Origin: Armatimonadota bacterium
Lineage (GTDB): Bacteria > Armatimonadota > DTGP01 > JAKQQT01
Direction: 5' to 3'
NCBI GenBank assembly: GCA_036504095.1
Contig: DASXVS010000017.1
Coordinates: forward strand, 1 to 64,000
Length of the DNA stretch: 64,000 nucleotides
Shown here: positions 1-64,000 of the stretch, piece after piece
How positions within the stretch are numbered: the first letter of the stretch is position 1
Layout: each line of letters opens with the position of its first letter
The notes under the pieces: generated by a model
What the model saw: only the letters and a program-made list of their open reading frames with translations
Told to the model about the DNA's origin: nothing
Databases searched by the model: none
Made by a program: the position numbers and the translations under genes

Positions 1-2604
1 GCGCAGGTCTTCAAACGCGAAGATGGCCCCACCATAGGCGATAAGCTTTTCCACGGTGGTTCCGTCAGTGTATGTGACCTTAACGCGCGCCACGACCGTG
101 TCCGCCTCGGTGACGTTCGTGGTCGCCCACAGGAAGCGCAATTCGCCGGCCTTGCGGTCGCCAAGTGGGATATCGATCGATTTCGGCCATTCTCCCGCCG
201 GATTGAGCGCGCCCGCCATCCAGAGCGCCGGGCCAACGCTGAACGTCGTGCCCGCAAGGGTTTCGAGTTTCGAGTGACTGGCTCCGAGTTCGGGGATGGG
301 GCTCGGAACTCGAAACTCGGAACTCGGAACCGGCAGTTCGACCGTGAAGCCCTTGTGAGTGGACATGTCCACCGGCTTGCGGTCCCAGAACGTGCGGAAC
401 GCCTCATCCGGGTCATAGCCAAGCGCGTCCAGGCCGGGCTGGCCGCCGTTCCACGCGTACTCGCCAGCTAGAAGGTAGGCCACGAACTGGATGAAACTCG
501 CGCCGCCAACGAGGTCGGTGCTCATCGAATAGCCCGCCCAGGTCGTCTGGCAGAGGCCCATCGCCTTCTCATTGCCCAGCACACGCGCGAAATTCTGGAT
601 ATTGCCGCGCTCATACCACGGGCATCCCACGACCTGGAAGCCTTCCTTCTGCCAGATCCCCACGCTCGGGAAATCGGGTTTCTGGGCATCGTAGTGCCAG
701 TCGGCGATGATGATGTCCTTCGGCAAGCCGGACCGGCGGGCCTTTGCGGTGGGCACGTCCGGCGCGTTGCCGGCGTCGTTGGCTTCGTCCGGCCAGTGCA
801 GGAACTCGTCGCCCCACATCATCGTGGCGATGCCCTTCGCCTTCAGCCAGTCGTGGACCTTGTTGACGTCCTCGAGGATCAGGTCATTCACCGGCTTGCT
901 GACGCCCTTCGGCGGGAAGAGGCCGCCGGTGGTGATCTCGTCTCGGCCGATGTGGAAGGTCTTCGGCTTGAAGATGTCGATCGCTTCCTGCATCACCGGG
1001 AACAGGATGTCCGTGTAGACGCGTCCCTTGGTGGGGTCGTACTGGTAGCGCTTCACCGGATCCGTGGCCACATCCAGGTTCTGGCCGTTCACGAACATCC
1101 AGTCGGCGTGACCGAGGCCGTTGACCAGAGGGATCGGCTCCATGAAGTGCGCCCGCGCATAGTCCACGGTCTTCTTCATATCCGCCAACGGTGTGGAGCG
1201 ACCCTTGTCCCAGATCTTGGGCTGCGACTTCCACTGCGAGAAGTCCACCTGGTACAGCATCTGGTTCAACTTCGTCGCGGCGCAGATTTTGGAGATCATC
1301 GCCTCGTGGAACGGGACCGACTGCGGCCCGCCGAACCAGTGAACGCCCCGGAAAGGCATGGAGGGCCAGTCGCGTATCTTCACGGCCTTGATGTACACCC
1401 CGTCCTGGTCCACCCGGATGAGCTGCTTCAGCGTCTGGATGCCATAATAGACGCCGCGCGGGTCGGAGCCGACAACAGACACGCCGTATTCCCCCGAGAG
1501 GAGCCTATAGGCCTCAGGATTGGACGGTGGTGTTAGGCTGGCCTCGTACTTGTCGCCAACCGGCCAAACATAGATATCCACGCTGTTACGCAGTTCGTCT
1601 ATCGGACCGTTTAGGTCACCGATGGGCAGGCTAAGGCCCCACACGTCCTCGAGTTCGGCCTGGAGTTCCTTCGCGCCCTGCTTGGCCTCAGGCGAGGCCG
1701 ACTTCATCACGTAGATACGGCTGAACTTGTCGAGACGCGCCTTGCCCTCGCCAACCTTCATCTCCTTCGGGTGCGGGATCACCGGCAGTTCGGCGCGGTA
1801 CGGAACGCGGGCGGTGTCGATGTCCTTCACCTTTGCGCCTGTGGCCATGCCTTCCACGGATTTGTTCGCCACGGGATTGCTGAACTTCCACGTGACAGTC
1901 ACGCCCTGTTGTCCCGGCTTGACAGGGATCTGCGGTACACCGATGCCGAACCAGAAGACCGGGTTAGCGCGCGCCCAGTCCTGCTGGCCGCCGCGCGCGT
2001 CGAAGAGCTTCATCGCCGCCGTGTCCTTGTCGGTGCCTTCCACGGCGATCTCGATGCGGCCGATGCGGCTCTCAAACGTGATCTGCTTCACCAGCGGGCA
2101 GAGCTGGCTTGCGTTCTGATCGTCGGTCGTGGCGTACATCGGCACCGTGCCGGATTTGGGGCCGTCGATCGTTTCCGCCTTGAACGGCACCCCCGATATG
2201 AGGTTGGCGTTGATGTAGCCGTTGGTGTACTCCACCTCGGCCGGCGCGCCCTTGCTGCCCCAGGTGACCGCGATCTTGACCGTATCGTCCGGCCGGACTT
2301 CCACGCGGTACTTGGCCCATGCGCCGTCGGTCTCGTACGCGACCGTTCCGACTTTGGCGTCGCCCTCGGTAGCGGTCGTGAACTTCGGTATTTCCTGATC
2401 CTGGTTCAGGATCGGACCCGTCCACCCAGGCTTGACCACGTAGAGATGCGATTCGCGGGTGACCGGGATACCGTTGTAGAAAAGCCGCAGGTGCCGTCCC
2501 TGCGAGAACACGGCCCGCACATGCCCGGCGGAAAGGTCCAGGTTCTCGGCCCGCGTCATCGGCAGCCCCAACACGAAGAGAGCGAAAACTATCATTCGAA
2601 TCAT
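1..2604 (-). CDS. Secreted GH20-like glycosidase, paralogue A (3' end beyond window)
   Basis: The frame is open from an ATG at 2604 to the window edge, about 868 codons, and by comparison with its two neighbours roughly 75 C-terminal residues are missing. A hydrophobic signal peptide is followed by a beta-rich N-terminal domain that shares the KPGWTG motif with both paralogues. A GH20b-type domain and a TIM-barrel-like region follow. The motif HIGRDE near residue 551 carries the Asp-Glu pair used for substrate-assisted hydrolysis in GH20 beta-hexosaminidases. A C-terminal beta domain follows residue 785. Residues about 757-781 are encoded by an inserted heptad repeat element that keeps the frame. 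Exported hydrolysis of HexNAc-containing glycans is inferred from family only; the exact substrate is unknown. Confidence 0.85.
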   Translation of the reverse strand, partial: MIRMIVFALFVLGLPMTRAENLDLSAGHVRAVFSQGRHLRLFYNGIPVTRESHLYVVKPGWTGPILNQDQEIPKFTTATEGDAKVGTVAYETDGAWAKYRVEVRPDDTVKIAVTWGSKGAPAEVEYTNGYINANLISGVPFKAETIDGPKSGTVPMYATTDDQNASQLCPLVKQITFESRIGRIEIAVEGTDKDTAAMKLFDARGGQQDWARANPVFWFGIGVPQIPVKPGQQGVTVTWKFSNPVANKSVEGMATGAKVKDIDTARVPYRAELPVIPHPKEMKVGEGKARLDKFSRIYVMKSASPEAKQGAKELQAELEDVWGLSLPIGDLNGPIDELRNSVDIYVWPVGDKYEASLTPPSNPEAYRLLSGEYGVSVVGSDPRGVYYGIQTLKQLIRVDQDGVYIKAVKIRDWPSMPFRGVHWFGGPQSVPFHEAMISKICAATKLNQMLYQVDFSQWKSQPKIWDKGRSTPLADMKKTVDYARAHFMEPIPLVNGLGHADWMFVNGQNLDVATDPVKRYQYDPTKGRVYTDILFPVMQEAIDIFKPKTFHIGRDEITTGGLFPPKGVSKPVNDLILEDVNKVHDWLKAKGIATMMWGDEFLHWPDEANDAGNAPDVPTAKARRSGLPKDIIIADWHYDAQKPDFPSVGIWQKEGFQVVGCPWYERGNIQNFARVLGNEKAMGLCQTTWAGYSMSTDLVGGASFIQFVAYLLAGEYAWNGGQPGLDALGYDPDEAFRTFWDRKPVDMSTHKGFTVELPVPSSEFRVPSPIPELGASHSKLETLAGTTFSVGPALWMAGALNPAGEWPKSIDIPLGDRKAGELRFLWATTNVTEADTVVARVKVTYTDGTTVEKLIAYGGAIFAFEDLR
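260..331. repeat. Two-armed heptad element inside GH20 paralogue A
   Basis: The left arm is a run of GTTTCGA-like 7-nt units and the right arm a run of CTCGGAA-like units, its approximate reverse complement, around a short spacer. It lies in frame in the linker between the catalytic region and the C-terminal domain. The same position is occupied in paralogues B and C. Confidence 0.8.
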
Positions 2605-2632
2605 CAGGTATTCCTTTGTGTTATGTCGATTT

Positions 2633-2716
2633 CCACCACGGAGAAAGCGGAGGACACGGAGGAATTGCTTTTGTCTTCCTCCGTGCTCCTCCGTGTCCTT
2701 CGTGCCCTCCGTGGTC
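2633..2716. repeat. Nonamer-type inverted repeat between GH20 genes A and B
   Basis: The left arm (about 2633-2665) has CACGGAGGA-like units and the right arm (about 2675-2716) has CCTCCGTGN-like units repeating every 9 nt. Together they form a potential long hairpin. It fills the gap upstream of paralogue A and downstream of paralogue B. Related copies lie at 5519, 18598, 20384, 44983 and 62578. Confidence 0.75.
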
Positions 2717-2729
2717 GATTCGGGTGTGC

Positions 2730-5507
2730 TTACGATATTCCAGTCAGTCCCCCTAGAACAGGTGCGCATTCGGTACGCTTGGACTCCACGGTAACACTCT
2801 TGATACCGGTTCCGGGCCTCGGATTCGTCCACCTCCACACGCGCTGCGATGTGGCTATCCCCTGGACGCTCTTGCGGTTCACCGTCACGTTCTGGTCGCC
2901 GGCCCGCTGGTCGGTCGCCGCGGCGATCTGCACGCCATACAGCACCGGGACAGTTTCCGTCTTGCCATCGGCATACATCACATTCAATGTGGCAACCTCG
3001 GTGTCCATGGCAGTCGCCAGCGTGCCCGACCACAAGAAAGCGAGTTCCGAAGCCTTCTTTCCACCCAGCGGCAACGTTACGGATACCGGTCCTGCGGAGA
3101 GCGCCCCGGCCAGCGCCAACGGAGCGACCTGAGCGAACGACACACCGGCCAGTCGCGTTCCGAGTTTCGAGTTCCTAGTTCCGCGAGCCGAGGGCTTTGG
3201 TTCCGTCACTCGGAACTCGGAACCCGGAACTCGAAACTGAACCGTGAAGCCCGGGCGTAAGGTCCGGTCCACCGGCTTCCTGTCCCAGAAGTGGCGGAAG
3301 GCGGCTTCCGGATCGTAGCCCAGCTCATCGAGGCTGTATTTGCCGCCGTTCCATGCGTGCTCGGCGGCCAGCAGGTAGGCGACGAACTGGTACAGGTTCT
3401 CCTTGAGGACGATGTCTTCGGACATGATCCAACCGGCCCATGTGGTCTGGATCATCCCCAGTCCCTGCGCTGCGGTGATGGCCTTCGCGAGATAGCGGAT
3501 GTTGTTGCGGTCGAACCAGGAGCAGCCGATGACGTCGAACCCGGCCTTCTTCAGGATTTCGAAACTCGGATAGCGGGGCGAATCGCCCTGGTAGTGCCAG
3601 TCGGCGATGACGATGTCCTTCGGCAGTTGCTCGCGCATCGCCTTGCCGTCCGCCAGCGTCGGGGCGTTGCCCGCGTCCGTTGCTTCCTCGGGGAAGTGGA
3701 CCAGTTCGTCGCCCCACATCATCGTCTTCACGTTGCGCTGCTTCAGCCAGTCATGGACCTTCGTGACGTCGTCCACGATCAGTTTCACCGCCGACTCCGT
3801 CTCGCCCGCCGGCGGGAGCGAGCCGGGCTTCACGGTGATCTCGTCGTGGCCGATGTGCAGGTACTTCGGCTGGAACAGGTCGATCGCTTCCTGAAAGACC
3901 TTGAAGAGCAGTTCGTACGATTTGGGGTTGTGAGGGTCGAACGAGCGCTTGTTGTCCGAGTAAAGCAGGTCCTTGTTCTGGCCGTTCACGAACATCCAGT
4001 CGGAGTTTCCAAACGAGGTGACCTCCGGGATCGGCTCCATGAAATGGGCGCGGGCGAGGTCCACGGTCTTCTTCACGTCCGTCTTGCTCATGCCGCGGGC
4101 GGCATCGGGCTTGGCGACGGCCTCCCAGTCGGCGTACTCCACTTCGAAGAGCATCGTGTTCAGCTTCAGCGGCGCGGCGATGTTCTCGATCATCCGCTTG
4201 TGGAACGGGTGGGAGTTTCTCCCTCCGAACCAATGGACACCCCGAACGCCGAGGGTTGGCCAGTCGCCGATCTCGGAACCCTTGAGGAATACGCCCCTTT
4301 CGTCTGCGCGAACCAGTTGCTTCAGCGTCTGCGCTCCGTTGTACGCGCCACGCGGACTCGACCCAAATACGATGACACCCCAATGGTCCACCGACAGCGC
4401 GTATCCTTCGGGCCGCTTCATCAAGGCACGGAAATGAGCGTCATTGCGGCTTCCGCCGATGGCCATCAGTCGGGGGATGACCTGAGGTTGAATTATGTAG
4501 ATCCCACCTCCTTCGAGGCCGCCGTCCCATCCCGTGAGGTCAGTCTTCAGGATGCGCACAGGCGTATCCCAGAGGTCGCGGAACTCGGACTGCAACTCCC
4601 GCGCCGCCTGCTTTTCCTCTTCGCTTGCCTTATCCGAGATGATGATGCGATGGCTCCCCTGGCTCAATCGATACGGGCGGATGTTTTCATCCATCTCCTT
4701 CGGCTTCGGGATGATCGGAAAGTCCGGGACGAACGGGCCGAGCGCGGATTTGTCCGGCGTGACCGTAGTCTTGACAGTCATCGACTTCGGCAGCGGCCCT
4801 GCCGCCGGGGGGCTGAACCTGTACGTCATCGTGAGTGTCTTCTCGCCCGGCGCGGGCATCGGCTTCACATCCATCCCCAGCCAGAGCATTGGGTTTTTGC
4901 GCGCCCACTCGGCTTCGCCCTTGCGGTAGTCGTCCAGGCGCATCGAGGCCGGCTTGCCGTCGTCCTCAATCGTCAACGCAACCGGACCGAGTTTCGTCTG
5001 GAACGTGATCTGAGAGATGTCCCGCAGAAGCGTAGTCGCCGCCGGCGGCGCGACGAGGGGCACCTTGCCCGACCGCCCGCCGTTGGCGGTATACGGCGCG
5101 CCCTCAAAGAGGTTGGCGTTCAGGTAGGTATACAGCGTTGCCTCAGCGGGCGGCTCCGCCTTGCAGCCGTAGGTCAGTTTGAGCGTGAACAGGTCGGGCC
5201 GCAGCTCGAAGCGGTAGCGCGCGTAGCCCTGTTCCGCCGTGAACTCCGCCGTCCCAACCTGAACCCCGCCCTCACCCGAGGAAGCGCACTTCGGCGTGGC
5301 GTCGTCCTGGTAGATGTACACACCTGTCCAGCCCGGCTTGATGACGAACAGGCTCTGGTCGCGAAAGACCGGCACGTTCCGCACAAAGAGCGTCATCCGG
5401 CTTCCGCCGTTCACCTGAAACCGCAGGTCTCCCGATTTCATCTCCATGAGCGGTGCCGCGTGCGCAGCGGAAGCGGCAAGCGCCAGAGCCACAAAGTAGC
5501 GAAGCAT
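2730..5507 (-). CDS. Secreted GH20-like glycosidase, paralogue B
   Basis: This 925-residue protein starts at the ATG at 5507, which has a GAGGG Shine-Dalgarno and leads directly into a signal peptide ending about AHA. The frame is open further upstream, but that stretch is only the nonamer repeat. The order is signal peptide, beta-sandwich with KPGWTG, a GH20b-like domain (about 290-430, motif SDKASEEE) and a catalytic barrel with HIGHDE near residue 552 (Asp-Glu pair). A C-terminal beta domain ends in the LxGLTGI signature shared with paralogue C. Residues about 755-783 come from an inserted heptad element. Co-directional with A and C, it is probably part of a tandem duplication. Extracellular amino-sugar glycan degradation is inferred from family. 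Confidence 0.88.
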   Translation of the reverse strand: MLRYFVALALAASAAHAAPLMEMKSGDLRFQVNGGSRMTLFVRNVPVFRDQSLFVIKPGWTGVYIYQDDATPKCASSGEGGVQVGTAEFTAEQGYARYRFELRPDLFTLKLTYGCKAEPPAEATLYTYLNANLFEGAPYTANGGRSGKVPLVAPPAATTLLRDISQITFQTKLGPVALTIEDDGKPASMRLDDYRKGEAEWARKNPMLWLGMDVKPMPAPGEKTLTMTYRFSPPAAGPLPKSMTVKTTVTPDKSALGPFVPDFPIIPKPKEMDENIRPYRLSQGSHRIIISDKASEEEKQAARELQSEFRDLWDTPVRILKTDLTGWDGGLEGGGIYIIQPQVIPRLMAIGGSRNDAHFRALMKRPEGYALSVDHWGVIVFGSSPRGAYNGAQTLKQLVRADERGVFLKGSEIGDWPTLGVRGVHWFGGRNSHPFHKRMIENIAAPLKLNTMLFEVEYADWEAVAKPDAARGMSKTDVKKTVDLARAHFMEPIPEVTSFGNSDWMFVNGQNKDLLYSDNKRSFDPHNPKSYELLFKVFQEAIDLFQPKYLHIGHDEITVKPGSLPPAGETESAVKLIVDDVTKVHDWLKQRNVKTMMWGDELVHFPEEATDAGNAPTLADGKAMREQLPKDIVIADWHYQGDSPRYPSFEILKKAGFDVIGCSWFDRNNIRYLAKAITAAQGLGMIQTTWAGWIMSEDIVLKENLYQFVAYLLAAEHAWNGGKYSLDELGYDPEAAFRHFWDRKPVDRTLRPGFTVQFRVPGSEFRVTEPKPSARGTRNSKLGTRLAGVSFAQVAPLALAGALSAGPVSVTLPLGGKKASELAFLWSGTLATAMDTEVATLNVMYADGKTETVPVLYGVQIAAATDQRAGDQNVTVNRKSVQGIATSQRVWRWTNPRPGTGIKSVTVESKRTECAPVLGGLTGIS
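3157..3240. repeat. Two-armed heptad element inside GH20 paralogue B
   Basis: The left arm (3157-3183) is made of GTTCCGA-like units and the right arm (3208-3238) of ACTCGGA units every 7 nt, complementary to the left. It is in frame and sits in the same linker as in paralogues A and C, with a different loop. Confidence 0.8.
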
Positions 5508-5518
5508 ATAACCCTCTT

Positions 5519-5592
5519 TCACCGCAGAGGACGAAGAGAGCCGCGGAGCTGATTCAGTGACTTCCTCTGCGGCCTCCGCGTCCTCTGCGGTA
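5519..5592. repeat. Nonamer-type inverted repeat between GH20 genes B and C
   Basis: The arms are ACCGCAGAGGA-like (5519-5548) and CCTCTGCGG/CCTCCGCGT units of 9 nt (5563-5592). It lies between the start of paralogue B and the stop of paralogue C, so it would be transcribed if the genes form one operon. Confidence 0.75.
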
Positions 5593-5602
5593 AGCAATCA
5601 GC

Positions 5603-8440
5603 CTACTCGATGCCGGTCAGGCCGAGCAGGACGGGCGCTGCCTCGGACTGGGCGCTGCTGAGCGTTACGCTCTTGATTGCTTTCGCGGGGTTGGGGTTTG
5701 TCCACATCCAGCGGCGCACGCTGGCGCTCTGCCCCCGCGGCGTAGTACCGGTCCAGGCTGTCGTCGTCTGCGGTCCGGCCTGCGCGTCCGTGAAGGCGAA
5801 GATCTGACGTCCGTAGGCGATGGGCGCCTGAACGGTCGCACCGTCCGTGTAGGTGACCTTCAACGTCGCGACCGGTGTGTCCTTCGCTGCGGCGAATGTG
5901 GCGCCCCACAGGAAGTGCAGATCGGCCGCCTTCCGGTTCAGCGTGATGGTCACCGATTTCGGCCACTCGCCCGGCGGGTTCAGGGCGCCGTCCAGCCATA
6001 TCGGCGTTGACTGTCGGAACGTGATGCCGCTCAGCGCCATCGGTTCCGACTTCCGCGTTCCGAGTTCCGGGATGGTACTCGGAACGCGGGACTCGGAACT
6101 CGGAACCCCGAAGTCCACCGTGAACCCGGCGCGTTTCACCATGCTCACGGGCCGCCTGTCCCAGACGGCCAGGAAGGCGTCGTCCGGGCGGTAACCGAGG
6201 TCCGCCACGTTCGGCTTACCGCCGTTCCACGCGTACTCCGCGCCGAGCAGGTAGGCCACGAACTGGTTGAAGGAGTCGCCCTTCACGATGTCCGGGAACA
6301 TGTTGTAGCCGGCCCACGTAGACTGCAGGAAGCCGAGACTCTTCTCCTTGTTCAGCACGCGGCTGAAGTTCTGGATATTGCCCCAGTCGTACCACGTTGT
6401 GCCCAGAACCTGGAAGCCGTCCTTCTGGAGGATCGCCACGCTCGGGAAAGCGGGGTCGCTGCCCTGGTAATGCCAGTCGGCGATGATGGTGTCCTTCGGG
6501 ACGCCCGCGCGGCGAGCCACGGCATCCGCCTTTGTGGGGGCCAGGCCGGCGTCCGTTACCTCGGTCTCGTGGAGCAGCATGTCGCCCCACATCATCGTCT
6601 TGATGCCTTTGGCGGCCAGCCAGTCGTGCATCTTGTTCGTGTCCGCCAGGATAAGCTCACCGGCGGTCTTCTTCGAGCCCGCCTTGGGGAACTGGCCGCT
6701 CATCGTGACCTCGTCATGCCCGATGTGGAAGTATTTCGGCTGAAACAGGTCCACGGCTTCCTGCATAATCGGCATCACGATTTCGTAGGTCTTCGGGTTC
6801 TCGGGGTCATAGGCGAACGGCTTCGAAGGATCGGCGCAGATATCGAGATTCTGATTGTTCCAGAAGAGCCACTCGCTGTGTCCCAGCGTGTTCACCAGCG
6901 GGATGGGCTCGATGAAGTGCGCCCGCGCGTAATCCACGGCTTTCTTGACGTCCGCCTTCGTGCTGCTGCGCTCGGAACTCCAGATCTTCGGCTGCGTGGC
7001 CCACTGCGTGTAATCGCACTGGAAGACCATCGTGTTCATCTTGAACGCCGAGAGGACGCGGTCGATCATCTTCTTGTGGAACGGCCACGCGTCCGGCCCG
7101 CCGAACCAGTGGACGCCGCGCATCGAAAGCGATGGCCAGTCCGAAATCTCCACAGGCTTGATGTACACACCCTTGGCGTCCACACGGATCAACTGCTTCA
7201 GGGTCTGGACGCCGTAGTATACACCGTGCGGATCGCCCCCAAGAACCGCGACCCCGCCTAGCTGCGAACCCATGAAGTAGGACTCGGGGTGGGACAGGGT
7301 CTCGCGGATGTGCCGGACCCTTTCCACCTCCCCGGAGCGTGGAGGAGGCAGAAGCGCGGAACCCAGGAACAGCTCGATGGCGTCATTGTCCGTTTCACCG
7401 GACCAGGTTGCGACATTGACCTTTTCGATCCGCACCGGCACGCTCCAGAATTCCTTGAACTCCGCGACGAGTTCCCGGGCGCCCTGTATCTCTTCTTCGC
7501 TCGCCGTGTCCGAGATCAGAATCCTGGTCTTGCCCGGCATCACCCGGAACGGGGCCAGAGCCTTGCCTGGCTTCATCTCCTTCGGCCGCGGGATAACCGG
7601 TGTTTCGACGACGAACGGACTCTGAGCGACTTTCACGGGAACCACCTTCGCCTTGCCGGCGGCGGAGGCGACGACGGTCCTTTGTGCAGGCTCTCCGAAT
7701 TTCCACGTGATGGTGATGGTGTGCTCGCCAGGCGGCAGCGCGGGGGCCGGCACGCCGATTCCCAGCCAGAAAATAGGGTTCTTGCGCGCCCAGTCCTGTC
7801 CGCCTTTGCGGGCGTCGAACAGCGTGAGCGATTTCGTGATGTCCGAGGTGCCCTCTACGGTCATCTCGATACGGCCAAAAGCCGTCTCGAACACCGCGTG
7901 TGACATGTTCGGGGCGAGTTTGGATTCGACCTGGTCGGCACTCTTCGCGAAAAGCGGTACCACGCCGCTTACTTTGCCCTTGACCGTTTCCGCTGTGAAC
8001 TTCGCGCCCTGCAGGATATTGGCGTTCAGGTAACCGGCGTCGTACTCCACCACGGACTCCGGACCCTTGCTGGCGAAAGTGAGCGTGACCTTGAACGTGT
8101 CGTCCGGGCGGACCTCGAAGCGATACTTCGCGTAGGCGTTCAACTTGTCGAAGGTCGCGGTGGCCACTTTCGTGCGGCCTTCGGAGGAGGTGGTCACCTC
8201 CGGATCGTCTTTGTCCTGGTTCAGGTAGGCGCCCGTCCACCCGGGCTTAACGATGTAGAACGTGGACTCACGGATGAACGGGACGCCGCGCACGGTGAGC
8301 TCCATCCCGGAGGACTTGCTCAACGAGAAGCGCAGATGCCCCGCGGAAAGGTCCGCCAGGGGTGCGGGGCCGGCGGCGAACGCGGGAATAACCGAGAGGG
8401 CGCCGCTGCACAGCAGGGCGGCCAGGGCGAATCTCAACAT
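5603..8440 (-). CDS. Secreted GH20-like glycosidase, paralogue C
   Basis: This 945-residue protein starts at the ATG at 8440, preceded by AAAGG and opening a signal peptide (MLRFALAALL...). A longer reading from a TTG at 8506 would cross an operator-like palindrome and is unlikely. The domain order matches B: beta domain with KPGWTG, GH20b-like domain (motif SDTASEEE) and barrel with HIGHDE near residue 572. The C-terminal beta domain ends in LLGLTGIE. A heptad element encodes about residues 777-800. It is first in transcription order and has the only sizeable upstream region, so it probably carries the promoter for the three genes. GH20 membership rests on the HIGxDE motif and fold order; substrate is not determined. 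Confidence 0.88.
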   Translation of the reverse strand: MLRFALAALLCSGALSVIPAFAAGPAPLADLSAGHLRFSLSKSSGMELTVRGVPFIRESTFYIVKPGWTGAYLNQDKDDPEVTTSSEGRTKVATATFDKLNAYAKYRFEVRPDDTFKVTLTFASKGPESVVEYDAGYLNANILQGAKFTAETVKGKVSGVVPLFAKSADQVESKLAPNMSHAVFETAFGRIEMTVEGTSDITKSLTLFDARKGGQDWARKNPIFWLGIGVPAPALPPGEHTITITWKFGEPAQRTVVASAAGKAKVVPVKVAQSPFVVETPVIPRPKEMKPGKALAPFRVMPGKTRILISDTASEEEIQGARELVAEFKEFWSVPVRIEKVNVATWSGETDNDAIELFLGSALLPPPRSGEVERVRHIRETLSHPESYFMGSQLGGVAVLGGDPHGVYYGVQTLKQLIRVDAKGVYIKPVEISDWPSLSMRGVHWFGGPDAWPFHKKMIDRVLSAFKMNTMVFQCDYTQWATQPKIWSSERSSTKADVKKAVDYARAHFIEPIPLVNTLGHSEWLFWNNQNLDICADPSKPFAYDPENPKTYEIVMPIMQEAVDLFQPKYFHIGHDEVTMSGQFPKAGSKKTAGELILADTNKMHDWLAAKGIKTMMWGDMLLHETEVTDAGLAPTKADAVARRAGVPKDTIIADWHYQGSDPAFPSVAILQKDGFQVLGTTWYDWGNIQNFSRVLNKEKSLGFLQSTWAGYNMFPDIVKGDSFNQFVAYLLGAEYAWNGGKPNVADLGYRPDDAFLAVWDRRPVSMVKRAGFTVDFGVPSSESRVPSTIPELGTRKSEPMALSGITFRQSTPIWLDGALNPPGEWPKSVTITLNRKAADLHFLWGATFAAAKDTPVATLKVTYTDGATVQAPIAYGRQIFAFTDAQAGPQTTTAWTGTTPRGQSASVRRWMWTNPNPAKAIKSVTLSSAQSEAAPVLLGLTGIE
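6042..6108. repeat. Two-armed heptad element inside GH20 paralogue C
   Basis: The left arm (6042-6069) has GTTCCG-containing 7-nt units and the right arm (6076-6108) has ACTCGGA units. It is in frame in the same linker as in paralogues A and B. Confidence 0.8.
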
Positions 8441-8456
8441 GGGCTTGCCTTTCACA

Positions 8457-8470
8457 TTGTTATATAACAA
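8457..8470. promoter_or_regulatory. Perfect 14-bp palindrome upstream of GH20 paralogue C
   Basis: TTGTTATATAACAA is a perfect palindrome about 16 nt before the ATG at 8440. It is AT-rich in a GC-rich region. The position would suit an operator for a dimeric repressor acting on the glycosidase genes; no regulator gene is adjacent. Confidence 0.45.
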
Positions 8471-8619
8471 CAGTCCATATTGAGGCAACGGGGCTGTGAA
8501 AGTCAATCCCGACCGCTATCGTGCCCCGACGTCAAGCGTGCGAGGCGGTCCGGCGGCAACTTTTTTCGGTTTTTTTTGCATGAACGGTCCATTTTGCGAT
8601 CATCCATGACATAATAAGT

Positions 8620-8748
8620 TTTGAAGGGCCCAGCGCCGCCGATGAGCGGGTTGTTCCTGGCCCCGTCCCCGTCGAGTTGGCAACACGGTCACAATTCGAC
8701 GGTCGATTTGCGAAGCGCCTCGCGGTATGCGGGGCGCTTCCTCTTTTT
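8620..8748 (+). ncRNA. Candidate small structured RNA
   Basis: The 475-bp gap 8441-8915 has no credible gene. It holds a 10-bp hairpin (8670-8679 with 8692-8701, one G-U pair) followed by an 8-bp terminator hairpin and a T-run ending at 8748. The terminator faces right but no plus-strand gene precedes it, so a short non-coding transcript or an attenuated leader fits best. No known RNA class was recognised and no strong promoter was found. Confidence 0.35.
8712..8748 (+). terminator. Rho-independent terminator
   Basis: GAAGCGCC (8712-8719) pairs perfectly with GGCGCTTC (8733-8740), followed by CTCTTTTT. It ends the candidate RNA 167 nt before the M48 protease gene. Confidence 0.65.
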
Positions 8749-8894
8749 GGCGGGTCACCCGGCCTTCGGCCACCCTTTCCCGCCGCTATGCGAAACCCCG
8801 CGCGGGTCGCGAGCGTCCATCTTCATGGCGGCTCCCGGTCTCCTATTGCCGCCTGAAACCGTATACACCAAATCCGGAGCGTTTCACCGGGTGG

Positions 8895-8900
8895 TATAAT
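8895..8900 (+). promoter_or_regulatory. Perfect -10 box before the M48 protease gene
   Basis: TATAAT at 8895-8900, fifteen bases before the ATG at 8916, with GAGG between. No convincing -35 lies at the usual distance. If used, the leader would be very short. Confidence 0.4.
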
Positions 8901-8915
8901 GCACGTGAGGTAAGA

Positions 8916-10031
8916 ATGTTCACGAAAGCCAGTCGCTTTGTCCCGATCTTCGGCGCCCTTCTCATGGTGATGTCCATCGCCGTCCCCGCGCGCGCGGAAT
9001 TCTCGAAGGATGAGATCAAGATGGGCGAGGAAGCGGCCAAGGAGGTCGAGAAGGAGTCCAAACTCTGCAAGGACGAGGCTCTCACCAAACGCGTCAGCGA
9101 TATCGGCCAGTCCCTCGTCAAATCCCTCAACAGCCCCAAGGATGTCTACGTCTTCAAGGTACTGGATGAGAAAGACGTGAATGCCTTCGCGCTTCCCGGC
9201 GGCTTCGTCTATGTCTACAAGGGCCTGATCGACTCAGCGGAGTCCGATGACGAACTCGCCGGCGTGATGGCCCACGAAATCACCCACGCCGACCATCATC
9301 ACGCGAAGAAGATCATGAAGAAGTCCCAGCCATGGGACCTCGCGACGATGGCCGTTCTGCTTGCGGGGATCTTCTCGGGGAAGGATATCACCGCCCCCGC
9401 GCAGGTGATCGGCGTTCTCCAGACCAGCAAAATCAACGGCTATACGATCGACCTCGAGAAGGATGCGGACGCCGGCGGCATGAACTTGATGCTAAAGTCC
9501 AAGTACAACGCCGTGGGAATGCTGACCTTCATGGAACGCCTCGCGCGGACGGAACAGCATTCCGGCTCATCCGCCGTGGACCTCGGAATCTTCCGCACCC
9601 ACCCGTGGAGCGCGGACAGGGCCATCGCGCTGCGAAACGCGCTCGAAAAGGCCGGAGTGGATATCAACCGGCGGGCGGTCATGAAGTCATTGCGCGTAAC
9701 GGTGGAGCCCGTGAAGGATGTGGACGCTGCGGCCCTGGTGATGGACAATAAGACAGTGATCACCCTCGCGCCGGATGGCAAAACAGCGGCGCTTGACCGC
9801 GGCAAGGCCGCCGCACAACAACTGAACGACCTGTTGAACAAGGACTTGTCGGCGCGCGAAGTCTATGTCGCGAAAAACGGCACCGACATCGTCGCGCGAA
9901 ACCGCGTGGTCATCAGCGTGAATGACGCGGACGCCCGCCTGGCGAAATCGACGCCCGCCGCTGTGGCCGCGGAAGCGCGGAAAAAGGTTTTCAACGTACT
10001 CCTCAGCGAGTATCTTAGACTGAACACGTAG
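8916..10031 (+). CDS. Secreted M48-family zinc metalloprotease
   Basis: This 371-residue protein starts at the ATG at 8916, chosen for GAGG five bases upstream and an immediate signal peptide ending about ARA. The peptidase domain carries HEITH at residues 120-124, the HExxH zinc site of M48 peptidases, preceded by an ALPGG motif typical of the family. Family members of this size are periplasmic or exported, related to BepA/YcaL/LoiP, and act in envelope protein quality control. The C-terminal 130 residues have no recognised repeat. It stands alone in transcription order, followed by a two-armed repeat. Activity is well supported by motif; the substrate is unknown. Confidence 0.85.
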   Translation: MFTKASRFVPIFGALLMVMSIAVPARAEFSKDEIKMGEEAAKEVEKESKLCKDEALTKRVSDIGQSLVKSLNSPKDVYVFKVLDEKDVNAFALPGGFVYVYKGLIDSAESDDELAGVMAHEITHADHHHAKKIMKKSQPWDLATMAVLLAGIFSGKDITAPAQVIGVLQTSKINGYTIDLEKDADAGGMNLMLKSKYNAVGMLTFMERLARTEQHSGSSAVDLGIFRTHPWSADRAIALRNALEKAGVDINRRAVMKSLRVTVEPVKDVDAAALVMDNKTVITLAPDGKTAALDRGKAAAQQLNDLLNKDLSAREVYVAKNGTDIVARNRVVISVNDADARLAKSTPAAVAAEARKKVFNVLLSEYLRLNT

Positions 10032-10032
10032 T

Positions 10033-10110
10033 CGGCATCCGGCATCCGGCATTCAGCATCCCGGACGGGAAACGAAGCCTGAATGCTGGATGCTGAATCC
10101 TGAATGCTGA
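10033..10110. repeat. Two-armed heptad element upstream of the PKD gene
   Basis: The left arm is GGCATCC/GGCATTC units of 7 nt (10033-10061) and the right arm GCTGAAT/GCTGGAT units (10079-10110), approximate reverse complements. The right arm runs directly into the AAGGAG of the next gene. The 54741-54838 element uses the same unit. Confidence 0.8.
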
Positions 10111-10124
10111 CAAAGGAGACCACT

Positions 10125-11108
10125 TTGCGACGAAGTTTATGGATTGTCCCGGCCCTGGCTGCCACGATCGTTGCCGGTCCCGGGCGCGGCACGCAGGTGC
10201 TTGCGCCCGTATACAAGGGTCAGACCGCGCAGGAAGCCGGCATCGTGCTGGGAGGGTGGGGTAGCGGCTCCGCCACGGAGAGCAAAGACGAAGCCTTGAA
10301 CGGGGCGCGCTCGATTCTGGCTGCCACCGAGGGATACTACAGCGGCGCCCGCATCGATTTCATCAAGCCGCTGGACCTCAGCCGCTACGGTGGACAGAAC
10401 GGCGTCTCGATGCGCTTCAACATCAAGTTCAAGAGCAGCACGGGCGGGTCCACCGAGGCCGGCGGCCTCGCTCCCGGCGGCGGGTTCTTCCAGGGGATGC
10501 CAGCAGGGCCGCCGATGCCTGGCGGAATGCCGGGGGGTGTGCCGGGCCGCGGCTATACCGGTGTGACGGGGCAGGAAGAGGCGCCTCTCACCGTTGCTAC
10601 CCACGCGCTCCGGGTTGTCCTCTTCAGCGGGAATTCCCGGCTCGCAGCGGTGAATCTGCCGGTTGACCCCGAAATCAACTCGAACGGTTGGATCGGCGTG
10701 GACGCGCCGCTGGCCGCGTTCCACGGCTCCGGCGGAACAGCCGCTAAATGGGCCGACTTCAAGGTCAACCGCATGCTCCTCTTCGGCGACGCGACCGACT
10801 CGTTCTACATCGGCGATATCTCCATCGTTCAGATGGACCTGTCCATCACCGACGTATCCCTTGGCGAAGACCAGGAGATCGCCGTCGGCGATACCGCGGA
10901 ATTCACCGGCTCCGCGAACGGTGGCGCGGGCCTCAAGTTCAGTTGGGATTTCGACAGCGCCAACGGACTGAGCGAAGACGCCATCGGCCGGAAGGTCTCG
11001 TTCCGCTATCGCAAGGAGGGCACGTATACCGTTACCCTCACCGTCAGCGACCCCACCGGCGTGATGAAACCGGTCGTGAAGACCGCCACCGTAAAGGTCA
11101 ACGGCTGA
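10125..11108 (+). CDS. Secreted PKD-domain protein
   Basis: A TTG start at 10125 is chosen because AAGGAG (10113-10118) lies six bases before it; an ATG at 10104 is inside the repeat arm and lacks a binding site. The 327-residue product has a signal peptide, a central region with a Gly/Pro/Met-rich stretch at about 115-150 and a second beta-rich part. A C-terminal PKD-type domain (about 240-327) has the FSWDFDS and GTYTVTLTVSD signatures. PKD domains are non-catalytic beta-sandwich modules of exported proteins, usually for binding or spacing. No enzyme motif was seen. Surface or periplasmic location is inferred. Confidence 0.75.
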   Translation: MRRSLWIVPALAATIVAGPGRGTQVLAPVYKGQTAQEAGIVLGGWGSGSATESKDEALNGARSILAATEGYYSGARIDFIKPLDLSRYGGQNGVSMRFNIKFKSSTGGSTEAGGLAPGGGFFQGMPAGPPMPGGMPGGVPGRGYTGVTGQEEAPLTVATHALRVVLFSGNSRLAAVNLPVDPEINSNGWIGVDAPLAAFHGSGGTAAKWADFKVNRMLLFGDATDSFYIGDISIVQMDLSITDVSLGEDQEIAVGDTAEFTGSANGGAGLKFSWDFDSANGLSEDAIGRKVSFRYRKEGTYTVTLTVSDPTGVMKPVVKTATVKVNG

Positions 11109-11114
11109 AAAGAG

Positions 11115-11193
11115 AATGATGAATAATCAGCGATGAATGAAGTACGGGCGCGTCACCCGCAGCCGGCATTCATCGCTCGTCATTCATCATTGA
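11115..11193. repeat. Two-armed heptad element upstream of the UbiA-type gene
   Basis: The left arm (11115-11141) has GATGAAT units and the right arm (11167-11193) has CATTCAT units spaced by 7 nt. It fills nearly the whole gap between the PKD stop and the ATG at 11199. Confidence 0.75.
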
Positions 11194-11198
11194 TCCCC

Positions 11199-12101
11199 AT
11201 GCTCTTCGAACTGCTGCGCGCGGCGCGCCCTTACCAGTGGATCAAGAACCTGCTACTCTACGCGGGGTTTCTGTTTACGCTGGGCGCCGGACGGACATTG
11301 GCCGACTTCGGACGCGCGACCGCCGGGGTCGTGATCTTCTGCTGCCTGTCCGCGTCGGCCTATATCCTCAACGACCTGCTGGACGCGGAGGGCGACCGGC
11401 GCCACCCGGCCAAGCGTAATCGCCCGATCGCTTCCGGCCGGCTGTCCCCCGTGTCCGCGCTTGCCGCGGCGATCATCCTGGGGCTGCTGGGCCTCGCGGC
11501 GGCGTGGCTCATGGATCCGGGGTTCGGGCTCATCTCGAGCGTGTACCTGGCCCTCACGCTCGCGTACTCCACGTTTCTGAAGCGCGTTGTGCTGCTGGAT
11601 GTGATGGTGCTAGCCCTCGGCTACGTGGTGCGCGCCGTGGCAGGCGCGGTGATCATACACGTTCCGGCGTCGTTCTGGCTGGCCCTGTGTACGATGCTGC
11701 TGGCCCTGTTCATCGGATTGTGCAAACGCCGCGCGGAACTGTCCTCCAACAACCAGGGCGCTCCCATGCGCGAGGTGCTCGCAGAATACAGCCTTCCGCT
11801 GCTGGACCAGATGATCGGCGTCGTCACGTCCTCGGCGCTTCTCGCCTATTCCCTTTACACTTACTTCACGCCGACAAACACCGCCGCGGCCCCGGCGTGG
11901 AGGTTCGCGAACCACCTGCTCACCTTCACGATCCCATTCGTGGTCTACGGCATTTATCGCTACCTGTATCTCGTTTACCGGCGCAACGAGGGCGAATCAC
12001 CCGAAGCGCTGTTCCTCCACGACGGGCCTCTCCGCTACAACACGGCGCTCTGGGCGCTCGCCTGCGCGGTCGCCAGGCTTGCCGCCGGCCTGACGCACTG
12101 A
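11199..12101 (+). CDS. UbiA-type polyprenyl-phosphate phosphoribosyltransferase
   Basis: This 300-residue integral membrane protein starts at the ATG at 11199; an upstream ATG would read through the repeat arm. The N-terminus PYQWIKN resembles decaprenyl-phosphate phosphoribosyltransferases (DPPR synthase) rather than quinone prenyltransferases. The first Asp-rich Mg-binding motif NDLLDAEGD (about 57-66) and the downstream KRNRPIASG are clear. Several hydrophobic helices follow. DPPR synthase moves phosphoribose from PRPP to a polyprenyl phosphate, a first step to decaprenyl-phospho-arabinose in actinobacteria; related enzymes occur in phyla where the product is undefined. No DprE1/DprE2 partner is nearby, so the role stays inferred. 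Confidence 0.75.
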   Translation: MLFELLRAARPYQWIKNLLLYAGFLFTLGAGRTLADFGRATAGVVIFCCLSASAYILNDLLDAEGDRRHPAKRNRPIASGRLSPVSALAAAIILGLLGLAAAWLMDPGFGLISSVYLALTLAYSTFLKRVVLLDVMVLALGYVVRAVAGAVIIHVPASFWLALCTMLLALFIGLCKRRAELSSNNQGAPMREVLAEYSLPLLDQMIGVVTSSALLAYSLYTYFTPTNTAAAPAWRFANHLLTFTIPFVVYGIYRYLYLVYRRNEGESPEALFLHDGPLRYNTALWALACAVARLAAGLTH

Positions 12102-12107
12102 CCACCC

Positions 12108-12809
12108 ATGTCTGAATCCAAACTCACTCTCGTTACATACAACATCCATCACGCCGCGGGCATGGACCGCCGCATCTCCATCCCGCGCGTTTCAGGCGTC
12201 CTCAAGGATACGGACGCCGACGTGGTGTGCCTGCAGGAGGTGGACTGCCGCGTCGTCCGCTCGCGGAGATCCCATCAGCCGCGCTTGTTGGCGAAGGCGC
12301 TGGGCATGAAGGCCGTATTCGGCGCGACACTCAAGTGGCCCCTCGGAGCGGGGTACGGAAATCTTGCCCTGTCGCGCCTGCCGCTCATCGCCGCGCACAC
12401 GCACCATCTTCCGCTGGGGGAGGAGCCGCGTGGCATTGTCGAGATGCACGTACAAGCGCCGTTTGGGCCTATCGCGATTTTCGGCACCCACTGGGGGCTG
12501 TCCGAGGAAGAGCGAGCGGAGCAGGCCGAGGCGACTGCACGCTTCATCCGCCATGCCAAGCTCCCTGCACTGCTGGCCGGCGATCTCAACGAAGGCCCGG
12601 ACGGACGCGCCCACGCCGTCCTGACCGCCGCCGGGCTAACGCGCCTCGGCACCTCCGATCCGACCTTTCCCGCGGATGACCCGGCCGCCTGCATCGACCA
12701 CGTCTACGGCACGCAGCAGTGGCGCGTCGAGGAAACGTACGCCATCCCGTCGCTAGCGTCCGACCACCGCCCCGTGGTCGTGGAATTGCGGTTCGTTCAG
12801 GGTGTGTGA
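12108..12809 (+). CDS. Endonuclease/exonuclease/phosphatase (EEP) family hydrolase
   Basis: This 233-residue protein begins seven bases after the UbiA-type stop, so the two are probably co-transcribed. The family motifs appear in order: TYNIHH (Asn), LQEVD (metal Glu), GTHWGL (His), GDLNE (Asp/Asn) and the terminal SDHRPV. These residues build the metal-dependent phosphodiesterase site shared by DNase I, Mg-dependent sphingomyelinase and inositol phosphatases. No signal peptide is seen, so a cytosolic enzyme is likely. Small single-domain members like this cannot be assigned a substrate by sequence. Its neighbour hints at lipid-linked phosphodiester turnover, but that is inference. Confidence 0.82.
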   Translation: MSESKLTLVTYNIHHAAGMDRRISIPRVSGVLKDTDADVVCLQEVDCRVVRSRRSHQPRLLAKALGMKAVFGATLKWPLGAGYGNLALSRLPLIAAHTHHLPLGEEPRGIVEMHVQAPFGPIAIFGTHWGLSEEERAEQAEATARFIRHAKLPALLAGDLNEGPDGRAHAVLTAAGLTRLGTSDPTFPADDPAACIDHVYGTQQWRVEETYAIPSLASDHRPVVVELRFVQGV

Positions 12810-12902
12810 ACGTGCGCTTGCCGCCAAAGTGAAACTTCCAGGGGCCCGCCGGCGTAACGCTGAGTGATAGCTGTTTCGGCCGAGGTCTATGGAGGTACTA
12901 TT

Positions 12903-13166
12903 ATGGGAGAGTTCCTGTTTGGATTGGCGGAGTTTCTGGCGCTGATAGTCTTCATCGTGGCGTTGGTCCAGGGCAAGGGCTTCTGGAATGCGGTCCGGAT
13001 GGGTGTCGGCGTGCTCATTCTGGGCGTCGTTGCCGTTCTCGTCCTCGGGCTTCTGGGTTTCGCCTTCAGGCTGACGATGGGCCTGCTCACGCTGGCGCTT
13101 TGGGGAATCGTGATATACGCCATCGTGGTCTTCCTTGCGAAGGCTCTTCGCGGCGCCGAGATGTAG
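12903..13166 (+). CDS. Small hydrophobic membrane protein
   Basis: An 87-residue protein with a strong GGAGG seven bases before the ATG at 12903. It is almost entirely hydrophobic, with about three membrane-spanning stretches broken by a QGKGFWNAVR loop and ending in KALRGAEM. No family was recognised. It lies about 90 bp upstream of another small membrane protein in the same direction. Confidence 0.6.
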   Translation: MGEFLFGLAEFLALIVFIVALVQGKGFWNAVRMGVGVLILGVVAVLVLGLLGFAFRLTMGLLTLALWGIVIYAIVVFLAKALRGAEM

Positions 13167-13250
13167 CGCTTCAGGCTCCGGTTTCCGCGCGGGCCGAGCG
13201 ATGGAACTGTCGCTCGGCCCGCATTGACGTGACGGGGTGGAGGGTGGCCG

Positions 13251-13589
13251 ATGCTGGCGATTCTCGGGGCGTACGTGGCGATTGGGGGCCTGTTCGCCAT
13301 GCTCGGCATCCCCATGGCGGCGAGACGCGTCCCGCCGAACGCGTGGTACGGACTGCGGGTTCAAAAGACTCTGAAGCCGGGCAATGAGCGGATCTGGTAC
13401 GAGGCCAACGCGTACTGCGGCCGGCTGATGATCTGGGCGGGCGCGATCACGGCGATTTGCGCGGTGGCGCTCCGGTTCGTGAAGGGCCTTTCCCTTGACG
13501 CTTACTCCCTCGACTGCACGGCCGTAATGCTGGCGGGCCTCGCCATGATGATCATCCTGAGTTTCAGATACCTGGCAACATTGAAATGA
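13251..13589 (+). CDS. SdpI-family small membrane protein
   Basis: This 112-residue protein carries the family signature PPNAWYGLRVQKTL near residues 28-41, followed by a WYEANAYCGR segment and two hydrophobic helices. SdpI of Bacillus subtilis is the immunity protein for the SdpC toxin, but many relatives in other phyla lack any toxin partner. Here no toxin gene is evident. Its stop overlaps the ATG of cobO by four bases, so the two are translationally coupled. Family call is good; immunity role is not supported by context. Confidence 0.75.
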   Translation: MLAILGAYVAIGGLFAMLGIPMAARRVPPNAWYGLRVQKTLKPGNERIWYEANAYCGRLMIWAGAITAICAVALRFVKGLSLDAYSLDCTAVMLAGLAMMIILSFRYLATLK

Positions 13590-14152
13590 GCACAGATCCC
13601 CCATCCCCCATACCCGGTCCCCCATCCTCCACCCCCGCCGGGCTTTTCATCGTCTACACGGGAAACGGTAAGGGCAAGACCAGCGCGGCGCTCGGCATCG
13701 TGCTACGGATGATGGGTCGGGGAATGCGCGCCTGCATGCTCCAGTTCATCAAGAAGAAGAGCCTCAGGGCCGCGGAGAACCGCTTTGGCGAGGCGATGGG
13801 CGTGGAGATCGTCGGGCTTGGCGACGGTTTCACGTGGGTCGCCCGCGATGACAACGCGTCCAACGAGGCGCTGGCGCGGGAAGGCTGGCAGATCTGTAAG
13901 GACCGCATCAACAGCGGCGAATACCACGTGGTCATCCTGGACGAGATTACCTATCCCATCACGTTCGGCTGGCTGCCGGTGGAGGACGTCCTCGAGACGA
14001 TCCGCGCCCGTCCTCGAGGCCTGCATATCGTGATCACCGGGCGTGACGCGCACCCCGCGCTCATCGAGGCCGCCGATCTCGTGACGGAAATGCGCGAAAT
14101 CAAGCACCCCTACCAGCGCGGCGTGCCACCCCAGAAGGGAATCGACGTCTAA
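13586..14152 (+). CDS. cobO: Corrinoid adenosyltransferase (CobO/BtuR type)
   Basis: This 188-residue cytosolic enzyme transfers the adenosyl group of ATP to the cobalt of cob(I)alamin or cobyrinic acid a,c-diamide. The P-loop TGNGKGKTS (about residues 25-33), the LDEI Walker-B-like segment and the final HPYQRGVPPQKGI region match the CobA/CobO/BtuR family at its usual length. The first 17 residues are Ser/Pro-rich and are encoded by a one-armed heptad repeat, so the family-like protein begins about residue 18. The gene overlaps the SdpI-family gene by four bases. No other cobalamin genes are in the window. Confidence 0.9.
   Translation: MSTDPPSPIPGPPSSTPAGLFIVYTGNGKGKTSAALGIVLRMMGRGMRACMLQFIKKKSLRAAENRFGEAMGVEIVGLGDGFTWVARDDNASNEALAREGWQICKDRINSGEYHVVILDEITYPITFGWLPVEDVLETIRARPRGLHIVITGRDAHPALIEAADLVTEMREIKHPYQRGVPPQKGIDV
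13596..13634. repeat. One-armed heptad repeat in the 5' end of cobO
   Basis: About five imperfect copies of ATCCCCC at 7-nt spacing. No complementary second arm follows. It encodes the Ser/Pro-rich N-terminus of CobO. Confidence 0.6.
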
Positions 14153-14308
14153 GTGATTACGGCGGCGCTTCGGCGGCGCTTGCCGTCATCGTGTGTTCGT
14201 CATGGTGGGTGTTCGCGCTAACCTGTAACCAAGGATGGACAAATCGGATTAGAGCGCGCGGGCCGGTATGCTGGGCCCCGCGCCGGCACTCTACAAAGGA
14301 CTCCCGGG

Positions 14309-15985
14309 ATGAACCGTCGCTGTTTTACTATGCTGGCAGCAGCATTCATTGCTAACTCTGTTCATGCGGACACGACAGTGCCCCCACCGCTCCGTTGCCG
14401 CGTGTCCCCCTCCGGTGAGCTCCTTCTCCGCTATTCCCGCGGAGAGATCGATCTCCCCGGTATCTGGTCCAAACCCGTGGTGCGCCCCCGTCTGAGCCTG
14501 CTGGGGCGCGGGGGGAAGTCCGGCGACCAGCGGATCAACGACGCGGAAAAAGACCTGGCCCAGTTGCGTGACGCTCCGCAGGCTCCCTCGACCACGCAGA
14601 GCTCAACCAGTATCGCCGTGAGCGGGAGGAACATTGTTGCCGGGTACAACGACAGCGCCGCGCTGAGCAGCGTGTCCCGCTCGATGAACGGATACAGTTT
14701 CTCCATGGACGGAGGCGTTACCTGGACCGACGGCGGCGGGGTTCCGTCCGCGCCGGGTACGGTGAGCGTCGGCGATCCGTCCGTGGTCGTGAACCGGGCC
14801 GGCGTGTTCTACTACGCCTCCATGGTACTCGATTACAACGGCCCCGATGGGGGGCGCGCCGTAATCGCCGTTTCCCGCTCCACAAACGGAGGGCGCACCT
14901 TCGGCAACCCGGTGACCGTCAACGCGGGCAGCCTGCCGCTGAATACCTCCAGGCAGCAGGCGAGTGATGTCGTACAGTCGTTAAGTGACAAGGAAGAAAT
15001 CGCCGTGGACACATCGGGCGGCCCGCGCGACGGCACGCTCTACGTCGCCTGGAACCAGTACATTTCGACCACCTATTCCAACGCCGTGCGGAGCACTACG
15101 TCGCGCATCATGATGGCGCATTCACATGACGGCGGCGCCTCCTGGAGCGCGGCCGTGCCCGTATCCACCCTTCATTACCAGACGGAATACTACGGCTACT
15201 CCAGCGGTTCGTATGTTTCCGGCGCGGCGCCGGCGGTGGGGCCGTCGGGAGAGGTCTACTGCGCCTGGGAGGAAACCCAGGCAGCGACTCCCACCGGCAC
15301 GCAGTACATTTCGCGGAGCGATGACGGTGGGGCCACGTTTGCGCTCAGCAGCCAGATGGTGGCCGCGGTGAACCGTATCGGCAACGCCACGGAAGGTGTT
15401 CTCGCGGGCGGCCCGCGCACAAACGAATTCCCGTCGGTGGGCGTGGACGGGCATACCGGCGTCGTCTACATGGCTTACGCATCGGCGCCCACAATGTTTC
15501 CCGGCGACGCCACGATTCCCTGCAGTTCCGATCGGTCTAACGTCTACCTCATCCGCTCGCTGGACCAGGGGCGCACGTGGTCGGGTCCGCTCCGCCTGAA
15601 CGATGACAAAACACTGAACGATCAGTTCTTCCCGGCGCTCACGGTCACGGCCGCCGGCGTGATCGGCGTGGCATGGTACGATCGCCGCAACGACCCGTAT
15701 AACCAGAGGTTTGATGTCTACCTGGCCCAATCGCGCGACGGGGGAAAGACGTTTGGGGCGAACCGCCGGGTAAACACCGTCGCGTCGCCTCTTCCACAGG
15801 TCAACCCCAATTTTGACCCCATGATCGCCGCGAACTACATGGGTGACTACATCGGGATCGCCACGGACGGCCTGTCGTTCCACATCGCATGGGGCGACAA
15901 TCGCGACGTACTGAACTCAACGTCCTACGGCCCGCGTCCCGACCCCGACATTTACTACGCTTCCAGCGCCGTTGCCGGGAGGTGA
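14309..15985 (+). CDS. Secreted Asp-box (BNR) beta-propeller protein, sialidase-like
   Basis: This 558-residue protein has a signal peptide ending near VHA and an AAGGA site before the ATG. Six Asp-box motifs of the S-x-D-x-G-x-T-W type are spread through it (for example SMDGGVTW, SHDGGASW, SLDQGRTW, SRDGGKTF), implying a six-bladed propeller. Exo-alpha-sialidases and many exported glycan-binding or glycoside-processing proteins use this fold. I could not identify the arginine triad of true sialidases, so enzymatic activity is uncertain. It stands alone between cobO and an ABC ATPase gene. An upstream gap of 156 bp holds no other gene. Confidence 0.75.
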   Translation: MNRRCFTMLAAAFIANSVHADTTVPPPLRCRVSPSGELLLRYSRGEIDLPGIWSKPVVRPRLSLLGRGGKSGDQRINDAEKDLAQLRDAPQAPSTTQSSTSIAVSGRNIVAGYNDSAALSSVSRSMNGYSFSMDGGVTWTDGGGVPSAPGTVSVGDPSVVVNRAGVFYYASMVLDYNGPDGGRAVIAVSRSTNGGRTFGNPVTVNAGSLPLNTSRQQASDVVQSLSDKEEIAVDTSGGPRDGTLYVAWNQYISTTYSNAVRSTTSRIMMAHSHDGGASWSAAVPVSTLHYQTEYYGYSSGSYVSGAAPAVGPSGEVYCAWEETQAATPTGTQYISRSDDGGATFALSSQMVAAVNRIGNATEGVLAGGPRTNEFPSVGVDGHTGVVYMAYASAPTMFPGDATIPCSSDRSNVYLIRSLDQGRTWSGPLRLNDDKTLNDQFFPALTVTAAGVIGVAWYDRRNDPYNQRFDVYLAQSRDGGKTFGANRRVNTVASPLPQVNPNFDPMIAANYMGDYIGIATDGLSFHIAWGDNRDVLNSTSYGPRPDPDIYYASSAVAGR

Positions 15986-16078
15986 TGGCGGCATCGGAAC
16001 CATCGGGCGCCGCGGGGCGGGCAATGTCTACAATGGGCATGTCCGCCTATGCCCTGACCTGACCCTGAAACCCCGCCC

Positions 16079-17098
16079 ATGCCCGTCATCCAGGTAACCG
16101 AACTCACCAAGACGTTCTACAACACCAAGCGCGCCTCCGGCTTCGGCGGGGCAGTGCGCAGCCTGTTTTCACGTCAGAAGACGGCGGTCACCGCGGTGGA
16201 TAGCGTATCCTTCGAGATCGAGCAGGGCGAACTGGTCGGTTTCCTCGGCCCCAACGGCGCCGGGAAGACAACGACACTCAAGATGCTCACTGGCATCGTG
16301 TTTCCAACGTCCGGGAAGGCGACGGTCCTGGGCTACACCCCGTGGGAGCGCCGCCAGCCGTTCCAGCGTCAGATTTCACTGGTGATGGGGCAGAAGAACC
16401 AGTTGTGGTGGGATCTCCCGGCGTCGGAGTCGTTCCTCCTGCTGCGCGAGATCTACGAAGTGCCGCACGCGCAGTGCAAGGCCACGCTGGACCAACTGAC
16501 CGAGCTTTTGGATGTGGGCCGTCTCCTGACCACGCAGGTGCGCAAGCTCAGCCTCGGCGAGCGCATGAAACTCGAACTCATCGCCGCCCTGCTCCACAGC
16601 CCGCGCGTTTTGTTCCTCGACGAGCCGACCATCGGCCTGGACGTTGTCTCTCAGAAGCGCATCCGCGAGTTCATCAAGGAGTACAACCGGTCGCAGGAAA
16701 CCACGATCATCCTCACCAGCCATTACATGGACGACATCCAGGAGTTGTGCGAAAAGGTCGTCATCATCGACCACGGGCGGGTGGTCTTCGCCGACCGCCT
16801 GGCCGTCCTGGTGGATCGGTACAGCCACACCAAGCTGCTGAAACTCAAGTTCCTCACAACCGTGGAGCGCGTGGACGTGGAGCGGTTTGGCGAAGTGTGC
16901 GAGTTCGACGGCGTGTCTATGACGTTGGAGGTCCCCCGCGAAAAGAGCACCAAAGTCGCTGCGGCCGTGCTGGACGCGCTTCCGGTTGCCGATATCACCA
17001 TCGAAGAGATGGGCGCCGAAGAAGTCATCCGCAACCTGTTCCAGGGCAAGCAGGATTCGGGATTCGGGATTCAGGATTCGACCGCTGATCCCGTGTGA
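16079..17098 (+). CDS. ABC transporter ATP-binding protein, ABC-2 export type
   Basis: This 339-residue ATPase has Walker A GPNGAGKTT (about 57-65), a Q-loop in GQKNQLWWD, the signature LSLGE (about 157) and Walker B LFLDEPT (about 178). The H-loop is SHYMDD. The insert QKNQLWWDLPA is typical of ATPases that pair with ABC-2/DUF990 permeases. A C-terminal regulatory region of about 100 residues follows. No permease gene is adjacent on either side, which is unusual. The last residues (QDSGFGIQDS) are encoded by a one-armed heptad repeat, suggesting the original end and perhaps following genes were altered. Cargo unknown. Confidence 0.88.
   Translation: MPVIQVTELTKTFYNTKRASGFGGAVRSLFSRQKTAVTAVDSVSFEIEQGELVGFLGPNGAGKTTTLKMLTGIVFPTSGKATVLGYTPWERRQPFQRQISLVMGQKNQLWWDLPASESFLLLREIYEVPHAQCKATLDQLTELLDVGRLLTTQVRKLSLGERMKLELIAALLHSPRVLFLDEPTIGLDVVSQKRIREFIKEYNRSQETTIILTSHYMDDIQELCEKVVIIDHGRVVFADRLAVLVDRYSHTKLLKLKFLTTVERVDVERFGEVCEFDGVSMTLEVPREKSTKVAAAVLDALPVADITIEEMGAEEVIRNLFQGKQDSGFGIQDSTADPV
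17052..17083. repeat. One-armed heptad repeat in the 3' end of the ABC ATPase gene
   Basis: Four copies of GGATTCG/GGATTCA at exact 7-nt spacing encode the last residues before the stop. No second arm is seen. Confidence 0.65.
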
Positions 17099-17105
17099 GG
17101 TGCAT

Positions 17106-17945
17106 ATGCTAAGACAATTCCTGGTGGTGTCAGTTTTCGCATTGTTCGCGATCGCTGCGGCCGCGGCGCCCAGGCCGTCCGACTCCCATCCGCCGGAGTC
17201 GGGAACCATGAAGTGGGGAAACCTCACGGTCACCGTCCGCCAGGCGCCTGTCGGTAGCTTCAGCGAGGGTAAGGCCCGCGTGGAGATCAAGGACTCGAAG
17301 GGCAAGGTGCTGGCAGCCTTGAGTGACGCCATCGTCGCCAACACCGCAATCCGCGAGATCAACGGCGGCGGCAGCCCCGAACTCGTGGTCAATATGTTCT
17401 CCGGTGGGCTGCACTGCTGCTTCACGAACGTCGTTTTCACCCAGGATGGCGGATTCCGTCGATTGATCGATCTTCCCGGCGGGCAGATCGAGGGCATCAC
17501 CGCCGTGAAGGACCTCGATGGGCGGGGCCGCCCCGAGATCATCATGTACGACAACAACATATGGGCCTATTACGATGACCTGGCCTTCGCGTATTGCCCG
17601 TCCATGCCGCTCATCATCGGCTGGAACGGCGCGCGGTACGTCAACCAGACGGCCAAGTTCCCTCAGCAGACGCTGGATTCCGCCAAGGGGTACCAGGCGG
17701 ATCTGCTGGCCGCCCTTCGCAAGCCACGAAAGGACGACAATCCGACCTGGCGCGAAGAGCGTCGGCACTCCGCCGCGCTCGGCTACTTCTCCAACATGCT
17801 CGTAGTCGGCAAGGGCTCCGAGGCCAAGGCCTGGCTGCGCAACCATGCGCCCCGCGAAACGGGAAGCTGGCTGTCCGGACACGAGTCCGAGATCCGAAAG
17901 ACGGTCGTAGCCTGGTCCAAAACCGTCTACTCCCCTAAAGGCTGA
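17106..17945 (+). CDS. Exported protein of unknown function
   Basis: This 279-residue protein starts at the ATG at 17106; its GAGG overlaps the stop of the ABC gene, suggesting coupling. A signal peptide ends about AAA. The middle holds short motifs such as DLDGRGRPEI and REINGGGSPELV, resembling the calcium-binding blade loops of VCBS/FG-GAP proteins. A short C-terminal helical region follows. No catalytic motif was recognised. Export followed by a beta-propeller-like fold is inference. Confidence 0.6.
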   Translation: MLRQFLVVSVFALFAIAAAAAPRPSDSHPPESGTMKWGNLTVTVRQAPVGSFSEGKARVEIKDSKGKVLAALSDAIVANTAIREINGGGSPELVVNMFSGGLHCCFTNVVFTQDGGFRRLIDLPGGQIEGITAVKDLDGRGRPEIIMYDNNIWAYYDDLAFAYCPSMPLIIGWNGARYVNQTAKFPQQTLDSAKGYQADLLAALRKPRKDDNPTWREERRHSAALGYFSNMLVVGKGSEAKAWLRNHAPRETGSWLSGHESEIRKTVVAWSKTVYSPKG

Positions 17946-18036
17946 ACTCCTCCGCGACCAGCCGGTAAAGAGATCTCGTAGGAAGGCTGGAACGCTGACA
18001 GGCCGGCAGTCGTCTTCCAGCAAGGAGACAATCAGA

Positions 18037-18588
18037 ATGCTCAGGCTGGTAGCACTGTATCTATTAACGCTCGCCTTCGCTCTGTTCCAGTCGGCGGACG
18101 CGCAGACCATCTCGTTGGACGGTCAGTACATCGGACACGCCTCATCGTCCGGGGGCAGTACCCGCGTGCACTGGGGATTCGTCGGAACTAGCTCGGAGTT
18201 GGTCACCGCTTTCACAAACGCGACCGCGTCCGAAGAAGCCGAAGCATTTGCGTACGCCTTTGGCTATATGGCGCCACTCTACGGATCCCTGGACCTCGAT
18301 GACGGCGAAGGCAACGGCCTGCTTGGGTTTCTGAGCGTCGGCGGATGGCTTGGGCAACCGTGGGAAGGAACTTTCCAGATCTCCAAAGGCAGGGGTCGCT
18401 ACGAAGGCTTCGCCGGAGGCGGCACCGTGACCGTCGCAGCCCTCCCGGAACCGAACCCGAACCGGCTGACCGCCTTTACGATCAAGGGAACCGCCGCTCC
18501 TTCGGTACCGGAACCCTCAAGCCTGTTGCTGGTGGGTACGTCAGCGCTTGCGGGGCTCTATTCTGTCGTCCGACGACGCAGATCCTGA
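18037..18588 (+). CDS. PEP-CTERM exosortase substrate
   Basis: This 183-residue protein has a signal peptide ending near SADA, a Gly/Ser-rich body without known domains and a canonical PEP-CTERM tail. The tail is VPEPSS, a hydrophobic helix and a final RRRRS. Such tails are cleaved by exosortase (EpsH/XrtA type) and link export to extracellular polysaccharide. No exosortase gene is in the window, but a second substrate is at 25452. A purine-rich site precedes the ATG. Function of the mature domain is unknown. Confidence 0.8.
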   Translation: MLRLVALYLLTLAFALFQSADAQTISLDGQYIGHASSSGGSTRVHWGFVGTSSELVTAFTNATASEEAEAFAYAFGYMAPLYGSLDLDDGEGNGLLGFLSVGGWLGQPWEGTFQISKGRGRYEGFAGGGTVTVAALPEPNPNRLTAFTIKGTAAPSVPEPSSLLLVGTSALAGLYSVVRRRRS

Positions 18589-18597
18589 ATCCACTAA

Positions 18598-18645
18598 TAT
18601 CCTCCGTGCACCTCAGTGACCTCTGTCTCCTCCGTGGTTAAAACT
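18598..18645. repeat. Nonamer-type repeat, single arm
   Basis: Five units of the CCTCCGTGN type at 9-nt spacing in the gap between convergent genes. It matches the right arm of the 2633-2716 element. Confidence 0.7.
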
Positions 18646-18691
18646 CCCACATCCTCCGCGCTGAATATCCGCCTACCGAACGCACAGATTG

Positions 18692-19105
18692 TCAGGCGCG
18701 CAATGGCCCCACCGCGTCCCAACCGGTCAACTCCGCGCCCGGCGTCTCCGCCAGCACCGCCACCGCGAACGTCAGCACGCGGCACCCTTCTTCAAGATGG
18801 CCGCCATAGGCCTTTTCCGTGTCCGAGAACGTTATGTGGGCGTGTACGCGACCTTCGATCACCGTCCCCGCCAGCGTGAGGATGTCGTAGGCGCCGTCTC
18901 CGTGGACAAAGACATCGCACGTGGGAAGCGATGGCACGCCGACGACATGCACGTTGAATGCGTTCAGCGATCCCACACCGCTGAGGATCACACCGTTGCG
19001 AATGCCTTCCCGTTCCACGGCGGCGCGGAGAGCCGTCAGCACATCTTCGCCGGGGTCCATCCGGACCAGCACGACGCGGCCCAACTCGATGCTGCGCGCC
19101 GTCAC
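18692..19105 (-). CDS. DUF296/PPC-domain protein
   Basis: A GTG start at 19105 overlaps the stop of the upstream gene as GTGA, so the frame upstream of it is ignored. The 137-residue product matches the PPC/DUF296 fold seen alone in bacteria and with AT-hooks in plants. It shows GSLNAFNVHVVG, the conserved H-x-H in GRVHAHITF, and YGGHLEEGCRV. Bacterial members form trimers and bind a metal through the His residues; their reaction is not established. Tight coupling to an ADP-ribosylglycohydrolase gene suggests a shared process, but that is inference. Confidence 0.78.
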   Translation of the reverse strand: MTARSIELGRVVLVRMDPGEDVLTALRAAVEREGIRNGVILSGVGSLNAFNVHVVGVPSLPTCDVFVHGDGAYDILTLAGTVIEGRVHAHITFSDTEKAYGGHLEEGCRVLTFAVAVLAETPGAELTGWDAVGPLRA

Positions 19106-20208
19106 GCCGCAGCCTCTTCCGTGGCGCAGAGGTATTCGGCCAGGCGCTTGCGGCGAGCCTGGAAAGCGCCATAAATGCCGTCCGCGGTTTCCTCGATCGT
19201 GCGCTTGCTGTTTGTGTAGGGATCCGCGAGGGTTGCTTCGTTGACGGTGGCTGTCCATTCCGCCGGGATCGCCGAAGCCCCCGAAAGTGCGCCCGCGAGG
19301 CCGGCGGCGACCGCGGCCAGGCAGTCCGTGTCCCGCCCGAAGTTCACCGCGGTGGTGATGGCGGTTTTCGGATCGCCTTTGGTGACCGCGAAGACCGCCA
19401 GGCCCTTTGACACGATCTCGTTGGCTTGCGACACGCCATAGTTGTGGTATTCGCCGCCGAAGTAGCGACCATAGAACGCGTCGCGCATCTCCATCGGGTT
19501 TATGTGGATTTCAGCGGCCTTTAGCGCGTGGTCCAGGTCGCGCTCGATTGTGTCGTACAGAGCGTAGAGGCTGCCCGCCTCGGCGCGGTAGCGCGAGTAC
19601 TCCCTGGCGACGGCCAGCACCGATTCCACCGTCGCTCCCGGGCGGCATGCTTCCGCCACGGCGGCGTTGTACAGCGCTGCCCAACGCAGAGCGAACGATG
19701 TCTCCTTCGCGTAGACCTTGCCCGCCTCGAACGTGTCGTCCGCCGCGCCCGTTGGGTCTCCCGCGTTGATCAGCCCGATCGGGTGCGAGGCCCGCGCCAT
19801 CGACACAACGTTGGGGAACGGCCACAGCCGGCCCAGTTCCGACGGCGGCACCCCCGCGCGCGCAAGGTTGAGGAGCGAGGCGTCGAACGGCTCCTGCTTG
19901 TAAACGATTTTCGCCGGATCGACGTCGCGCAGCCACACGGCCACGAGGTCGTGCGCCAGGATGCGGTCCTGCTTGTCGATAATCGCCGTGGCGATCAGTT
20001 TCTGCCGTTCAATGCCGTCCTCTGTCGTACCCGCCGGCCGGTTCCACTCCGTGTACTCGGAATAATGCCGGTACGGGAGCAGTGCTTCCAGATAGCCGTG
20101 CGTCTCGCGGATCTTCTCACGCGACCACCCTTCCACGGCGGCCCCCATGGCGGATCCGATCCACGATCCCGCGATGCAGCCACGAAACTTGTCTTTGAGA
20201 GTTGGCAT
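19102..20208 (-). CDS. ADP-ribosylglycohydrolase family protein
   Basis: This 368-residue protein starts at the ATG at 20208 with AGAGGA upstream. The N-terminal GCIAGSWIGSAMGAA and the C-terminal FGRDTDCLAAVAAGLAGAL are the hallmark segments of the DraG/ARH fold, where Asp residues bind two Mg ions. Family members remove ADP-ribose from proteins or act on related N-glycosidic substrates, including nucleosides. This one is longer than DraG and lacks nearby nitrogenase genes, so a nitrogenase role is unlikely. It is followed by the DUF296 gene with a four-base overlap. Confidence 0.8.
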   Translation of the reverse strand: MPTLKDKFRGCIAGSWIGSAMGAAVEGWSREKIRETHGYLEALLPYRHYSEYTEWNRPAGTTEDGIERQKLIATAIIDKQDRILAHDLVAVWLRDVDPAKIVYKQEPFDASLLNLARAGVPPSELGRLWPFPNVVSMARASHPIGLINAGDPTGAADDTFEAGKVYAKETSFALRWAALYNAAVAEACRPGATVESVLAVAREYSRYRAEAGSLYALYDTIERDLDHALKAAEIHINPMEMRDAFYGRYFGGEYHNYGVSQANEIVSKGLAVFAVTKGDPKTAITTAVNFGRDTDCLAAVAAGLAGALSGASAIPAEWTATVNEATLADPYTNSKRTIEETADGIYGAFQARRKRLAEYLCATEEAAA

Positions 20209-20383
20209 ATTGAGTCCTCTACCCTTCCCATTCACGGCGGTCCGCCCGGCTCCGCCATGACAGTGTTCAGGCCAGCGCGCGACAAGGTCAAGACACGTTG
20301 CTCGTGGTTGCGTCAGCGCTTGAAGAACACTGTTCGACTATCCGGCGCCGGACATATTGAATCCGGCAGTATCCCTCAGAGCA

Positions 20384-20470
20384 CCTCCGTGCCCTCCGTT
20401 TCCTCCGTGGTTCAAATCTCAAGTCCTCCGTTGAAAATGGAGTGTCGGGCACGGAGGCCCGACCTACCGT
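20384..20470. repeat. Nonamer repeat arm plus GC hairpin element
   Basis: Positions 20384-20415 hold three CCTCCGTG-type 9-nt units. Positions 20443-20470 hold a hairpin with TGTCGGGC and GCCCGACCTA around ACGGAG, the same type as at 56549-56640. They lie in the gap between divergent genes, before the serine hydrolase. Confidence 0.6.
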
Positions 20471-20509
20471 GTGAAAACAACGTTACAATGCACACAGGAG
20501 GCGACGCAT

Positions 20510-21595
20510 ATGCAAGGTTTCGACACACAACGGCTGAAGCGGGTGCGTGAGGTGCTGGAGCGCGGGATCGAGGAGAAATCCTTCCCCGGTGGCGTCTACG
20601 CCATCCAACGCCACGGCGAGACGGTAGCGCTCGGGGCGTTTGGCCTGCGGGATACGAACCCCGATGCGCCCGCGACTCTGGATACGCAGTACGACATGGC
20701 GAGCGTCACCAAGCCGGTCTGCTGCGCCACGCCGGCGATGATCCTCATGGAGCAGGGCAGGCTCCACACGGGCGAGGAGGCGCGGTCGTTCTTCCCGGAG
20801 TTCAGCCTGCCGCACTGGGCCGGCATCACTATTCACCACCTGCTCACGCACACCAGCGGCCTGCCCGACTGGAAGGCCCTCCACGCGGACGGCCTCGGCG
20901 ATGAGGCCGCGCTGACCTCGATCTTCAAATGCGAGATGAAGGCGGCGCCCGGCGCGCAATACGAGTATTCCTGCCTTGGCTATATCACGCTAGGCAAGAT
21001 CCTGGAGCGCGTGGCCAAAGAGCCGCTGGATGCCTTCACCAAGCGCGAAATCTTCGAACCGCTGGGCATGTCGAACTCCGGATTCCGCCGCATCTCGACG
21101 TCGCCGAAACTCGGTCCCGCCGACAATGTCGCCCCGACCATCGCCAGCGACCGCGAGCGCGGCAAACTCTACGGCGAGGTCCACGATGGCAACGCCAGCG
21201 GCATCGACGGCGTGAGCGGAAACGCCGGCCTCTTCAGCACGGCCGCCGATATGCTCCGCTACGGCCAGATGCTGCTCAACGGCGGTGAACTGGACGGCGC
21301 GCGCATTCTCTGTCCGCTCACTGTTGACCGCATGCTCACCAGCCAGATCGACAGGACGGTTGGCGGCCAGACCTGGGGGCTCTTCTGCGCGCCCAGCGGA
21401 TATCACCCGGGCGGCGACGTCCTGTGGGAAGGCTCCGCAGGGCATACCGGCTTCACCGGAACGTCGCTTCTGGTACACAAAGGACTCGAACTCGTAGTGG
21501 TGCTGCTCACCAACCGCGTGCTGATACCGAACGCCACCCACATCCGCGCCCGTCGATTGTTTCACAACGCCGTCGGCGCCGCGATTGCGGGCTGA
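20510..21595 (+). CDS. Serine hydrolase, class C beta-lactamase-like
   Basis: This 361-residue protein starts at the ATG at 20510 with AGGAGG eight bases upstream. The active-site S-x-x-K is SVTK at residues 65-68, Tyr153 sits in YEYSCLGY where penicillin-binding enzymes have Y-x-N, and HTG near the C-terminus replaces the KTG triad. LLTHTSGLPDW is typical of the family, which covers esterases, D-aminopeptidases and beta-lactamases. There is no signal peptide, so a cytosolic esterase or peptidase is more likely than antibiotic resistance. It is monocistronic. Confidence 0.85.
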   Translation: MQGFDTQRLKRVREVLERGIEEKSFPGGVYAIQRHGETVALGAFGLRDTNPDAPATLDTQYDMASVTKPVCCATPAMILMEQGRLHTGEEARSFFPEFSLPHWAGITIHHLLTHTSGLPDWKALHADGLGDEAALTSIFKCEMKAAPGAQYEYSCLGYITLGKILERVAKEPLDAFTKREIFEPLGMSNSGFRRISTSPKLGPADNVAPTIASDRERGKLYGEVHDGNASGIDGVSGNAGLFSTAADMLRYGQMLLNGGELDGARILCPLTVDRMLTSQIDRTVGGQTWGLFCAPSGYHPGGDVLWEGSAGHTGFTGTSLLVHKGLELVVVLLTNRVLIPNATHIRARRLFHNAVGAAIAG

Positions 21596-21628
21596 CGTGG
21601 CGCCGGCCTCCGTGCCGGTGGTCACCGA

Positions 21629-22162
21629 TCAGCGTTTCCGCTTCCGTGGCGGCGTTGACGAAACGAACACGAGCACCTCGCCCGGGCGGTCGGGGAGATG
21701 GACCAGCGTCAGGCGGTCGCCGTTCCGGGTCCAGCCGAGTTGCTGGATGCCGTTGCGCTGGCGTTCGCGCTGATCGGTGGTGTCGTCCGGCCGGTCGACG
21801 GCCCAGCCTTCCAGGTGGCGCTGATACCACGAGGCCGCCGTGCTGTACGGTTCTGTGGAGCGGAAGACGAGTATCCACTCGCCGCGCCCGCGACCGAGGA
21901 TCATGCTCATCTGCAGCCTGAGGGCGCGGTCGTTGGTCGCGTTCTCGTCGAGCATGAAGAACGGTGCGACCGGAACATCGCCCATTACCGTCTTCAGGTT
22001 CGCGCGTGTAACCGGCGGTCCGGGCGCGGCGAAATCAACGCGAAGGCCTTCGCTGAGTCCTCGTGCTCCCCGCGCGATGAAGTACATCGCCACGATAACG
22101 CCGACTACCAGCGCCAAAGCGACGAACGTCAGGATTCTGGTCTCGCGTTTTGCGGTTATCAT
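21629..22162 (-). CDS. Membrane-anchored protein of unknown function
   Basis: A 177-residue protein from the ATG at 22162. One hydrophobic segment (about residues 10-31) anchors a C-terminal domain of about 140 residues. The soluble part has strand-like segments such as GEWILVFRS and GDRLTLVHLP, with a Tyr/Trp-rich middle. No family was recognised. It is divergently oriented from the 22212 gene, with which it shares a short promoter region. Confidence 0.55.
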   Translation of the reverse strand: MITAKRETRILTFVALALVVGVIVAMYFIARGARGLSEGLRVDFAAPGPPVTRANLKTVMGDVPVAPFFMLDENATNDRALRLQMSMILGRGRGEWILVFRSTEPYSTAASWYQRHLEGWAVDRPDDTTDQRERQRNGIQQLGWTRNGDRLTLVHLPDRPGEVLVFVSSTPPRKRKR

Positions 22163-22211
22163 AACTGATGATGGAGTTCCAAGGTCCACGCCTGCGTCTG
22201 GAGAGTACCCA

Positions 22212-23717
22212 ATGAATCGTTGCGCCGTTACCTGCATTATGGCCGCCATGTGCTGCCTTTCGTCCGCGCGTGCGGGCGATCCTGAACGATGGAAGACGCC
22301 CAAGCCGGACAAGCCGGACCTCAGCGTGGCCTACATCGAGCGCACGCCCAAGTACCCCGGCACCACGCAGAAGTACCGCGTGATCGACTGGGGGCCGGAC
22401 GGACCGAAGGGCGACGGCCTCCCCGTCACGTTCACCAGTACGAAGCAGCAGCACTGGCCGAATCCCGGCCAGACAGTGACGTTCACGGCGCACGTTAAGA
22501 ACAAGGGCGCACAGCCCACCCCGCGCTACGACTGGCACTGGCTCATCGACGGCAAGGACGTCACGGACGGGTGGTCGGCGCCGCTGGGCGTTCAGGCGGA
22601 GCGGGTCTACAAGCAGACGTGGAAATGGAAGCCCGGCCGCCACTACATCGCGTTCGAGGTGGACCGCGGCCGCCTGATCGACGAGATCACGCACAAGAAC
22701 GATTTCGTGGTGGATGCGACCGACGCCCTCTCATTCGGCTTCTTTGTGGAGCAGGACGTGTACAACTGGTTCAACGACCATATGAGCGGCTTCGACTCCT
22801 ACAGCTGGGAGGACTGGGCGCAGTTCCAGGTGCAGGAGATGAACCGTGAGTTCCGCGACGAGATCCACCCCGCCACGCCGGCCGGAATCGAGATCCGCGC
22901 GCGCTTGGACAAGGTGACGATCCTGCCGAACGGCTTCAAGGACCCCGGTGGCACCCACGCTCCGGTGGACAACGTGAAGAGCGGCTACGATGGCGTGTGG
23001 GGGTTCACCGGCGGCCTGATGACCCTCAACAAAGACGGCAAGAACTTCTACGAGGCCAACCCCCAATGGCTGGTGGGCTGCGAGTGGCCGCTGCACCACG
23101 AACTGGGCCACCAGTTCGGCCAGCCCGATTACTACCTGCTGCCGGTCTCCAAAGACAACAACAAGGCGGTGCCCGGCCTGGCCTACCCGACGCCCGACTG
23201 GTTCCAGCACCAGATGATGTTCAGCGGCAACTACTACCACGACGAGATGATCGGCCACAACAAAGGCACGTGGGACAGCGGCTACCGCTTCTGGGGCCAG
23301 GCCGCCGCCGCCGCGTTCAACGTCACGAAGGACATGCGTCGCGGCTTTTTCGGAACGTTCCTTGTGGATATTCCGACGACTAATACGTTCACGTTCGTGG
23401 ACGAAGGGATGAAACCGCTCCCCGGCGCGAAGATATCGGTATATCCCGCCGTCAGCCGTGACTACGGCAACGGATGGTTCCCCGCGAAAGCGAGATTCAC
23501 GGGCACAACCGACCGGAACGGTACGTGGACGCTCAACCGCAGTCCCTACGACGTGGTGCTCAACTGGACCAGCAACGGAAGCGTGGAGTTCACCGCGGCA
23601 ACTCCCGCGGGCGCCAGGCTTGCCGGCTTCCTGAACATCAGCGACTTCAACCTCGAGTACTGGCGCGGCCACGCGAAGAACGGCGAGTATGTGGTGATGA
23701 TGAAGCCGGCGCCGTAG
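22212..23717 (+). CDS. Secreted protein with CARDB-like domain and HELGH zinc motif
   Basis: This 501-residue exported protein starts at the ATG at 22212; the signal peptide ends about ARA. Residues about 70-180 look like a CARDB/Ig-type beta domain (PGQTVTFTAHVKNKG). The motif HHELGHQFGQPD near residue 296 is an HExxHxxG-like zinc site characteristic of metalloproteases of the gluzincin/metzincin type. A C-terminal beta domain (about 400-500) follows, reading like an Ig/transthyretin-type module. Extracellular proteolysis is inferred. The DNA upstream is open in frame but opposed to the divergent gene, so the shorter start is preferred. Confidence 0.72.
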   Translation: MNRCAVTCIMAAMCCLSSARAGDPERWKTPKPDKPDLSVAYIERTPKYPGTTQKYRVIDWGPDGPKGDGLPVTFTSTKQQHWPNPGQTVTFTAHVKNKGAQPTPRYDWHWLIDGKDVTDGWSAPLGVQAERVYKQTWKWKPGRHYIAFEVDRGRLIDEITHKNDFVVDATDALSFGFFVEQDVYNWFNDHMSGFDSYSWEDWAQFQVQEMNREFRDEIHPATPAGIEIRARLDKVTILPNGFKDPGGTHAPVDNVKSGYDGVWGFTGGLMTLNKDGKNFYEANPQWLVGCEWPLHHELGHQFGQPDYYLLPVSKDNNKAVPGLAYPTPDWFQHQMMFSGNYYHDEMIGHNKGTWDSGYRFWGQAAAAAFNVTKDMRRGFFGTFLVDIPTTNTFTFVDEGMKPLPGAKISVYPAVSRDYGNGWFPAKARFTGTTDRNGTWTLNRSPYDVVLNWTSNGSVEFTAATPAGARLAGFLNISDFNLEYWRGHAKNGEYVVMMKPAP

Positions 23718-24127
23718 GAGCCAGTGGCCGTCGGGCACACGAAGTGCGCCGGTTGCTGCTGCATACGCCCATCACACTGAGGCACCGCGGTGGCTCCCAA
23801 TGGTTTCCATCCGTCGTCGGCACCGCGTGCTGGGCGATGAGACTCGTCTCATCGTGGGCCACGAGATAGCGGGCCGCCGCGGCATCTCGGCGGATGCCCC
23901 CTGGGCTTCAGCCGCTGCGCCGAACGCTGGTGATAGGTCCCTCCTCACTTAGGATGGGTGTTAAAAAATGGCTTCGGGGGGGCAGATATTAGGAAGCGCA
24001 TGAGGCTAAGATTCGGATTGCCCTTCAAGGCGCGAGCGAGCGCCTGAACCTGCCAGGAGCCAACCTGGGAACCGCTCGGTCAGCACCAACCGTGCAGTTG
24101 AGATTCATCCGACAAGGAGAGTGCGCG
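23718..24127. other. 410-bp gap without a gene
   Basis: It holds a short perfect inverted repeat (GATGAGAC with GTCTCATC, 23836-23853) without a T-run, and the AAGGAG site of the next gene near 24114. No other structure was seen. Confidence 0.5.
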
Positions 24128-25270
24128 ATGGTATCAGTTGATCTCGTCCGTTTCTCCGCCTCCCGCGTCCTGCCAATAATATGCGGGCTGCTGTTTCTAG
24201 TTGTGGAAAGAGCCCCTGCCGGCGCCGTGCCGATGTGGCGTCAAGTGGTCAGTGGAATGCCGCCGTCCCGCACCTCTGCCTCAATGGCGTATGACAGCGC
24301 CCGCGGCAAGACGCTTCTGTACGGAGGCGCCGACAGCTCGTTCCATATCATGGGTGACACGTGGGAGTGGGACGGGTTTGTGTGGAAACGGGTGGCCACG
24401 ACCGGGATTCCCGCGCGCGGATATGCCTCCATGGCATTCGACAGCGCCAGGGGGAAGGCGGTGCTGTTCGGCGGCTCCGACTACAGCATCAACTACTCGG
24501 ACACTTCAGAGTGGGATGGAACCGTGTGGCGCAGGGTTGCCAACGGCACCCCCTCCGCGCGCTTCTTCACTTGCATGGCCTTCGACAGTGCTCGCAGCAA
24601 GGCGGTTCTGTTCGGCGGAGGGTTTGGCGAGACGTGGGAATGGGATGGGACCAGGTGGACCAGGCCGGCCACGACTGGTCCATCCGCCAGGCAGGGCGCA
24701 TCAATGGCATACGACAGCGTCCGCGGAAGGACAGTCCTTTTCGGCGGCATCAGTAGCGGAACCCGCCTGCGGGATACCTGGGAATGGGACGGCAGCACGT
24801 GGACGCCGGTTGCGACGACCGGCCCAGCCGCCCGCGAAAACGCCTCGATGGTCTATGACACTGCACGCAGCAGGGCGGTTCTCTTCGGGGGCTGGGACGG
24901 GAACTCCGACCTCGGCGACACGTGGGAGTGGGACGGAAATACTTGGCAACAGACCGGCACGTCCGGTCCACCGCCTCGCTCCGAGGCCACGATGGCTTAC
25001 GACAGCGCTCGCCAGCGCGTTGTTCTCGCCGGCGGTTGGGACAACGGAACCAATCATTTTGCCGACACGTGGGAGTATGGTTCCTTCCATGTCTCTACCG
25101 TTCAGGACATCGCCTCCGCGCTGCAGATTGCGGCCGGGCTCATTGCACCAGATGCAGATGCGATGGCGAACCTGGATGTTGAGAAATCCGGCCCGTCCGC
25201 CGGCCGCGTGGACATAGCGGACGTCGTCCGAATCGCCCGTAAGGTGGCAGGACTGGAATCGAACCCATAG
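24128..25270 (+). CDS. Secreted kelch-repeat protein with dockerin-like tail
   Basis: This 380-residue protein starts at the ATG at 24128 with AAGGAG upstream and has a signal peptide. Six kelch-type blades repeat the pattern MAYDSARGKTLLYGG then DTWEWDGxxW, giving a six-bladed beta-propeller. The last 60 residues contain a single dockerin-like or EF-hand-like stretch (GRVDIADVVRIARKVAGLE) after a NLDVEKSG segment. Such tails are found at the ends of many exported propellers in Planctomycetota and related phyla and may anchor proteins at the surface. No enzyme motif. Strong blade similarity suggests recent repeat amplification. Confidence 0.8.
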   Translation: MVSVDLVRFSASRVLPIICGLLFLVVERAPAGAVPMWRQVVSGMPPSRTSASMAYDSARGKTLLYGGADSSFHIMGDTWEWDGFVWKRVATTGIPARGYASMAFDSARGKAVLFGGSDYSINYSDTSEWDGTVWRRVANGTPSARFFTCMAFDSARSKAVLFGGGFGETWEWDGTRWTRPATTGPSARQGASMAYDSVRGRTVLFGGISSGTRLRDTWEWDGSTWTPVATTGPAARENASMVYDTARSRAVLFGGWDGNSDLGDTWEWDGNTWQQTGTSGPPPRSEATMAYDSARQRVVLAGGWDNGTNHFADTWEYGSFHVSTVQDIASALQIAAGLIAPDADAMANLDVEKSGPSAGRVDIADVVRIARKVAGLESNP

Positions 25271-25451
25271 CAGGAACCGATGAATGTCCGGAGAGCTTTG
25301 GGATTCATCGACAACCTGTGTGTCTGTGGTAGTCTGGAGGTGGACCTTGTCGCCGAATGAGAGGTTCGGCCTCGGTCACTTGCGTGGCACACATTGTGCC
25401 CCTGTTGCGACTGAATGCGCCCTCCATACCGAGGCGCCAAGGAGGCTTCCA

Positions 25452-26246
25452 ATGAAATCCACCCATCGGCCGCAACGCGTGCTGTCCGGCCTGTTCGTCG
25501 CATTGATAACCGGGATGTGCCTGTCCGCGTCCGTAACGCCGGCCCGGGCCGGGACGCCCGCCCCGGGAAAGATCGTTGTCGCCAATGACGATTGGACCCT
25601 GGACACCGGGTTCTTCCCGCCGAACGACCCTGCGGTCTTCGTCGCCAACGTGACCGACTGGTTCACCGGCGGGCGCCCCGGCCGATTTCTGGCCTACTCC
25701 AACAACCACGGCGTCACCAGCCCGCTCCTCGCCGACGCGGTCCACGCCGCGGGGCACTCCTGGACGGTTTCAACCGCGCTCCCCTTCGATATGCCGACGC
25801 TGCTCGGCTACGACGGCGTGTTCGTGGGCGGCTACCACGCCGATAACCAGGTGCTGACCGACTACGTTAACGCCGGCGGCAATGTGTACGCGTTCGGCGG
25901 TACCGGCGACCTGGGCACCGCAGCGGACGAGGCCAGCGCGTGGAATCCGTTCCTTGCGCATTTCGGGCTCGCATTCGACGGCGCCCGCTTCAATGGGGTG
26001 CAGTACACGATTCCGATCAACAGCGATCACCCGATCTTCGCCGGCGTCGACCACCTGTATCAGGACAACGGCAGCAGCGTGCTCGACCTGGATCCCCAGG
26101 ATCCGCGCAACCGGGTGCTGGTGTCCTACCAGGGGCAGGGCCTCTATGGCGTATATGACCCTTATCCGGTGCCCGAGCCCGGCACGCTCGCCCTGCTCGC
26201 CGGTCCCGCGGGCGTTCTGTTGGCGGTCCGGCGGCGCCGCGCCTAG
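25452..26246 (+). CDS. PEP-CTERM exosortase substrate
   Basis: This 264-residue protein starts at the ATG at 25452 with GGAGG upstream. A signal peptide ends about ARA. The body contains a PDNDWT-like N-terminus and alternating strands and helices resembling a flavodoxin-like or ThuA/GATase-like arrangement (VVANDDWTL, GYDGVFVGGYH, YVNAGGNVYAFGG), but no catalytic residues could be assigned. The C-terminus is VPEPGTL, a hydrophobic helix and RRRRA, a standard PEP-CTERM tail. Its stop overlaps that of the convergent aldo/keto reductase by four bases. Confidence 0.8.
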   Translation: MKSTHRPQRVLSGLFVALITGMCLSASVTPARAGTPAPGKIVVANDDWTLDTGFFPPNDPAVFVANVTDWFTGGRPGRFLAYSNNHGVTSPLLADAVHAAGHSWTVSTALPFDMPTLLGYDGVFVGGYHADNQVLTDYVNAGGNVYAFGGTGDLGTAADEASAWNPFLAHFGLAFDGARFNGVQYTIPINSDHPIFAGVDHLYQDNGSSVLDLDPQDPRNRVLVSYQGQGLYGVYDPYPVPEPGTLALLAGPAGVLLAVRRRRA

Positions 26247-27220
26247 TTCGCCTGCAAGGTTGCCTTCACGAACGCCACGTCCTCCGCGCTCAGCGCCTTC
26301 TCCGAGGCGGCGGCGTTCACCTCAACCTGCGCCACGTTCTTGAACCCGGGGATCACGCACGCGTTGGGTGACTGCGCCAGCGCATACTGCAACGCCACGC
26401 GGACCAGATCCGCCACGCTGCCCCCGAAGCGCTCCTTCAGCGGTTGCAGCCGGCGCCGCATTTCCAGCAGGCGCTCACGTGTGAACCCCTGGTTGCCGCG
26501 CCGGTTGTCGCCTTCGCCGAACTGCGGCGGGTTTTCCGGGTCGAATTTGTCCAGCAGGATCCCCTGGGCCAGTGGGCCGAACAGGACCATCCCCAGCCCA
26601 CGTTCGTCGGCCCACTGGAACAGGTTGGTGCCCTGGCGGTCGAACTGATTGCCGAACGCGTTGTAGTTGAACTGCAGGACCGCCGGCCTGGTGACCGGGC
26701 AAACGCGCATGAAATCCTGGTAGCCATATCCGGATTGCCCGATCACGCGCACCTTGCCCTCCTGCTGCAACTGACGCATCATGTCCGCGGCGCCTTCCAG
26801 ATACTCGTCGTCGGGGCCGAAGTTGGTGTTGTGGAAATAGTGCAGGTCGATGTAGTCCGTTCCCAGGTTGGCGAGGCTCTGCTCCAGTTGATGGCGGACG
26901 TGGAGCGGCTGCATCGCGTTCGGTGCGGTGCCGCGGAACCACCCGACCTTCGTCGCGATGATCACTTCGTCGCGCGGCACCTCTTTGAGGAACCGCCCCA
27001 GCATCCGCTCCGAGTGCCCGTCGCCGTATACATCGGCGCTGTCAAAATGGTTGATCCCAAGCTCGAAAGCGCGCCGCAATCCCGCCAGCGACTGCGCGTC
27101 GTCATTGCCCGTCCAGCCGACCGCACCGCCGTCACGCCAGCTCGGTCCCCCGATCGCCCAGCAGCCCAGACTGATCTCGCTGACCCGCAGGCCGGATTTC
27201 CCCAGCATCCTGTATTTCAA
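26243..27220 (-). CDS. Aldo/keto reductase
   Basis: This 325-residue NADPH-dependent oxidoreductase has a TTG start at 27220, preferred because AGGAGG lies eight bases before it; the next in-frame ATG is at 27208. The catalytic tetrad is visible: Asp in FDSADVYGDG (with Tyr), Lys in IIATKVGWF and His in LHYFHN. The C-terminal RVALQYALAQSPNACVIPG binds the cofactor phosphate side. It belongs to the Tas/YajO-like AKR group, which reduces sugar aldehydes or other carbonyls. It lies downstream of and in line with the large glycosidase gene, though about 200 bp apart. Confidence 0.88.
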   Translation of the reverse strand: MKYRMLGKSGLRVSEISLGCWAIGGPSWRDGGAVGWTGNDDAQSLAGLRRAFELGINHFDSADVYGDGHSERMLGRFLKEVPRDEVIIATKVGWFRGTAPNAMQPLHVRHQLEQSLANLGTDYIDLHYFHNTNFGPDDEYLEGAADMMRQLQQEGKVRVIGQSGYGYQDFMRVCPVTRPAVLQFNYNAFGNQFDRQGTNLFQWADERGLGMVLFGPLAQGILLDKFDPENPPQFGEGDNRRGNQGFTRERLLEMRRRLQPLKERFGGSVADLVRVALQYALAQSPNACVIPGFKNVAQVEVNAAASEKALSAEDVAFVKATLQAN

Positions 27221-27420
27221 TCCTGTTTCCTCCTAATGAAGTATGTCGGGCAACGCGCGGCGCTCGCGCAAGCCGACTGACCCGTGCGCCTGCCCTCCAG
27301 CCCGGAACCCCCGCCTGCACGGGCAGGGTTCCTGAACCGACGCGAGAATCTTGCCGGAGCATTCATGCCCCGGGCATCGCCCCTCGTTCAGCCCTTTCAT
27401 GGCCTTTGTGGCCGAAGCCC

Positions 27421-29973
27421 TTATGCCCGGGCATTCGTGCCCCGGGGCTTCAGATCGAATCTCCGCGTCGCAGCATCCCCCGCCGGCGAGAACTTTACGC
27501 GACCGGCGGTGTCTGCTCGTAAAGTAGCCGTTTTCCCGCCGTTCACGGTCAGCTCGTAATCCGCGTTCGCGCGCAGATGTGTTACCACGTGCCCTACTTT
27601 CGATGGCGAGCCAACCTCGGTCCAACTCCGCGGGGCCGCCGGATCATCCGGCCAGGACTCAATCTGGACCGTCAATGTCCCCGTCCGCGGTCGCGCAACG
27701 GACAATCCAGGCTCCGCGCTCGCGCCGGTGGAGAATTCGACTCCCGCTCCCGTGGCGTTCAGGCCGAACGGGACCGTGGCGCGCACCGTGACGCCCTCGG
27801 CGGTGAGTGCGCAACCGGTTGTCGCCAGGTCGATCACGTACTGCCGCCCTCTCAACCCGTACCGAAGCTGCGTTCCATCAAGCTCGGGTGTGAGGTGGGG
27901 ATCCAGGTAGAGGCGGTTGGGCTGGGGCTGGACGCCATAGATGTCGCGGTACAGCCCCACGATCGCCATGCAGTTTCCGGCCAGGATATCGTCGCCGTTC
28001 CCGTTCTGCCTTGCGCGCTCGTAATGCTGGTACGATAGCCCGTCCTGCTCGTAGCGCGCCAGCGTCTGCTTCACGTATTTCAGCGCCAGCGCCGGGTCGT
28101 AATCCGCATACGCGCGGATGCCCAGTTCCGCCCAGGACATGAAGATCGACCCGTTCTCGTAGTTGGGGAACGGGAAATTCCGCCGCATACCCTCGTCCGT
28201 CTGATACGGGAACACGTTGAGCGGCCACATGAAGAGCTTCTCCCGGGCCGTCTCCGCTTCCGTGCGATCGAGGATGGCCTTCTGCCGCGCCGGCTCATCG
28301 CAGATGCCGTAGGCAATCGCGGCGAAATTGACCGGCGTACACAGGTTGTTGCCGTGCGCCGAACCATCCTTGTCCAGCCAATACACGTACCACTTGTTGC
28401 CGGGATCCCAGAAGCCGCCTTCCGAGATGGGTTTGTTGAAACCTGCCTTCAGCCGCGCGGCGAACGCGCGGTATTCCGCCGCCTTTGCCGCGTCTCCGAG
28501 GGTGTCTTCCGCCTTCGCCCACAGGTTCAGCGCGTAGTACATCTCGGCATTGACGAGCGCGTTCTTGTACGATGCCCAAATGATGTCGATCCAGTCGCTT
28601 CCCCGCTTCTGCAGGTGCGAATCGGTCATCATGGTCACCAGGCCGGAGCCGCCGGCCTCGCGCCGCAGCATATAGTCCAGCGCCTTTTCGCACGCGGCCT
28701 TCTGTCCCGCGAGCCATTTGCGGTCGCCGGACATATCGAATTGCTCCGCCACGACGATGACGTAGTCCGGCTGGGAATCCATCAGGTATCCCCACTGCGC
28801 CTCATAAAACCCCTGATCGTCGAACGAACCGGGGATCGAATCGAAGTCGTCGTAGGTCCAGCGTGACTTCACGCGCCCGTCCTTGAGGATGGCATAGTCG
28901 CGCTCATAATCCAGCGTGGACGCGAGATTGGCGGTGTAATCCGGGTCGTCCACCGCGAATCCGATCTGCCCGAAGAACGGCTCGTGGAGGCAGATGTTAC
29001 CCGTGCGCCAGCCATTGGCGCCGACCAGACGATTGTCGATTACCCCGTAGCGGCCGACCGTGTGCACTAGTTCGCGGATGCTGCCGCCGTCCAGCCCTTT
29101 GAACGTGCCGCGGTTGTACGTTTCTTTGTAGTCCAGCGCCTGCAACGAGAGTTCAACGTTCACCGTTCCCGGCTTCACCGCAAACGGAGCCCACACGTCC
29201 TGCCGGTCGGAGAGCCAGCGGTAGAACTTGTGCGCGGTCTTCAACTCCTCACCGCTCACGGAATAGTTGAAGGTGAAAACGCCGTTCCGGCCATCGCCGT
29301 CGGGCTGGTGCGTGAATCGCGACGCTCCGTGCTGTCCCTTCGGGACCATGGGCACGATCCGGAGGCAGTCGTTCGCCTGGCGGTTCCAGAATGTGACGGA
29401 CCCGGTGTGCGCCCCATAGGTGGCGTTCGCCGTCTCCAGGTATTTGTTCCAGACCACCCCGCCATTGCCCAGCAAACCGCCCGTCCACGTGGACATCTCG
29501 GCGAAATCCCACTCGGGGAACGCCGTGTCCTCGAGCGTGGCGCCGTTCAGGTAGCGTCGGCTGATCCGCCAGATGATGCGGTCCGACTTCACGGTGAACT
29601 TCCACGTCTCGCGAACCCCTGCCTCCGGTTTGCCGAAGGCGATGTTGGAAACCGTCAGCGTGGTTCCGCGGACCGCGATATCGGGAGTGGGAATGCCCGT
29701 CCTGGTTGTGGACCACTGGCCGCCCACGCGGATGCCGCTGGCGACTCCCGATTTCGCCGCCACGTCACGCCCGCGAACGGTCACCCGATCCACAACGCAC
29801 CGGCCGTCGTAGTTCAGCCTGAGAGCGAGATGCCCCTGCCCGTCCGCCAGAGTCACCACCTTGCGTTCGGCGTCCTGATGGATCATCCCCGGCCCCTCCG
29901 CCAACACGGACGCGCGGCCCACGCAGGCAGCGAGGATCAGCAGCGCCACCGAGCGATAGATGTGAGAAGGCAT
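27421..29973 (-). CDS. Secreted six-hairpin glycosidase-like protein
   Basis: This 850-residue protein begins at the ATG at 29973, leading into a signal peptide; the longer open frame upstream has no start with a binding site. An N-terminal beta domain (about 25-300) is followed by an alpha/alpha-barrel (about 310-680). The barrel has helical signatures such as DDFDSIPGSFDDQGFYE, GFWDPGNKWYV and MWPLNVFPYQTDEG, characteristic of the GH15/GH65/GH94-type superfamily. A C-terminal beta domain closes the protein. Asp/Glu in the DDFDS and DEGM regions are candidate catalytic acids. The glycoside family number and substrate cannot be set by eye. An export role in polysaccharide breakdown fits the GH20 genes. 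Confidence 0.75.
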   Translation of the reverse strand: MPSHIYRSVALLILAACVGRASVLAEGPGMIHQDAERKVVTLADGQGHLALRLNYDGRCVVDRVTVRGRDVAAKSGVASGIRVGGQWSTTRTGIPTPDIAVRGTTLTVSNIAFGKPEAGVRETWKFTVKSDRIIWRISRRYLNGATLEDTAFPEWDFAEMSTWTGGLLGNGGVVWNKYLETANATYGAHTGSVTFWNRQANDCLRIVPMVPKGQHGASRFTHQPDGDGRNGVFTFNYSVSGEELKTAHKFYRWLSDRQDVWAPFAVKPGTVNVELSLQALDYKETYNRGTFKGLDGGSIRELVHTVGRYGVIDNRLVGANGWRTGNICLHEPFFGQIGFAVDDPDYTANLASTLDYERDYAILKDGRVKSRWTYDDFDSIPGSFDDQGFYEAQWGYLMDSQPDYVIVVAEQFDMSGDRKWLAGQKAACEKALDYMLRREAGGSGLVTMMTDSHLQKRGSDWIDIIWASYKNALVNAEMYYALNLWAKAEDTLGDAAKAAEYRAFAARLKAGFNKPISEGGFWDPGNKWYVYWLDKDGSAHGNNLCTPVNFAAIAYGICDEPARQKAILDRTEAETAREKLFMWPLNVFPYQTDEGMRRNFPFPNYENGSIFMSWAELGIRAYADYDPALALKYVKQTLARYEQDGLSYQHYERARQNGNGDDILAGNCMAIVGLYRDIYGVQPQPNRLYLDPHLTPELDGTQLRYGLRGRQYVIDLATTGCALTAEGVTVRATVPFGLNATGAGVEFSTGASAEPGLSVARPRTGTLTVQIESWPDDPAAPRSWTEVGSPSKVGHVVTHLRANADYELTVNGGKTATLRADTAGRVKFSPAGDAATRRFDLKPRGTNARA

Positions 29974-30218
29974 CGGGCGTCGCAAGGTGAAACGGATCAA
30001 TGGTACTGGCAAGTGAACCTCCAAAATGCAAGCGTTGCGCTGAGTGGACTGGTGCGGATAACAGCGCGAAGCGGGACAATGGCACTTCAATCTGTGCCTG
30101 TCCGTGGGCATGTGTCAACGCCGCGCAATGATGCCTGCCCTCATGGTCAGTAGTGCGGGTGGGCGGGGCGCTGGGCGGGATGGCGAGGAGACCGGCTAGA
30201 ATTGGGGTGAGGTGTGAA

Positions 30219-30500
30219 ATGACCGAGCAGGTGTGGGAAGGAACGTGGGAAGAGATCAAGAAACGCGGCGAGGGCCTGGCAAACCGCCGCGTGCGCCTCA
30301 TCCTGCTTCCGGAAGGGGCCGATGAGCAGCCAAACGGAGAAAACGGACAGCGTCTCTCTGAACAGCTCGCGGACCTCGTGAACCAGGCGGAAAGCCTGGA
30401 TGCGACTTCTCCCGAATCGGCGCAGTCGACGGATCCATACGAGATTGCCTACGGCGAGATCGTGGCCGAGAAGTTCCGCAAGCAGGGGTTCAACGTATGA
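30219..30500 (+). CDS. Antitoxin-like protein paired with a PIN toxin
   Basis: A 93-residue acidic protein from the ATG at 30219 with a GAGG site. The sequence shows no clear DNA-binding motif; it is rich in Glu and Gln and ends in VAEKFRKQGFNV. Its stop overlaps the ATG of the PIN-domain gene by four bases, the typical toxin-antitoxin arrangement. Function is inferred from this coupling. A few upstream in-frame codons exist but lack a binding site. Confidence 0.6.
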   Translation: MTEQVWEGTWEEIKKRGEGLANRRVRLILLPEGADEQPNGENGQRLSEQLADLVNQAESLDATSPESAQSTDPYEIAYGEIVAEKFRKQGFNV

Positions 30501-30907
30501 CTCTCTGTGATGCGGGTCCGCTGTTCGCGCTGGTCAACCGTCGCGAAACGCCACACCACGCCTCTTGTGTATCGGCTCTATCGCGATTGTCACAGCCATT
30601 GGTCACCACTTGGCCGTGTCTCGCGGAGGCTATGTATCTTGCAGGCCGCCACGGCGGCTGGGCGATGCAGCGTCTCTTGTGGGACTACCTCCTCCGGGAC
30701 GCGCTCACGATACACAACCTGACGGCGGGAGAGGTCCAGCGTATGCGCACGCTGATGGAGAAGTACAGCGACTTGCCGATGGACCTCGCGGACGCGTCAC
30801 TTGTTGCCGCCGCCGAATCCCTCGGCGAGACGACCGTCTTCACCGTTGATGCTCATTTCCGCGTCTACCGCCTGCCCGACGGCGCCGCGTTTGCCGTCGT
30901 GCCGTAA
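30497..30907 (+). CDS. vapC: PIN-domain ribonuclease, VapC-like toxin
   Basis: This 136-residue protein has the acidic site of PIN nucleases: Asp5 (CDAGPLFAL), Glu44 (LAEAM), an Asp in DLADASLV and a final Asp in TVDAHFRVY. Length and order match VapC, which cuts RNA when free of its antitoxin. The ATG overlaps the preceding antitoxin-like gene by four bases. All catalytic residues are present, unlike the second PIN gene at 45455. The RNA target is unknown. Confidence 0.8.
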   Translation: MTLCDAGPLFALVNRRETPHHASCVSALSRLSQPLVTTWPCLAEAMYLAGRHGGWAMQRLLWDYLLRDALTIHNLTAGEVQRMRTLMEKYSDLPMDLADASLVAAAESLGETTVFTVDAHFRVYRLPDGAAFAVVP

Positions 30908-30975
30908 CCGAGGCATTGCGGCGCCGATCGTGGGGCCGGCCTCCGTGCAGGCCACCCGGACACCGCGTCCACCAT

Positions 30976-31710
30976 TCACTCCACGCGGAACGATACGTTG
31001 ACGGTGGCGGCCACCCGTACCTGGCCGGACGCGATTGGCATCGCCGGTCCGCCCGCCATAGGTGCAGCAACCGGCGTTGGCCTGGCTAACGCCACTTGAT
31101 CGTACAACCCGTTGTAGCCTTCGTAGCCGCCGCCGATGGTCAGCGTCTGGATACCGGCGAGGCGCATGCCGCCGGCCTTTGCCAGCCGTTCCGCGTCCTG
31201 CTGCGCGTTCTTGAATGCCAGTTCCATCGCCTCCCTGCGGGCTTTCGGTTGGTCCTTGAGGCCGAAGGTCGGGCCGTCGATGCTGTTCACCCCCTGGTGG
31301 ACCATGGCGTCCACGATCTTGCCCGCCTTGTCCACGAGGGCCGTCCGGACGCTCACGGCGGTGAACACACGGTACATCGTCTGCGCTCGGGCACGCCGCG
31401 GCTTGACCGTGTACTTGTCCACGCTGTAGTCGGTCGTCTGGATCTCATCTTCGCCGACGCCGATCCCCCGGAGGGCGGTGATGGCGCCCTGCATCTTTTT
31501 GACGGCGTTCGTCTGGGCGGTCTCGAGCGAGGCGTTGCGCGACGCGACGCCGAGTTGGAGGATCACGATGTCGGGCTTCGGGCGCACGGAGCCCTGGCCG
31601 ACCACGGTGATGGTGCGCGGCTCCGGCGCCTTGCCGTTGCCGCCGCACCCGGTGAGGCTGAGCGGCGTCGAAAGTGCCGCCAAGAGGATTGTTCCGCGAA
31701 GTGCGTTCAT
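30976..31710 (-). CDS. SIMPL-domain (DUF541) lipoprotein
   Basis: This 244-residue protein starts at the ATG at 31710, eight bases after AGGAG. The signal peptide ends with a lipobox-like LTGC, so it is probably a lipoprotein. The SIMPL domain carries ITVVGQGSVRPKPDI near the start, a QTNAVKKMQ helix and a final VNVSFRVE. Proteins of this family form oligomeric rings in the periplasm or outer membrane; no enzyme function is agreed. It stands alone, convergent with the PIN module. Confidence 0.8.
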   Translation of the reverse strand: MNALRGTILLAALSTPLSLTGCGGNGKAPEPRTITVVGQGSVRPKPDIVILQLGVASRNASLETAQTNAVKKMQGAITALRGIGVGEDEIQTTDYSVDKYTVKPRRARAQTMYRVFTAVSVRTALVDKAGKIVDAMVHQGVNSIDGPTFGLKDQPKARREAMELAFKNAQQDAERLAKAGGMRLAGIQTLTIGGGYEGYNGLYDQVALARPTPVAAPMAGGPAMPIASGQVRVAATVNVSFRVE

Positions 31711-31939
31711 TGAGTGTCTCCTGTAGTCCACCGAATGAATTCGGTGGCTGTCTGGCAAAATGTCGGCTGAAGCCGACGCGTGATGGACTCAGCGATACGA
31801 CTCTCAGATGGGGTGAACCCTTCAATTCCGCGGACGGCCTTCAGCTTGGGCGGTGGGTGAAGCGGCACGTATCTGGGTATAAGGCCGTTGTCGTGAGAGC
31901 GAAACCATCACGTCAATCCGGCAACAAAGGAGCATAATC

Positions 31940-32602
31940 ATGCGGTTAACAGGATTCCACCTCACAGGCATTGCGCTCTGCGCGTGCGCATTGGCCAGCC
32001 AGGCCTTCGGCGCGCCTTCGCCCAAGAACGGCTACTCGCCGGCGATGCAGGCGAAGATCAACGCGATGCAGGCGCGACTCACCCAGTATGAGCAGCGAGA
32101 CGCGGCGACCAAGAAGATGCTGCAGACTTTCGACACTCTGGACTTTGTCGTATTCAGCAACCAGCAGTGGGTCCGCCTTCACGAGAGCCACGCGAAGGAT
32201 ATCATCGTCGACTGGCCGGACGGACACCACACAAACGGGATCCAGCGGCACATCGCCGACCTCAAGGCCATGTTCGTCTACGCGCCGGATACGAGGATCA
32301 AAATCCACCCGGTGCGGTTCGGCGTCACCGGCGGCGCGACGGGATCATCCATGGGCCCCGGCGGAAAGGTGAAAGTAAGCCCTCAGTCAGGTGGGAACGG
32401 GTTCACCTGCGTGACAGGGATTATGGAAGGCACGTTCACCAAGCCGATGCCCCTCGGAAACGGGAAGTTCGTCCAGCCGACCGGCAAGAAATTCACGCTT
32501 CCGATGTGCACCGTGGGGCATTGGAAAAACGGCGTGATGATCGAAGAGTGGCTGTACTGGGACAACGCCACCTATATGAAACAGTTGGGTATCGGCAAAT
32601 AA
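31940..32602 (+). CDS. Secreted SnoaL/ester cyclase-like protein
   Basis: This 220-residue protein has AAAGGAG before the ATG and a signal peptide ending about AFGA. Residues about 60-215 resemble the SnoaL-like polyketide cyclase or NTF2-like fold, with a FDTLDFVVF helix, HESHAKDIIVDWPDG and a closing GVMIEEWLYWDNATYMKQLG. Members include ester cyclases and uncharacterised exported proteins. The helical linker at about 35-60 is coiled-coil-like. No cognate biosynthetic cluster is present, so function is open. Confidence 0.65.
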   Translation: MRLTGFHLTGIALCACALASQAFGAPSPKNGYSPAMQAKINAMQARLTQYEQRDAATKKMLQTFDTLDFVVFSNQQWVRLHESHAKDIIVDWPDGHHTNGIQRHIADLKAMFVYAPDTRIKIHPVRFGVTGGATGSSMGPGGKVKVSPQSGGNGFTCVTGIMEGTFTKPMPLGNGKFVQPTGKKFTLPMCTVGHWKNGVMIEEWLYWDNATYMKQLGIGK

Positions 32603-32878
32603 CGTGATCGGCAGGGCGGATCGCGCCTGGCGACCGAACTCAGTGGCCGCCTCGCCACGTCTGGCGGCCGGACGCTCGCTGCACAGGTGGTCGGGCCAAA
32701 TCTCCGCCCGCGGTTGTACGCGATATCCAACCGAACACGGTTTGTTGGACCGGCAATTGCTGGTAAACTCTTGCTGGAAGGCCTCCACTGCGAAGCTTGC
32801 GATGGCCCGCGCCATCTGGACCGGCTTGGCGGCGGCGGGATGGCAGCGGAAGGCCGCGAGGAGGACGAGGGGGGAAGT

Positions 32879-33088
32879 ATGGATGGACGTCTGGGATACA
32901 ACTCTCCCGTAGTTCACTGGTGCGCGGAGCGTGACGAATACCTGAACATACCAGTGGTTGACGACGGCAAGGGGCACCGCCTGGGTGATTGCCCCTATTG
33001 CGGTGTGATGCTCCGGCGATCGAGAACCGGAGGAAACGGGGGCCGCAAGGGCGGTGAGGCGGCTGGCAGCTACCGCGAAGAACAATAG
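32879..33088 (+). CDS. Small protein with CPYCG motif
   Basis: A candidate 69-residue protein from the ATG at 32879 with a purine-rich site directly upstream. It has a single CPYCG near the middle plus an upstream HWC, which would allow a small zinc ribbon. The frame stays open further upstream, but that stretch has low-complexity, unlikely sequence. A promoter-like TTGTTG and TAAACT pair lies near 32742-32769. Support is weak: no family was recognised, so it may be chance. Confidence 0.35.
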   Translation: MDGRLGYNSPVVHWCAERDEYLNIPVVDDGKGHRLGDCPYCGVMLRRSRTGGNGGRKGGEAAGSYREEQ

Positions 33089-33091
33089 ATC

Positions 33092-33151
33092 AGGCGCCGG
33101 GCCTCGGGTGTCAAGCTCCTGACGGAAACTGACGCTGAAGGCCCGGCGCCT
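33092..33151. terminator. Perfect 14-bp hairpin between convergent genes
   Basis: CAGGCGCCGGGCCT (33092-33105) pairs exactly with AGGCCCGGCGCCTG (33138-33151) across a 32-nt loop. Flanking T-runs are weak, but the position between convergent genes fits a bidirectional terminator. Confidence 0.45.
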
Positions 33152-33159
33152 GTCGTTTG

Positions 33160-34278
33160 TCACCCTTCCAGAATGTCCGCGAGTTTGTATGCCCTGCCGC
33201 CCGCGGTGACCTCCACCATCGGCCAGCCCGCCTGCTCCGTCAAAATCAGCGGGCCGCTTTCCGTGGCCACGAAGGTCTCTTCCCCCTTGGTGCCGGTGAT
33301 GCTGGGGTTCCACGCGAACGCCTGGTTCAGCTGGACCACCTCGTCCACCCCCGGCATGAGGAACCAGTCGCGCCCCTGATATCCGGCCGCTCCTCCCTGG
33401 TGATGGAGGCCGATCTCATCCGGGAACCCGGCGGCCGCATAGGCGCCGGACACGACTTTCCACAGTTCCGCCGTTGTAACGCCGGGCCGCGTGGCGTCGA
33501 TGAGTTCCGCGTGAATCTGGCAGACGGCGCGGTGCTTCCGCTTGAGGTCCGCCGGGATCGGGCCGAAATGGACGATGCGGGTGCTGTTGACCACGAAGCC
33601 GTTTCGCAAAGCGCAGGTGACGAGCATACAGGTCTTCTCGACCTTCTTGCTGGTGGGCACCGGGTGGCGGAAATTCTGCAGACGCTCATCGCTGGCGACG
33701 AGGATGAGGTTCGGCATGATGCCGAGGTCGAGTTGCGGCGCCGACAGCAGACCGGCAACTTCCCACTCCGTCATTCCGGGGCGGATGGCGCGCATCGCCT
33801 GATCCATGCAGGCGGCGGTGTCCCGGGCGGCGGCCTGGAAGCGCGCGATCTCCTCCGGCAGGAGGCTGAAGTGCATGCGGGCGAACTCCGCGCCCATCGG
33901 CACGCATACGCAACCGTCGCCGTCGCACGGCAGAGGCGAATCCGTTCCGCACTTCCCGCCCTTCGCGATCTTGCGCAGCGATCGGGCGATCCCGTCGGCG
34001 CCTTCGTGCCACGGAGTGATCATCGGCTCGTAGCCCAGGCCCGCCAGTTCTTCCGGCATCAGGCGGGCGGCCTCGATGTTGTTGGTGACAAGGTACTTTC
34101 CGTTGCGCGTGATGGCCAGCGTTCCGTTGCCCTCCCGCGCGCCTATTTCTATGTGGTTGGTTCGCCCGCCGGTGATCCAGCTGAAATTGCTCCTCAGTGT
34201 GAGGAACATAGCATTCAGGCCGTGAAGGGCCAGGAAATCGCGGACCTGCTTCTCTTTGGTCGAAATCTCGTTCGTCAT
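33160..34278 (-). CDS. M24 (Xaa-Pro peptidase-like) protein, metal site probably lost
   Basis: This 372-residue protein starts at the ATG at 34278 with GGGAGAG upstream. It has the creatinase-like N-terminal domain (GITGGRTNHIEIG-like segment) and the pita-bread C-terminal domain. Peptidases of this family need two Asp, one His and two Glu for metals. Where a typical enzyme has SDxTR, this one reads VVNSTRIVHFG, so a metal Asp is missing, although HHQGGAAGYQGR and GEET are retained. It is therefore probably a non-metal creatinase-like or inactive relative. It is co-directional with the GAF-SpoIIE gene 197 bp upstream. Confidence 0.78.
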   Translation of the reverse strand: MTNEISTKEKQVRDFLALHGLNAMFLTLRSNFSWITGGRTNHIEIGAREGNGTLAITRNGKYLVTNNIEAARLMPEELAGLGYEPMITPWHEGADGIARSLRKIAKGGKCGTDSPLPCDGDGCVCVPMGAEFARMHFSLLPEEIARFQAAARDTAACMDQAMRAIRPGMTEWEVAGLLSAPQLDLGIMPNLILVASDERLQNFRHPVPTSKKVEKTCMLVTCALRNGFVVNSTRIVHFGPIPADLKRKHRAVCQIHAELIDATRPGVTTAELWKVVSGAYAAAGFPDEIGLHHQGGAAGYQGRDWFLMPGVDEVVQLNQAFAWNPSITGTKGEETFVATESGPLILTEQAGWPMVEVTAGGRAYKLADILEG

Positions 34279-34475
34279 TTCATCTCTCCCGGTAAATCGA
34301 GTGCTTACACGGTCATTGTATCTCCGCCATACGGACGCAGACAGCCTCTTCCGGGCAAACGGCGTGGACAGTTCTCGAATCTGGGGTGGCCGTTGCGATA
34401 CGCTGGCACGCGGCGCGTGGGCATGGAGACAGTCCTGGCCCTCGAAAATCCCCAATCCCGTAGCTCACTTCACGG

Positions 34476-36335
34476 TCACACGCGAATCACGAGGACGGCG
34501 ATGTCGTCCCGCATGCGTGGGCCGGAGTGACGGAGAACATCTTCCACGATGGAATCGGCGAGGGATTGCGCGGTGGGGTAGGTACGTGATACGATGCACT
34601 GATGAAGGCTCTCCGCACCGTACATCCCGGCGTCTCCCCTGGCCTCCGTGACGCCATCGGTGGTGAGGATGACGGTGTCGCCCGGCAGGAGGTCGACGGT
34701 GTGCTCCGTGTACGGAGGCGACGCAAGGATGCCGATCAGCAGGTCCGCCTGCGCGAGTTCGGTCATCGACTGGTCCTTGTGGACGATGATCGGCGCCGGG
34801 TGGCCGGCGTTGCAGTATCGTAGAAGCCGGTTGTCGGCCTCCAGGATTCCGTAGAAGACCGATATGAACATCTCGATGCGGGTGTCCGCGTGAATCAGCG
34901 CGTTTGTGCGTGACAGGACGACGGCCGGCGACTCGCCTTCGTGGCCCAGCGCGCGGATAAAATACTTCCCCTTGGCGGTGTGGACGGCGGCCTGCACCGA
35001 CTTGCCGGCGACGTCCGCCATCAGGAGTCCGAGTCGCCCCTCCGGCAGGCCGAACACGTCATAGTAGTCGCCCCCCACCTGTTTCGCAGGGAGGTAGCGA
35101 TGTCCGATGTCGGGCCCATCCGCGGGAAACTTCATCTGCGGGGCCAGGTTCTGTTCCACAAGCTTGGCGATGCCTAGCTGGCTCTGGTAGGTCCCCGCGT
35201 TGTGAACGGCCATGGCGCCCTGTCCCGCGAGGGCCATCAGCATGTTGAGTTCGTGGTCCTCCCAGTGGCGGGTCTTTCGGCTATAGATGGCCACCGCCCC
35301 GAGGGATTGTCCGCCGGTCCGCAGGGGCACACACAACATGCTGACGAGGCCCTCCGCGACCTGCACGTCCGCATATTCCAGCCGCGGCGACGCGGCGATG
35401 TTTTCCACGTATTCGGGGATGCCGCTGTCGGCGACGTCACCGATCAGTCCGTGGCCGAGTTTGCCGCGGACTTTGCGGAAGAACTGGGCGCTCAGGCGGC
35501 GCATTCCGCGAACGCGGAGGACATCATTGCGGTCGTCCCCCAGAAACACCGCGCCCGCGTCCGCGTGGACCAGCGCGCAGGACTGCTCGACGATGATCTC
35601 GACGACCTCGCGGAGGTTCAGGGTGCCGTTCAACTGCGCGGAGAGGTCCATCAGCGTCCGGAGTTCCTCGTTGCGCGCCCTCTCGGCCTCAAAAAGGCGC
35701 GCATTCTCCACGGCCAGAGATATCTGCCCGGAAAGCGTTGTGAGCAGCTGAAGGTCTTGAGACGAGAATGGGCGGTTTGAGGAGGACCGGGCGACGTTCA
35801 GCACACCGAGCACCTCGAACCTGGTCAGCACCGGCACGCTCATGGAGGACTTTATCTCCGCCCGGGGAACGACCGCGCTGAAGCGTGGATCGCTCGCGAC
35901 GTTCGGCACCAGCAGCGGCTTGCGATTCTTGGCGACCCAGCCGGCAACCCCGGCGCCAACCGTAACCGCCGCGGCATTCACGATGTCGCCGGACAGCCCG
36001 TGGGCCGCCGCGATCTTCATCGTGTCCGTGCCGGGCTGCAGGAGCATGATGGAGCCGGTATCGGCGTCCGTAACCTGCACAGTTTGCTCCAAGGCAATTT
36101 GGAGCAGTTCGGGGAGATCGAGGGTTGTCTGGATGGCACGCGCGACTTTGTTGAGTGCGGACAGTTCGCGTAATCGGGCGTTTGCCTGCGCGAATAGCTT
36201 CGCATTCTCTGTCGCGGAAGCTTCCTGGCGTCTGAGTTCCGCCTGCACGGATCTCAATTGAGAGGCCAGTTCGACGATCCGCGCATCCGATGGGTGGTCT
36301 GGCAGGTCGTACATATTTTCGGAGGCGGGTTTCAT
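34476..36335 (-). CDS. GAF-GAF-SpoIIE serine phosphatase (RsbU-like)
   Basis: This 619-residue protein starts at the ATG at 36335. A short coiled-coil region is followed by two GAF domains (about 70-220 and 240-390) and a C-terminal SpoIIE/PP2C domain (about 400-619). Metal-binding motifs are seen in GGDYYDVF, MADVAGKS and a final DDIAVLVIRV, as in RsbU and related PPM phosphatases that dephosphorylate anti-sigma-antagonists. GAF domains would sense small ligands. No sigma-factor partner, RsbT or RsbV gene is adjacent. Regulatory role is inferred from architecture. Confidence 0.87.
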   Translation of the reverse strand: MKPASENMYDLPDHPSDARIVELASQLRSVQAELRRQEASATENAKLFAQANARLRELSALNKVARAIQTTLDLPELLQIALEQTVQVTDADTGSIMLLQPGTDTMKIAAAHGLSGDIVNAAAVTVGAGVAGWVAKNRKPLLVPNVASDPRFSAVVPRAEIKSSMSVPVLTRFEVLGVLNVARSSSNRPFSSQDLQLLTTLSGQISLAVENARLFEAERARNEELRTLMDLSAQLNGTLNLREVVEIIVEQSCALVHADAGAVFLGDDRNDVLRVRGMRRLSAQFFRKVRGKLGHGLIGDVADSGIPEYVENIAASPRLEYADVQVAEGLVSMLCVPLRTGGQSLGAVAIYSRKTRHWEDHELNMLMALAGQGAMAVHNAGTYQSQLGIAKLVEQNLAPQMKFPADGPDIGHRYLPAKQVGGDYYDVFGLPEGRLGLLMADVAGKSVQAAVHTAKGKYFIRALGHEGESPAVVLSRTNALIHADTRIEMFISVFYGILEADNRLLRYCNAGHPAPIIVHKDQSMTELAQADLLIGILASPPYTEHTVDLLPGDTVILTTDGVTEARGDAGMYGAESLHQCIVSRTYPTAQSLADSIVEDVLRHSGPRMRDDIAVLVIRV

Positions 36336-36487
36336 TGCCCTGGCTCCTTCCGAGCGGGTGAGGCAACTATCGCAAATTGTAGCGCGTCCCGACGTGAAAA
36401 GCGACGCGCCAGCGTCGCGTACGGAAGCATAAGATAAGGCAAGGCGGCCACCACGGCGGCCGCGCATCATTACGAAAGGTCCAGGAC

Positions 36488-36883
36488 ATGCCCAGAGAAC
36501 TGCACGACCCGTTTGCGGAACGCAAACGGCTACAGAAGAAACGCGATGAATTGAAGCAGCGCCTGATCGAGCTGACGCTGAGCGAGCGGTCGTGGCTGGA
36601 CGAACACGCGCCGGCCCTGGAGGCGGGCGACGCCTCCACCCGTGACGAGTTCGCGCGTCGCGAAGAGGTCAAGTACGGAGCCAACGTCGAGTTGGGACAC
36701 ACGGAATGGCTGCTGGGCAACACGCCGGGTGCGCTCACGAACCTGAAGGCGGCATACGACTATGGGTCGGCCGAACAGCGCGCCGAGGTTGTGGATGTGC
36801 TGCGCGACATCCAGACCAAGACGGGGCTGCAACTGCTGCGGGCGTCGGACCTGCGCCCCGGTGACAACGTGGCGGCGGAGTAG
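36488..36883 (+). CDS. Hypothetical protein with coiled-coil N-terminus
   Basis: A 131-residue protein with an AAAGG site before the ATG. The first 45 residues are a highly charged helix (ERKRLQKKRDELKQR) and the rest is helical, with a TPR-like ALTNLKAAYDYG stretch. No family was recognised. It is divergent from the SpoIIE-type phosphatase, sharing a short promoter region, which may hint at joint regulation but is not evidence of function. Confidence 0.55.
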   Translation: MPRELHDPFAERKRLQKKRDELKQRLIELTLSERSWLDEHAPALEAGDASTRDEFARREEVKYGANVELGHTEWLLGNTPGALTNLKAAYDYGSAEQRAEVVDVLRDIQTKTGLQLLRASDLRPGDNVAAE

Positions 36884-37093
36884 GGGATTGGGCTGGCGGA
36901 ACCCGGGCGTTCCGAGCGCGGCCCTGACCAAGTCCGGTTTGTTCTTGCGGGAATACCGCGTTGAATCGCGTGGTCTCTTCGCACGTATCGCAATCCGATT
37001 GGTGGCAGCCTGCCTGATGTGATAGGATGGCCTTGGCATCCATGCCGGGGCCATCCGGCCATTTCAGTAGCCACGTTACATAAGGAGAGGTCC

Positions 37094-38098
37094 ATGCTTC
37101 GCAAACCACACGCTCGTGTCTTTGCCCTGGCCGGTTTCGCCCTCTGCGCGCTCTCCGCGCGTCCAGCTCATGCGCAATGGGATGTCTCCACACCCAAGTC
37201 CGCCACCAAGCGGTTCGCCGATCCGCAAGGCCGATTCACCTTTGACATTCCGGAGGCCTGGCAGGTCGAAACGAAGGCGGACGCGACCGTCTTTCGATGG
37301 ACCGGCGCCGCAGCCACGCTATTCTCCCGATCCGGGCCAACCCAGCCCAGCGAACTCCTTCGCGACGCAATCGATAGGGCAAAGGTCGTCTCCACGGATT
37401 TCGCGGAAGCTTTCAGGAGTGAATCACCGATCGCAACGAGGCCCGCTACATCCCTGGTGTTTACAGCCATCGGTCCGAAGGGGGAAAAGACGCGCGGTCG
37501 GATCGTGGCGATATCAGGCCCAACCGAAGGTCTCTCAATCCTGGTCACAACGCCGCCACAGGATTTCGACTCCGTCGACGCGCAACTGAACCTCACACTC
37601 GCCACGCTTACGTTCGGCGCGGACAAATCGACGGCCTTCGTTACGCTGCCCGAGCGAACCCGGGTCAAACTGGGCATCCTTGAGGGGCTTTCCAGCAACC
37701 ATTCCAAAAAGGGCGAGGAAGTGCGCTACGAGGTGCTCGACGATGTTCTGGGATCCAATAAGGAAGTGTTGATAGCCAAGGGCGCGATCGCGTTGGGAAC
37801 GGTAACGCGCGCTTCCCGTCGGGGGATCTTTGGAAAATCCGGCAAACTGGAGATATCCGCGGATTTCGTGCGCGCGGTGGACGGTACGCGAGTCCCGTTG
37901 CGTGCCAACGAGGATATGTCGAAGAGCGGACGCAGCAATACGACAGGCATGGCGGCGGCGACGCTGCTCGTCGCTCCGATCGCCATCTTCATTAACGGAC
38001 GAGACGCCACCATCAAAAAGGGCACGGAATTCGCCGTGTTCGTGAACGCGGACACGATGATCGATGTTGCCAAGGCAACGGTGCCAGGTGCCGGGTGA
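37094..38098 (+). CDS. Secreted protein of unknown function
   Basis: This 334-residue protein has AAGGAG before the ATG at 37094 and a signal peptide ending about AHA. The N-terminal half has the FADPQGRFTFDIPEAWQVE pattern of PsbP/LpoB-like exported beta domains. The C-terminal half (about 200-300) has beta-rich segments resembling the OB-like RcnB/TrbI type barrel (ILIAKGAIALGTV, GTRVPLRANE). No catalytic motif was seen. The gene ends near a short run of GGTGCCA/GGTGCCG units. Confidence 0.6.
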   Translation: MLRKPHARVFALAGFALCALSARPAHAQWDVSTPKSATKRFADPQGRFTFDIPEAWQVETKADATVFRWTGAAATLFSRSGPTQPSELLRDAIDRAKVVSTDFAEAFRSESPIATRPATSLVFTAIGPKGEKTRGRIVAISGPTEGLSILVTTPPQDFDSVDAQLNLTLATLTFGADKSTAFVTLPERTRVKLGILEGLSSNHSKKGEEVRYEVLDDVLGSNKEVLIAKGAIALGTVTRASRRGIFGKSGKLEISADFVRAVDGTRVPLRANEDMSKSGRSNTTGMAAATLLVAPIAIFINGRDATIKKGTEFAVFVNADTMIDVAKATVPGAG

Positions 38099-38231
38099 CA
38101 TCCGCGATCCTCCGCGTTCCCCCGCGTTGATGTCCGGGGGCGCGTAATTGGCTGGAAACACCGGCGTAACACATTTGCAAACAGCAGGGGATAAACTACA
38201 CTAATGCTCAAGTTCGCGGTTATCCAGCCAT

Positions 38232-40838
38232 ATGTCTTCTTCCGCACGCGTTTCTGAACCCCAAGACCCTATTCCGGCGCTGGTGGACCTTATGGTCCGC
38301 GGGCGGCAGGATATCCGCGCGCGCCACGAACAGGGCGCTTCCGGGATTGAGGTGACGCGGCGCCTCAGTGACCTCGTGGACCGCCTCGTCGTGACGATGT
38401 TCGGCATCGCGATGGAGCGGGTCCCGCCTCCTCCGGCGGACGATGCGGAGATCACCATCGCGGCAACGGGCGGCTACGGCCGGCGGCGCCTGGCCCCGTT
38501 CAGCGACATCGACGTCACCTTCATCGTTTCTGAGGAGGATGACCCATGGCTCGATGGGCTCGCGAAGGAGATGTTTTTCCTCATCACCAGCGTGTTCACC
38601 CAGGTGCCCGGTTTGAAGGTCGGGTACGCTTACCGCACGTTCCGCGATATCGAGGACCTGGACACACAGACGCAGACGGCGCTTCTGGACGCGAGGCTTG
38701 TGGTCGGCGATCGGGGGCTGTTCTACCGTTTCCGTGAAGAGTTGATCCGGTTCATCCGGCCCGCAGTCTTTGTATGGAGCAAGGTGGAGGAACGCCGCGA
38801 GGCGCTGGAACAGTACGGGGACAGCGTCTACCTGGTTGAGCCGAACATCAAGATGGGCGCGGGAGGCCTGCGCGACCTGCATATGGCGGAGTGGCTCGCA
38901 AAAGCCACCATGGGCACCGGTCTCGAGGACCCTTGGGGCCGCTTGAGGGCCAGCGGCCTGATTCAAGAGGTCGATTTCCACGCGATCAATGCGGGCCGCG
39001 AGTTCATGCTGCGCCTCAGAAATGCGCTGCACTGGCTGGCAGACAAGCCGCTGGATGCCTTGACCGCGGAACGGCAGCCGGCCGTGGCCGCTCAGTTGGG
39101 CTACCGGGACACCAGCCTGAAAAACGCCGTGGAACTGCTGATGGACGACTACTACCGTCACGCCGCCACCATCCAGCGCATCTCCCACAAGGTCCCGGCG
39201 AAAACAACGAAACACCCTCTTCGGCTCGACCCGGCGTTGGTCATTAAGAACGGCCATATCACGGCGACCGACGTGGCGCTGATGGAGCGGGAGCCGTCCG
39301 CGCCCCTCCGCATCCTTCACCTGGCCCAGCAATTCGGTTTTCCGCTGTCTCCGGAAGTCGAGGAGATGATCGGCGACGAAGCGGCGCGAAATGAGACGCC
39401 GCTGGACGATCCGGACTCCCGGAGGCTGTTCCTCCAGATCATGCGCCACCCGGACGGCATCTATCCCACCCTGCGGCAACTTGCGGATCTGGGTGTGCTT
39501 CCCCGCCTGATTCCGGCCTACGGTCTCCTCCTCCGGTTGCTGCCGGCGGAGCCGATCCACAACCACACGGTGGGCGAACACAGCCTGCGCGTGGTCCGTG
39601 AAATCGAGCGGATGCGGGACGAACGCGAGCCTGAGTACGCGCTGCACCGTGAAGTGTTCGCGGGGCTGGACCGGCCGGAGGTGTTGCTGCTTGCCGCGCT
39701 TTTGCACGACGTCGGCAAAGTGCGTGGCGCCGGGAATCACGCCGAGGTTGGCGCCCAAATGGTGCGGACCATCGGTTACAACCTCGGGCTGGACGACGAC
39801 GGCGTGGATCTGCTGGCGTTCCTGGTGCGCCATCACGATGTCATGACCGGGCTGGCGCGCTCCCGGGACCCCGAACAGCCTGAAACCGCCGCGGAGCTCA
39901 TCACAACGGCTGCTACCTCCAACTACCTGGCGTCGCTATTCCTCCTCTCGTCCGCCGACGTGCGAACGTTGGGGTCGGACACCTGGATTCACGTGCAGGT
40001 GGACTTCCTGGCGCGGCTGTTCATCAAGGCCGACGTTCTGCTCACCAACCCGAACGCCGCGGATGCCACGCCCGAGAAGATACGGAGCGGGGTCAGCCGG
40101 TTGCAGCGCCAGTTGAGCCTTCGCAACCTCGACGACGAAACGGTTCGGGCGTTCTGTCACAACATGCCCGCCTCCTATCTCCTCAATACGGACTTCGACC
40201 AGATTGTGCGGCACATCCAGGCCCTGGAAAAAGTGACGACCGGTGCGGTGGTGGATTTTCACGATGAGCGCCGCAGGCCCTGGACGGTGATGACGGTTGC
40301 CGCGCCGGACGCGCCCGGCGTGCTGGCGAAGATTGCGGGGGTGCTTTACGCGCATGACGTGAACGTTCATTCAGCGCGCGTGTTCACCCGTTCGGGAGGC
40401 GACGCGATCGCGTTGGACGAGTTGCTTGTCGATGCGCATAACCGGCCCCTCCCGGAAGTGATCGAGGCGGAGATCGCGCGGGATCTGTGCGGTGTGCTGG
40501 ACGGCGTCGTCCCACTGGGAGACGTCCTGCGTCGCCGCGGCAAGGATATGGGGGCGGGCACGGCGGCGCGGTCCGTTCATATCCACAATGACACGAGCGA
40601 GACGTTCACCGTGGTGGAAGTTGAGATGGCCGATGAGAAGGGGCTGTTGTTCCGGCTCGCGGCGGCGATGACGGCGCTGCGGTGGAGCATACACAACGCC
40701 CGCATCGGCACGCGCGCAGGCGAAGCGCGTGACGTATTCTACGTGACCGATCAAAAAGGCAATAAGATTCAGGCGGATGACGTGGACCTGCACATCGCCC
40801 TGAGCGATGGGCTGGCGGCCGGGCCGACGCTGGATTAG
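38232..40838 (+). CDS. glnD: Bifunctional [protein-PII] uridylyltransferase/uridylyl-removing enzyme
   Basis: This 868-residue protein controls nitrogen signalling by adding or removing UMP on the PII protein. The nucleotidyltransferase motif GGYGRRRLAPFSDIDV (about 80-95) carries the Asp pair. A central HD domain has HNHTVGEHSL near 443 and HDVGK near 493, for the hydrolase. Two ACT domains sense glutamine near 690-760 and 790-868 (PDAPGVLAKIAGVLYAH). Length and order match GlnD of proteobacteria (about 890). No PII or ammonium transporter gene is adjacent. The start is followed directly by the family sequence; no strong Shine-Dalgarno is seen. Confidence 0.93.
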   Translation: MSSSARVSEPQDPIPALVDLMVRGRQDIRARHEQGASGIEVTRRLSDLVDRLVVTMFGIAMERVPPPPADDAEITIAATGGYGRRRLAPFSDIDVTFIVSEEDDPWLDGLAKEMFFLITSVFTQVPGLKVGYAYRTFRDIEDLDTQTQTALLDARLVVGDRGLFYRFREELIRFIRPAVFVWSKVEERREALEQYGDSVYLVEPNIKMGAGGLRDLHMAEWLAKATMGTGLEDPWGRLRASGLIQEVDFHAINAGREFMLRLRNALHWLADKPLDALTAERQPAVAAQLGYRDTSLKNAVELLMDDYYRHAATIQRISHKVPAKTTKHPLRLDPALVIKNGHITATDVALMEREPSAPLRILHLAQQFGFPLSPEVEEMIGDEAARNETPLDDPDSRRLFLQIMRHPDGIYPTLRQLADLGVLPRLIPAYGLLLRLLPAEPIHNHTVGEHSLRVVREIERMRDEREPEYALHREVFAGLDRPEVLLLAALLHDVGKVRGAGNHAEVGAQMVRTIGYNLGLDDDGVDLLAFLVRHHDVMTGLARSRDPEQPETAAELITTAATSNYLASLFLLSSADVRTLGSDTWIHVQVDFLARLFIKADVLLTNPNAADATPEKIRSGVSRLQRQLSLRNLDDETVRAFCHNMPASYLLNTDFDQIVRHIQALEKVTTGAVVDFHDERRRPWTVMTVAAPDAPGVLAKIAGVLYAHDVNVHSARVFTRSGGDAIALDELLVDAHNRPLPEVIEAEIARDLCGVLDGVVPLGDVLRRRGKDMGAGTAARSVHIHNDTSETFTVVEVEMADEKGLLFRLAAAMTALRWSIHNARIGTRAGEARDVFYVTDQKGNKIQADDVDLHIALSDGLAAGPTLD

Positions 40839-40902
40839 GGCCCGGGGCCGGGATCTACGGGGGCGGCAGCTCTCATTCGTCCCCTCGAACAACGAGGAAT
40901 CC

Positions 40903-41847
40903 ATGGCCAGACGGCGGAACAAGGGGGAATCCGGTAAGCCGCTGCTGCGGTCGGCGCGCTCCTACGCCGGCCTGTCTATCGGCGCGGCGGTTGTCACCTT
41001 CGCGCTGAAATTCCTGGCGTACAAGCTTACCGATTCCGTGGGTCTGTTGTCGGACGCGATGGAGTCCGTGGTGAATCTCACCGCGGCGATGATGGCGTTC
41101 TGGATGCTGACCGTTGCCAGTCTGCCACCGGACAAGGAACACACTTACGGGCACTCCAAGGCGGAGTATTTCTCCAGTGGCGTGGAAGCAATGCTGATTC
41201 TCGTGGCCGCGGGGAGCATCGCATGGGCCGCCTGGGGACGTTTGGCCCACCCGCAGCCGCTGGAGCATGTATGGCTTGGCCTGGCGGTTTCCGCTCTGGC
41301 TGCGGCGATAAATGGTGGCGTGGCAACGGTCCTGTACAGGGCATCCCTGAGGCTGAATTCCATCACGTTGCGCGCCGATGGGGCCCACCTGATGACGGAC
41401 GTCTACACGTCCGGCGGCGTCATCGTGGCCGTGACGCTCGTTCAGGCGACCGGCTGGATCATCCTTGACCCCCTGATCGCTTTCCTGGTGGCCGTGAACA
41501 TCATTTGGACCGGCTACCGACTGATGAACGATACACTGCACGGCCTGCTGGACTCGGCGCTCCCGCCCAGGGAACGCCAGCTTGTTGAAACCGTGCTGGA
41601 CCAGTACAGGGAGCGCGGCGTCGATTTCCACGCATTTCGCAGCCGGATCGCCGGCCAGCGCCGCTTCATCAGTGTGCATGTGCTGGTTCCCGGAGCCTGG
41701 ACGGTGCAGGAGGGGCACAACCTGGTCGAGCAGATCGAGTACCAGATCCACACGGCCATACCCAAATGTACCGTAACCACTCACGTGGAGCCGATGGAAG
41801 ACCCGATCGCATTCGCGGACCAGAATCTGGATCGGGAGCAGAGCTGA
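40903..41847 (+). CDS. Cation diffusion facilitator (zinc/iron efflux)
   Basis: This 314-residue membrane protein starts at the ATG at 40903 with GAGGA upstream. It shows the CDF helices, the metal site HTYGHSKAE (HxxxH-like) and DAMES in helix 2, then a second D/H pair in RADGAHLMTDVYTSG. A cytoplasmic ferredoxin-like domain follows after residue 210 (HAFRSRIAGQRRFISVHVLVPG). These proteins exchange Zn, Fe, Mn or Co for protons. Metal choice cannot be read from sequence alone. It follows glnD at 64 bp and may be co-transcribed. Confidence 0.9.
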   Translation: MARRRNKGESGKPLLRSARSYAGLSIGAAVVTFALKFLAYKLTDSVGLLSDAMESVVNLTAAMMAFWMLTVASLPPDKEHTYGHSKAEYFSSGVEAMLILVAAGSIAWAAWGRLAHPQPLEHVWLGLAVSALAAAINGGVATVLYRASLRLNSITLRADGAHLMTDVYTSGGVIVAVTLVQATGWIILDPLIAFLVAVNIIWTGYRLMNDTLHGLLDSALPPRERQLVETVLDQYRERGVDFHAFRSRIAGQRRFISVHVLVPGAWTVQEGHNLVEQIEYQIHTAIPKCTVTTHVEPMEDPIAFADQNLDREQS

Positions 41848-41901
41848 ATCCGCCTCGCCGCCGCGACCCCCTCCGTGGCATAGTTGGGCGTGGAGGACCT
41901 C

Positions 41902-42747
41902 ATGCTCACAAGACATCAGATCGGCTTCTTCGCGGAGAACGGATACCTGCACTTGAAGGGCGTCATCGCGGCCGACGAACTGGCTCTGCTTCGCGCAGCG
42001 GCGGATACGCTGGCAACCGACGCTCAGGATCGCCTCGGGAGCGCGGAATACTTGGCCGCGCTGGAACGCGCCCGTCCGGACTGGATCGAACACCCGGACA
42101 CGCATTATGTGTACGCCGACCACGCGGGCACGCTCAATTTCCACCGGGTGGAACGCATGTGGACCCGGGATCCAATCTTCCGCTATGTCACCATGCACCC
42201 GATAGTCCTCGACGCTGTGGGGAGCTTGTTGAACGCGGAATTCTGGCCGCGCGGCGGTTCGCTGGTGTACAAGATGCCGGGGCACGGAGAAGCTGTTCCC
42301 TGGCACCAGGACATCCCCTACTACTGGCGGCGGACCATCGCGGACATTCCGCGCCCGCGCACGGAAACGTTCCCGGCGCCGAACTTCACCACGGATTTCT
42401 ATCTGGACGATTCCTACCGCGACCGCGGCGGCCTGTGGTGCGTCCCCGGCTCGCATAGACGGGGAAGCATCGACGTGGATGCCATGGTCGCCGTCCACGG
42501 CTTCAACCTGCCGGGCGCGATACCGCTGGAGGCCGAGGCGGGAGACGTGCTGTTCCACCACGTGGCGGTGCTGCACGGATCGAACACAAACACTTCCACA
42601 AGCCTGCGGAGAACCTTCTACCAGCACTACATGACGCAGGCCGTTCTGGAGGACGCGTACTGGGATTGGCCGGACCTGAAGACCGATGAGGAGAACGAAG
42701 CATTCTGGGCCGAGGCGGCGGAGGGCCGACGCGCGATGGGTCTGTGA
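41902..42747 (+). CDS. Phytanoyl-CoA dioxygenase (PhyH) family protein
   Basis: This 281-residue protein starts at the ATG at 41902 with GGAGG upstream. The Fe(II) site is His135 and Asp137 in WHQDIPYYW and a distal His in the FHHVAVLHGS segment (about 225); Arg near the C-terminus would hold 2-oxoglutarate. PhyH proteins hydroxylate many substrates, from phytanoyl-CoA to ectoine and natural products. No linked pathway is evident. It is 55 bp after the cation efflux gene. Confidence 0.85.
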   Translation: MLTRHQIGFFAENGYLHLKGVIAADELALLRAAADTLATDAQDRLGSAEYLAALERARPDWIEHPDTHYVYADHAGTLNFHRVERMWTRDPIFRYVTMHPIVLDAVGSLLNAEFWPRGGSLVYKMPGHGEAVPWHQDIPYYWRRTIADIPRPRTETFPAPNFTTDFYLDDSYRDRGGLWCVPGSHRRGSIDVDAMVAVHGFNLPGAIPLEAEAGDVLFHHVAVLHGSNTNTSTSLRRTFYQHYMTQAVLEDAYWDWPDLKTDEENEAFWAEAAEGRRAMGL

Positions 42748-43043
42748 GGGATCCGCGGTCTGCGTGGGGTGGCGCGCCCTGGCGGGGCCGGCAGGAATAT
42801 GCCGGGCTGCAACCAATCGATATCCGGTTCGCGTCCAATCCGGCGGGGGACGAATCCGGCGGAGCCGTGTTACAATCCTTACGTATGCTCACTTACCAGG
42901 TGCCGTCTGGGGTTGAAGGGACATCGGCGTGGACGTCCGGCGCCCGGCGATAGGGCGGCTCTCGGGAGTGACTCCGTTGGCCCGAGGCAAAACGTTCACC
43001 GGCGGCGCCCCCGCGCCGTACGGTTTCAATAGGAAAGGAATTC
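42748..43043. other. 296-bp gap upstream of the DUF1573 operon
   Basis: No gene is seen. A TACAAT-like -10 element lies near 42872 without a clear -35. GC-rich stem sequences occur but no T-run. Confidence 0.4.
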
Positions 43044-43742
43044 ATGGATATGAGAGCTCATCTTCACTTGTTGGCGATGCTGGCGCTCGCCGCCGGCACA
43101 GGTTCAGCCGTTCTGGCGGCGCCGAAGATCCAGTTTGACAAAGAGATACTCGATTTCGGGACCGTTTTGGGCGGCGCTCCCATCAATGCGTCTTTCCAGT
43201 TCAAAAACGTTGGCGATACGGACCTCGCGATCACCAACGTTCGCCCGGGGTGCGGTTGCACCAAGGCAGAGGCGAAGAAGACCAAGCTTGCGCCGGGCGA
43301 TTCCTCAACCATCGAGGCGGTGTTCAACAGCACGGGGTACAACGGACCCATCAACAAGAGCATCTCGGTGACCACCAACGACGCATCCCGGCCCTCGCTT
43401 GCGCTCCAGATCAAGGCAGTCATTTCGGCGGGCGCCATGGTAAAGCCGGCGTCAATCAGTTTCGATAACCTGCGCATTAACGGCACGAAGACCTACACGC
43501 TGACGGTGACCCCCGCCAACCCCAGGACCTTCGAAATCACCAAAGTCGTGCCGGTGGGAGAGCACGTTTCCGTGCCGGGTTTCCGCAAAGTGGAGACCAA
43601 TGCCGGAGCCTACTGGGAGGTCTACGTGGTCGTTAAGGCGGGCAAGGCCGCAAGCCGCGTGATGGAGTCCATTAAGATGGAGACCAGCCTGGGCCCGACC
43701 GTTCCGATTACCGCCACGGTCTACGGGAATGTCGTCCAATAG
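43044..43742 (+). CDS. DUF1573 secreted protein
   Basis: This 232-residue protein has AGGAAAGGAA before the ATG and a signal peptide ending about VLAA. The DUF1573 pattern is clear: FDKEILDFGTV, then FKNVGDTDLAI and RPGCGCTKAE with the conserved Cys pair, then a second Ig-like repeat. Proteins of this type are exported in many phyla and are often next to thioredoxin, rhodanese or MauE genes. Here the next two genes are rhodanese-like and MauE-like, overlapping or directly coupled, so an oxidative-folding or sulfur role is suggested by context. Confidence 0.82.
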   Translation: MDMRAHLHLLAMLALAAGTGSAVLAAPKIQFDKEILDFGTVLGGAPINASFQFKNVGDTDLAITNVRPGCGCTKAEAKKTKLAPGDSSTIEAVFNSTGYNGPINKSISVTTNDASRPSLALQIKAVISAGAMVKPASISFDNLRINGTKTYTLTVTPANPRTFEITKVVPVGEHVSVPGFRKVETNAGAYWEVYVVVKAGKAASRVMESIKMETSLGPTVPITATVYGNVVQ

Positions 43743-44541
43743 CCCAGGCGGCCGGAGCGCTCTGTCACGCTTACGACGGCCCCTGGCTGGCGCGGCGCTG
43801 ATCGTGGTGCAGGCGGCTGCAATCGGGTTGGGGGCGAACGCCGTCAACCCGAAAGGCCTGCCTTGGATCCGGGTTCCGCTGCGTGAGACGCATCGCGTGG
43901 CGACCGCGGAGGAGGTGCGGCCATCATCGCCCGTCCGCCCGGCCGCGCGTCCCGTTGAACCGGCCCCGGTCGCCGTGCCTGCCCCCTTGAAAGTGGCGCG
44001 TCCGCCGGCCGCCACCCCGGTTCCCGATGCGATTCCGGAGCCGGCGCCCGCGACGGTCACCGTCCCACCGCCGGCTCCCATCGTGAAGGCGGTCCCCGTG
44101 CCATCGAGCAAGCTTGCACCGAAGCCCGCCGCGAAAAATGTGGCGCACCTTTCTCCGCCCGTGAAGCCTTCGCCCGCGGCCCCGGCCGCCGTGAAGCATG
44201 AGGCGCTGTTCACCTCGCTGACCGACGCCAAGGCGCTGTTCGACGCGAAGGACGCCGTATTTGTCGATGCGCGGCATCAGGCGGACTACGAGGCGGAGCA
44301 CATCGCGGGAGCGAGAGACCTTTTCGTGGACGAAGTCGGCACATTGTACGAAGGCGCTCTGGGCGGCGTTCCGAAGAATCGAACCATCGTGACCTACTGC
44401 AGCGACCCGCGGTGTGACGCCGCCATCAAGCTGGCCGATGCGCTCGTCGCCCGAGGGCACACGCGCGTGTTCATCCTTCTGGAGGGGATACCGGGCTGGC
44501 GTGACGCCGGTTATCCCACCGCGAAGGGGGGTACGCCGTGA
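43729..44541 (+). CDS. Membrane-anchored rhodanese-domain protein
   Basis: This 270-residue protein overlaps the DUF1573 gene by 14 bases. An N-terminal transmembrane helix is followed by a Pro/Ala-rich linker (about 60-155) and a rhodanese domain (about 165-265) with the active-site Cys in TYCSDPRCD and the family helix RHQADYEAEHIAGA. Rhodaneses move sulfane sulfur or serve as structural modules. The long flexible linker would let the domain reach across the periplasm. It overlaps the next gene by four bases. Confidence 0.82.
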   Translation: MSSNSPGGRSALSRLRRPLAGAALIVVQAAAIGLGANAVNPKGLPWIRVPLRETHRVATAEEVRPSSPVRPAARPVEPAPVAVPAPLKVARPPAATPVPDAIPEPAPATVTVPPPAPIVKAVPVPSSKLAPKPAAKNVAHLSPPVKPSPAAPAAVKHEALFTSLTDAKALFDAKDAVFVDARHQADYEAEHIAGARDLFVDEVGTLYEGALGGVPKNRTIVTYCSDPRCDAAIKLADALVARGHTRVFILLEGIPGWRDAGYPTAKGGTP

Positions 44542-44981
44542 AATCCGCTGTTCTTGCGAACCGCTACGTCGCGCTCGGCGCCCGCTGGGTGCTGGGGCTC
44601 GTCTTCATCGCCTTCTCGCTGGGCAAGATCATCGACCCGGCGACGTTTGCCGACAGCATCGCGGCATACCGCATCCTCCCGGTTGCGGCTGTCAACGTGT
44701 TTGCGCTGGTGATGGCCTGGACCGAATTTCTGGTGGGTATATCTCTCCTGAACGGTGTGGCTTATCGAAGCGGCGCGCTGTTGGCGGCAGCGTTGAATTT
44801 CGTCTTCATCGTGGCGGTGGCCAGCGCGATGGCACGCGGCCTGAGCATAGAATGCGGCTGCTTCACTGTCGCGAAAGAGACGGTCGGCTGGTCGCTCCTT
44901 ATCCGCGACACCGTCTTCCTGGCGCTGGCGATGGTGGTGCTCCTGAATCGCGACCCCGCCGAATCGGCTCCCGCGAATTAA
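44538..44981 (+). CDS. DoxX/MauE-family membrane protein
   Basis: This 147-residue protein has four hydrophobic helices and a Cys-x-Cys motif in ECGCFTV, as in MauE-like members of the DoxX family. MauE proteins act with disulfide carriers in maturation of periplasmic enzymes such as methylamine dehydrogenase. It is the third gene of the operon, translationally coupled to the rhodanese gene. It may supply electrons or thiols to DUF1573; the link is inference. Confidence 0.78.
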   Translation: MKSAVLANRYVALGARWVLGLVFIAFSLGKIIDPATFADSIAAYRILPVAAVNVFALVMAWTEFLVGISLLNGVAYRSGALLAAALNFVFIVAVASAMARGLSIECGCFTVAKETVGWSLLIRDTVFLALAMVVLLNRDPAESAPAN

Positions 44982-44982
44982 C

Positions 44983-45012
44983 CACAGAGGCACGGAATTC
45001 GCGGAGTGACCC
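44983..45012. repeat. Nonamer-type repeat, single degenerate arm
   Basis: CCACAGAGG, CACGGAATT and CGCGGAGTG follow at 9-nt spacing right after the MauE stop. It is related to the 2633-2716 element but more degenerate. Confidence 0.45.
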
Positions 45013-45231
45013 GGTGGTTGTCTAGCGACCTTTCCATCCCGGCAGCGTGCCGATCACCGAGTCAACTGACGTGTGCAAGCCGTCTGCGGAGGTCATCGCC
45101 GCCGTCTTAGCGACAGGATTCACGGAATTCGCGCACGTGCTGACACCGATTGCGAGCATCAAGGGGACGGACTGAGGGATGAGCATTCCGCATTTGGCCC
45201 GCTTGCGGTACAATAGCCGTAGAGGTATGAG

Positions 45232-45462
45232 ATGACTGTCACCATGGATGCGACATTTGATGGCAAAGCTTTTATCGCAGACGATCCGGTTGGCCTGCCC
45301 CCCGATACACGCGTGCGCCTGACAATCGAGAGCGTTGCCGAAGTACGTGAACAGACGTCCTTCCTGAAGACTGCGCTATCCTTGAACCTTGACGGCCCAG
45401 CAAATTGGTCAGAGAATTACGAGGATTACCTGAACGCACAGCGTGCCAACATGCATGAGTAA
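45232..45462 (+). CDS. DUF104/AF2212-type antitoxin
   Basis: A 76-residue protein with AGAGGT before the ATG. The N-terminus MDATFDGKAFIADDPVGLPPDTRVRLTIE matches the short beta-rich AF2212/DUF104 antitoxin fold. A C-terminal helix (about 40-76) would wrap the toxin. Its stop overlaps the PIN-domain gene by eight bases. A TACAAT -10 box lies 18 bp upstream without a good -35. Confidence 0.75.
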   Translation: MTVTMDATFDGKAFIADDPVGLPPDTRVRLTIESVAEVREQTSFLKTALSLNLDGPANWSENYEDYLNAQRANMHE

Positions 45463-45872
45463 AGTCTTTCTCGATACTTCCTACGCTATCGCGCTTTCCG
45501 TTCCGAAGGATCCGCACCACGCCCGGGCACGAGTGCTTGCGACCGAGCTGAGCGGCCTTCCCTCCCAAATGGTCACAACCACAGCGGTCTTGCTCGAGAT
45601 CGGTGATGGTTTGGCGGGATTCGGTTACCGCAACGCAGCACTCGTTCTCATAGACGCCCTTCAGGGAGATCCGGATGTCCAGATCATATCCCTAACTACC
45701 AGCCTCTTCAATCGGGCGCTCGATCTCTACCGTTCACGTCCAGACAAGGAATGGGGGCCTTACGGACTGCGTCTCGTTCGTGGTGATGCAGGATATGGGC
45801 ATTACGGACGCTCTCGCCGCCGACCGCCATTTCGAACAGGCTGGGTTCAACGCGTTGTTGCGTGACGGCTAG
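45455..45872 (+). pseudogene. PIN-domain (VapC-like) toxin gene with frameshift
   Basis: As written, the frame from the ATG at 45455 runs 136 codons but loses similarity after residue 100. A five-G run at 45753-45757 marks the switch. Removing one G restores KEWGLTDCVSFVV, the ITDALAADRHFEQAGF motif and a stop at 45872. The catalytic Asp residues of the PIN domain (LTDC and ADRHF) lie after the shift, so the present frame would lack activity. A sequencing error, mutation or slippage site are all possible. The first part has Asp7 (FLDTSYA) and a Glu in LLEIGDG, as expected. Confidence 0.8.
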
Positions 45873-46007
45873 CGATCCGCCCTCGCAGATGCGGCCGGCC
45901 GGAACCGCCACTCCCCATGGCTCGTCCCAACAACGAACAAGGCCCCATCTTCAGAGCCGCCAATCGCAACTCCAGCTTCATTCATCGCCACCGAAAGGTC
46001 CACACCG

Positions 46008-46169
46008 ATGCGAAAACCTGTTGTTGAGTTGCCGCCCAAGCAGCGGCAGCCCTACGAAAAGCCGACCGTAGAAAGTGAGCAGATGTTCGACACCACGGCG
46101 CTGGCGTGTGGGATGTGCACCTCCGGCCCATTCCCTCAGTTCGCCTGCGGCCAGCTGCCGCAGTACTGA
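46008..46169 (+). CDS. Small Cys-containing peptide, possible RiPP-like precursor
   Basis: This 53-residue gene is too short for most finders. AAAGG lies about nine bases before the ATG. An N-terminal basic/Pro stretch leads into PYEKPTVESEQMFDTTALACG, resembling leader regions of short precursor-like peptides with a YxxP segment. The C-terminal part has Cys34, Cys37 and Cys47 (C-x2-C-x9-C) and ends PQY. A strong hairpin follows at 46213. No radical-SAM enzyme, peptidase or transporter is nearby, so it is an orphan. Maturation is unproven and rests on this resemblance and codon pattern. Confidence 0.55.
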   Translation: MRKPVVELPPKQRQPYEKPTVESEQMFDTTALACGMCTSGPFPQFACGQLPQY

Positions 46170-46212
46170 GCGATCGCACCAGGATGCGGGCGAGGCATCC
46201 GCGCTCCCTTGC

Positions 46213-46247
46213 AGAGATGCCCCGGATGATCGTCTCATCCGGGGCAT
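46213..46247. terminator. Strong 15-bp hairpin between convergent genes
   Basis: AGATGCCCCGGATGA (46213-46227) pairs perfectly with TCATCCGGGGCATCT (46233-46247). The downstream T-run is weak. It lies between the small peptide gene and the end of the lyase gene and could terminate both. Confidence 0.6.
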
Positions 46248-46274
46248 CTTGTCATCTGCGAATCGTTCCGCGGG

Positions 46275-47720
46275 TTAGCAGTCCTTGCCGAAGTCCGCTT
46301 CGAAGGCTTCGGTGAGCTTGGCGGCCCAACCGTCAATATCGGTGAGCTTGCCGAGGAAGAACCGGAGCACCGGCGGCTCATCGGTGAACTTCAGCCCCTT
46401 CACCAGGTTGCGGTGTTCGTACAGCCAGGCCAGGCGGTCCACCACGTAGTCCATGTGGCTCATCGTGTAAACGCGGCGCGGGACGGCGAGGCGGGCCAAT
46501 TCCAGATCCGACGCCACTTCGTTGCCCTGCGCGTCACGGTCGGTGGAGATCGTGCCGCGTTCCATCGGACGTACGCCGGAGGCCAGGTAAATCGCAGCGG
46601 CAAGCGCGCCGGCAGGGTATTCGAGGCTTGGGATGTGCGGCAGGAAGCGCCTGGCGTCCACGTGGCCGGCGAGGCCGCCGGCGGGGGTCACAGCCGGAAC
46701 GCCGCGCGCAACCATCTGGTCCACGAAGTACTGAATCAGGTCCGCGCTGGAGGAGGCCACGTTGATGTCCACCATCTCGCGCATGCCGACCGCCATCGCC
46801 TCGATTTCCTTGGATGACATGCCGCCATACGTGAGGAAGCCCTCGTACACGGGCAGCCACGGCTTGAGCTGTTCATACAGCTTCGAGTCGTTCGTGGCGA
46901 TGAAGCCGCCGCGCACACATGTGCTCTTGCGGCCGGAGAGGTAGCAGAGATCCACGAGCGACATCATCTCTTTGATGATGTCCGCGACCGATACATCGGC
47001 GTACTCGGCTTCGCGGGCGTGGATGAAGTAGGCGTTTTCGGAGATCAGACTGGCGTCGATGATGAGCGGTATGCCGTGCTTCGCGCAAATGGTCTTCACG
47101 GCCTTCAGGTTGGCCATGCTGAACGGTTGGCCGCCGATGAGGTTGGTGGTCGCCTCCATCCGCACGAAGGAGAGGGCCTCGGCGCCGCGCTCCGCGATGA
47201 CCTTGTTCAGCCGGTCCAGGTCCATGTTGCCCTTGAACGGGTTGCAGGACTCCGTGTCCAGCGCGTCCTTCCCGTAGAGTTCCAGAACTTCGCCGCCACC
47301 CATCTCGAAGTGGGCCTTCGTGGTGGTGAAGTGGTAGTTCATCGCAACTGCGGTGCCTTCGCGGACGAGCACTTTTCCGATCAGGTGCTCGGCGGCGCGT
47401 CCCTGGTGGACCGGGAGGCAATACTTCAGGCCGAACACGTCCTGAACGGCTTTTTCGAGCCTGTAGAACGACTCGCCGCCGGCGTAGGCGTCATCGGCGA
47501 CCATCATCGATGCCAATTGGTTGTCGCTCATCGCGTTGGTGCCGCTGTCGGTAAGCATGTCGATGAAGACGTCCCGCGTGCGCATCAGGAAGGTGTTGAA
47601 ACCGGCCTCTCGCGCCGCTTCCAGGCGCTGGGCAGCAGGGGGAAGGGAGGTGCTCTGCACGATGCGGACTTTATGCATCTCAATGGGCAGCACCCGCCCG
47701 GTGGACAACTTAACGTTCAT
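46275..47720 (-). CDS. Tryptophanase/tyrosine phenol-lyase family PLP enzyme
   Basis: This 481-residue protein starts at the ATG at 47720, with GGAG seven bases before it. It belongs to the beta-eliminating lyases that convert Trp or Tyr to indole or phenol plus pyruvate and ammonia. PLP would bind Lys265 in the YLSGRKST segment and Asp222 in IIDAS. In classic enzymes this loop reads SxKKD; here it is SGRKS, so specificity may differ. The preserved QGRAAEH and MEATTNLIGGQPFS segments and length are typical. It is 189 bp after the fhs gene, on the same strand. Confidence 0.87.
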   Translation of the reverse strand: MNVKLSTGRVLPIEMHKVRIVQSTSLPPAAQRLEAAREAGFNTFLMRTRDVFIDMLTDSGTNAMSDNQLASMMVADDAYAGGESFYRLEKAVQDVFGLKYCLPVHQGRAAEHLIGKVLVREGTAVAMNYHFTTTKAHFEMGGGEVLELYGKDALDTESCNPFKGNMDLDRLNKVIAERGAEALSFVRMEATTNLIGGQPFSMANLKAVKTICAKHGIPLIIDASLISENAYFIHAREAEYADVSVADIIKEMMSLVDLCYLSGRKSTCVRGGFIATNDSKLYEQLKPWLPVYEGFLTYGGMSSKEIEAMAVGMREMVDINVASSSADLIQYFVDQMVARGVPAVTPAGGLAGHVDARRFLPHIPSLEYPAGALAAAIYLASGVRPMERGTISTDRDAQGNEVASDLELARLAVPRRVYTMSHMDYVVDRLAWLYEHRNLVKGLKFTDEPPVLRFFLGKLTDIDGWAAKLTEAFEADFGKDC

Positions 47721-47802
47721 TCAAATCTCCGTTGGTGGATTTATCAGGCGACATGGTGCATACTAGCAGATTTTGGGTTGGGTGTTGGGACGGCGGTAGT
47801 TA

Positions 47803-47904
47803 ACTGGAAACGGGGAAACGGGGAAATGGGGCAATGGGGCAATGGGGAAATGGGGAAACCGGACTCGGTCGCATTTCCCAATTACCCCATATCCCCATTT
47901 CCTG
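47803..47904. repeat. Two-armed element with 8-nt unit
   Basis: The left arm (47803-47860) has about seven GGAAATGG-like units at 8-nt spacing and the right arm (47871-47904) has CCATTTCC-like units at the same spacing. It lies between the lyase start and the fhs stop. This is the only copy seen with an 8-nt period; others use 7. Confidence 0.75.
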
Positions 47905-47908
47905 TCCG

Positions 47909-49576
47909 TTATGTGATGCCCTGGACCGTCCCATCCGGGTCCAGGCGCATTTTCACGGCGGATGGGGTGTGCGGCAGGCCCGGCATCGTGAGGATGCTGC
48001 CGGCGTACACAACGATGAAACCCGCGCCCGCGCTCACCTTCAGTTCCCGAACGTGGACGCGGAAACCATCAGGGCGGCCCAGCGCTTTCGGATTGTCAGA
48101 AAGCGAGTACTGCGTCTTGGCGATGCAGATCGGGATCCGATCGAAGCCCGCCCCCTCCAGGTCCTTTATCTGCCCGGCGGCCGTGGGGCTGAAATCCACC
48201 CCGTCGGCGCCGTAAATGGCCCTGCAAACCGTGTCGATCTTCCCCCGGATGGAGATGTCCAGCGGGTAAACTGGCCGGAATCGCGGTTCCGTTTCACTGA
48301 CGCAGCTCACAAGGCGCGCCAGTTCCTCGGCGCCCGCGCCTCCGCGCGCCCATACGTCGCACGGCGCCCAGTCTATCCTCGCGGAATCCAGCCAGCCCGC
48401 CAGTGCCGCGATCTCCTCCTCCGTATCGGCCGCGAACCGGTTAATGGCGACCACCGGCCTGAGCCCGAAGGCGCGCACGTTTTCGCAGTGCTTCTCCAGA
48501 TTCGGAATGCCGGCCAGGACAGCCTTGGGCTTCGGCTTCGTGATGTCTTTCAGCGGCACGCCGCCATGCAGCTTCAGCGCCCGGATGGTGGCTACGACCA
48601 CGGCCAGGCGCGGCGTCAGGCCGGCGCTCCGGCATTTGATATCGCAGAACTTCTCCGCGCCGAGGTCGCTGCCGAATCCTGCTTCGGTCACCACGAAATC
48701 GGCGGTCTTCAGGGCCAGACGCGTCGCCAGAACGGAGTTGCAGCCGTGGGCGATGTTGCCGAACGGGCCGCCATGCACCAGCGCGGGCGTGCCTTCCATG
48801 CTCTGCACCAGGTTGGGCCTTAGCGCGTCCTTCAACACTACGCTCATGGCGCCCACCGCCTCCAGCGTTGCCGCGGTTACCGGCTTTCCGGTTTTCGTGT
48901 TGGCCACAATCACGCGGGAGAGGCGCTCTTCCAGGTCCGCCCGGCTCGTGGCCAGGCACAACAGCGCCATGATCTCCGATGCCGTGGTAATATCGAAGCC
49001 CGACTGTCGCGGTATCCCGTTCGCTTTGCCGCCCAGGCCGATCACGATGTCCCGAAGCGATCGGTCCGAGAGATCGATAACCCGCTTCCACGTGATGGAG
49101 TGCAGGTCGATGCCGGCTTCGTTCCCGTGGTACAGATGGTTGTCCAGCATCGCGGCCAGCAGGTTGTGCGCAGTGGTGATGGCGTGGAAATCACCGGTGA
49201 AATGAAGATTGATGTCCGATGCCGGCACCAGTTGAGCGAGCCCGCCTCCGGTCGCCCCGCCTTTCACGCCGAAGCACGGCCCCAGCGACGGTTCGCGCAG
49301 CGCGATGCACGTTTTCTTGCCGATCCGCCGCAGAGCGTCCCCCAGTCCGATGGAGACGGTTGTCTTGCCTTCCCCGGCCGGCGTCGGCGTGATAGCAGTG
49401 ACGAGGATCAGGCGTCCGTCCGGCGTGTCCCGTCGTTGCTCCAGCGCCTCCAGCAGCACTTTAGCCTTCCGGCTGCCGTACGGCTCAATTTCGTCCGGCG
49501 CCAGGCCCAGTTCGGCCGCCGTCTCGGTGATCGGACGCGGGGACAGGATCAATGAAGGATCCGCATACGGATTCAT
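47909..49576 (-). CDS. fhs: Formate-tetrahydrofolate ligase
   Basis: This 555-residue enzyme joins formate to tetrahydrofolate with ATP, giving 10-formyl-THF. The start at the ATG at 49576 is favoured by AGGAG nine bases before it. The P-loop TPAGEGKTT (about 65-73), the REPSLGPCFGVKGGATGGG region and KFCDIKCR are diagnostic. Length matches FTHFS enzymes. It feeds purine synthesis and one-carbon metabolism, or with formate dehydrogenase could serve a reductive acetyl-CoA-like route, but no other Wood-Ljungdahl genes are visible here. It lies opposite the hydrogenase cluster across a 690-bp gap. Confidence 0.96.
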   Translation of the reverse strand: MNPYADPSLILSPRPITETAAELGLAPDEIEPYGSRKAKVLLEALEQRRDTPDGRLILVTAITPTPAGEGKTTVSIGLGDALRRIGKKTCIALREPSLGPCFGVKGGATGGGLAQLVPASDINLHFTGDFHAITTAHNLLAAMLDNHLYHGNEAGIDLHSITWKRVIDLSDRSLRDIVIGLGGKANGIPRQSGFDITTASEIMALLCLATSRADLEERLSRVIVANTKTGKPVTAATLEAVGAMSVVLKDALRPNLVQSMEGTPALVHGGPFGNIAHGCNSVLATRLALKTADFVVTEAGFGSDLGAEKFCDIKCRSAGLTPRLAVVVATIRALKLHGGVPLKDITKPKPKAVLAGIPNLEKHCENVRAFGLRPVVAINRFAADTEEEIAALAGWLDSARIDWAPCDVWARGGAGAEELARLVSCVSETEPRFRPVYPLDISIRGKIDTVCRAIYGADGVDFSPTAAGQIKDLEGAGFDRIPICIAKTQYSLSDNPKALGRPDGFRVHVRELKVSAGAGFIVVYAGSILTMPGLPHTPSAVKMRLDPDGTVQGIT

Positions 49577-49796
49577 CAGGAGCGCTCCTTTCGCCATCCC
49601 GCGGCATCCCGTGTTGAAAGGGCTTGGTTGAGCATGTGATATCCCACCTTGTGTCCCGGGGCGGGCCTGAACGAACCGCGCCGCTGCGGCGCGGCGGGGA
49701 CGTCCTTCCGGCGGCGTCTGCCGCAAACGCCCTGCCTCGAATTCAGTCCAAAAGATCCTTGCACTTGATTCTATTGCAGTGTGCTACAATATAAGT

Positions 49797-49945
49797 GGGT
49801 GAATGGTAATTCCGCGTGCTAATCATTCGCTCCAAGCGTCCAACCGGAGGAAGTGGGAACGAAATCGCAGGGTCGGACCACCCGGTTCCTGCACCCGAGC
49901 CAGATTGTGAAAACCCCCACAGGGGCATTCTCGGCTCTTTTTCCA
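49797..49945 (+). ncRNA. Candidate structured leader RNA ending in a terminator
   Basis: Between divergent fhs and the cNMP gene lies an AT-rich promoter-like stretch (TTGATT near 49767, TACAAT or TATAAG near 49785-49795). A possible multi-stem RNA follows: GGGTG (49798-49802) with CACCC, GAATG with CATTC, and AACCGG with CCGGTT enclosing GTGG/CCAC. It ends in a GAGCC/GGCTC stem and TTTTT near 49945. I could not match it to a known riboswitch. It lies about 320 nt before the cNMP gene, so it may be a free small RNA or an attenuator. Confidence 0.4.
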
Positions 49946-50266
49946 CCGCCCCTTACGGCCACATAACACGATGGCACGCGACGGAAGGACTTGCCCTCGA
50001 ACGGAATCGCTTCGAATCTGGGATGACAGTCGCATCATGACCGCAAACGTGGCGGAAAGCGGCGAGCGCCCCTGACATCACATCGTCCTAACTCGCATGC
50101 TCCCGTGGGCTTATCTCCGTTCGCCGGCGCTCCCTTCTCTCTTGAGCCGTCCGGCGGCTGAAGGAAAACCCCCCGCACGTATCGTGCTGCCTGGCAAGCC
50201 CCGGCGCTATCACACCGAATTCCCAACGACGGCCCGCGGATAGAGTCAAAGAGAAGGAGACCCCCT
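49946..50266. other. 321-bp leader region before the hydrogenase operon
   Basis: No gene is seen. It contains AGAAGGAGA at 50250-50258, the Shine-Dalgarno of the next gene. Small GC stems occur but no clear operator or -10/-35 pair. Confidence 0.4.
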
Positions 50267-50767
50267 ATGGAAAGGTTCGGTCCGGCGGTACTGGTGCCAC
50301 TCACGCCTGAGGAAGTCCAGAAAGCACTCGCGGCACACCCATTTGTGCAGGGAATGGAACCCGCCCAACTCAAATTGATGTCCGACATTGTCGGCTATGA
50401 GCATTTTGACGCCGGTAAGCGCATCTTCCAGGAAGGCGAAGCCGCGGACAGGCTCTACCTCGTGATCTGCGGCACCGTTGCCCTGGAGGTTTTCAACCTC
50501 AATCAGGGGACTATCCCGATCCAGACCGTTGGCGCCGGCGAAGTCCTCGGCTCCTCCTGGTTTGTCCCCCCGTATCGCTGGAAATTCGACGCCAAGGCTG
50601 AGAAACCCACGGAGACTCTCGTCTTCAACACGGATCTTCTCCAGGAAATGTTCGCCAAGGACAACGCCTTCGGATTCGAGTTCATGAAGCGCATGGCTAT
50701 GATCGTTGACCAGCGCATCACCGCCGCCAAAGAGCAGTTGCTGGATATGTATGCCTATCGCAAATAG
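50267..50767 (+). CDS. Stand-alone cyclic-nucleotide-binding domain protein
   Basis: A 166-residue protein with GAAGGAG before the ATG. It is the Crp/PKA-type cNMP-binding beta-roll (PFVQGMEPAQLKLMSDIV, then AGKRIFQEGEAADRLYLVICGTVALEV), followed by a short helix. It has no helix-turn-helix, so it is not a DNA-binding regulator of the CRP type. Similar single-domain proteins occur beside [NiFe] hydrogenase genes. The phosphate-binding Arg/Gly segment of cAMP sites is not conserved, so the ligand is unsure. It leads the hydrogenase operon, with a 125-bp gap before the next gene. Confidence 0.82.
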   Translation: MERFGPAVLVPLTPEEVQKALAAHPFVQGMEPAQLKLMSDIVGYEHFDAGKRIFQEGEAADRLYLVICGTVALEVFNLNQGTIPIQTVGAGEVLGSSWFVPPYRWKFDAKAEKPTETLVFNTDLLQEMFAKDNAFGFEFMKRMAMIVDQRITAAKEQLLDMYAYRK

Positions 50768-50892
50768 GGGCGCCCACGCGCGGCCCCCCGTATGGGCCGC
50801 CCGCCGGACACCCCACCTGTAATCATCCTTGGTCCCAAAGTGGGCGCCCATCCCCGGCGCCCCATCGGGTGTTGTTATCTAGGAGTCGACCC

Positions 50893-51375
50893 GTGAACGA
50901 CAGTCTCTCTGGTCCTAACTCGACGGATCTCGCCGCTCTGGACAAAGTGATCGCGCATTACGCAGGCGAAAACGGTTCGCTGATACCGATCCTTCAGCAA
51001 GCGCAGGATATCTTTGGATACCTGCCCCGCAGCGTGATGAGCCACATCGCGCGCAAAACCCGCACACCGCTCCAGCAGGTGTTTGGAGTCGCCACCTTCT
51101 ACTCGCAGTTCTACCTTTCCCGGCGCGGACGCCACATCGTCAAGCAATGCGACGGCACAGCCTGCCACGTTCGCGGCGCGGGCAAGATCATCGATACTAT
51201 CGCATCCGAGTTCGAAATGCACCCGGGTGAGACGACCGATGACTTCAAATACACCTTCGAGGTTGTCTACTGCCTCGGATCGTGCGGCCTGGCGCCCGTC
51301 GCCGTCGTGGACGAGAAGGTGATAGGACGCCTCGCGCCAAAGGACCTCGTGCGCAGCATCCGCAACCTGGAATAG
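50893..51375 (+). CDS. NuoE/HoxE-like [2Fe-2S] subunit
   Basis: A GTG start at 50893 is preferred because AGGAG lies seven bases before it; an upstream GTG has no binding site. The 160-residue protein is a thioredoxin-like [2Fe-2S] subunit of the NuoE type. It has a helical N-terminus (IPILQQAQDIFGYLPRSV) and four ligands C86-x4-C91 and C127-x3-C131 in QCDGTACHVRG and YCLGSCGLAP. It would pass electrons between the NADH-binding NuoF domain and the rest of the complex. It is the first subunit of the hydrogenase complex. Confidence 0.88.
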   Translation: MNDSLSGPNSTDLAALDKVIAHYAGENGSLIPILQQAQDIFGYLPRSVMSHIARKTRTPLQQVFGVATFYSQFYLSRRGRHIVKQCDGTACHVRGAGKIIDTIASEFEMHPGETTDDFKYTFEVVYCLGSCGLAPVAVVDEKVIGRLAPKDLVRSIRNLE

Positions 51376-51409
51376 GCCGGACCTCCGCTGCGAACTGGAG
51401 CAAATACAG

Positions 51410-51793
51410 ATGGCCATGATCAAAGACAAAGAGCAGCTCGCCGAATTGCGGGACAGCCTCAAGGCATCGCTGCAAGAGAAACGCACGGCGGGCGCGCGCG
51501 TGCTCATCGGAATGGGAACGTGCGGAATCGCCGCCGGCGCCCGGGACGTGATGGACGCCGTTCGCGCCGAACTCACCGTGCGCGAAATCCCGGCGGACGT
51601 GGTCTCCGTGGGCTGCATCGGCATCTGCCAGATGGAACCCATTGTGGATATCGAACAGGGCGGCCGCACACGGGTCACTTACCCCAACGTCACCCCGGAG
51701 ATGGTTCCCCGCCTGATTGAAGAGCATTTCGACAAGGGCCGCATCGTCGAGGAGTGGGCGGTCGCCCGCCTCGATTCCAACGGCCTGGCATGA
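51410..51793 (+). CDS. Thioredoxin-like [2Fe-2S] ferredoxin subunit
   Basis: A 127-residue protein in the family that is fused to the N-terminus of HydB in electron-bifurcating hydrogenases, here as a separate gene. It has MGTCGIAAGARDV and VGCIGICQMEP. Only three Cys are visible (38, 69, 73); the usual four-Cys [2Fe-2S] site seems to be missing one ligand, so either a different residue binds or the cluster is absent. It is 34 bp after the NuoE gene. It may act in assembly or electron relay. Confidence 0.8.
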   Translation: MAMIKDKEQLAELRDSLKASLQEKRTAGARVLIGMGTCGIAAGARDVMDAVRAELTVREIPADVVSVGCIGICQMEPIVDIEQGGRTRVTYPNVTPEMVPRLIEEHFDKGRIVEEWAVARLDSNGLA

Positions 51794-51868
51794 CACACAG
51801 CTTGAGATTTGCAACTTGCATTTTTCGGTTTGCAATTCTCCGGACCCCTTCGGAGAGGACACAACGTG

Positions 51869-54739
51869 ATGGATATCGAAATCGCCACTGGCACGACACG
51901 GCCGCCAAACGAGGAGCCGGAAGGGTTGGAGTCGCTTCCGGATTACCGTGAACTCCCGTTCTACGCCAAACAACAGCGCGTTGCCATGCGCAATTGCGGG
52001 ATCATCGATCCCGAGAGCATCGAGGAGTACATCGCCCGCGACGGCTATATGGCGCTGGCGAAAGCCCTGCGAGGCATGAATCCGGAGGCCGTGGTTCAGG
52101 AAGTCACCGAGTCAGGACTTCGCGGCCGGGGTGGCGGCGGGTTCCGCGCCGGCATCAAATGGGGCCTGTGCGCCAAGGCCAAATCCGACGTCAAATATGT
52201 CGTCTGCAATGCGGACGAAGGCGACCCCGGCGCGTTTATGGACCGTTCCATCCTGGAAGGCGATCCCCACGGCGTGATTGAGGGGATGATCCTGTGCGGA
52301 TACGCGATCGGCGCATCCGAGGGATATATCTATTGCCGCGCGGAGTACCCGCTGGCGATCCAGCGCCTCAAGAAGGCGATCCAGCAGGCCACGGAATATG
52401 GCTTCCTGGGCAACAACCTGTTCGGGCGGCCTTTCAGTTTCCGCCTGAGGATCAAGGAAGGCGCCGGCGCCTTCGTCTGCGGCGAGGAAACCGCGCTCAT
52501 CGCCTCCATCGAGGGGCGGCGCGGTGAACCCCGGCCCCGGCCGCCGTTTCCCGCGGTTTCCGGCGTGTGGGGCAAACCCACGAACGTCAACAACGTCAAA
52601 TCTTACGCCAACGTTCCGCGAATCATCCTCAACGGCGCCAAATGGTTCAGGGGGATCGGCACCGAGGGCAGCCCCGGCACCGCGATCTTCGCACTTACCG
52701 GCAAGGTCAAGAATACCGGCCTCCTGGAAGTCCCTATGGGCATCACCCTCGGCGAGATCATCTTCGATATCGGCGGCGGGATCCCCAACGGCAAGGCCTT
52801 CAAGGCGGTACAGACGGGTGGACCGCTCGGCGGTTGTCTGCCGACGCGGCACCTCAACGTGCAAGTAGACTTCGACTCGCTGCGTTCCGCTGGCGCCGTC
52901 ATGGGCTCCGGCGGAATGATCGTGATCGATGAAGACACCTGTATGGTGGAGTTCAGCAAGTTCTTCCTCGAGTTCGCCACCGCGGAATCCTGCGGCAAGT
53001 GCGTTCCGTGCCGTGTCGGGGGCCAGCGAATGCTGGAGGTCCTGACGCGTATTTCGGACGGACGGGGCGAGCTGGAAGATATCGAGACGCTGAAGAACCT
53101 CGCGGCCGGGATGAAGCACGGCGCGCTCTGCGGCCTCGGGCAATTGACCCCCGGCCCGCTGATGTCCGCGCTCCAGTATTTCGAGGAAGAGTTCCGCACC
53201 CACATCCTCGAAAAGCGTTGTCCGGCCGGTGTCTGCAAGATGCTGACACGAGCCAAATGCGTCAACGCGTGCCCCGCCGAAGTGGACGTTCCCGCTTTTG
53301 TCGCGCTCATAGGCCAGGGCCGGTACGCCGAGGCGCTGGATGTCCATCGCGAGCACAACCCGTTCGCCGCGATCTGCGGCCGCGTCTGCCCCGCTTTCTG
53401 CGAGGCGAAATGCCGTCGCGCGGACATCGGCGAACCCCTCGCTATCCGTCACGTGAAGCGCTTCATGGCGGACCACGAGATATCACAGCCGTGGGCGCCC
53501 GCGCGGATGGACGCGCCCCGTTCGCAGAAGATCGCCGTTGTCGGCGCCGGCCCGGCCGGGCTCACCGCCGCACTCCGCCTCTGCCAACTCGGCTATCCGG
53601 TCACCGTTTTCGAGAAGCTGCCGGTGGCCGGCGGTATGATGGCGGTCGGGATCCCCGAGTATCGCCTGCCTCGCAACATCCTCACCGCCGAGATCGAAAA
53701 CATCCGCCGCGCCGGGGCCGACATTCAGACGGGGAAGGAACTGGGCCGCGATTTCACGGTGGACAGCCTCCTGGATAAGGATGGCTTCAGCGCCGTGGTC
53801 CTCGCCATCGGCGCCCACAAGAGCCGCCGAATCGGAATCCCCGGCGAGGAACTGGAAGGCGTGCTCCACGGCACGGACTTCCTGCGCGAGGCCAATCTCG
53901 GCAATCCGCCGCCCGTGGAAGGAAAGCGGGTCGCCATCGTGGGTGGAGGGGCGGTCGCCATCGATGCCGCCCGCATGGCCTGGCGCCTGGGCGCCAGCGA
54001 GATCCATCTCGTCTATCGCCGGGGCCGCGAAGACATGCCCGCCTGGGGCGACGAAGTGCGCGCGGCGGATGTCGAAGGCATCAAGTTCCACTTCCTCACC
54101 AATCCGACCCAGGTCCTGGGCGAGAAGCACGTCACGGGTCTCGAATGCGCCAAACAGAGCCTCGGCGAATTCGACATGAGCGCCCGACGGCGGCCGCAGC
54201 CGATTCCCGGGTCCGAGTTCGTGCTGGACGTTGATCTCGTCATCCCGGCTATCGGCGAAGCGCCGGACCTGGACTGCCTCGATGGCAGCGGCGGCATCAG
54301 CGTGAACCGCGACAGCACCATCACCATCAGCGCCGATCTCGCGACCTCCCGCGAAGGCGTCTTCGCCGCGGGCGACGCCGCGCTGGGACCTGCAACCGTC
54401 GTGATGGCCGTCGCACAGGGCAACAAGGTCGCCGCCGCCGTCGACACGTACCTCCACGGCCACACCGTCATCCAGCCCCGATTCATCAGCGACTACCACG
54501 CCGTTCCGCAGATATTCAACCTGGACGATTACGCTGAAGCGCGCCGGCCGGTGATGCCGGAACTGAGTGTGGCGGAACGCTTCCGGAGCGTCGCTGAAGT
54601 CGAGCTGGGGCTTGATGAGGAGACGGCCCGCGCGGAATGCAGGAGGTGCCTCCGCTGCGATCTGGAATGGATGGCAACTTCCTATCCGATGTCCGAAACC
54701 GACGAAGAGGGCAAGCTCATCGCGGCGATGATGGAATGA
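51869..54739 (+). CDS. NuoF-like diaphorase fused to GltD/NfnB-type NADPH flavoprotein
   Basis: A 956-residue fusion, from the ATG at 51869 with GGAGAGGA upstream. Residues about 50-440 are NuoF/HoxF: NADH/FMN loop RGRGGGGFRAG (about 85-95), then [4Fe-4S] ligands C375, C378, C381 (ESCGKCVPC) and C421 (LCGLGQ). From about 451 the usual HydB-type ferredoxin tail is replaced by a GltD-type segment: C-rich VNACPAEVDV and CGRVCPAFCEAKCRR, FAD site GAGPAG (about 559-564), and a second nucleotide site GGGAVAID (about 690). The end is AECRRCLRCDLE. NADH, NADPH, FAD and FMN could all meet here, pointing to bifurcation or confurcation. Confidence 0.9.
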   Translation: MDIEIATGTTRPPNEEPEGLESLPDYRELPFYAKQQRVAMRNCGIIDPESIEEYIARDGYMALAKALRGMNPEAVVQEVTESGLRGRGGGGFRAGIKWGLCAKAKSDVKYVVCNADEGDPGAFMDRSILEGDPHGVIEGMILCGYAIGASEGYIYCRAEYPLAIQRLKKAIQQATEYGFLGNNLFGRPFSFRLRIKEGAGAFVCGEETALIASIEGRRGEPRPRPPFPAVSGVWGKPTNVNNVKSYANVPRIILNGAKWFRGIGTEGSPGTAIFALTGKVKNTGLLEVPMGITLGEIIFDIGGGIPNGKAFKAVQTGGPLGGCLPTRHLNVQVDFDSLRSAGAVMGSGGMIVIDEDTCMVEFSKFFLEFATAESCGKCVPCRVGGQRMLEVLTRISDGRGELEDIETLKNLAAGMKHGALCGLGQLTPGPLMSALQYFEEEFRTHILEKRCPAGVCKMLTRAKCVNACPAEVDVPAFVALIGQGRYAEALDVHREHNPFAAICGRVCPAFCEAKCRRADIGEPLAIRHVKRFMADHEISQPWAPARMDAPRSQKIAVVGAGPAGLTAALRLCQLGYPVTVFEKLPVAGGMMAVGIPEYRLPRNILTAEIENIRRAGADIQTGKELGRDFTVDSLLDKDGFSAVVLAIGAHKSRRIGIPGEELEGVLHGTDFLREANLGNPPPVEGKRVAIVGGGAVAIDAARMAWRLGASEIHLVYRRGREDMPAWGDEVRAADVEGIKFHFLTNPTQVLGEKHVTGLECAKQSLGEFDMSARRRPQPIPGSEFVLDVDLVIPAIGEAPDLDCLDGSGGISVNRDSTITISADLATSREGVFAAGDAALGPATVVMAVAQGNKVAAAVDTYLHGHTVIQPRFISDYHAVPQIFNLDDYAEARRPVMPELSVAERFRSVAEVELGLDEETARAECRRCLRCDLEWMATSYPMSETDEEGKLIAAMME

Positions 54740-54740
54740 C

Positions 54741-54838
54741 CTGGGCATCCGGCATTCGGCATCCGGCATTCAGACCGAGCCGAACCGGGCTCTCCGCAAC
54801 CTGAATGCCGGATGCTGGATGCTGAATGCTGGAGACTG
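54741..54838. repeat. Two-armed heptad element between the fusion gene and the NuoG-like gene
   Basis: The left arm (54741-54773) has GGCATCC/GGCATTC units and the right arm (54802-54838) has GATGCTG/AATGCTG units, in 7-nt steps. The right arm ends in GGAGA, just before the next ATG at 54842, and so serves as that gene's Shine-Dalgarno. The unit matches the 10033-10110 element. Confidence 0.8.
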
Positions 54839-54841
54839 ACT

Positions 54842-56548
54842 ATGACCGTTCTGAACGTAACGATAAACGGCAAGACCATGGAAGTCGCGGAAGGGACCAC
54901 GATTCTGCAGGCGGCGAATGCTGCCGGGATTGAGATACCCACGCTGTGCCATCACCCCGCGCTGAAGGACATCGGCGCGTGCCGGATGTGCCTCGTGCAG
55001 ATAGAGAACATGGCGGCGCTGCAACCCGCGTGTTCCTACCCCGTGATCGACGGGATCAAGGTGGAAACGCACACGCCGCGGACCCTCGAAATGCGCAAGT
55101 TCGTTCTGGAAATGCTCTTCTCCGAACGGAACCACTACTGCATGTTCTGCGAGATGAGCGGTGACTGCGAGCTGCAGAAACAGGCCTACGCACACGGCCT
55201 CGCCCACTGGACGTACCCCACGCCCAACCCCAAACTGCAGGTGGACGCCTCGCGCACCTACTTCATCATGGATCACAACCGCTGCATCCTCTGCCGGCGG
55301 TGTATCCGCGCCTGTGGCGACGTGGTCGGGAACCATACGCTGGGCATGATGTCCCGCGGGGCCAAAACGATGGTGACTGCCGACATGGACGAACCATTCG
55401 GCGATTCGACCTGCGTCTCGTGTGGTACCTGCCTCCAGGTCTGCCCGACCGGCGCCCTGGTGGACCGCCGAAGCGCTTATGGCGGCCGCAACAAGGACGT
55501 TGACACCGTGAACAGCGCCTGCACGTTCTGCAGCATCGGCTGCCGCGTGAACGTCATCACGCGAAACGGCCGCCCGTTGCGAGTGGAAGGCGATTGGGAC
55601 GGCCACAACCAGGGCGTCCTCTGCCTCGCCGGCCGGTTCCAGCCATTGGAGACCGGAAGGCGCCGCGTGACAACGCCCATGGTGAAGCGGGACGGTGCGT
55701 TGGAGCCCGCCACCTGGGATGAAGCCCTGGCCGCGGTGGCCAAGGGCGTTCAGGCAGCCGTGCCCGGCAAGATCCACGCTTGGGTGACCGCTGCGACGCT
55801 GGATCAGCCTATGGACGCGGTGGTCGAGACCTTCCGTGGCAAATTCGGCGGCGACGTGAAGACGCTGGAAGCTGCGCCGCCGCCCGGGGAGACCCCCAAC
55901 GGCGGAGCGATGAAGGACATCGATACCGCCGACCTGGTGCTGGTGGTCGACGCCGACCCGCTTACAGAACACCGCGTTCTGGGCTACCGCATCAAGCGCG
56001 CAGCCGACAACGGCGCCCGGATTCTGGTCTGCGCGGACGGCGACAACTCGATGGCGGACTTCGCGCATGAGGCTTTCCCGCTGTCGAAACTGGATTGGGC
56101 TCTCGCGTCCGTCACGACCGCGGAGCGCCCGGTGGTGGTCTATCGCGCCGCGATGGACCCGCGCCTGCGCGCAAAACTCGCCGTCATCAAGGCCGTCTGC
56201 ATACCGCTTCACGCCGCCGCCAACGCGGCGCGCGCCATCAGCCTGGGCCTCAACAACGAAGCCGATGGAGATGCCGAAGCCCTCTACATTCTGCTGGAGG
56301 AACAGGCCCTCACCCCCGAACAGCGCGAACAGGCGCACAAAGCCCCCTTCGTCGTGATGCACGCCTGCTACGTGGACGATGTCGACGGGCTGGCCGACGT
56401 TGTGCTGCCGGCCCCGCTCTGGTACGAGCGCGAAGGCACTTTCCACAACATCGAAGGCAAGAGCGAACGTGTTCGTCCCGCGGCGCCGCCTCCGGAGGAC
56501 ATCTGGTCCGAAACGAGCGTGCTGCAGCAACTGTCACTGCGCGTCTGA
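54842..56548 (+). CDS. NuoG/HydA-like iron-sulfur subunit with molybdopterin-type domain
   Basis: A 568-residue protein from the ATG at 54842, chosen because the upstream in-frame codons lie in the repeat arm. It has an N-terminal [2Fe-2S] (C36, C47, C50, C64), a His-Cys3 cluster (H98, C100, C103, C109) and two ferredoxin-type [4Fe-4S] clusters (C148/151/154/158 and C191/194/197/201). A further [4Fe-4S] site of molybdopterin oxidoreductases follows (C227, C230, C234, C261). The rest is a degenerate molybdopterin-type fold without visible cofactor ligands, as in NuoG and HydA. It would carry electrons between NuoEF and HoxYH. Confidence 0.88.
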   Translation: MTVLNVTINGKTMEVAEGTTILQAANAAGIEIPTLCHHPALKDIGACRMCLVQIENMAALQPACSYPVIDGIKVETHTPRTLEMRKFVLEMLFSERNHYCMFCEMSGDCELQKQAYAHGLAHWTYPTPNPKLQVDASRTYFIMDHNRCILCRRCIRACGDVVGNHTLGMMSRGAKTMVTADMDEPFGDSTCVSCGTCLQVCPTGALVDRRSAYGGRNKDVDTVNSACTFCSIGCRVNVITRNGRPLRVEGDWDGHNQGVLCLAGRFQPLETGRRRVTTPMVKRDGALEPATWDEALAAVAKGVQAAVPGKIHAWVTAATLDQPMDAVVETFRGKFGGDVKTLEAAPPPGETPNGGAMKDIDTADLVLVVDADPLTEHRVLGYRIKRAADNGARILVCADGDNSMADFAHEAFPLSKLDWALASVTTAERPVVVYRAAMDPRLRAKLAVIKAVCIPLHAAANAARAISLGLNNEADGDAEALYILLEEQALTPEQREQAHKAPFVVMHACYVDDVDGLADVVLPAPLWYEREGTFHNIEGKSERVRPAAPPPEDIWSETSVLQQLSLRV

Positions 56549-56640
56549 CACGGTAGGTCGGGCCTCCGCGCCCGACACGGTAGAACGGGCGTCTCGCCCG
56601 TTGATTGGGCTGGGCCTCCGCGCCCGACACGGAATGTCCG
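56549..56640. repeat. Cluster of short GC hairpins (third repeat class)
   Basis: Three hairpins built around GGGCCTCCGCGCCC or ACGGGCGTCTCGCCCGT fill the gap between the NuoG-like gene and hoxY. A matching copy is at 20443-20470. Confidence 0.6.
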
Positions 56641-56674
56641 GCGGCGCGCCGGATATCACGAAGGGAACTTGACG

Positions 56675-57214
56675 ATGGCGAAACCGAAAATCGCAACCGA
56701 CTGGATGGGGGATTGTGCGGGCTGCCACATGTCCCTCCTGGATATGGATGAACGCCTCCTCACGGTGCTGGGAAAAGTGGAACTCACATCTTCACCCATC
56801 ACGGACCTCAAGCATCCCCCGGAGGAGGGCGTAGCGGTGGGCGTCCTCAGCGGATCGATCAACAATACGTCCAACGTGTACGTGGCCCGGATGATGCGAA
56901 AGCGCTCGGGGTGCCTCATCGCCATGGGGGATTGCGCCGTCCTGGGCGGAGTGCTCTCCATGCGGAACGCCTTTGACATCAAGGAGGGGCTGCGCCGAGC
57001 GTACATCGACACCGAGAGCACCGTCGACGGGTTCATCCCGCAGTCCGATGAGCTCGCCAAACCCATCCGCAACCGCCCGCTGGACCAGGTGGTGAAGGTG
57101 GACTACCACCTGCCCGGCTGCCCCCCGTCCGCCGACGCCATCTTCCACGTGCTGAATGAGCTCGCGGAAGGCCGGGAGCCGGTGGTAGAAGGGGAAGCGC
57201 TCAAGTACGACTGA
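56675..57214 (+). CDS. hoxY: [NiFe] hydrogenase small subunit HoxY
   Basis: A 179-residue subunit that holds a [4Fe-4S] cluster next to the NiFe site. The ATG at 56675 is preferred over a TTG six bases upstream because AAGGGA is spaced eight bases from it. Cluster ligands are in GDCAGCHMS, the MGDCAVLGG loop and HLPGCPPSAD. No twin-arginine signal is present, so the enzyme is cytosolic, as in group 3 hydrogenases. The following S23-type gene separates hoxY from hoxH, an unusual interruption. Confidence 0.92.
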   Translation: MAKPKIATDWMGDCAGCHMSLLDMDERLLTVLGKVELTSSPITDLKHPPEEGVAVGVLSGSINNTSNVYVARMMRKRSGCLIAMGDCAVLGGVLSMRNAFDIKEGLRRAYIDTESTVDGFIPQSDELAKPIRNRPLDQVVKVDYHLPGCPPSADAIFHVLNELAEGREPVVEGEALKYD

Positions 57215-57666
57215 GGGGTTAGGTGAAGGGCTGAGGGCTGAGGAGAAAAACGATGGCCCATTTCGAGGAACTGATCGCCTGGCAGAAGGCGCGGCAGTTG
57301 GCGGCGTCCGTTTATACCGTTACGCGATCCGCTCCATGGGCGAAAGACTTCGGACTGGCCGGACAGATACAACGAGCGGCGGTGTCCATCATGGCCAACA
57401 TCGCAGAAGGCAATGAGAGGGGGTCGAGCGTTGATTACCATCGGTTCCTCTGCATGGCGAAGGGATCTTGCGCAGAAGACCGGTCTCACCTTTGCATCGC
57501 GTTCGATATAGGTTACCTGAACGAGGATTCATCTCACGAATTGATGAAGGAAGCTGACGAGGTCAGTCGATTGGTTGGAGGACTACGCGCTGCGATAGCG
57601 CGCCGGTTGAGCCAGGAGACCTTAGTGTCACCGCCTCAGCCCTCGGCCCCCAGCCCTCAGCCCTGA
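57212..57666 (+). mobile_element. Heptad-arm cassette carrying an S23 four-helix-bundle gene
   Basis: The left arm (57212-57244) has GGGCTGA units of 7 nt and the right arm (57634-57666) has the complementary CCCTCAG units. The left arm provides GAGGAG for the enclosed gene, and the right arm encodes its Pro/Ser-rich C-terminus and stop. The cassette sits between hoxY and hoxH without breaking either, so it has the form of a small insertion. No transposase is present. Mobility is inference. Confidence 0.6.
57253..57666 (+). CDS. Four-helix-bundle protein, S23/IVS family
   Basis: A 137-residue protein starting at the ATG at 57253. The signature ELIAWQKARQLAASVY and QRAAVSIMANIAEGNER mark the S23 family, first seen in 23S rRNA intervening sequences and related to Avd of diversity-generating retroelements. 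Members form pentameric or oligomeric nucleic-acid-binding bundles. The last 15 residues (PPQPSAPSPQP) come from the right repeat arm. No reverse transcriptase or rRNA is nearby. It interrupts the hydrogenase operon and may be linked to movement of the surrounding repeats. Confidence 0.85.
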   Translation: MAHFEELIAWQKARQLAASVYTVTRSAPWAKDFGLAGQIQRAAVSIMANIAEGNERGSSVDYHRFLCMAKGSCAEDRSHLCIAFDIGYLNEDSSHELMKEADEVSRLVGGLRAAIARRLSQETLVSPPQPSAPSPQP

Positions 57667-57700
57667 CATCCGATCCACCGAGCGAATAAGGACTAGAGGA

Positions 57701-59122
57701 ATGCAGAAGATAACCATTGAACCTGTGACCCGGATTGAGGGGCACGCGAAGATAACCATCCACACCAATGAAAACGGCAAGGTGGAACGGGCTTACCTGC
57801 ACGTAAACGAATGGCGCGGCTTCGAGAAATTCTGCGAGGGCAGGCCCTACTTCGAAATGCCCCAGATTACCCCGCGTATATGCGGTATCTGCCCGGTAAG
57901 CCATCACCTGGCGGCTGCCAAGGCGTGCGACGTCATCATCGGCGCCGTTCCCACACGCCCGGCGTCTCTCCTGCGCGAACTGATGCATATGGGGCAACTC
58001 ATCCAGTCCCATTCGATGCACTTTTTCGAGCTCGCCGGTCCGGACCTGCTGCTAGGATTCGACGCCGCCCCCGCCATCCGCAATGTGGTGGGCATCGCGC
58101 AGGCCAACCCGGACCTGGCGGTGAAGGCGATCCGGCTGCGCGCGTTCGGGCAGGAGATCATCCGGGCGCTGTCCGGGCGTCGCATTCATCCGACCTACGC
58201 GGTTCCCGGCGGGGTGAACAACGCGATCACCGTTGAACAGCGCGACTCCATTCTTGCGCAATGCGACGAGATGTTGGAGATCATGAAGGTCGGCATCGCG
58301 CTGGCCAAGCGCTGGTACGACTCCCATATGGACCTGGTGGACCGCTTCGCCGTGTTCCAGTCCGGCTACCTCGGCATGGTGGACCCGGATGGCGCGCTTC
58401 AACTTTACGACGGGGATATCAGGCTGATCGACAGCCAGGGCCGGAAGCTCGAGCAGTTCGCCGCCGCTAACTACCTCGACTACATCGGCGAGCACGTGGA
58501 AGACTGGAGCTACCTCAAGTTCCCGTTCTACCGCAGACTTGGGTGGCCCGATGGAACGTATCGTGTCGGGCCTCTCGGTCGCTGCAACGTGGCCGAGAAG
58601 ATCACGACGCCGATCGCCAACGCGGAACTCAAGCACTTCAAATCCATCAATACCGGCCGGCCCGTGGAAGGCACCCTCTGGTACCATTACGCCCGCCTGA
58701 TCGAGGATGTGTACGCGCTGGAACGGGCGAAGGAAATACTCCACGATCCGGACATCCTGTCAAACGATCTCGTTGCGCCCGCCTACAACCCCAAACGGGA
58801 GGGCATCGGCTGCATCGAGGCGCCTCGCGGCACGCTCTTCCACCACTACAAAGTCGATGACGACGGCCTTCTCACCCACGTCAACCTGATCGTCGCCACG
58901 GGCCACAACAACCACGCGATGAGCAAGGCCGTGGAGATGGTCGCCAAGGCGTTTGTGGACGGCAACAAGCCCACCGAGGCGATGCTGAACCAGGTGGAGG
59001 CCGCCGTTCGCGCGCACGACCCGTGCCTGTCCTGCTCGACGCACGCCGCGGGCCAGATGCCCATCGCGATCGAGATACTCGGCCCCGACGGCAGCGTAAT
59101 GCAAACGCTTCGGCGCGGATAG
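57701..59122 (+). CDS. hoxH: [NiFe] hydrogenase large subunit HoxH
   Basis: This 473-residue catalytic subunit carries the Ni-Fe centre. The L1 motif is RICGICPVSHH (C61, C64) and the L2 motif is DPCLSCSTH near the C-terminus. Beyond the final His is a tail of about 25 residues (AAGQMPIAIEI...), which the dedicated protease removes after metal insertion. AAGGA precedes the ATG. Sequence and partners place it in group 3 (bidirectional, NAD(P)-linked). No hyp maturation genes are present in the window. Confidence 0.95.
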   Translation: MQKITIEPVTRIEGHAKITIHTNENGKVERAYLHVNEWRGFEKFCEGRPYFEMPQITPRICGICPVSHHLAAAKACDVIIGAVPTRPASLLRELMHMGQLIQSHSMHFFELAGPDLLLGFDAAPAIRNVVGIAQANPDLAVKAIRLRAFGQEIIRALSGRRIHPTYAVPGGVNNAITVEQRDSILAQCDEMLEIMKVGIALAKRWYDSHMDLVDRFAVFQSGYLGMVDPDGALQLYDGDIRLIDSQGRKLEQFAAANYLDYIGEHVEDWSYLKFPFYRRLGWPDGTYRVGPLGRCNVAEKITTPIANAELKHFKSINTGRPVEGTLWYHYARLIEDVYALERAKEILHDPDILSNDLVAPAYNPKREGIGCIEAPRGTLFHHYKVDDDGLLTHVNLIVATGHNNHAMSKAVEMVAKAFVDGNKPTEAMLNQVEAAVRAHDPCLSCSTHAAGQMPIAIEILGPDGSVMQTLRRG

Positions 59123-59712
59123 TGGAGAAGGATTCAGGGTTCAGGGTTCAGGAGTCAGCGTGGAACGCGATCCTTTCCAAAGAAGGCGAAGTCATCGGCA
59201 CCGGGCTGACTCCCGACTCCTGTCTCCTGTCTCCTGCCCTCATCATCGGCTACGGCAACCCCTACCGCCGCGACGACGGTGTGGCCTGGCACGTCATCAA
59301 CGCCCTCCGCGCACGCCTCGGCCGGCCCCCATTGGCTCTGGATGACACCGGCGAAGACAACCTCGGCCACGCCGTCGACACCGTGATGGCTCACCAACTG
59401 GTCCCCGAAGTCGCGTTGCTGCTCCCCCCATATTCGCGAGTGATCTTCGTGGACGCCCACATCGGCGAGATCCCTGTGCCGCTCCGGGTGATCGAGGTTG
59501 AACCGGGCGGCGAGTTTCAGGCGACCACCCACCACTTCGGCCCGGGCATGCTGCTCTCGCTCGCCCAGGCCCAGTCCGGCACCTCCCCGCGCGGCTGGCT
59601 GGTCTCCATCCGCGGCGACGATTTCAACTACGGCGAAACCCTCACCGAGACGTGCGCAAGCCAGGTGGAACCGGCGGTGGACGAGATTATGCGGCTGGCC
59701 GATACGAACTGA
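59122..59712 (+). CDS. Hydrogenase maturation protease
   Basis: A GTG start at 59122 overlaps the hoxH stop as TAGTG; no in-frame ATG exists, and no good binding site is visible. The 196-residue protein has the family motif GYGNPYRRDDG and later Asp/His that bind nickel. It cuts the C-terminal tail of HoxH. The first 40 residues are unlike other members and are encoded by a two-armed heptad element. The true start may be further in. Its C-terminal 48 residues are repeated at 60589-60738. Confidence 0.85.
   Translation: MEKDSGFRVQESAWNAILSKEGEVIGTGLTPDSCLLSPALIIGYGNPYRRDDGVAWHVINALRARLGRPPLALDDTGEDNLGHAVDTVMAHQLVPEVALLLPPYSRVIFVDAHIGEIPVPLRVIEVEPGGEFQATTHHFGPGMLLSLAQAQSGTSPRGWLVSIRGDDFNYGETLTETCASQVEPAVDEIMRLADTN
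59131..59237. repeat. Two-armed heptad element in the 5' end of the protease gene
   Basis: The left arm (59131-59158) has GGTTCAG units and the right arm (59206-59237) has CTGTCTC/CTGACTC units, all in 7-nt steps. It encodes the non-conserved N-terminus of the maturation protease. Confidence 0.75.
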
Positions 59713-59778
59713 CTGGGCCGCCAATCGGCCGGTAGATCGGGGCATACTCAACACAACGCTTGGTTAAATAGGTCAAAT

Positions 59779-60144
59779 ATGGCATATACTCCAAGGGGGG
59801 AACCTCCCGACAAGAGGATCGTTTGGCTAAAGGGGCAGGTCGCTTCGCCTCCATTTTCGGAGCGTGCGCGTATCTTGGTTGGCCATCTCCTCCGCCTGCT
59901 CCAGCGCGGCCAGACCGTGGCGATGCCGGACTCGCGTCCCATGCCTTCGGTCGAACCCGGCTGCCACGAGTTGCGAGTGCGTGACGTTGACCATTCGTGG
60001 AGACTGATTTATTACGTTGGCCCTGATGAGATCGTCGTATTGGACGTCTGGTCGAAAAAGACGAATCAGACGCCGGACAACGTGATCAGGGAGTGCAGAC
60101 GTCGCTTGCACGCCTACCAGGCAGCCAAACGGAAGGTGGATTGA
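59779..60144 (+). CDS. higB: HigB/RelE-type toxin (phage Gp49-like)
   Basis: A 121-residue basic protein in the RelE/HigB family of mRNA interferases. It has the IVWLKGQV-like first strand, a helical middle and the strand WRLIYYVGPDEIVVLDVWSKKT followed by a basic tail. The gene is followed after one base by an HTH protein, the order toxin then antitoxin typical of HigBA. It lies just after the hydrogenase operon, between two copies of part of the maturation protease gene. Confidence 0.82.
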   Translation: MAYTPRGEPPDKRIVWLKGQVASPPFSERARILVGHLLRLLQRGQTVAMPDSRPMPSVEPGCHELRVRDVDHSWRLIYYVGPDEIVVLDVWSKKTNQTPDNVIRECRRRLHAYQAAKRKVD

Positions 60145-60145
60145 A

Positions 60146-60502
60146 ATGGAGCAGGATACGAGAGCGCGCCTCGAAGCCGCTGGCTGGGTCGTGGGGTATG
60201 CCGATGCGTTTGCCCACCTTACACCGCAAGAGTCGGCTCTTCTGGATCTGAAGGATAACCTCGGACGGGCAGTTCGCGAGCTTCGTAACAGTAGACACAT
60301 CACACAGGCGCAACTTGCCGGCCTGATGGGAACCACTCAGTCTAGGGTCGCCAAATTGGAGGCCGGTGACCCCCGCGTCTCAACTGACTTTGCGATTCGT
60401 GCGATGATCGCCATGGCGACCAACCGGAGGAACTTGGCTAGAGCCGTGGCCGGGTGGCCTTTGGCTTCAAGGCGGCCCGTCCGCGCGAAGACGGCGCCCT
60501 GA
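60146..60502 (+). CDS. higA: HigA-type XRE antitoxin
   Basis: A 118-residue protein with an XRE helix-turn-helix in ITQAQLAGLMGTTQSRVAKLEAG (about 52-74). It would neutralise HigB and repress the operon. The N-terminal 45 residues are helical and probably contact the toxin. The stop is followed by DNA that resembles the protease gene, part of the flanking duplication. Confidence 0.85.
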   Translation: MEQDTRARLEAAGWVVGYADAFAHLTPQESALLDLKDNLGRAVRELRNSRHITQAQLAGLMGTTQSRVAKLEAGDPRVSTDFAIRAMIAMATNRRNLARAVAGWPLASRRPVRAKTAP

Positions 60503-60588
60503 CGACCAATGCAGGGCCGTTCCGAAAACGACTAATCGCAGCGCTCGGAGCTAGCGGACCTGCAAGCGAATCCGGCTCTTACGTCTTC

Positions 60589-60738
60589 GCCTTGGCCCAG
60601 GCCCAATCCGGCGCAACCCCTCGGGGCTGGCTGGTCTCCATCCGCGGCGATGACTTCGACTACTGCAAAACCCTCACCGAGACGTGCGCAAGCCAGGTGG
60701 AACCGGCGGTGGACGAGATTCTGCGGCTGGCCGGCGGG
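60589..60738 (+). pseudogene. Duplicated 3' fragment of the hydrogenase maturation protease gene
   Basis: About 150 bp match 59568-59712 closely, including a stretch of about 50 identical bases around GAGACGTGCGCAAGCC. The frame still reads AQSGATPRGWLVSIRGDD and SQVEPAVDEILRLAG but has no protease motif or proper start. The two copies flank the HigBA module as direct repeats. Confidence 0.8.
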
Positions 60739-60761
60739 ATATGGGCGGGCGGTGAACCGTC

Positions 60762-62440
60762 TTATTCCGCCGGCATGCTCGCAGGAGGCGACTTCGGCGG
60801 ACCTGCCGGTCCCAAGGTGCACGTCAGAGCGTCCCGCCGCCGCTCAGCGCTGCTGCCGAATACGAACTCAAACGTGAATTGCGACGATGTCCCGCCGTCG
60901 GGGGATGCCGGTAGCGCCGTAGCAGTCGCTCTCACCGCCTCGATGGGCGGGGTTGCCGCGCCGACGCCAAAGCAGGCCCCCACTAAGTCGGCGTATGCGG
61001 CGCGGGCGTATCGGGGGATCAGTGCGACGGACAACCCTTGCGCCGTGCCAGTCTGTTTGAAAGACGCGCAAGACAACCGGCTGAGGAACCGGAACGCGGC
61101 TGTCAGCTTGTCATCCGCGATCCACGGGGCTGAGTAGCCGTATTTCGGCAGACAGGTGCTCTGCTCAACGCTCAGATCCGACGCGATCAGCGATTGGGCG
61201 AGATTCAGCTTCCCGCCGCCGCCGGTATCCTTCATCGCCGCGAGTGTGCTGTTGGGCAACTCCTGTAGCATCATGGCGGGCCAGTTGTCCGTGCGGAAGA
61301 CCAGCGCATTCCCATCCCACGCCCATGAGTGCCCATACTTCGCGGCGAGCGATACGATCAGGTCCCTGGCCCGTTGGTCGCGGGCGTTCACCGAACCGTA
61401 ACCGCTTGTGTAGTAGTCGCTGACGATGGGAATACCCGTGGCGTGCGCGACGGCGCGCATGCCTGAGTGAAACCCTATGGCCGACTTGTAGTCCAGTTTG
61501 ACGATTAGGTCCAGGCGGTCTGCCTGTTTTGCGGCAAGTTGCTGTGTCGGTTTGAACGCCTTCAGAGTTTCCGCGAGGGTGGGTCTGTCTAGTTTGGCCG
61601 GCCGGCGAGCGGTCGCCTCCGGTGTCAGGTAGCACACATCGGTGAAATCCGAACCATTATCTCCGCGGATCTTCAGGAAGAACGCATCCGAGGGATACAA
61701 CCTCTCCGCCGCCAACCGGCGTTCCCCTGTGAATTCGATGCTGGTTGCATCGATGAACTGGTCAGCGTTCTCACTCGTTCGCAGGAGGCCGGCAAGCAGG
61801 GCGCTCCGCTCTTCGTTGCCCTTGCCGGAAAGGCCGACTGTAACCGACCGGCCTGCGGCAAGTTGCCCGATCTGGGCGTCCGAGAGCGCGGCGAACGCGT
61901 CATAAAGCGGCTTCCTGGGCTCCCAGTTCATGTAGTTGTGAAACCCCGTCTCTTCGGGCGTGAGGTTGTCGGCGTCCTCATCCGTCATTGCCAACACTTT
62001 GCGCAGGCGCGCGAACGCCGCGGATTTGTGAGCCGAGTCAACTTTGGCCAACACGGTGCGCAATCGCTCCTGTTCGCGGCGGATGCGGGGATCGCGAGTG
62101 AGAACTCGGAGACCGTCCCATCGTCGAGCCGCTTGCTAGACCACTGGTAGCCGAATATGCGCGCGATGTTGCGCTGTAGATCCGCCAAGGGGTATTCCTT
62201 CACGAAGACATCTAGTTTCTCGTCGGCGATGTCATAGCCCACCCGAAACCGGACACCGGTCCTTGCCGTGAGGGACTTGGCGAGCGTGCGGAGGTCAGTC
62301 CCCTGCATGTCGCAGGTAACCCGTGGGCTGCCGGGACCGGTGGCGTTTTCGCCGTGAACGCCCGATGCGGTCATCAATGCGAACGCCATCACACAGATGG
62401 CAATTCGATATGGGATGCCGCTGCGATAGAAAGCGCTCAT
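60762..62440 (-). pseudogene. Secreted STN-like protein gene with frameshift
   Basis: The coding sequence starts at the ATG at 62440 with a signal peptide ending about VHG, then a domain like the STN/secretin N-terminal fold (DLRTLAKSLTARTGVRFRVGYD). Near 62087-62090, a run of four G changes the frame. Adding one base there would join it to RIRREQERLRTVLAK and a second 400-residue part. The full product would be about 560 residues. The C-terminal part has no recognised domain. It may be a true frameshift, a sequencing error or a recent pseudogene. Confidence 0.65.
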
Positions 62441-62577
62441 GTCGCTACCCCGAAATCGAGAGGTCGAAGAAGTTGACGACGTCGACAGATCACCATGGAT
62501 TCTATCAAGTGCGACGGTCGCAGGACCATAGGAAATGCGCGGGGCGGCCGCGCTCCGTCCAATCGTCCGCGATAGGA

Positions 62578-62627
62578 AATCCTCTGCGACACCTCTGCGT
62601 TCCTCCGCGTCCTCTGCGTTGAACCTG
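62578..62627. repeat. Nonamer-type repeat, single arm
   Basis: CCTCTGCGA, CACCTCTGC, CTCCGCGTC and related units in roughly 9-nt steps, in the gap between the frameshifted gene and the DUF1611 gene. Confidence 0.65.
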
Positions 62628-62698
62628 GATCCGTCGGCGGAGCGCCATAATGTGGATGCGGGACGCTCCTGTCCCCTTTCACTGGCGGGAGTCTCTCG

Positions 62699-63751
62699 AT
62701 GGCGGGTCCGTCTTACGTGGTACTGGCCGACGGCGCGTTCGACGTGCATCATGCAAAGACCGCCTGTGTCCTGCTCCGCTACAAACCGGAGCAGATCGCT
62801 GCGGTGATCGACAGCCGATACGCCGGTTCCACGGTATCCGATGTTGTGGGCTTCGGCGGCGATGTGCCTGTGGTCGCCGACCTCCAGGCGGCGTTGCGCT
62901 ACGGTCCGAACCGCCTGCTCATCGGCATCGCACCTGCGGGCGGTAGATTGCCCGATGCGTGGCGAGCCGTCCTGCTCGATGCCCTCAGCGCAGGCCTCGA
63001 CCTTTACAACGGCCTCCACACGTTCCTTCGCGACGACCCCGAACTCGCCGCGGCGGCCCTGAGCGCCGGGCGCGCATTGGTTGATCTGCGCGCCGTCCCC
63101 GATCACTTGTCCACACCCAATGGAAGCAGGGCGACCGTCCGCGTTCCGGTCATCCTCACGGTGGGGACCGACTGCAACGTGGGCAAAATGACCGTCTGCT
63201 GGGAAATCGTGCGTCGCGCCGCTGCGGCGGGACGATCATATGCGATGGCGGCCACCGGCCAGACCGGCCGCCTTCTTACCGGCGAGGGGTTCGCGATCGA
63301 CCGGGTCATCGCCGACTACGTCGCCGGCGCGGCGGAACGCCTGGTGTGCGAGGCGGCGCCGGGGAAGGAACTGGTTCTCGTGGAGGGGCAGGGAAGCTTG
63401 CTGCACCCAATGTACAGCGGTGTGACCCTTGGCCTGCTCCACGGGTCGCTTCCGGATGCAATGATCCTCTGTCACGTCGCCGGACGCCAGACGATGCGAA
63501 GTTGCGACACGCCGATATGCAGTGATCTGGCCCGGGTGCGTTCGATCTACGAGGAGGCCGCCGCCTGGGTGAAACCGGCGCCTGTTATCGGTATCGCCAT
63601 CGCCACCCGGCACCTGTCCGAGGGAGACGCCCGCGCCATCCTGGAGTCTACCTCGCGGGAGACAGGCCTTCCCGTCGAGGACCCCATCCGATTCCCGTCA
63701 GGCGCGCTCTACGACGCCTGCGAGGCCTGGCGGATGTGCACCACCCTATGA
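62699..63751 (+). CDS. DUF1611/DgcN-type protein
   Basis: A 350-residue protein from the ATG at 62699 with GGGAG upstream. The N-terminal Rossmann-like half is followed by a P-loop-like GTDCNVGKMT (about residues 158-167), a family feature, and EGQGSLLHPMYSGVTLGLLHG. Members include DgcN, described as a D-glutamate N-acetyltransferase, and others of unknown function. Its stop overlaps the next gene by four bases, so it is coupled to a DNA methylase-like gene, which is unexpected. Confidence 0.8.
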   Translation: MAGPSYVVLADGAFDVHHAKTACVLLRYKPEQIAAVIDSRYAGSTVSDVVGFGGDVPVVADLQAALRYGPNRLLIGIAPAGGRLPDAWRAVLLDALSAGLDLYNGLHTFLRDDPELAAAALSAGRALVDLRAVPDHLSTPNGSRATVRVPVILTVGTDCNVGKMTVCWEIVRRAAAAGRSYAMAATGQTGRLLTGEGFAIDRVIADYVAGAAERLVCEAAPGKELVLVEGQGSLLHPMYSGVTLGLLHGSLPDAMILCHVAGRQTMRSCDTPICSDLARVRSIYEEAAAWVKPAPVIGIAIATRHLSEGDARAILESTSRETGLPVEDPIRFPSGALYDACEAWRMCTTL

Positions 63752-64000
63752 TTACCGATCGCAGCCACTGGCTCACGGAATCCGAGCGGCGTCGCGCGGG
63801 CGCTTACTACACGCCATCTGAGCTCGTCGATGAACTGGTGGAGTCAGCGCTGGCGCCGGTGATTGAGGATGCCCTGAGGAACGCCGCCGCTCCGGTCCGC
63901 GCGCTCCTCTCGATCCGCGTCGTAGACCCCGCGTGCGGCGCGGGCGCCTTCCTTGTCGCCGCATTGGAAGCGCTCGCCGAAAGGTTGTCAGCAGTGGGTG
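63748..64000 (+). CDS. N6-adenine DNA methylase, N-terminus (3' end beyond window)
   Basis: Eighty-four codons are in the window. GAYYTPSELVDELV near the start and VVDPACGAGAFLVAAL are motif X-like and motif I of N6-adenine methylases of the type I or type IIG restriction class, where SAM binds. The ATG overlaps the DUF1611 stop as ATGA. The rest, including the NPPY motif, lies outside. It may begin a restriction or phage-defence locus. Confidence 0.82.
   Translation, partial: MITDRSHWLTESERRRAGAYYTPSELVDELVESALAPVIEDALRNAAAPVRALLSIRVVDPACGAGAFLVAALEALAERLSAVG

Follow-up and report, generated by a model that had tools for sequence, protein, structure and literature searches.

Known MITE and REPIN/RAYT systems combine a fixed terminal sequence with a transposase, and the STRR of cyanobacterial type are by definition tandem degenerate heptamers. 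The intervening sequence (IVS) of Coxiella, as described in the excerpted text of PMC4990558, contains tandem heptamers in variable number ahead of the S23p gene, and is reported to be processed by RNase III. Excerpts on other heptamer arrays count 70 cases of two inverted arrays in Xanthomonas campestris (PMC4692102) and describe paired heptad sites in Geobacter (PMC2700814); in these excerpts the arrays are interpreted as quadruplex, regulator-binding or translation signals, and no link to a cargo gene is drawn. Stem P6b of the Nostoc trnL intron is built of complementary heptads with interchangeable unit classes, according to the portion of PMC4476775 consulted. Finally, genes for the IVP/S23p protein have been reported in CRISPR loci (PMC3936711).

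Tandem-unit hairpins in the window

The window, the whole stretch of 64,000 nucleotides analysed here from an Armatimonadota bacterium, contains the following features (strand is given where one was assigned).

57212-57666, plus strand: gene-bearing element with heptad arms AGGGCTG / CAGCCCT and a 23S_rRNA_IVP gene inside, between a 20-kDa-type Fe-S subunit gene (Oxidored_q6) and a NiFe hydrogenase large-subunit gene
57253-57666, plus strand: PF05635 frame (23S_rRNA_IVP, four-helix bundle), from ATG to stop, crossing the right arm
10033-10110: gene-less two-armed element, AGCATCC family, starting 1 nt past the stop codon of an M48 peptidase gene
11115-11193: gene-less inverted repeat of imperfect GATGAAT/GATGAAC heptads, starting 6 nt past a stop codon
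54741-54838: gene-less two-armed element, AGCATCC family, starting 1-4 nt past the stop codon of a NuoF-like gene
59129-59237: gene-less two-armed element with AGGGTTC / GACTCCT arms, starting 6 nt past the hydrogenase large-subunit stop codon
47803-47904: two-armed element of the 8-nt GGGGAAAT family without a gene, lying 4 nt past the stop codon of a formate-THF ligase gene encoded on the minus strand
259-331: gene-less two-armed element, GAGTTCC family, within and read through by ORF 1-3033 (minus)
3157-3240: second-paralogue copy of the 259-331 insertion, within GH20 ORF 2730-5597 (minus)
6043-6106: third-paralogue copy of the same insertion, within GH20 ORF 5603-8506 (minus)
2632-2718: gene-less two-armed element, 9-nt CACGGAGGA-type unit, from repeat searches
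5521-5591: gene-less two-armed element, 9-nt CGCAGAGGA-type unit, from repeat searches
13596-13637: one-armed heptad array, ATCCCCC (Tandem Repeats Finder, lag-7)
17052-17083: one-armed heptad array, GGATTCG, with no hairpin excess

Lag-7 segments numbered 14 in the window, versus a mean of 0.2 in 20 dinucleotide shuffles, and two-armed pairs under a strict unit rule numbered 4 versus 0. The first-pass annotation had proposed left arms of short tandem units facing roughly complementary right arms, and Tandem Repeats Finder placed 7-nt arrays (8-nt at 47806) at all of its loci except 11115-11193. At that locus the inverted repeat stands, with imperfect heptads, and no array was found; it was also missed by our census of two-armed elements. 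The inverted pairing was recovered independently at most two-armed loci, and searches at the forms called one-armed returned tandem arrays and no partner arm. The two 9-nt elements had been overlooked. No Rfam family reached its threshold anywhere in the window, and the loci fail defining features of the mobile-element families tested, in keeping with their having been set apart from ordinary transposable repeats.

Other parts of that annotation had to be revised. The copies at 260, 3157 and 6042, listed as separate, occupy equivalent positions in three neighbouring paralogous ORFs and are therefore best read as one insertion multiplied by gene duplication; the elements are read through in frame, and GH20 was found in both paralogues scanned. 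The locus at 57212-57666 is more than a simple repeat, as it contains a PF05635 gene, whose domain match spans 57265-57576 (profile search, E 6e-35).

The suggested genome-wide excess was examined on 849,573 nt, or 18% of the genome, and is large: 48 two-armed elements with 7-, 8- or 9-nt units were found versus 0 in one shuffle, 3 of the 48 rows (C17:89487, C24:35427 and C24:157365) being probably false from their GC-rich coding look. By our grouping of this census, the units form about ten families genome-wide. The loci share geometry more than sequence, as had been claimed, and the companion claim that they share no sequence falls. Nor does the unit differ at every locus, as 10033 and 54741 are both of GGCATCC/AGCATTC type. 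The unit at 47803-47904 resembles that of L006, an IVP element, and the CACGGAGGA-type unit also flanks both GxxExxY genes of the genome.

IVP genes between periodic arms

By inspection, each of the eight PF05635 genes in this genome is flanked by inverted arms of tandem units; by score, this holds for seven of them. One, L005, is inside a 23S rRNA gene, at a site that is probably helix 45 by 23S landmarks; among the eight gene-bearing copies, rRNA was recognised around this one alone. The survey was then extended to IVP loci of many phyla (146 examined, 141 usable), with flanks measured from the domain match. Inverted flanks were present at 103 of the 141 loci versus 20 of 411 control intervals, and periodic inverted flanks at 97 (69%) versus 10 of 411 (2.4%). 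The best period was 7 or 14 in 74 of the 103 loci with inverted flanks. Arms were shorter than 90 nt in 93 of them, and there the 5′ arm, on the gene sense strand, was G-rich in 84 cases and C-rich in 6. A qualifying inverted repeat was lacking at 38 of the 141 loci, which counts against the explanation that we prefer below. Measuring flanks from ORF ends (91 of 140 usable loci over the cut) was abandoned: the Lysobacter-family set was under-counted, because open frames extended into the arm. By eye, the IVP genes in the family of a Lysobacter genome are flanked by GGGATTC, GGGAATC and GGGACTC arms.

The IVP gene is under purifying selection, with a dN/dS of 0.03-0.25 in 8 of 13 pairs, those with finite dS. 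Some IVPs (L055, L060, L061) have long been conserved at one site, which would also fit a host function. Comparison of the L003 IVP with phage records gave no match at E 1e-5. The one solved relative is a homopentamer.

Most element copies seen in this genome consist of a hairpin only. When the heptad units of IVP elements, read by eye, were compared with those of elements devoid of IVP, 4 of 7 recurred exactly, for an expectation of 0.14, and none of 5000 simulations reached this value; one of the four matches is a large-loop element with no recognised gene. Elements thus share units whether or not they contain IVP. Two further census elements with large loops, read by eye, showed no IVP or DUF559: one has no recognisable gene, and the other an ORF resembling a toxin-antitoxin remnant. 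The repeats of the window, most of which have no gene, appear to be related to small single-gene insertion elements. The density of gene-less copies was 56 per Mb in this genome, 5 per Mb in G215, which has 11 IVP genes, and 5 per Mb in the single genome without IVP that was sampled (G013); none was found in 200 kb each of G084 and G022. A dose relation between the number of IVP genes and that of gene-less copies was sought across the sampled genomes and not found.

One junction, several states

Elements of this type differ between related species at the same position. At a Prevotella junction, 60 sites were read, among them 8 empty, 7 with IVP, 6 with DUF559 and 1 with GxxExxY. The IVP-bearing sites were retrieved through matching the query, and the states are compatible with gain as well as with loss. 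The 8 empty sites have 1-6 nt from stop to start and no arms; their flanks and those of filled sites are A/T-rich and about 72-88% identical, so that they fix neither the element ends nor a target-site duplication. The DUF559 cargo has a weak REase_MTES_1575 match and the GxxExxY cargo corresponds to PF13366, of PD-(D/E)XK type; from these matches both are predicted to be nuclease-like. IVP is not known as a nuclease. In another genus, the similar arms of G215 and G221 enclose related IVPs that face opposite ways; a third species shows an array with a different unit and no gene. The cas6-cas4 junctions of cyanobacterial plasmids contain different elements or none. Raw ORFs gave a median stop-to-arm distance of −1 nt in 40 loci, with 37 unclear, and arms can hold stop codons; the stop/start placement rests on named genes, namely Sphingomonas fabD/fabG, cas6/cas4 and those of the window.

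These comparisons bear on the idea that arms came first, tandem-unit hairpins arising or inserting alone and IVP and nuclease-like genes entering their loops later, which we consider unlikely. The opposite gene orientations within similar arms of G215 and G221 would fit it, as would the few two-armed IVP copies and many gene-less ones of the present genome, and the excerpted text of PMC11270868 has the majority of CPR rRNA gene insertions at stem-loops, either at the top or at the base. However, the G215 and G221 IVPs are reciprocal best matches among the 117 proteins compared (69%), which makes a flip simpler than two insertions, and hairpins awaiting a gene are not what the armless Prevotella empty sites offer. 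Moreover, L282, a gene-less Prevotella element, still has its right arm together with the 3′ terminus of an L303-type IVP gene; because of this retained gene end, it evidently arose by internal deletion from a gene-bearing copy.

Origin of the elements and relation to known systems

We favour the view that these loci probably constitute a class of compact insertion elements, of which the 23S rRNA intervening sequence would be the same kind, lodged in rRNA. In a full copy, a single small gene would be flanked by a pair of inverted arms made of tandem 7-9-nt units. Such a copy would be tolerated because it occupies the gap of a few nucleotides that separates a stop from a start codon and because the RNA made from it would fold into a long hairpin, a likely RNase III substrate as in known IVSs. 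The cargo protein would bind its own kind of hairpin, and gene-less copies could use it in trans. Arms may lengthen and change through whole-unit slippage, their complementarity being kept by selection for pairing and by occasional exchange between arms. Movement would depend on host enzymes, because a single gene takes up the spacer of about 0.4 kb and none of the spacers read showed a transposase or reverse transcriptase.

The first-pass annotation had instead suggested that arms are copied anew from a short template. The order of variant units proved to be weakly mirrored between arms (85 elements, excess identity 0.8%, z 2.6), the arm register test giving 49 elements higher and 32 lower; arms were chosen by periodicity to avoid selection bias. 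An earlier register test (z 10), where arms had been picked by the same alignment, was discarded. Weak mirroring argues against one arm having lately been copied wholesale from the other and is neutral as to a short external template; arm copying is weakly supported.

A related scenario, in which a reverse transcriptase acting in trans copies the hairpin RNA, with IVP in an Avd-like role and units taken from a short RNA template, appears improbable to us. PF05635 proteins are related to Avd in the excerpt of PMC10053308, and one Prevotella IVP has a bAvd-like match (E 2.8e-5, below the family cut-off). The arms, being arrays of a single unit whose order is not clearly mirrored, would suit such a template. 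Three RVT_1 genes exist in this genome, and IVP shows a weak association with RVT_1 (odds ratio 2.1, p 0.01, uncorrected for genome size). Nevertheless, none of the three lies on the same contig as any IVP gene, and RVT_1 matches are absent from 79 of the phylum's 121 genomes with IVP, a set that includes many drafts; on this count a reverse transcriptase in trans was rejected as a requirement.

A slightly poorer prospect is that the repeats are ordinary microsatellites produced by slippage, or hairpins resembling terminators that serve the processing or stability of mRNA, with an incidental link to IVP. The intergenic hairpins do fold strongly: seven elements (six of the loci first annotated and 2632-2718) fold as RNA with z of −4.6 to −7.7; the one-armed array at 17052-17083 shows no folding excess (z 0.05). 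Heptamers are also in excess in many genomes, and the parts of PMC4692102 and PMC2700814 consulted take them for G-quadruplex or regulator sites. This explanation is nevertheless already contradicted by the association of IVP with arms, the 69% versus 2.4% given above; elements are found inside coding ORFs and in 23S rRNA too, and whole elements vary between species at one site.

The least credible candidates are REP/REPIN elements mobilised by a Y1 (RAYT) transposase, for although the genome has seven Y1_Tnp matches, all seven with inverted flanks (flank scores 26-48), these flanks are REP-like palindromes by eye with best periods of 4 to 10 and never 7, only 2 of the 7 loci reach z 3, and none of the seven genes lies between heptad arms; RAYT was accordingly rejected as the mover. 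Inverted flanks alone are not special to IVP, since Y1 loci also have them.

A broader version of the insertion-element reading seems to us as easily wrong as right: an unrecognised class of insertions, free of transposase genes and spread over many phyla, would carry one cargo gene (IVP, GxxExxY or DUF559) between inverted arms, land at operon stop/start junctions, give rise to many hairpins without a gene that rely on the protein in trans, and displace one another at the same junctions, with the 23S IVS, heptamer repeats and cas-locus IVP genes as its faces. It would possibly unite three puzzles, the role of IVP/S23p, the origin of rRNA intervening sequences and the scattered heptamer repeats. 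For IVP genes in CRISPR loci it offers an alternative: on at least some cyanobacterial plasmids, they occupy a cas6-cas4 junction that accepts different insertions. Should the elements prove mobile despite lacking a transposase gene, they would be mobile DNA of a new kind; should they not, IVP would have a role in the mRNA hairpins of operons that has been conserved for long. Elements of this type occur in many bacteria and had so far been known mainly from rRNA genes. Within this broader class, the arms of 7-9-nt tandem units apply to IVP and GxxExxY cargo.

Compared with known systems, the elements are like MITEs and REPIN/RAYT in their short, dispersed and often gene-less copies, with a gene in a minority; unlike in those systems, the arms are short tandem units of many sequences, differing between families. 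IVP is a four-helix bundle protein related to the Avd of diversity-generating retroelements, but no RVT_1 match is present on the contigs of the genome's 8 IVP genes. The stem of complementary heptads recalls Nostoc trnL P6b, which belongs to a group I intron, the excerpt of PMC4476775 mentioning no cargo gene. Tandem degenerate heptamers are present as in STRR, and as in Xanthomonas (GGGAATC), Nostoc, Geobacter and Beggiatoaceae, the arrays are dispersed and largely intergenic. The 23S IVS is among the closest known systems. The window copies differ from it in lying outside rRNA, between or inside protein genes; further differences are that most copies in this genome are gene-less, that several unit families occur in one genome and that other cargo is found in similar arms. 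Like the IVSs of Leptospira, Coxiella and others, where an IVP/S23p gene lies between terminal inverted repeats forming a long stem, the element at 57212-57666 encloses an IVP frame, which the gene-less copies lack.

Inverted tandem-unit elements in the window and the genome

The first-pass annotation had described about ten dispersed two-armed elements (a left arm of tandem units, a spacer and an inverted right arm) with a constant period and a unit differing between copies. The tandem arrays are real, since TRF called every one except 11115-11193, and most of the inverted pairs, including 11115-11193, were recovered independently of TRF. A simple scan of the window found 14 lag-7 segments, where 20 dinucleotide shuffles averaged 0.2, and RNA folding gave z = -4.6 to -7.7 for seven window elements. 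The window lies on contig C17 of a 4.68 Mb draft genome, of which we surveyed 849,573 nt (18%). In this part of the genome, 59 lag-7 segments were found (1 in one shuffle), 13 lag-8 segments (0 in one shuffle), 89 one-armed arrays (15 shuffled) and 48 two-armed elements of period 7, 8 or 9 (0 shuffled), among which three are probably false and two carry a 23S_rRNA_IVP gene (PF05635, S23p; IVP below). This corresponds to 56 two-armed copies per Mb. The anatomy is established. The unit does not differ at every copy: the units from this two-arm search group, by our own sorting, into about ten families.

Unit families of the host genome, grouped by reading
Heptads: AGCATCC, GATGAAC, GGGTCTA, GAGTTCC, TTGAGAC, AGGGCTG
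8-nt units: GGGGAAAT and CACAAAGG
9-nt unit: CACGGAGGA
Remaining units: a few singles

Several elements of the window lie in or between recognisable genes:

259-331, 3157-3240, 6043-6106: elements at the same place in three paralogous ORFs, read through in frame
54741-59237: three elements, one IVP-bearing, at junctions between genes within a single NiFe hydrogenase cluster
57212-57666: the IVP-bearing element, its reading frame starting at 57253 and extending through the right arm

The host ORFs of the first three are GH20 in the two scanned. Because of the shared position and in-frame read-through, we take the elements at 260, 3157 and 6042 to be a single insertion spread by gene duplication; a hairpin element has here turned into an in-frame protein stretch flanked by conserved protein parts. 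The hydrogenase cluster (NuoF-like, Fe-S/molybdopterin-type, 20-kDa-type and large subunits) has taken several insertions, given its three elements. Elsewhere in the genome, an AGCATCC-family element (C24:128868-129363, L164) encloses a short ORF, by eye a toxin-antitoxin remnant, so that arms of this kind may house other genes.

IVP and other genes within the arms

The reading frame of 57212-57666 matched PF05635 with an E value of 6e-35. Its sole match among solved structures was Xanthomonas campestris XCC0516 (2gsc), in which four-helix bundles are reported to assemble into a homopentamer (PMC4990558). Eight PF05635 matches were found in the genome, and by inspection all eight genes are flanked by inverted tandem-unit arms, every one with its own unit (L004 and L008 each have one degenerate arm). 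Seven passed the inverted-repeat score; the eighth, the window's own, reached 15 against a cut of 18. One element, L005, sits within a 23S rRNA gene, at what we take to be the helix-45 position. The Coxiella intervening sequence (IVS) is also reported at helix 45 (PMC4990558).

Four of the seven IVP-element heptad units, read by eye, had exact counterparts (rotation and strand disregarded) among the 25 units of IVP-less elements from the two-arm search; shuffled units of the same composition averaged 0.14 and never reached 4 in 5000 trials. For AGGGCTG, which is among these four, the counterpart is a large-loop element in which no gene was recognised. Elements with and without IVP belong together.

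We then considered 146 IVP loci, which are best matches returned by searches and not random samples: 8 from this genome, 29 from further genomes of its phylum, 80 named loci spread over many phyla and 29 from the family to which a Lysobacter genome belongs. Inverted flank repeats (score at least 18) were present at 103 of the 141 loci with usable flanks, against 20 of 411 control intervals drawn from three of the four sets, and were periodic in 97 of the 103, against 10 of 411 controls. The association is established. The best period was 7 or 14 at 74 of these loci, 8 at 12 and 9 at 8. In the four sets, 7/8, 24/28, 44/76 and 28/29 loci respectively passed the cut; among the 38 below it, several have weak arms by eye (for example L067, L085, L099 and L109). 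A qualifying repeat was found at four of six plasmid IVP loci, and none at L213 and L214. Arms shorter than 90 nt numbered 93; on the gene's sense strand, 84 of these had a G-rich and 6 a C-rich 5′ arm. Lysobacter-family arms are, by eye, GGGATTC, GGGAATC and GGGACTC; in X. campestris, 186 GGGAATC arrays, with 70 cases of two inverted, have been studied as possible quadruplexes (PMC4692102). Synonymous distance was finite for 8 of 13 IVP pairs, whose dN/dS was 0.03-0.25; two of these eight have dS over 2, and the five further pairs were saturated. The protein is kept under selection while the arms differ.

IVP is not the only cargo. From Prevotella, we expected beforehand that the CACGGAGGA family would flank GxxExxY (PF13366) genes in this genome; the search that followed found two such genes. 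By eye, the inverted arms of both are of the CACGGAGG type, with units of 8-9 nt (computed best periods 9 and 17). On plasmids, periodic inverted flanks were present at five of seven GxxExxY genes and absent at two, with CACAGAG-like or CGCGAAGG-like units by eye in four of the seven, one of which is located in the fabD-fabG interval on a Sphingomonas plasmid. G/C-rich inverted repeats (scores 17-53 in one scoring, 19-53 in another) lie near all four DUF559 (PF04480) genes of this genome, and by eye are not simple tandem units. DUF559 genes within such arms were seen at L311-L314 here and at L271, L290, L291, L292, L297 and L300 of the Prevotella junction; they form a third cargo class, worth its own study.

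As to how arms arise or move, the idea that one arm is simply copied from its partner has against it that the order of variant units is only weakly mirrored between arms. A RAYT mover was rejected, as Y1 transposase loci carry other repeats: inverted flanks at 7/7 (scores 26-48), with best period 7 in none and z >= 3 in two, so that the short period, not inversion itself, is special. These seven matches (L041-L047) lie amid REP-like palindromes, very long at L045, a second and distinct dispersed-repeat system of this genome. A required reverse transcriptase has against it that 79 of 121 IVP genomes, many of them drafts, gave no RVT_1 match; inverted flanks were found at none of the three reverse-transcriptase loci of this genome.

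One junction, several occupants

Of 150 Prevotella genomes, 143 matched a 2,401-nt query that spans an IVP element of this genus with its surroundings, in many cases through the two flanks alone, the middle being absent. Sixty junctions, in which a stop codon is followed by a gene whose start is mostly ATGGCAAACTATTATAG, were read, largely by eye.

States of 60 Prevotella junctions (counts are not frequencies, as six IVP sites were fetched because the query matched across the element)
Empty, 1-6 nt from stop to start (two of the same sequence): 8
20-30 nt, no arms: 3
One or more small unrelated ORFs: 25
IVP element: 7
DUF559 gene within G/C-rich inverted arms: 6
GxxExxY gene within CACGAATTA-type arms: 1
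Gene-less inverted-arm elements (L251, L260, L263, L282, L301): 5
Another GC-rich insert: 1
Unclear: 1
Not anchored: 3

Pfam confirmed six scanned cargo proteins (two IVP, three DUF559, one GxxExxY), and the remaining cargo was assigned by similarity to these. L282 and the IVP element L303 have a common right arm and a common IVP-gene 3′ end; the rest is missing from L282, which makes it an internal-deletion derivative. The site thus exists in different states, which may reflect gain or loss alike.

In a second genus (20 genomes searched), genome G215 has an IVP element at a stop-codon junction where G260 has a gene-less array of a different unit. G221 has arms similar to those of G215, with IVP in reverse orientation; among the 117 proteins compared, these two IVPs are each other's best match (69%). 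Orthologous flanks (88% and 78% identical) at L029 and L031 hold different IVP elements, with 9-nt and 7-nt arms by eye, a further instance of site reuse.

On cyanobacterial plasmids the cas6-cas4 junction holds, with arms read by eye, IVP elements with GGTGACA arms in Anabaena 90 and AAAGCTA arms in Pseudanabaena galeata, while Pseudanabaena ABRG5-3 has a gene-less heptad array; in Nostoc UHCC 0302 it is a 23-nt gap. A Dolichospermum plasmid (pUHCC0315a, L215), with flanks 99% identical to Anabaena's, carries there a different, GTAGGTTGGGTTGACGCAAGG..AACCCAACCTAC palindromic element. IVP genes have been reported in cas loci (PMC3936711), and a junction that takes different inserts is an alternative explanation for them. 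No target duplication could be fixed.

Proposed working and known systems

We propose that a transcript hairpin would make insertion tolerable and, by analogy with known IVSs, would be cut by RNase III. IVP would recognise hairpins of its own kind, thereby serving gene-less copies too. Arms would change through whole-unit slippage, and selection for pairing would keep them complementary. Copy density does not fit this explanation: G215 has 5 two-armed copies per Mb despite 11 IVP genes, 200-kb stretches of G084 and G022 have none, and the single IVP-free genome sampled also has 5 per Mb.

The general connection of IVP genes with heptad inverted arms and gene-less copies was not met in the accessible parts of the open literature, most subscription papers, much early IVS work and preprints beyond PubMed Central being out of reach. 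Its pieces are already known. Heptamers adjoin the S23p gene in Coxiella (PMC4990558), heptamer arrays are described in Xanthomonas and Geobacter (PMC4692102, PMC2700814) and TAACTGA repeats in Beggiatoaceae (PMC4679880), and a Nostoc intron has heptad stems (PMC4476775). PF05635 is reported to be related to Avd (PMC10053308), and in CPR bacteria IVP-type ORFs lie inside rRNA insertions (PMC11270868).

Follow-up and report, generated by a model that had tools for sequence, protein, structure and literature searches.

An S23-family gene within inverted heptad arms in a hydrogenase operon: a probable IVS-type element of a widespread repeat-plus-protein system

The window (64 000 nt of an Armatimonadota contig) contains an intact gene of the S23/IVP family (PF05635) that is enclosed by inverted heptad arms, (GGGCTGA)n and (TCAGCCC)n, at 57212–57666, with hydrogenase genes hoxY and hoxH on either side (Table 1). 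The hoxY stop codon lies at 57212–57214. The last bases of the left arm, GAGGAG, lie 7 nt upstream of the S23 start codon (ATG at 57253), so that this arm is the source of the Shine-Dalgarno sequence of S23; the right arm encodes the tail of the protein (PPQPSAPSPQP) and its stop codon. Both the bracketing of an S23/IVS gene by two arms between hoxY and hoxH and the roles assigned to the left and right arm in the preliminary description are thus borne out by the sequence. The best pair of arm segments is 17 nt long and 94% complementary, and in the predicted minimum free energy (MFE) fold of the RNA the left arm is paired with the right arm; the fold z-score of the whole element is weak (−1.5). 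TGA occurs on either side of the site and is also part of the heptad. An Rfam search of window positions 50000–64000 gives no match, so the element lies outside an rRNA gene. Elsewhere in the operon, the hoxU–hoxY gap (56540–56632) holds another, non-heptad repeat with a period of ~27 nt (GGGCCTCCGCGCCCGACACGG...), and the hoxF-like ORF (51809–54739, 976 aa) is a fusion of a NuoF-type domain and an NAD(P)-binding domain resembling the glutamate synthase small subunit.

Table 1. Positions of the S23 element, its host genes and gene-less heptad loci in the window.
Feature	Position	Strand	Remarks
hoxY-like small hydrogenase subunit, upstream host gene	56681..57214	+	PF01058, E=9e-26
5' (left) heptad arm, G-rich strand	57215..57245	+	Core AGGGCTGAGGGCTGAGG at 57227-57243; 7-nt periodic
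S23/IVP four-helix-bundle gene, 137 aa	57253..57666	+	Matches to PF05635, TIGR02436 and 2GSC
3' (right) heptad arm, C-rich strand	57634..57666	+	CCTCAGCCCTCGGCCCCCAGCCCTCAGCCCTGA; 7-nt periodic; overlaps the 3' end of S23
hoxH-like [NiFe] hydrogenase large subunit, downstream host gene	57701..59122	+	PF00374, E=1.5e-29; VhuA-type, 449 bits
Gene-less heptad hairpin, GGCATCC/GCATTCA type (heptad family of S23 paralogue L003), gap between hoxF-like and hoxU-like genes	54744..54833		Lag-7 runs
Gene-less heptad pair, GGTTCAG / CTCCTGT, gap between hoxH and hoxW-like protease gene	59128..59239		Lag-7 runs
Gene-less heptad pair, CATCCGG/CTGAATG type (related to the arms of S23 paralogue L003)	10030..10110		Lag-7 runs
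Gene-less CGGAACT-type heptad array	302..331; more copies at 3161-3238 and 6051-6112		Lag-7 runs

To our knowledge, S23/IVS elements have been a curiosity of rRNA since about 1990, with no function assigned to the protein, and we know of no catalytic step or catalytic centre for S23. The focal 137-residue ORF matches PF05635 (E=6.3e-35, 120 bits against a cut-off of 33.8) and TIGR02436 (E=1.2e-32, 112 bits against a cut-off of 24). Among solved structures, 2GSC (XCC0516 of Xanthomonas campestris) comes closest (E=7e-18); five four-helix bundles are described as forming a ring in it (Lin 2006, as cited in PMC4990558 and PMC10053308). In profile searches the protein matches only 23S_rRNA_IVP and four-helix-bundle models, and no HUH (Y1) transposase. 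The proposed relation of S23 to Avd of diversity-generating retroelements holds for the fold family that the two have in common, BPP-1 Avd (4DWL) and 2GSC being homologous according to PMC10053308, but at the sequence level it is weak: the Avd equivalog model NF033474 gives 20.2 bits on the focal protein, below its cut-off of 80. The setting differs too, since the identified neighbours are hydrogenase operon genes only, with no reverse transcriptase among them.

Of 291 genomes examined in the phylum, 53 contain a relative of hoxH, and 30 hoxH loci including our own were read. S23 lies directly upstream of hoxH in none of the other 29, which rejects an ancient conserved gene of the hydrogenase operon; empty hoxY–hoxH sites, which the preliminary description proposed to look for, are therefore found, and the order hoxY-S23-hoxH is not conserved. 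In relatives where hoxY was found the gap to hoxH is mostly 14–48 nt. In the nearest relative, a member of the same family with 75% identity in hoxH, the hoxY–hoxH junction is 64 nt long and free of heptads, and the junction matching 59128–59239 has no heptad pair either. Two other loci (L186 and L187) carry gene-less heptad pairs at the hoxY–hoxH junction, with unit sequences different from the focal one.

Arms of this kind are the rule for S23 genes. Loci were collected from 40 genomes of the phylum, GTDB contigs of many phyla, viral contigs, Xanthomonadaceae and plasmids, and each was scored by alignment of the upstream flank to the reverse complement of the downstream flank, with a cut-off of 30. 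The score is at least 30 in 164 of 219 distinct S23 genes (75%) from many phyla and phages, against 2.0% of mismatched flank pairs, and detectable arms are missing in the remaining quarter; none of 33 control ORFs has arms. Over 442 kb of the focal element's own genome the focal flanks score 29 and those of the eight S23 paralogues 27–56, the other 339 genes reaching at most 27 and none having arms. The mismatched pairs and the other genes reject generic repeat-rich intergenic DNA as the source of the signal. S23 genes of relatives thus end in 7-nt inverted arms rather than lacking them, as the preliminary description had anticipated: the arm period is 7 in 132 of the 164 elements and 8 in 20, and the G-rich arm is the 5' one in 151 cases vs 10 (p=2e-33). 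The elements are ~480 nt long. Elements of Prevotellaceae/Bacteroidales (L085, L097, L098 and L107) have longer or alternating periods, for example GAAGTTAAA/GAAGTTAA (8+9 nt), and are not heptads. By a rough ORF call S23 mostly reads in the same direction as its two neighbours (43 sense vs 13 antisense), which fits life within transcripts. All eight S23 genes of the own genome have inverted, ~7-nt periodic arms, each with another unit. One of these paralogues (L005) lies inside 23S rRNA with arms of the same kind, so the focal element has the classical ‘IVS’ architecture outside rRNA.

The sequence of the heptad is free to a large degree, with 97 distinct units among 131 clean cases; when aligned in register they share a weak pattern, NNNTCRG (2.72 bits vs a shuffled maximum of 2.42). 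Nevertheless heptad and S23 protein co-vary. In a set of 99 non-redundant elements from outside the Xanthomonadaceae, the heptads of two S23 proteins with at least 60% identity agree at 5.4 of 7 positions, vs 3.8 of 7 overall (Mantel p=0.0002). The unit AGGACTG is common to elements of this phylum, a deltaproteobacterium and a Thermodesulfovibrionales genome (L013, L058 and L059). Of the eight S23 proteins in the set closest to the focal one, drawn from several phyla, six have a heptad one base away from GGGCTGA. Since heptad similarity tracks S23 protein identity across phyla, gene and arms move and evolve jointly.

The focal heptad is also dispersed genome-wide in gene-less form. Its doublet, GGGCTGAGGGCTGA, has 248 copies in the own genome at up to one mismatch, vs 2 for the reversed control; these copies lie on many contigs, at roughly 40 sites or more. 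A 442-kb portion of this genome has 121 lag-7 periodic runs, vs 3 after shuffling. A comparison of gene-less loci with the eight S23 heptads at 6/7 identity is suggestive but falls short of significance (24/45 observed, 17 expected, 46/500); after this test, the copies of the focal heptad were counted directly. Most other elements of the window bear heptads of other S23 paralogues (for instance CATCCAG, as in L003) or the orphan CGGAACT, and not the focal unit. CGGAACT-type arrays are common in the genome (also at C17 91978-92077 and C46 53910-53957 of G000), and no S23 gene with a CGGAACT heptad was found in the assembly. The window further contains an octad array, GGAAATGG x6.6, at 47806–47858; S23 paralogue L006 has GGAAATG-like arms.

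The Xanthomonadaceae provide a cleaner test, because most S23-bearing genomes there hold a single S23. Their S23 arms are GGGAATC, GGGACTC, GGGACCG and variants. For each of these three heptads, all five genomes tested whose S23 has the cognate arm contain the doublet in dispersed form (12–531 copies), other S23-bearing genomes mostly have 0 copies of a heptad not their own, and S23-negative genomes have 0–1, except for one (G305). The match of genome and heptad is 15/15 (p=5e-5 by label permutation, shared ancestry ignored). Genomes with S23 also tend to have heptads: any of the three is abundant in 21/30 S23-positive vs 1/11 S23-negative genomes (p=0.0009, shared ancestry ignored). The exception has 98 copies of GGGACTCGGGACTC and no S23 match; its carA–carB junction (L356) contains an unrelated 440-nt insertion with an ORF. 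Heptads of this kind have been described before on their own. They occur genome-wide in Xanthomonas and Nostoc (GGGAATC, GGGGATT; Rehm et al., PMC4692102), where the Xanthomonas repeats form convergent inverted pairs at intergenic sites and GGGAATC is also an S23 arm, and a repeat of the same unit length, TAACTGA, is known from Beggiatoaceae (PMC4679880). Both papers treat the repeats alone (G-quadruplex, regulation), and S23 is in neither text. Our literature search, whose coverage mostly excluded subscription journals, found no paper tying S23 to dispersed heptads; a prior description is possible.

Comparison of empty and filled sites shows that gene and arms form one insertion unit. In many Xanthomonadaceae S23 lies between carA and carB, and in others between accB and accC. 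Empty carA–carB junctions read TGA-C-ATG or TGA-G-ATG. In filled ones the element is inserted a few bases ahead of the carA stop, its 5' arm becomes the carA tail (RDSGLGTRDS...), S23 starts after or overlapping the new carA stop, and the 3' arm is the S23 tail; in the clearest cases S23 ends at the former carA stop. No target-site duplication is obvious at these junctions. The L003 paralogue of the own genome and an S23 gene of Ramlibacter (L117) also lie between carA and carB, apparently as independent insertions, since the heptads are unrelated and the S23 identity is 36–49%. With these, L248 and others, carA–carB is a recurrent S23 landing site in at least three unrelated lineages. Together with the co-variation of heptad and protein across phyla, the empty and filled sites give good support to the earlier claim that gene and arms are a unit. 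Within the Xanthomonadaceae S23 is mostly inherited vertically at fixed sites, and among the loci fetched there are no convincing near-identical S23 copies at separate sites of one genome that would indicate recent movement.

Dispersed heptads and the arms at S23 loci change in concert. Orthologous carA–carB arms vary by species (GGGACTC, GGGACCC, GGGACTG, GGGATTC or GGGACCG), and a gene-less arm pair at argF'–argG, present in 15/21 S23-positive vs 0/9 S23-negative genomes (p=0.0007, scored by eye, shared ancestry ignored), follows them: its heptad is identical to that of the S23 arms in 9 of the 15 (p=5e-5, shared ancestry ignored). The left arm of this pair lengthens the end of argF', the right arm falls in the first codons of argG, and the loop contains argG's own ribosome site and start. 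In dnaX of another genome (G340) the two arms lie in frame within the tau linker, and the AAxAAL motif between them looks native and is also present in relatives. A derivation of gene-less pairs by deletion from the gene-bearing form is unsupported at argG and dnaX, where the loops look native, and some gene-less pairs are therefore not simple deletion derivatives. Gene-less arms seem to be made pairwise around existing sequence and rewritten over time, and simple hairpin transposition fails to explain them. The suggestion that the other elements are empty forms, related to the gene as REP sequences are to RAYTs, thus stands for the 248 copies of the focal heptad in the own genome and strongly in the Xanthomonadaceae, but not for most elements of the window, which have other heptads, nor where the loops are native.

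The focal element is an IVS element by gene, arms and length, yet it lies outside rRNA; it is REP/RAYT-like but lacks the enzyme that defines those systems, and it scores below the cut-off of the Avd model. In the 23S rRNA IVSs with an S23p ORF of Leptospira and Coxiella, as here, an S23 gene of ~400 nt lies between terminal inverted repeats (~430–480 nt in total), tandem heptamers (GACAGAT) are reported in the 5' arm of the Coxiella IVS (PMC4990558), and L005 of the own genome lies in 23S rRNA with like arms; the focal element differs in its position between protein genes of an operon. With REP/REPIN-RAYT systems it shares a usually single-copy gene, flanked by a palindromic repeat that is also dispersed without the gene, and S23 is mostly vertical in Xanthomonadaceae. 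Where those systems have an HUH (Y1) transposase, S23 is a four-helix bundle for which no catalytic centre is known, and its repeats are tandem heptads whose sequence varies freely (97 types) and whose pairs can enclose native DNA.

Taken as a whole, we consider it probable that the focal feature is an IVS-type element, inserted between hoxY and hoxH as a unit of S23 and inverted tandem-heptad arms, and that it is one member of a repeat-plus-protein system of very wide distribution, each S23 lineage having a heptad of its own. Because most S23 genes have arms and many copies are gene-less, the S23 parasite of rRNA looks like one case of such a system. By analogy its working may be likened to that of REP/RAYT. 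The S23 protein would bind its own heptads in RNA or single-stranded DNA and so act in the spread of the element, with a host enzyme supplying catalysis; the arms would be copied or inserted elsewhere and re-homogenised, as RAYTs do for REPs, and copying between the two arms (fold-back synthesis) might maintain their complementarity. Once transcribed, the arms would pair into a stem cleavable by RNase III, as in rRNA IVSs, and we propose that the operon mRNA tolerates the insertion for this reason. Excision from the hydrogenase mRNA is plausible by this analogy, since the focal RNA is predicted to fold with its arms paired and RNase III cuts the stems of rRNA IVSs (PMC4990558). Several observations count against this explanation: no catalytic enzyme is encoded in the element, a target-site duplication was not seen, the 6/7 comparison in the own genome is not significant, CGGAACT is an orphan, heptads occur in G305 although it has no S23, one S23 gene in four is without detectable arms, some loops are native, and the Coxiella S23 protein is apparently not produced (PMC4990558). 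We regard as unlikely a bolder form, in which S23 is the sequence-specific guide of a new genome-writing system: its heptad would be synthesised or copied at two nearby points, leaving inverted arms around whatever segment lies between, be it the S23 gene itself, a start codon, a terminator or a coding stretch, and constant rewriting would bring the copies in the genome into line with the current heptad, rather as telomere repeats follow a template.

A plain selfish IVS of the rRNA type would need the arms only as an RNase III excision stem, with heptads generated by replication slippage, complementarity kept by palindrome-templated correction, and S23 unrelated to heptads elsewhere. The pairing of the arms in the predicted RNA, the established RNase III cutting of rRNA IVS stems, the strain-variable number of Coxiella heptads (PMC4990558) and the mostly sense orientation of S23 all agree with it; we nevertheless hold it to be quite unlikely, as it leaves unexplained that dispersed heptads have the sequence of the S23 arms, are tied to S23 presence and change in concert. 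The native DNA between the arms at argG and dnaX indicates that arm pairs can form without S23 inside, and this, the S23-free heptads of G305 and the orphan CGGAACT would suit heptads kept by another host factor (another polymerase, or a quirk of recombination or mismatch repair), S23 inserting by homology into existing pairs. Such an origin is decidedly improbable, given that S23-negative genomes are otherwise without these heptads and that similar heptads accompany similar S23 proteins across phyla, which is unexpected if the host makes them. Dispersed palindromes and a mostly single-copy gene with the same flanking repeats also recall a classical REP/RAYT system or an IS-derived MITE whose transposase was overlooked, but the enclosed protein is PF05635 only, with no HUH transposase, the sequence of the repeat unit is unconserved and native DNA can lie between the arms, so that this reading is hardly credible.

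On the preferred explanation, an IVS-type element of a repeat-plus-protein system, the S23 protein is likely the agent, the heptads are likely its substrate and rRNA is one landing site among many, which opens the function of a large protein family to direct testing. Heptameric repeats of Xanthomonas, cyanobacteria and Beggiatoaceae have been described separately and without an agent, and are here joined with S23/IVS; if this is true, the S23 system would explain a common class of bacterial intergenic repeats.

Inverted arms also surround the S23 genes of plasmids from cyanobacteria and Riemerella, which lie outside the 219, in 8/8 cases, one of which (L421) scores 29, just below the cut-off. 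On plasmids S23 with its arms is also seen within CRISPR gene clusters, in the orders cas10-S23-cmr3 (L421, Picosynechococcus) and cas6-S23-cas4 (L422, Anabaena sp. 90).
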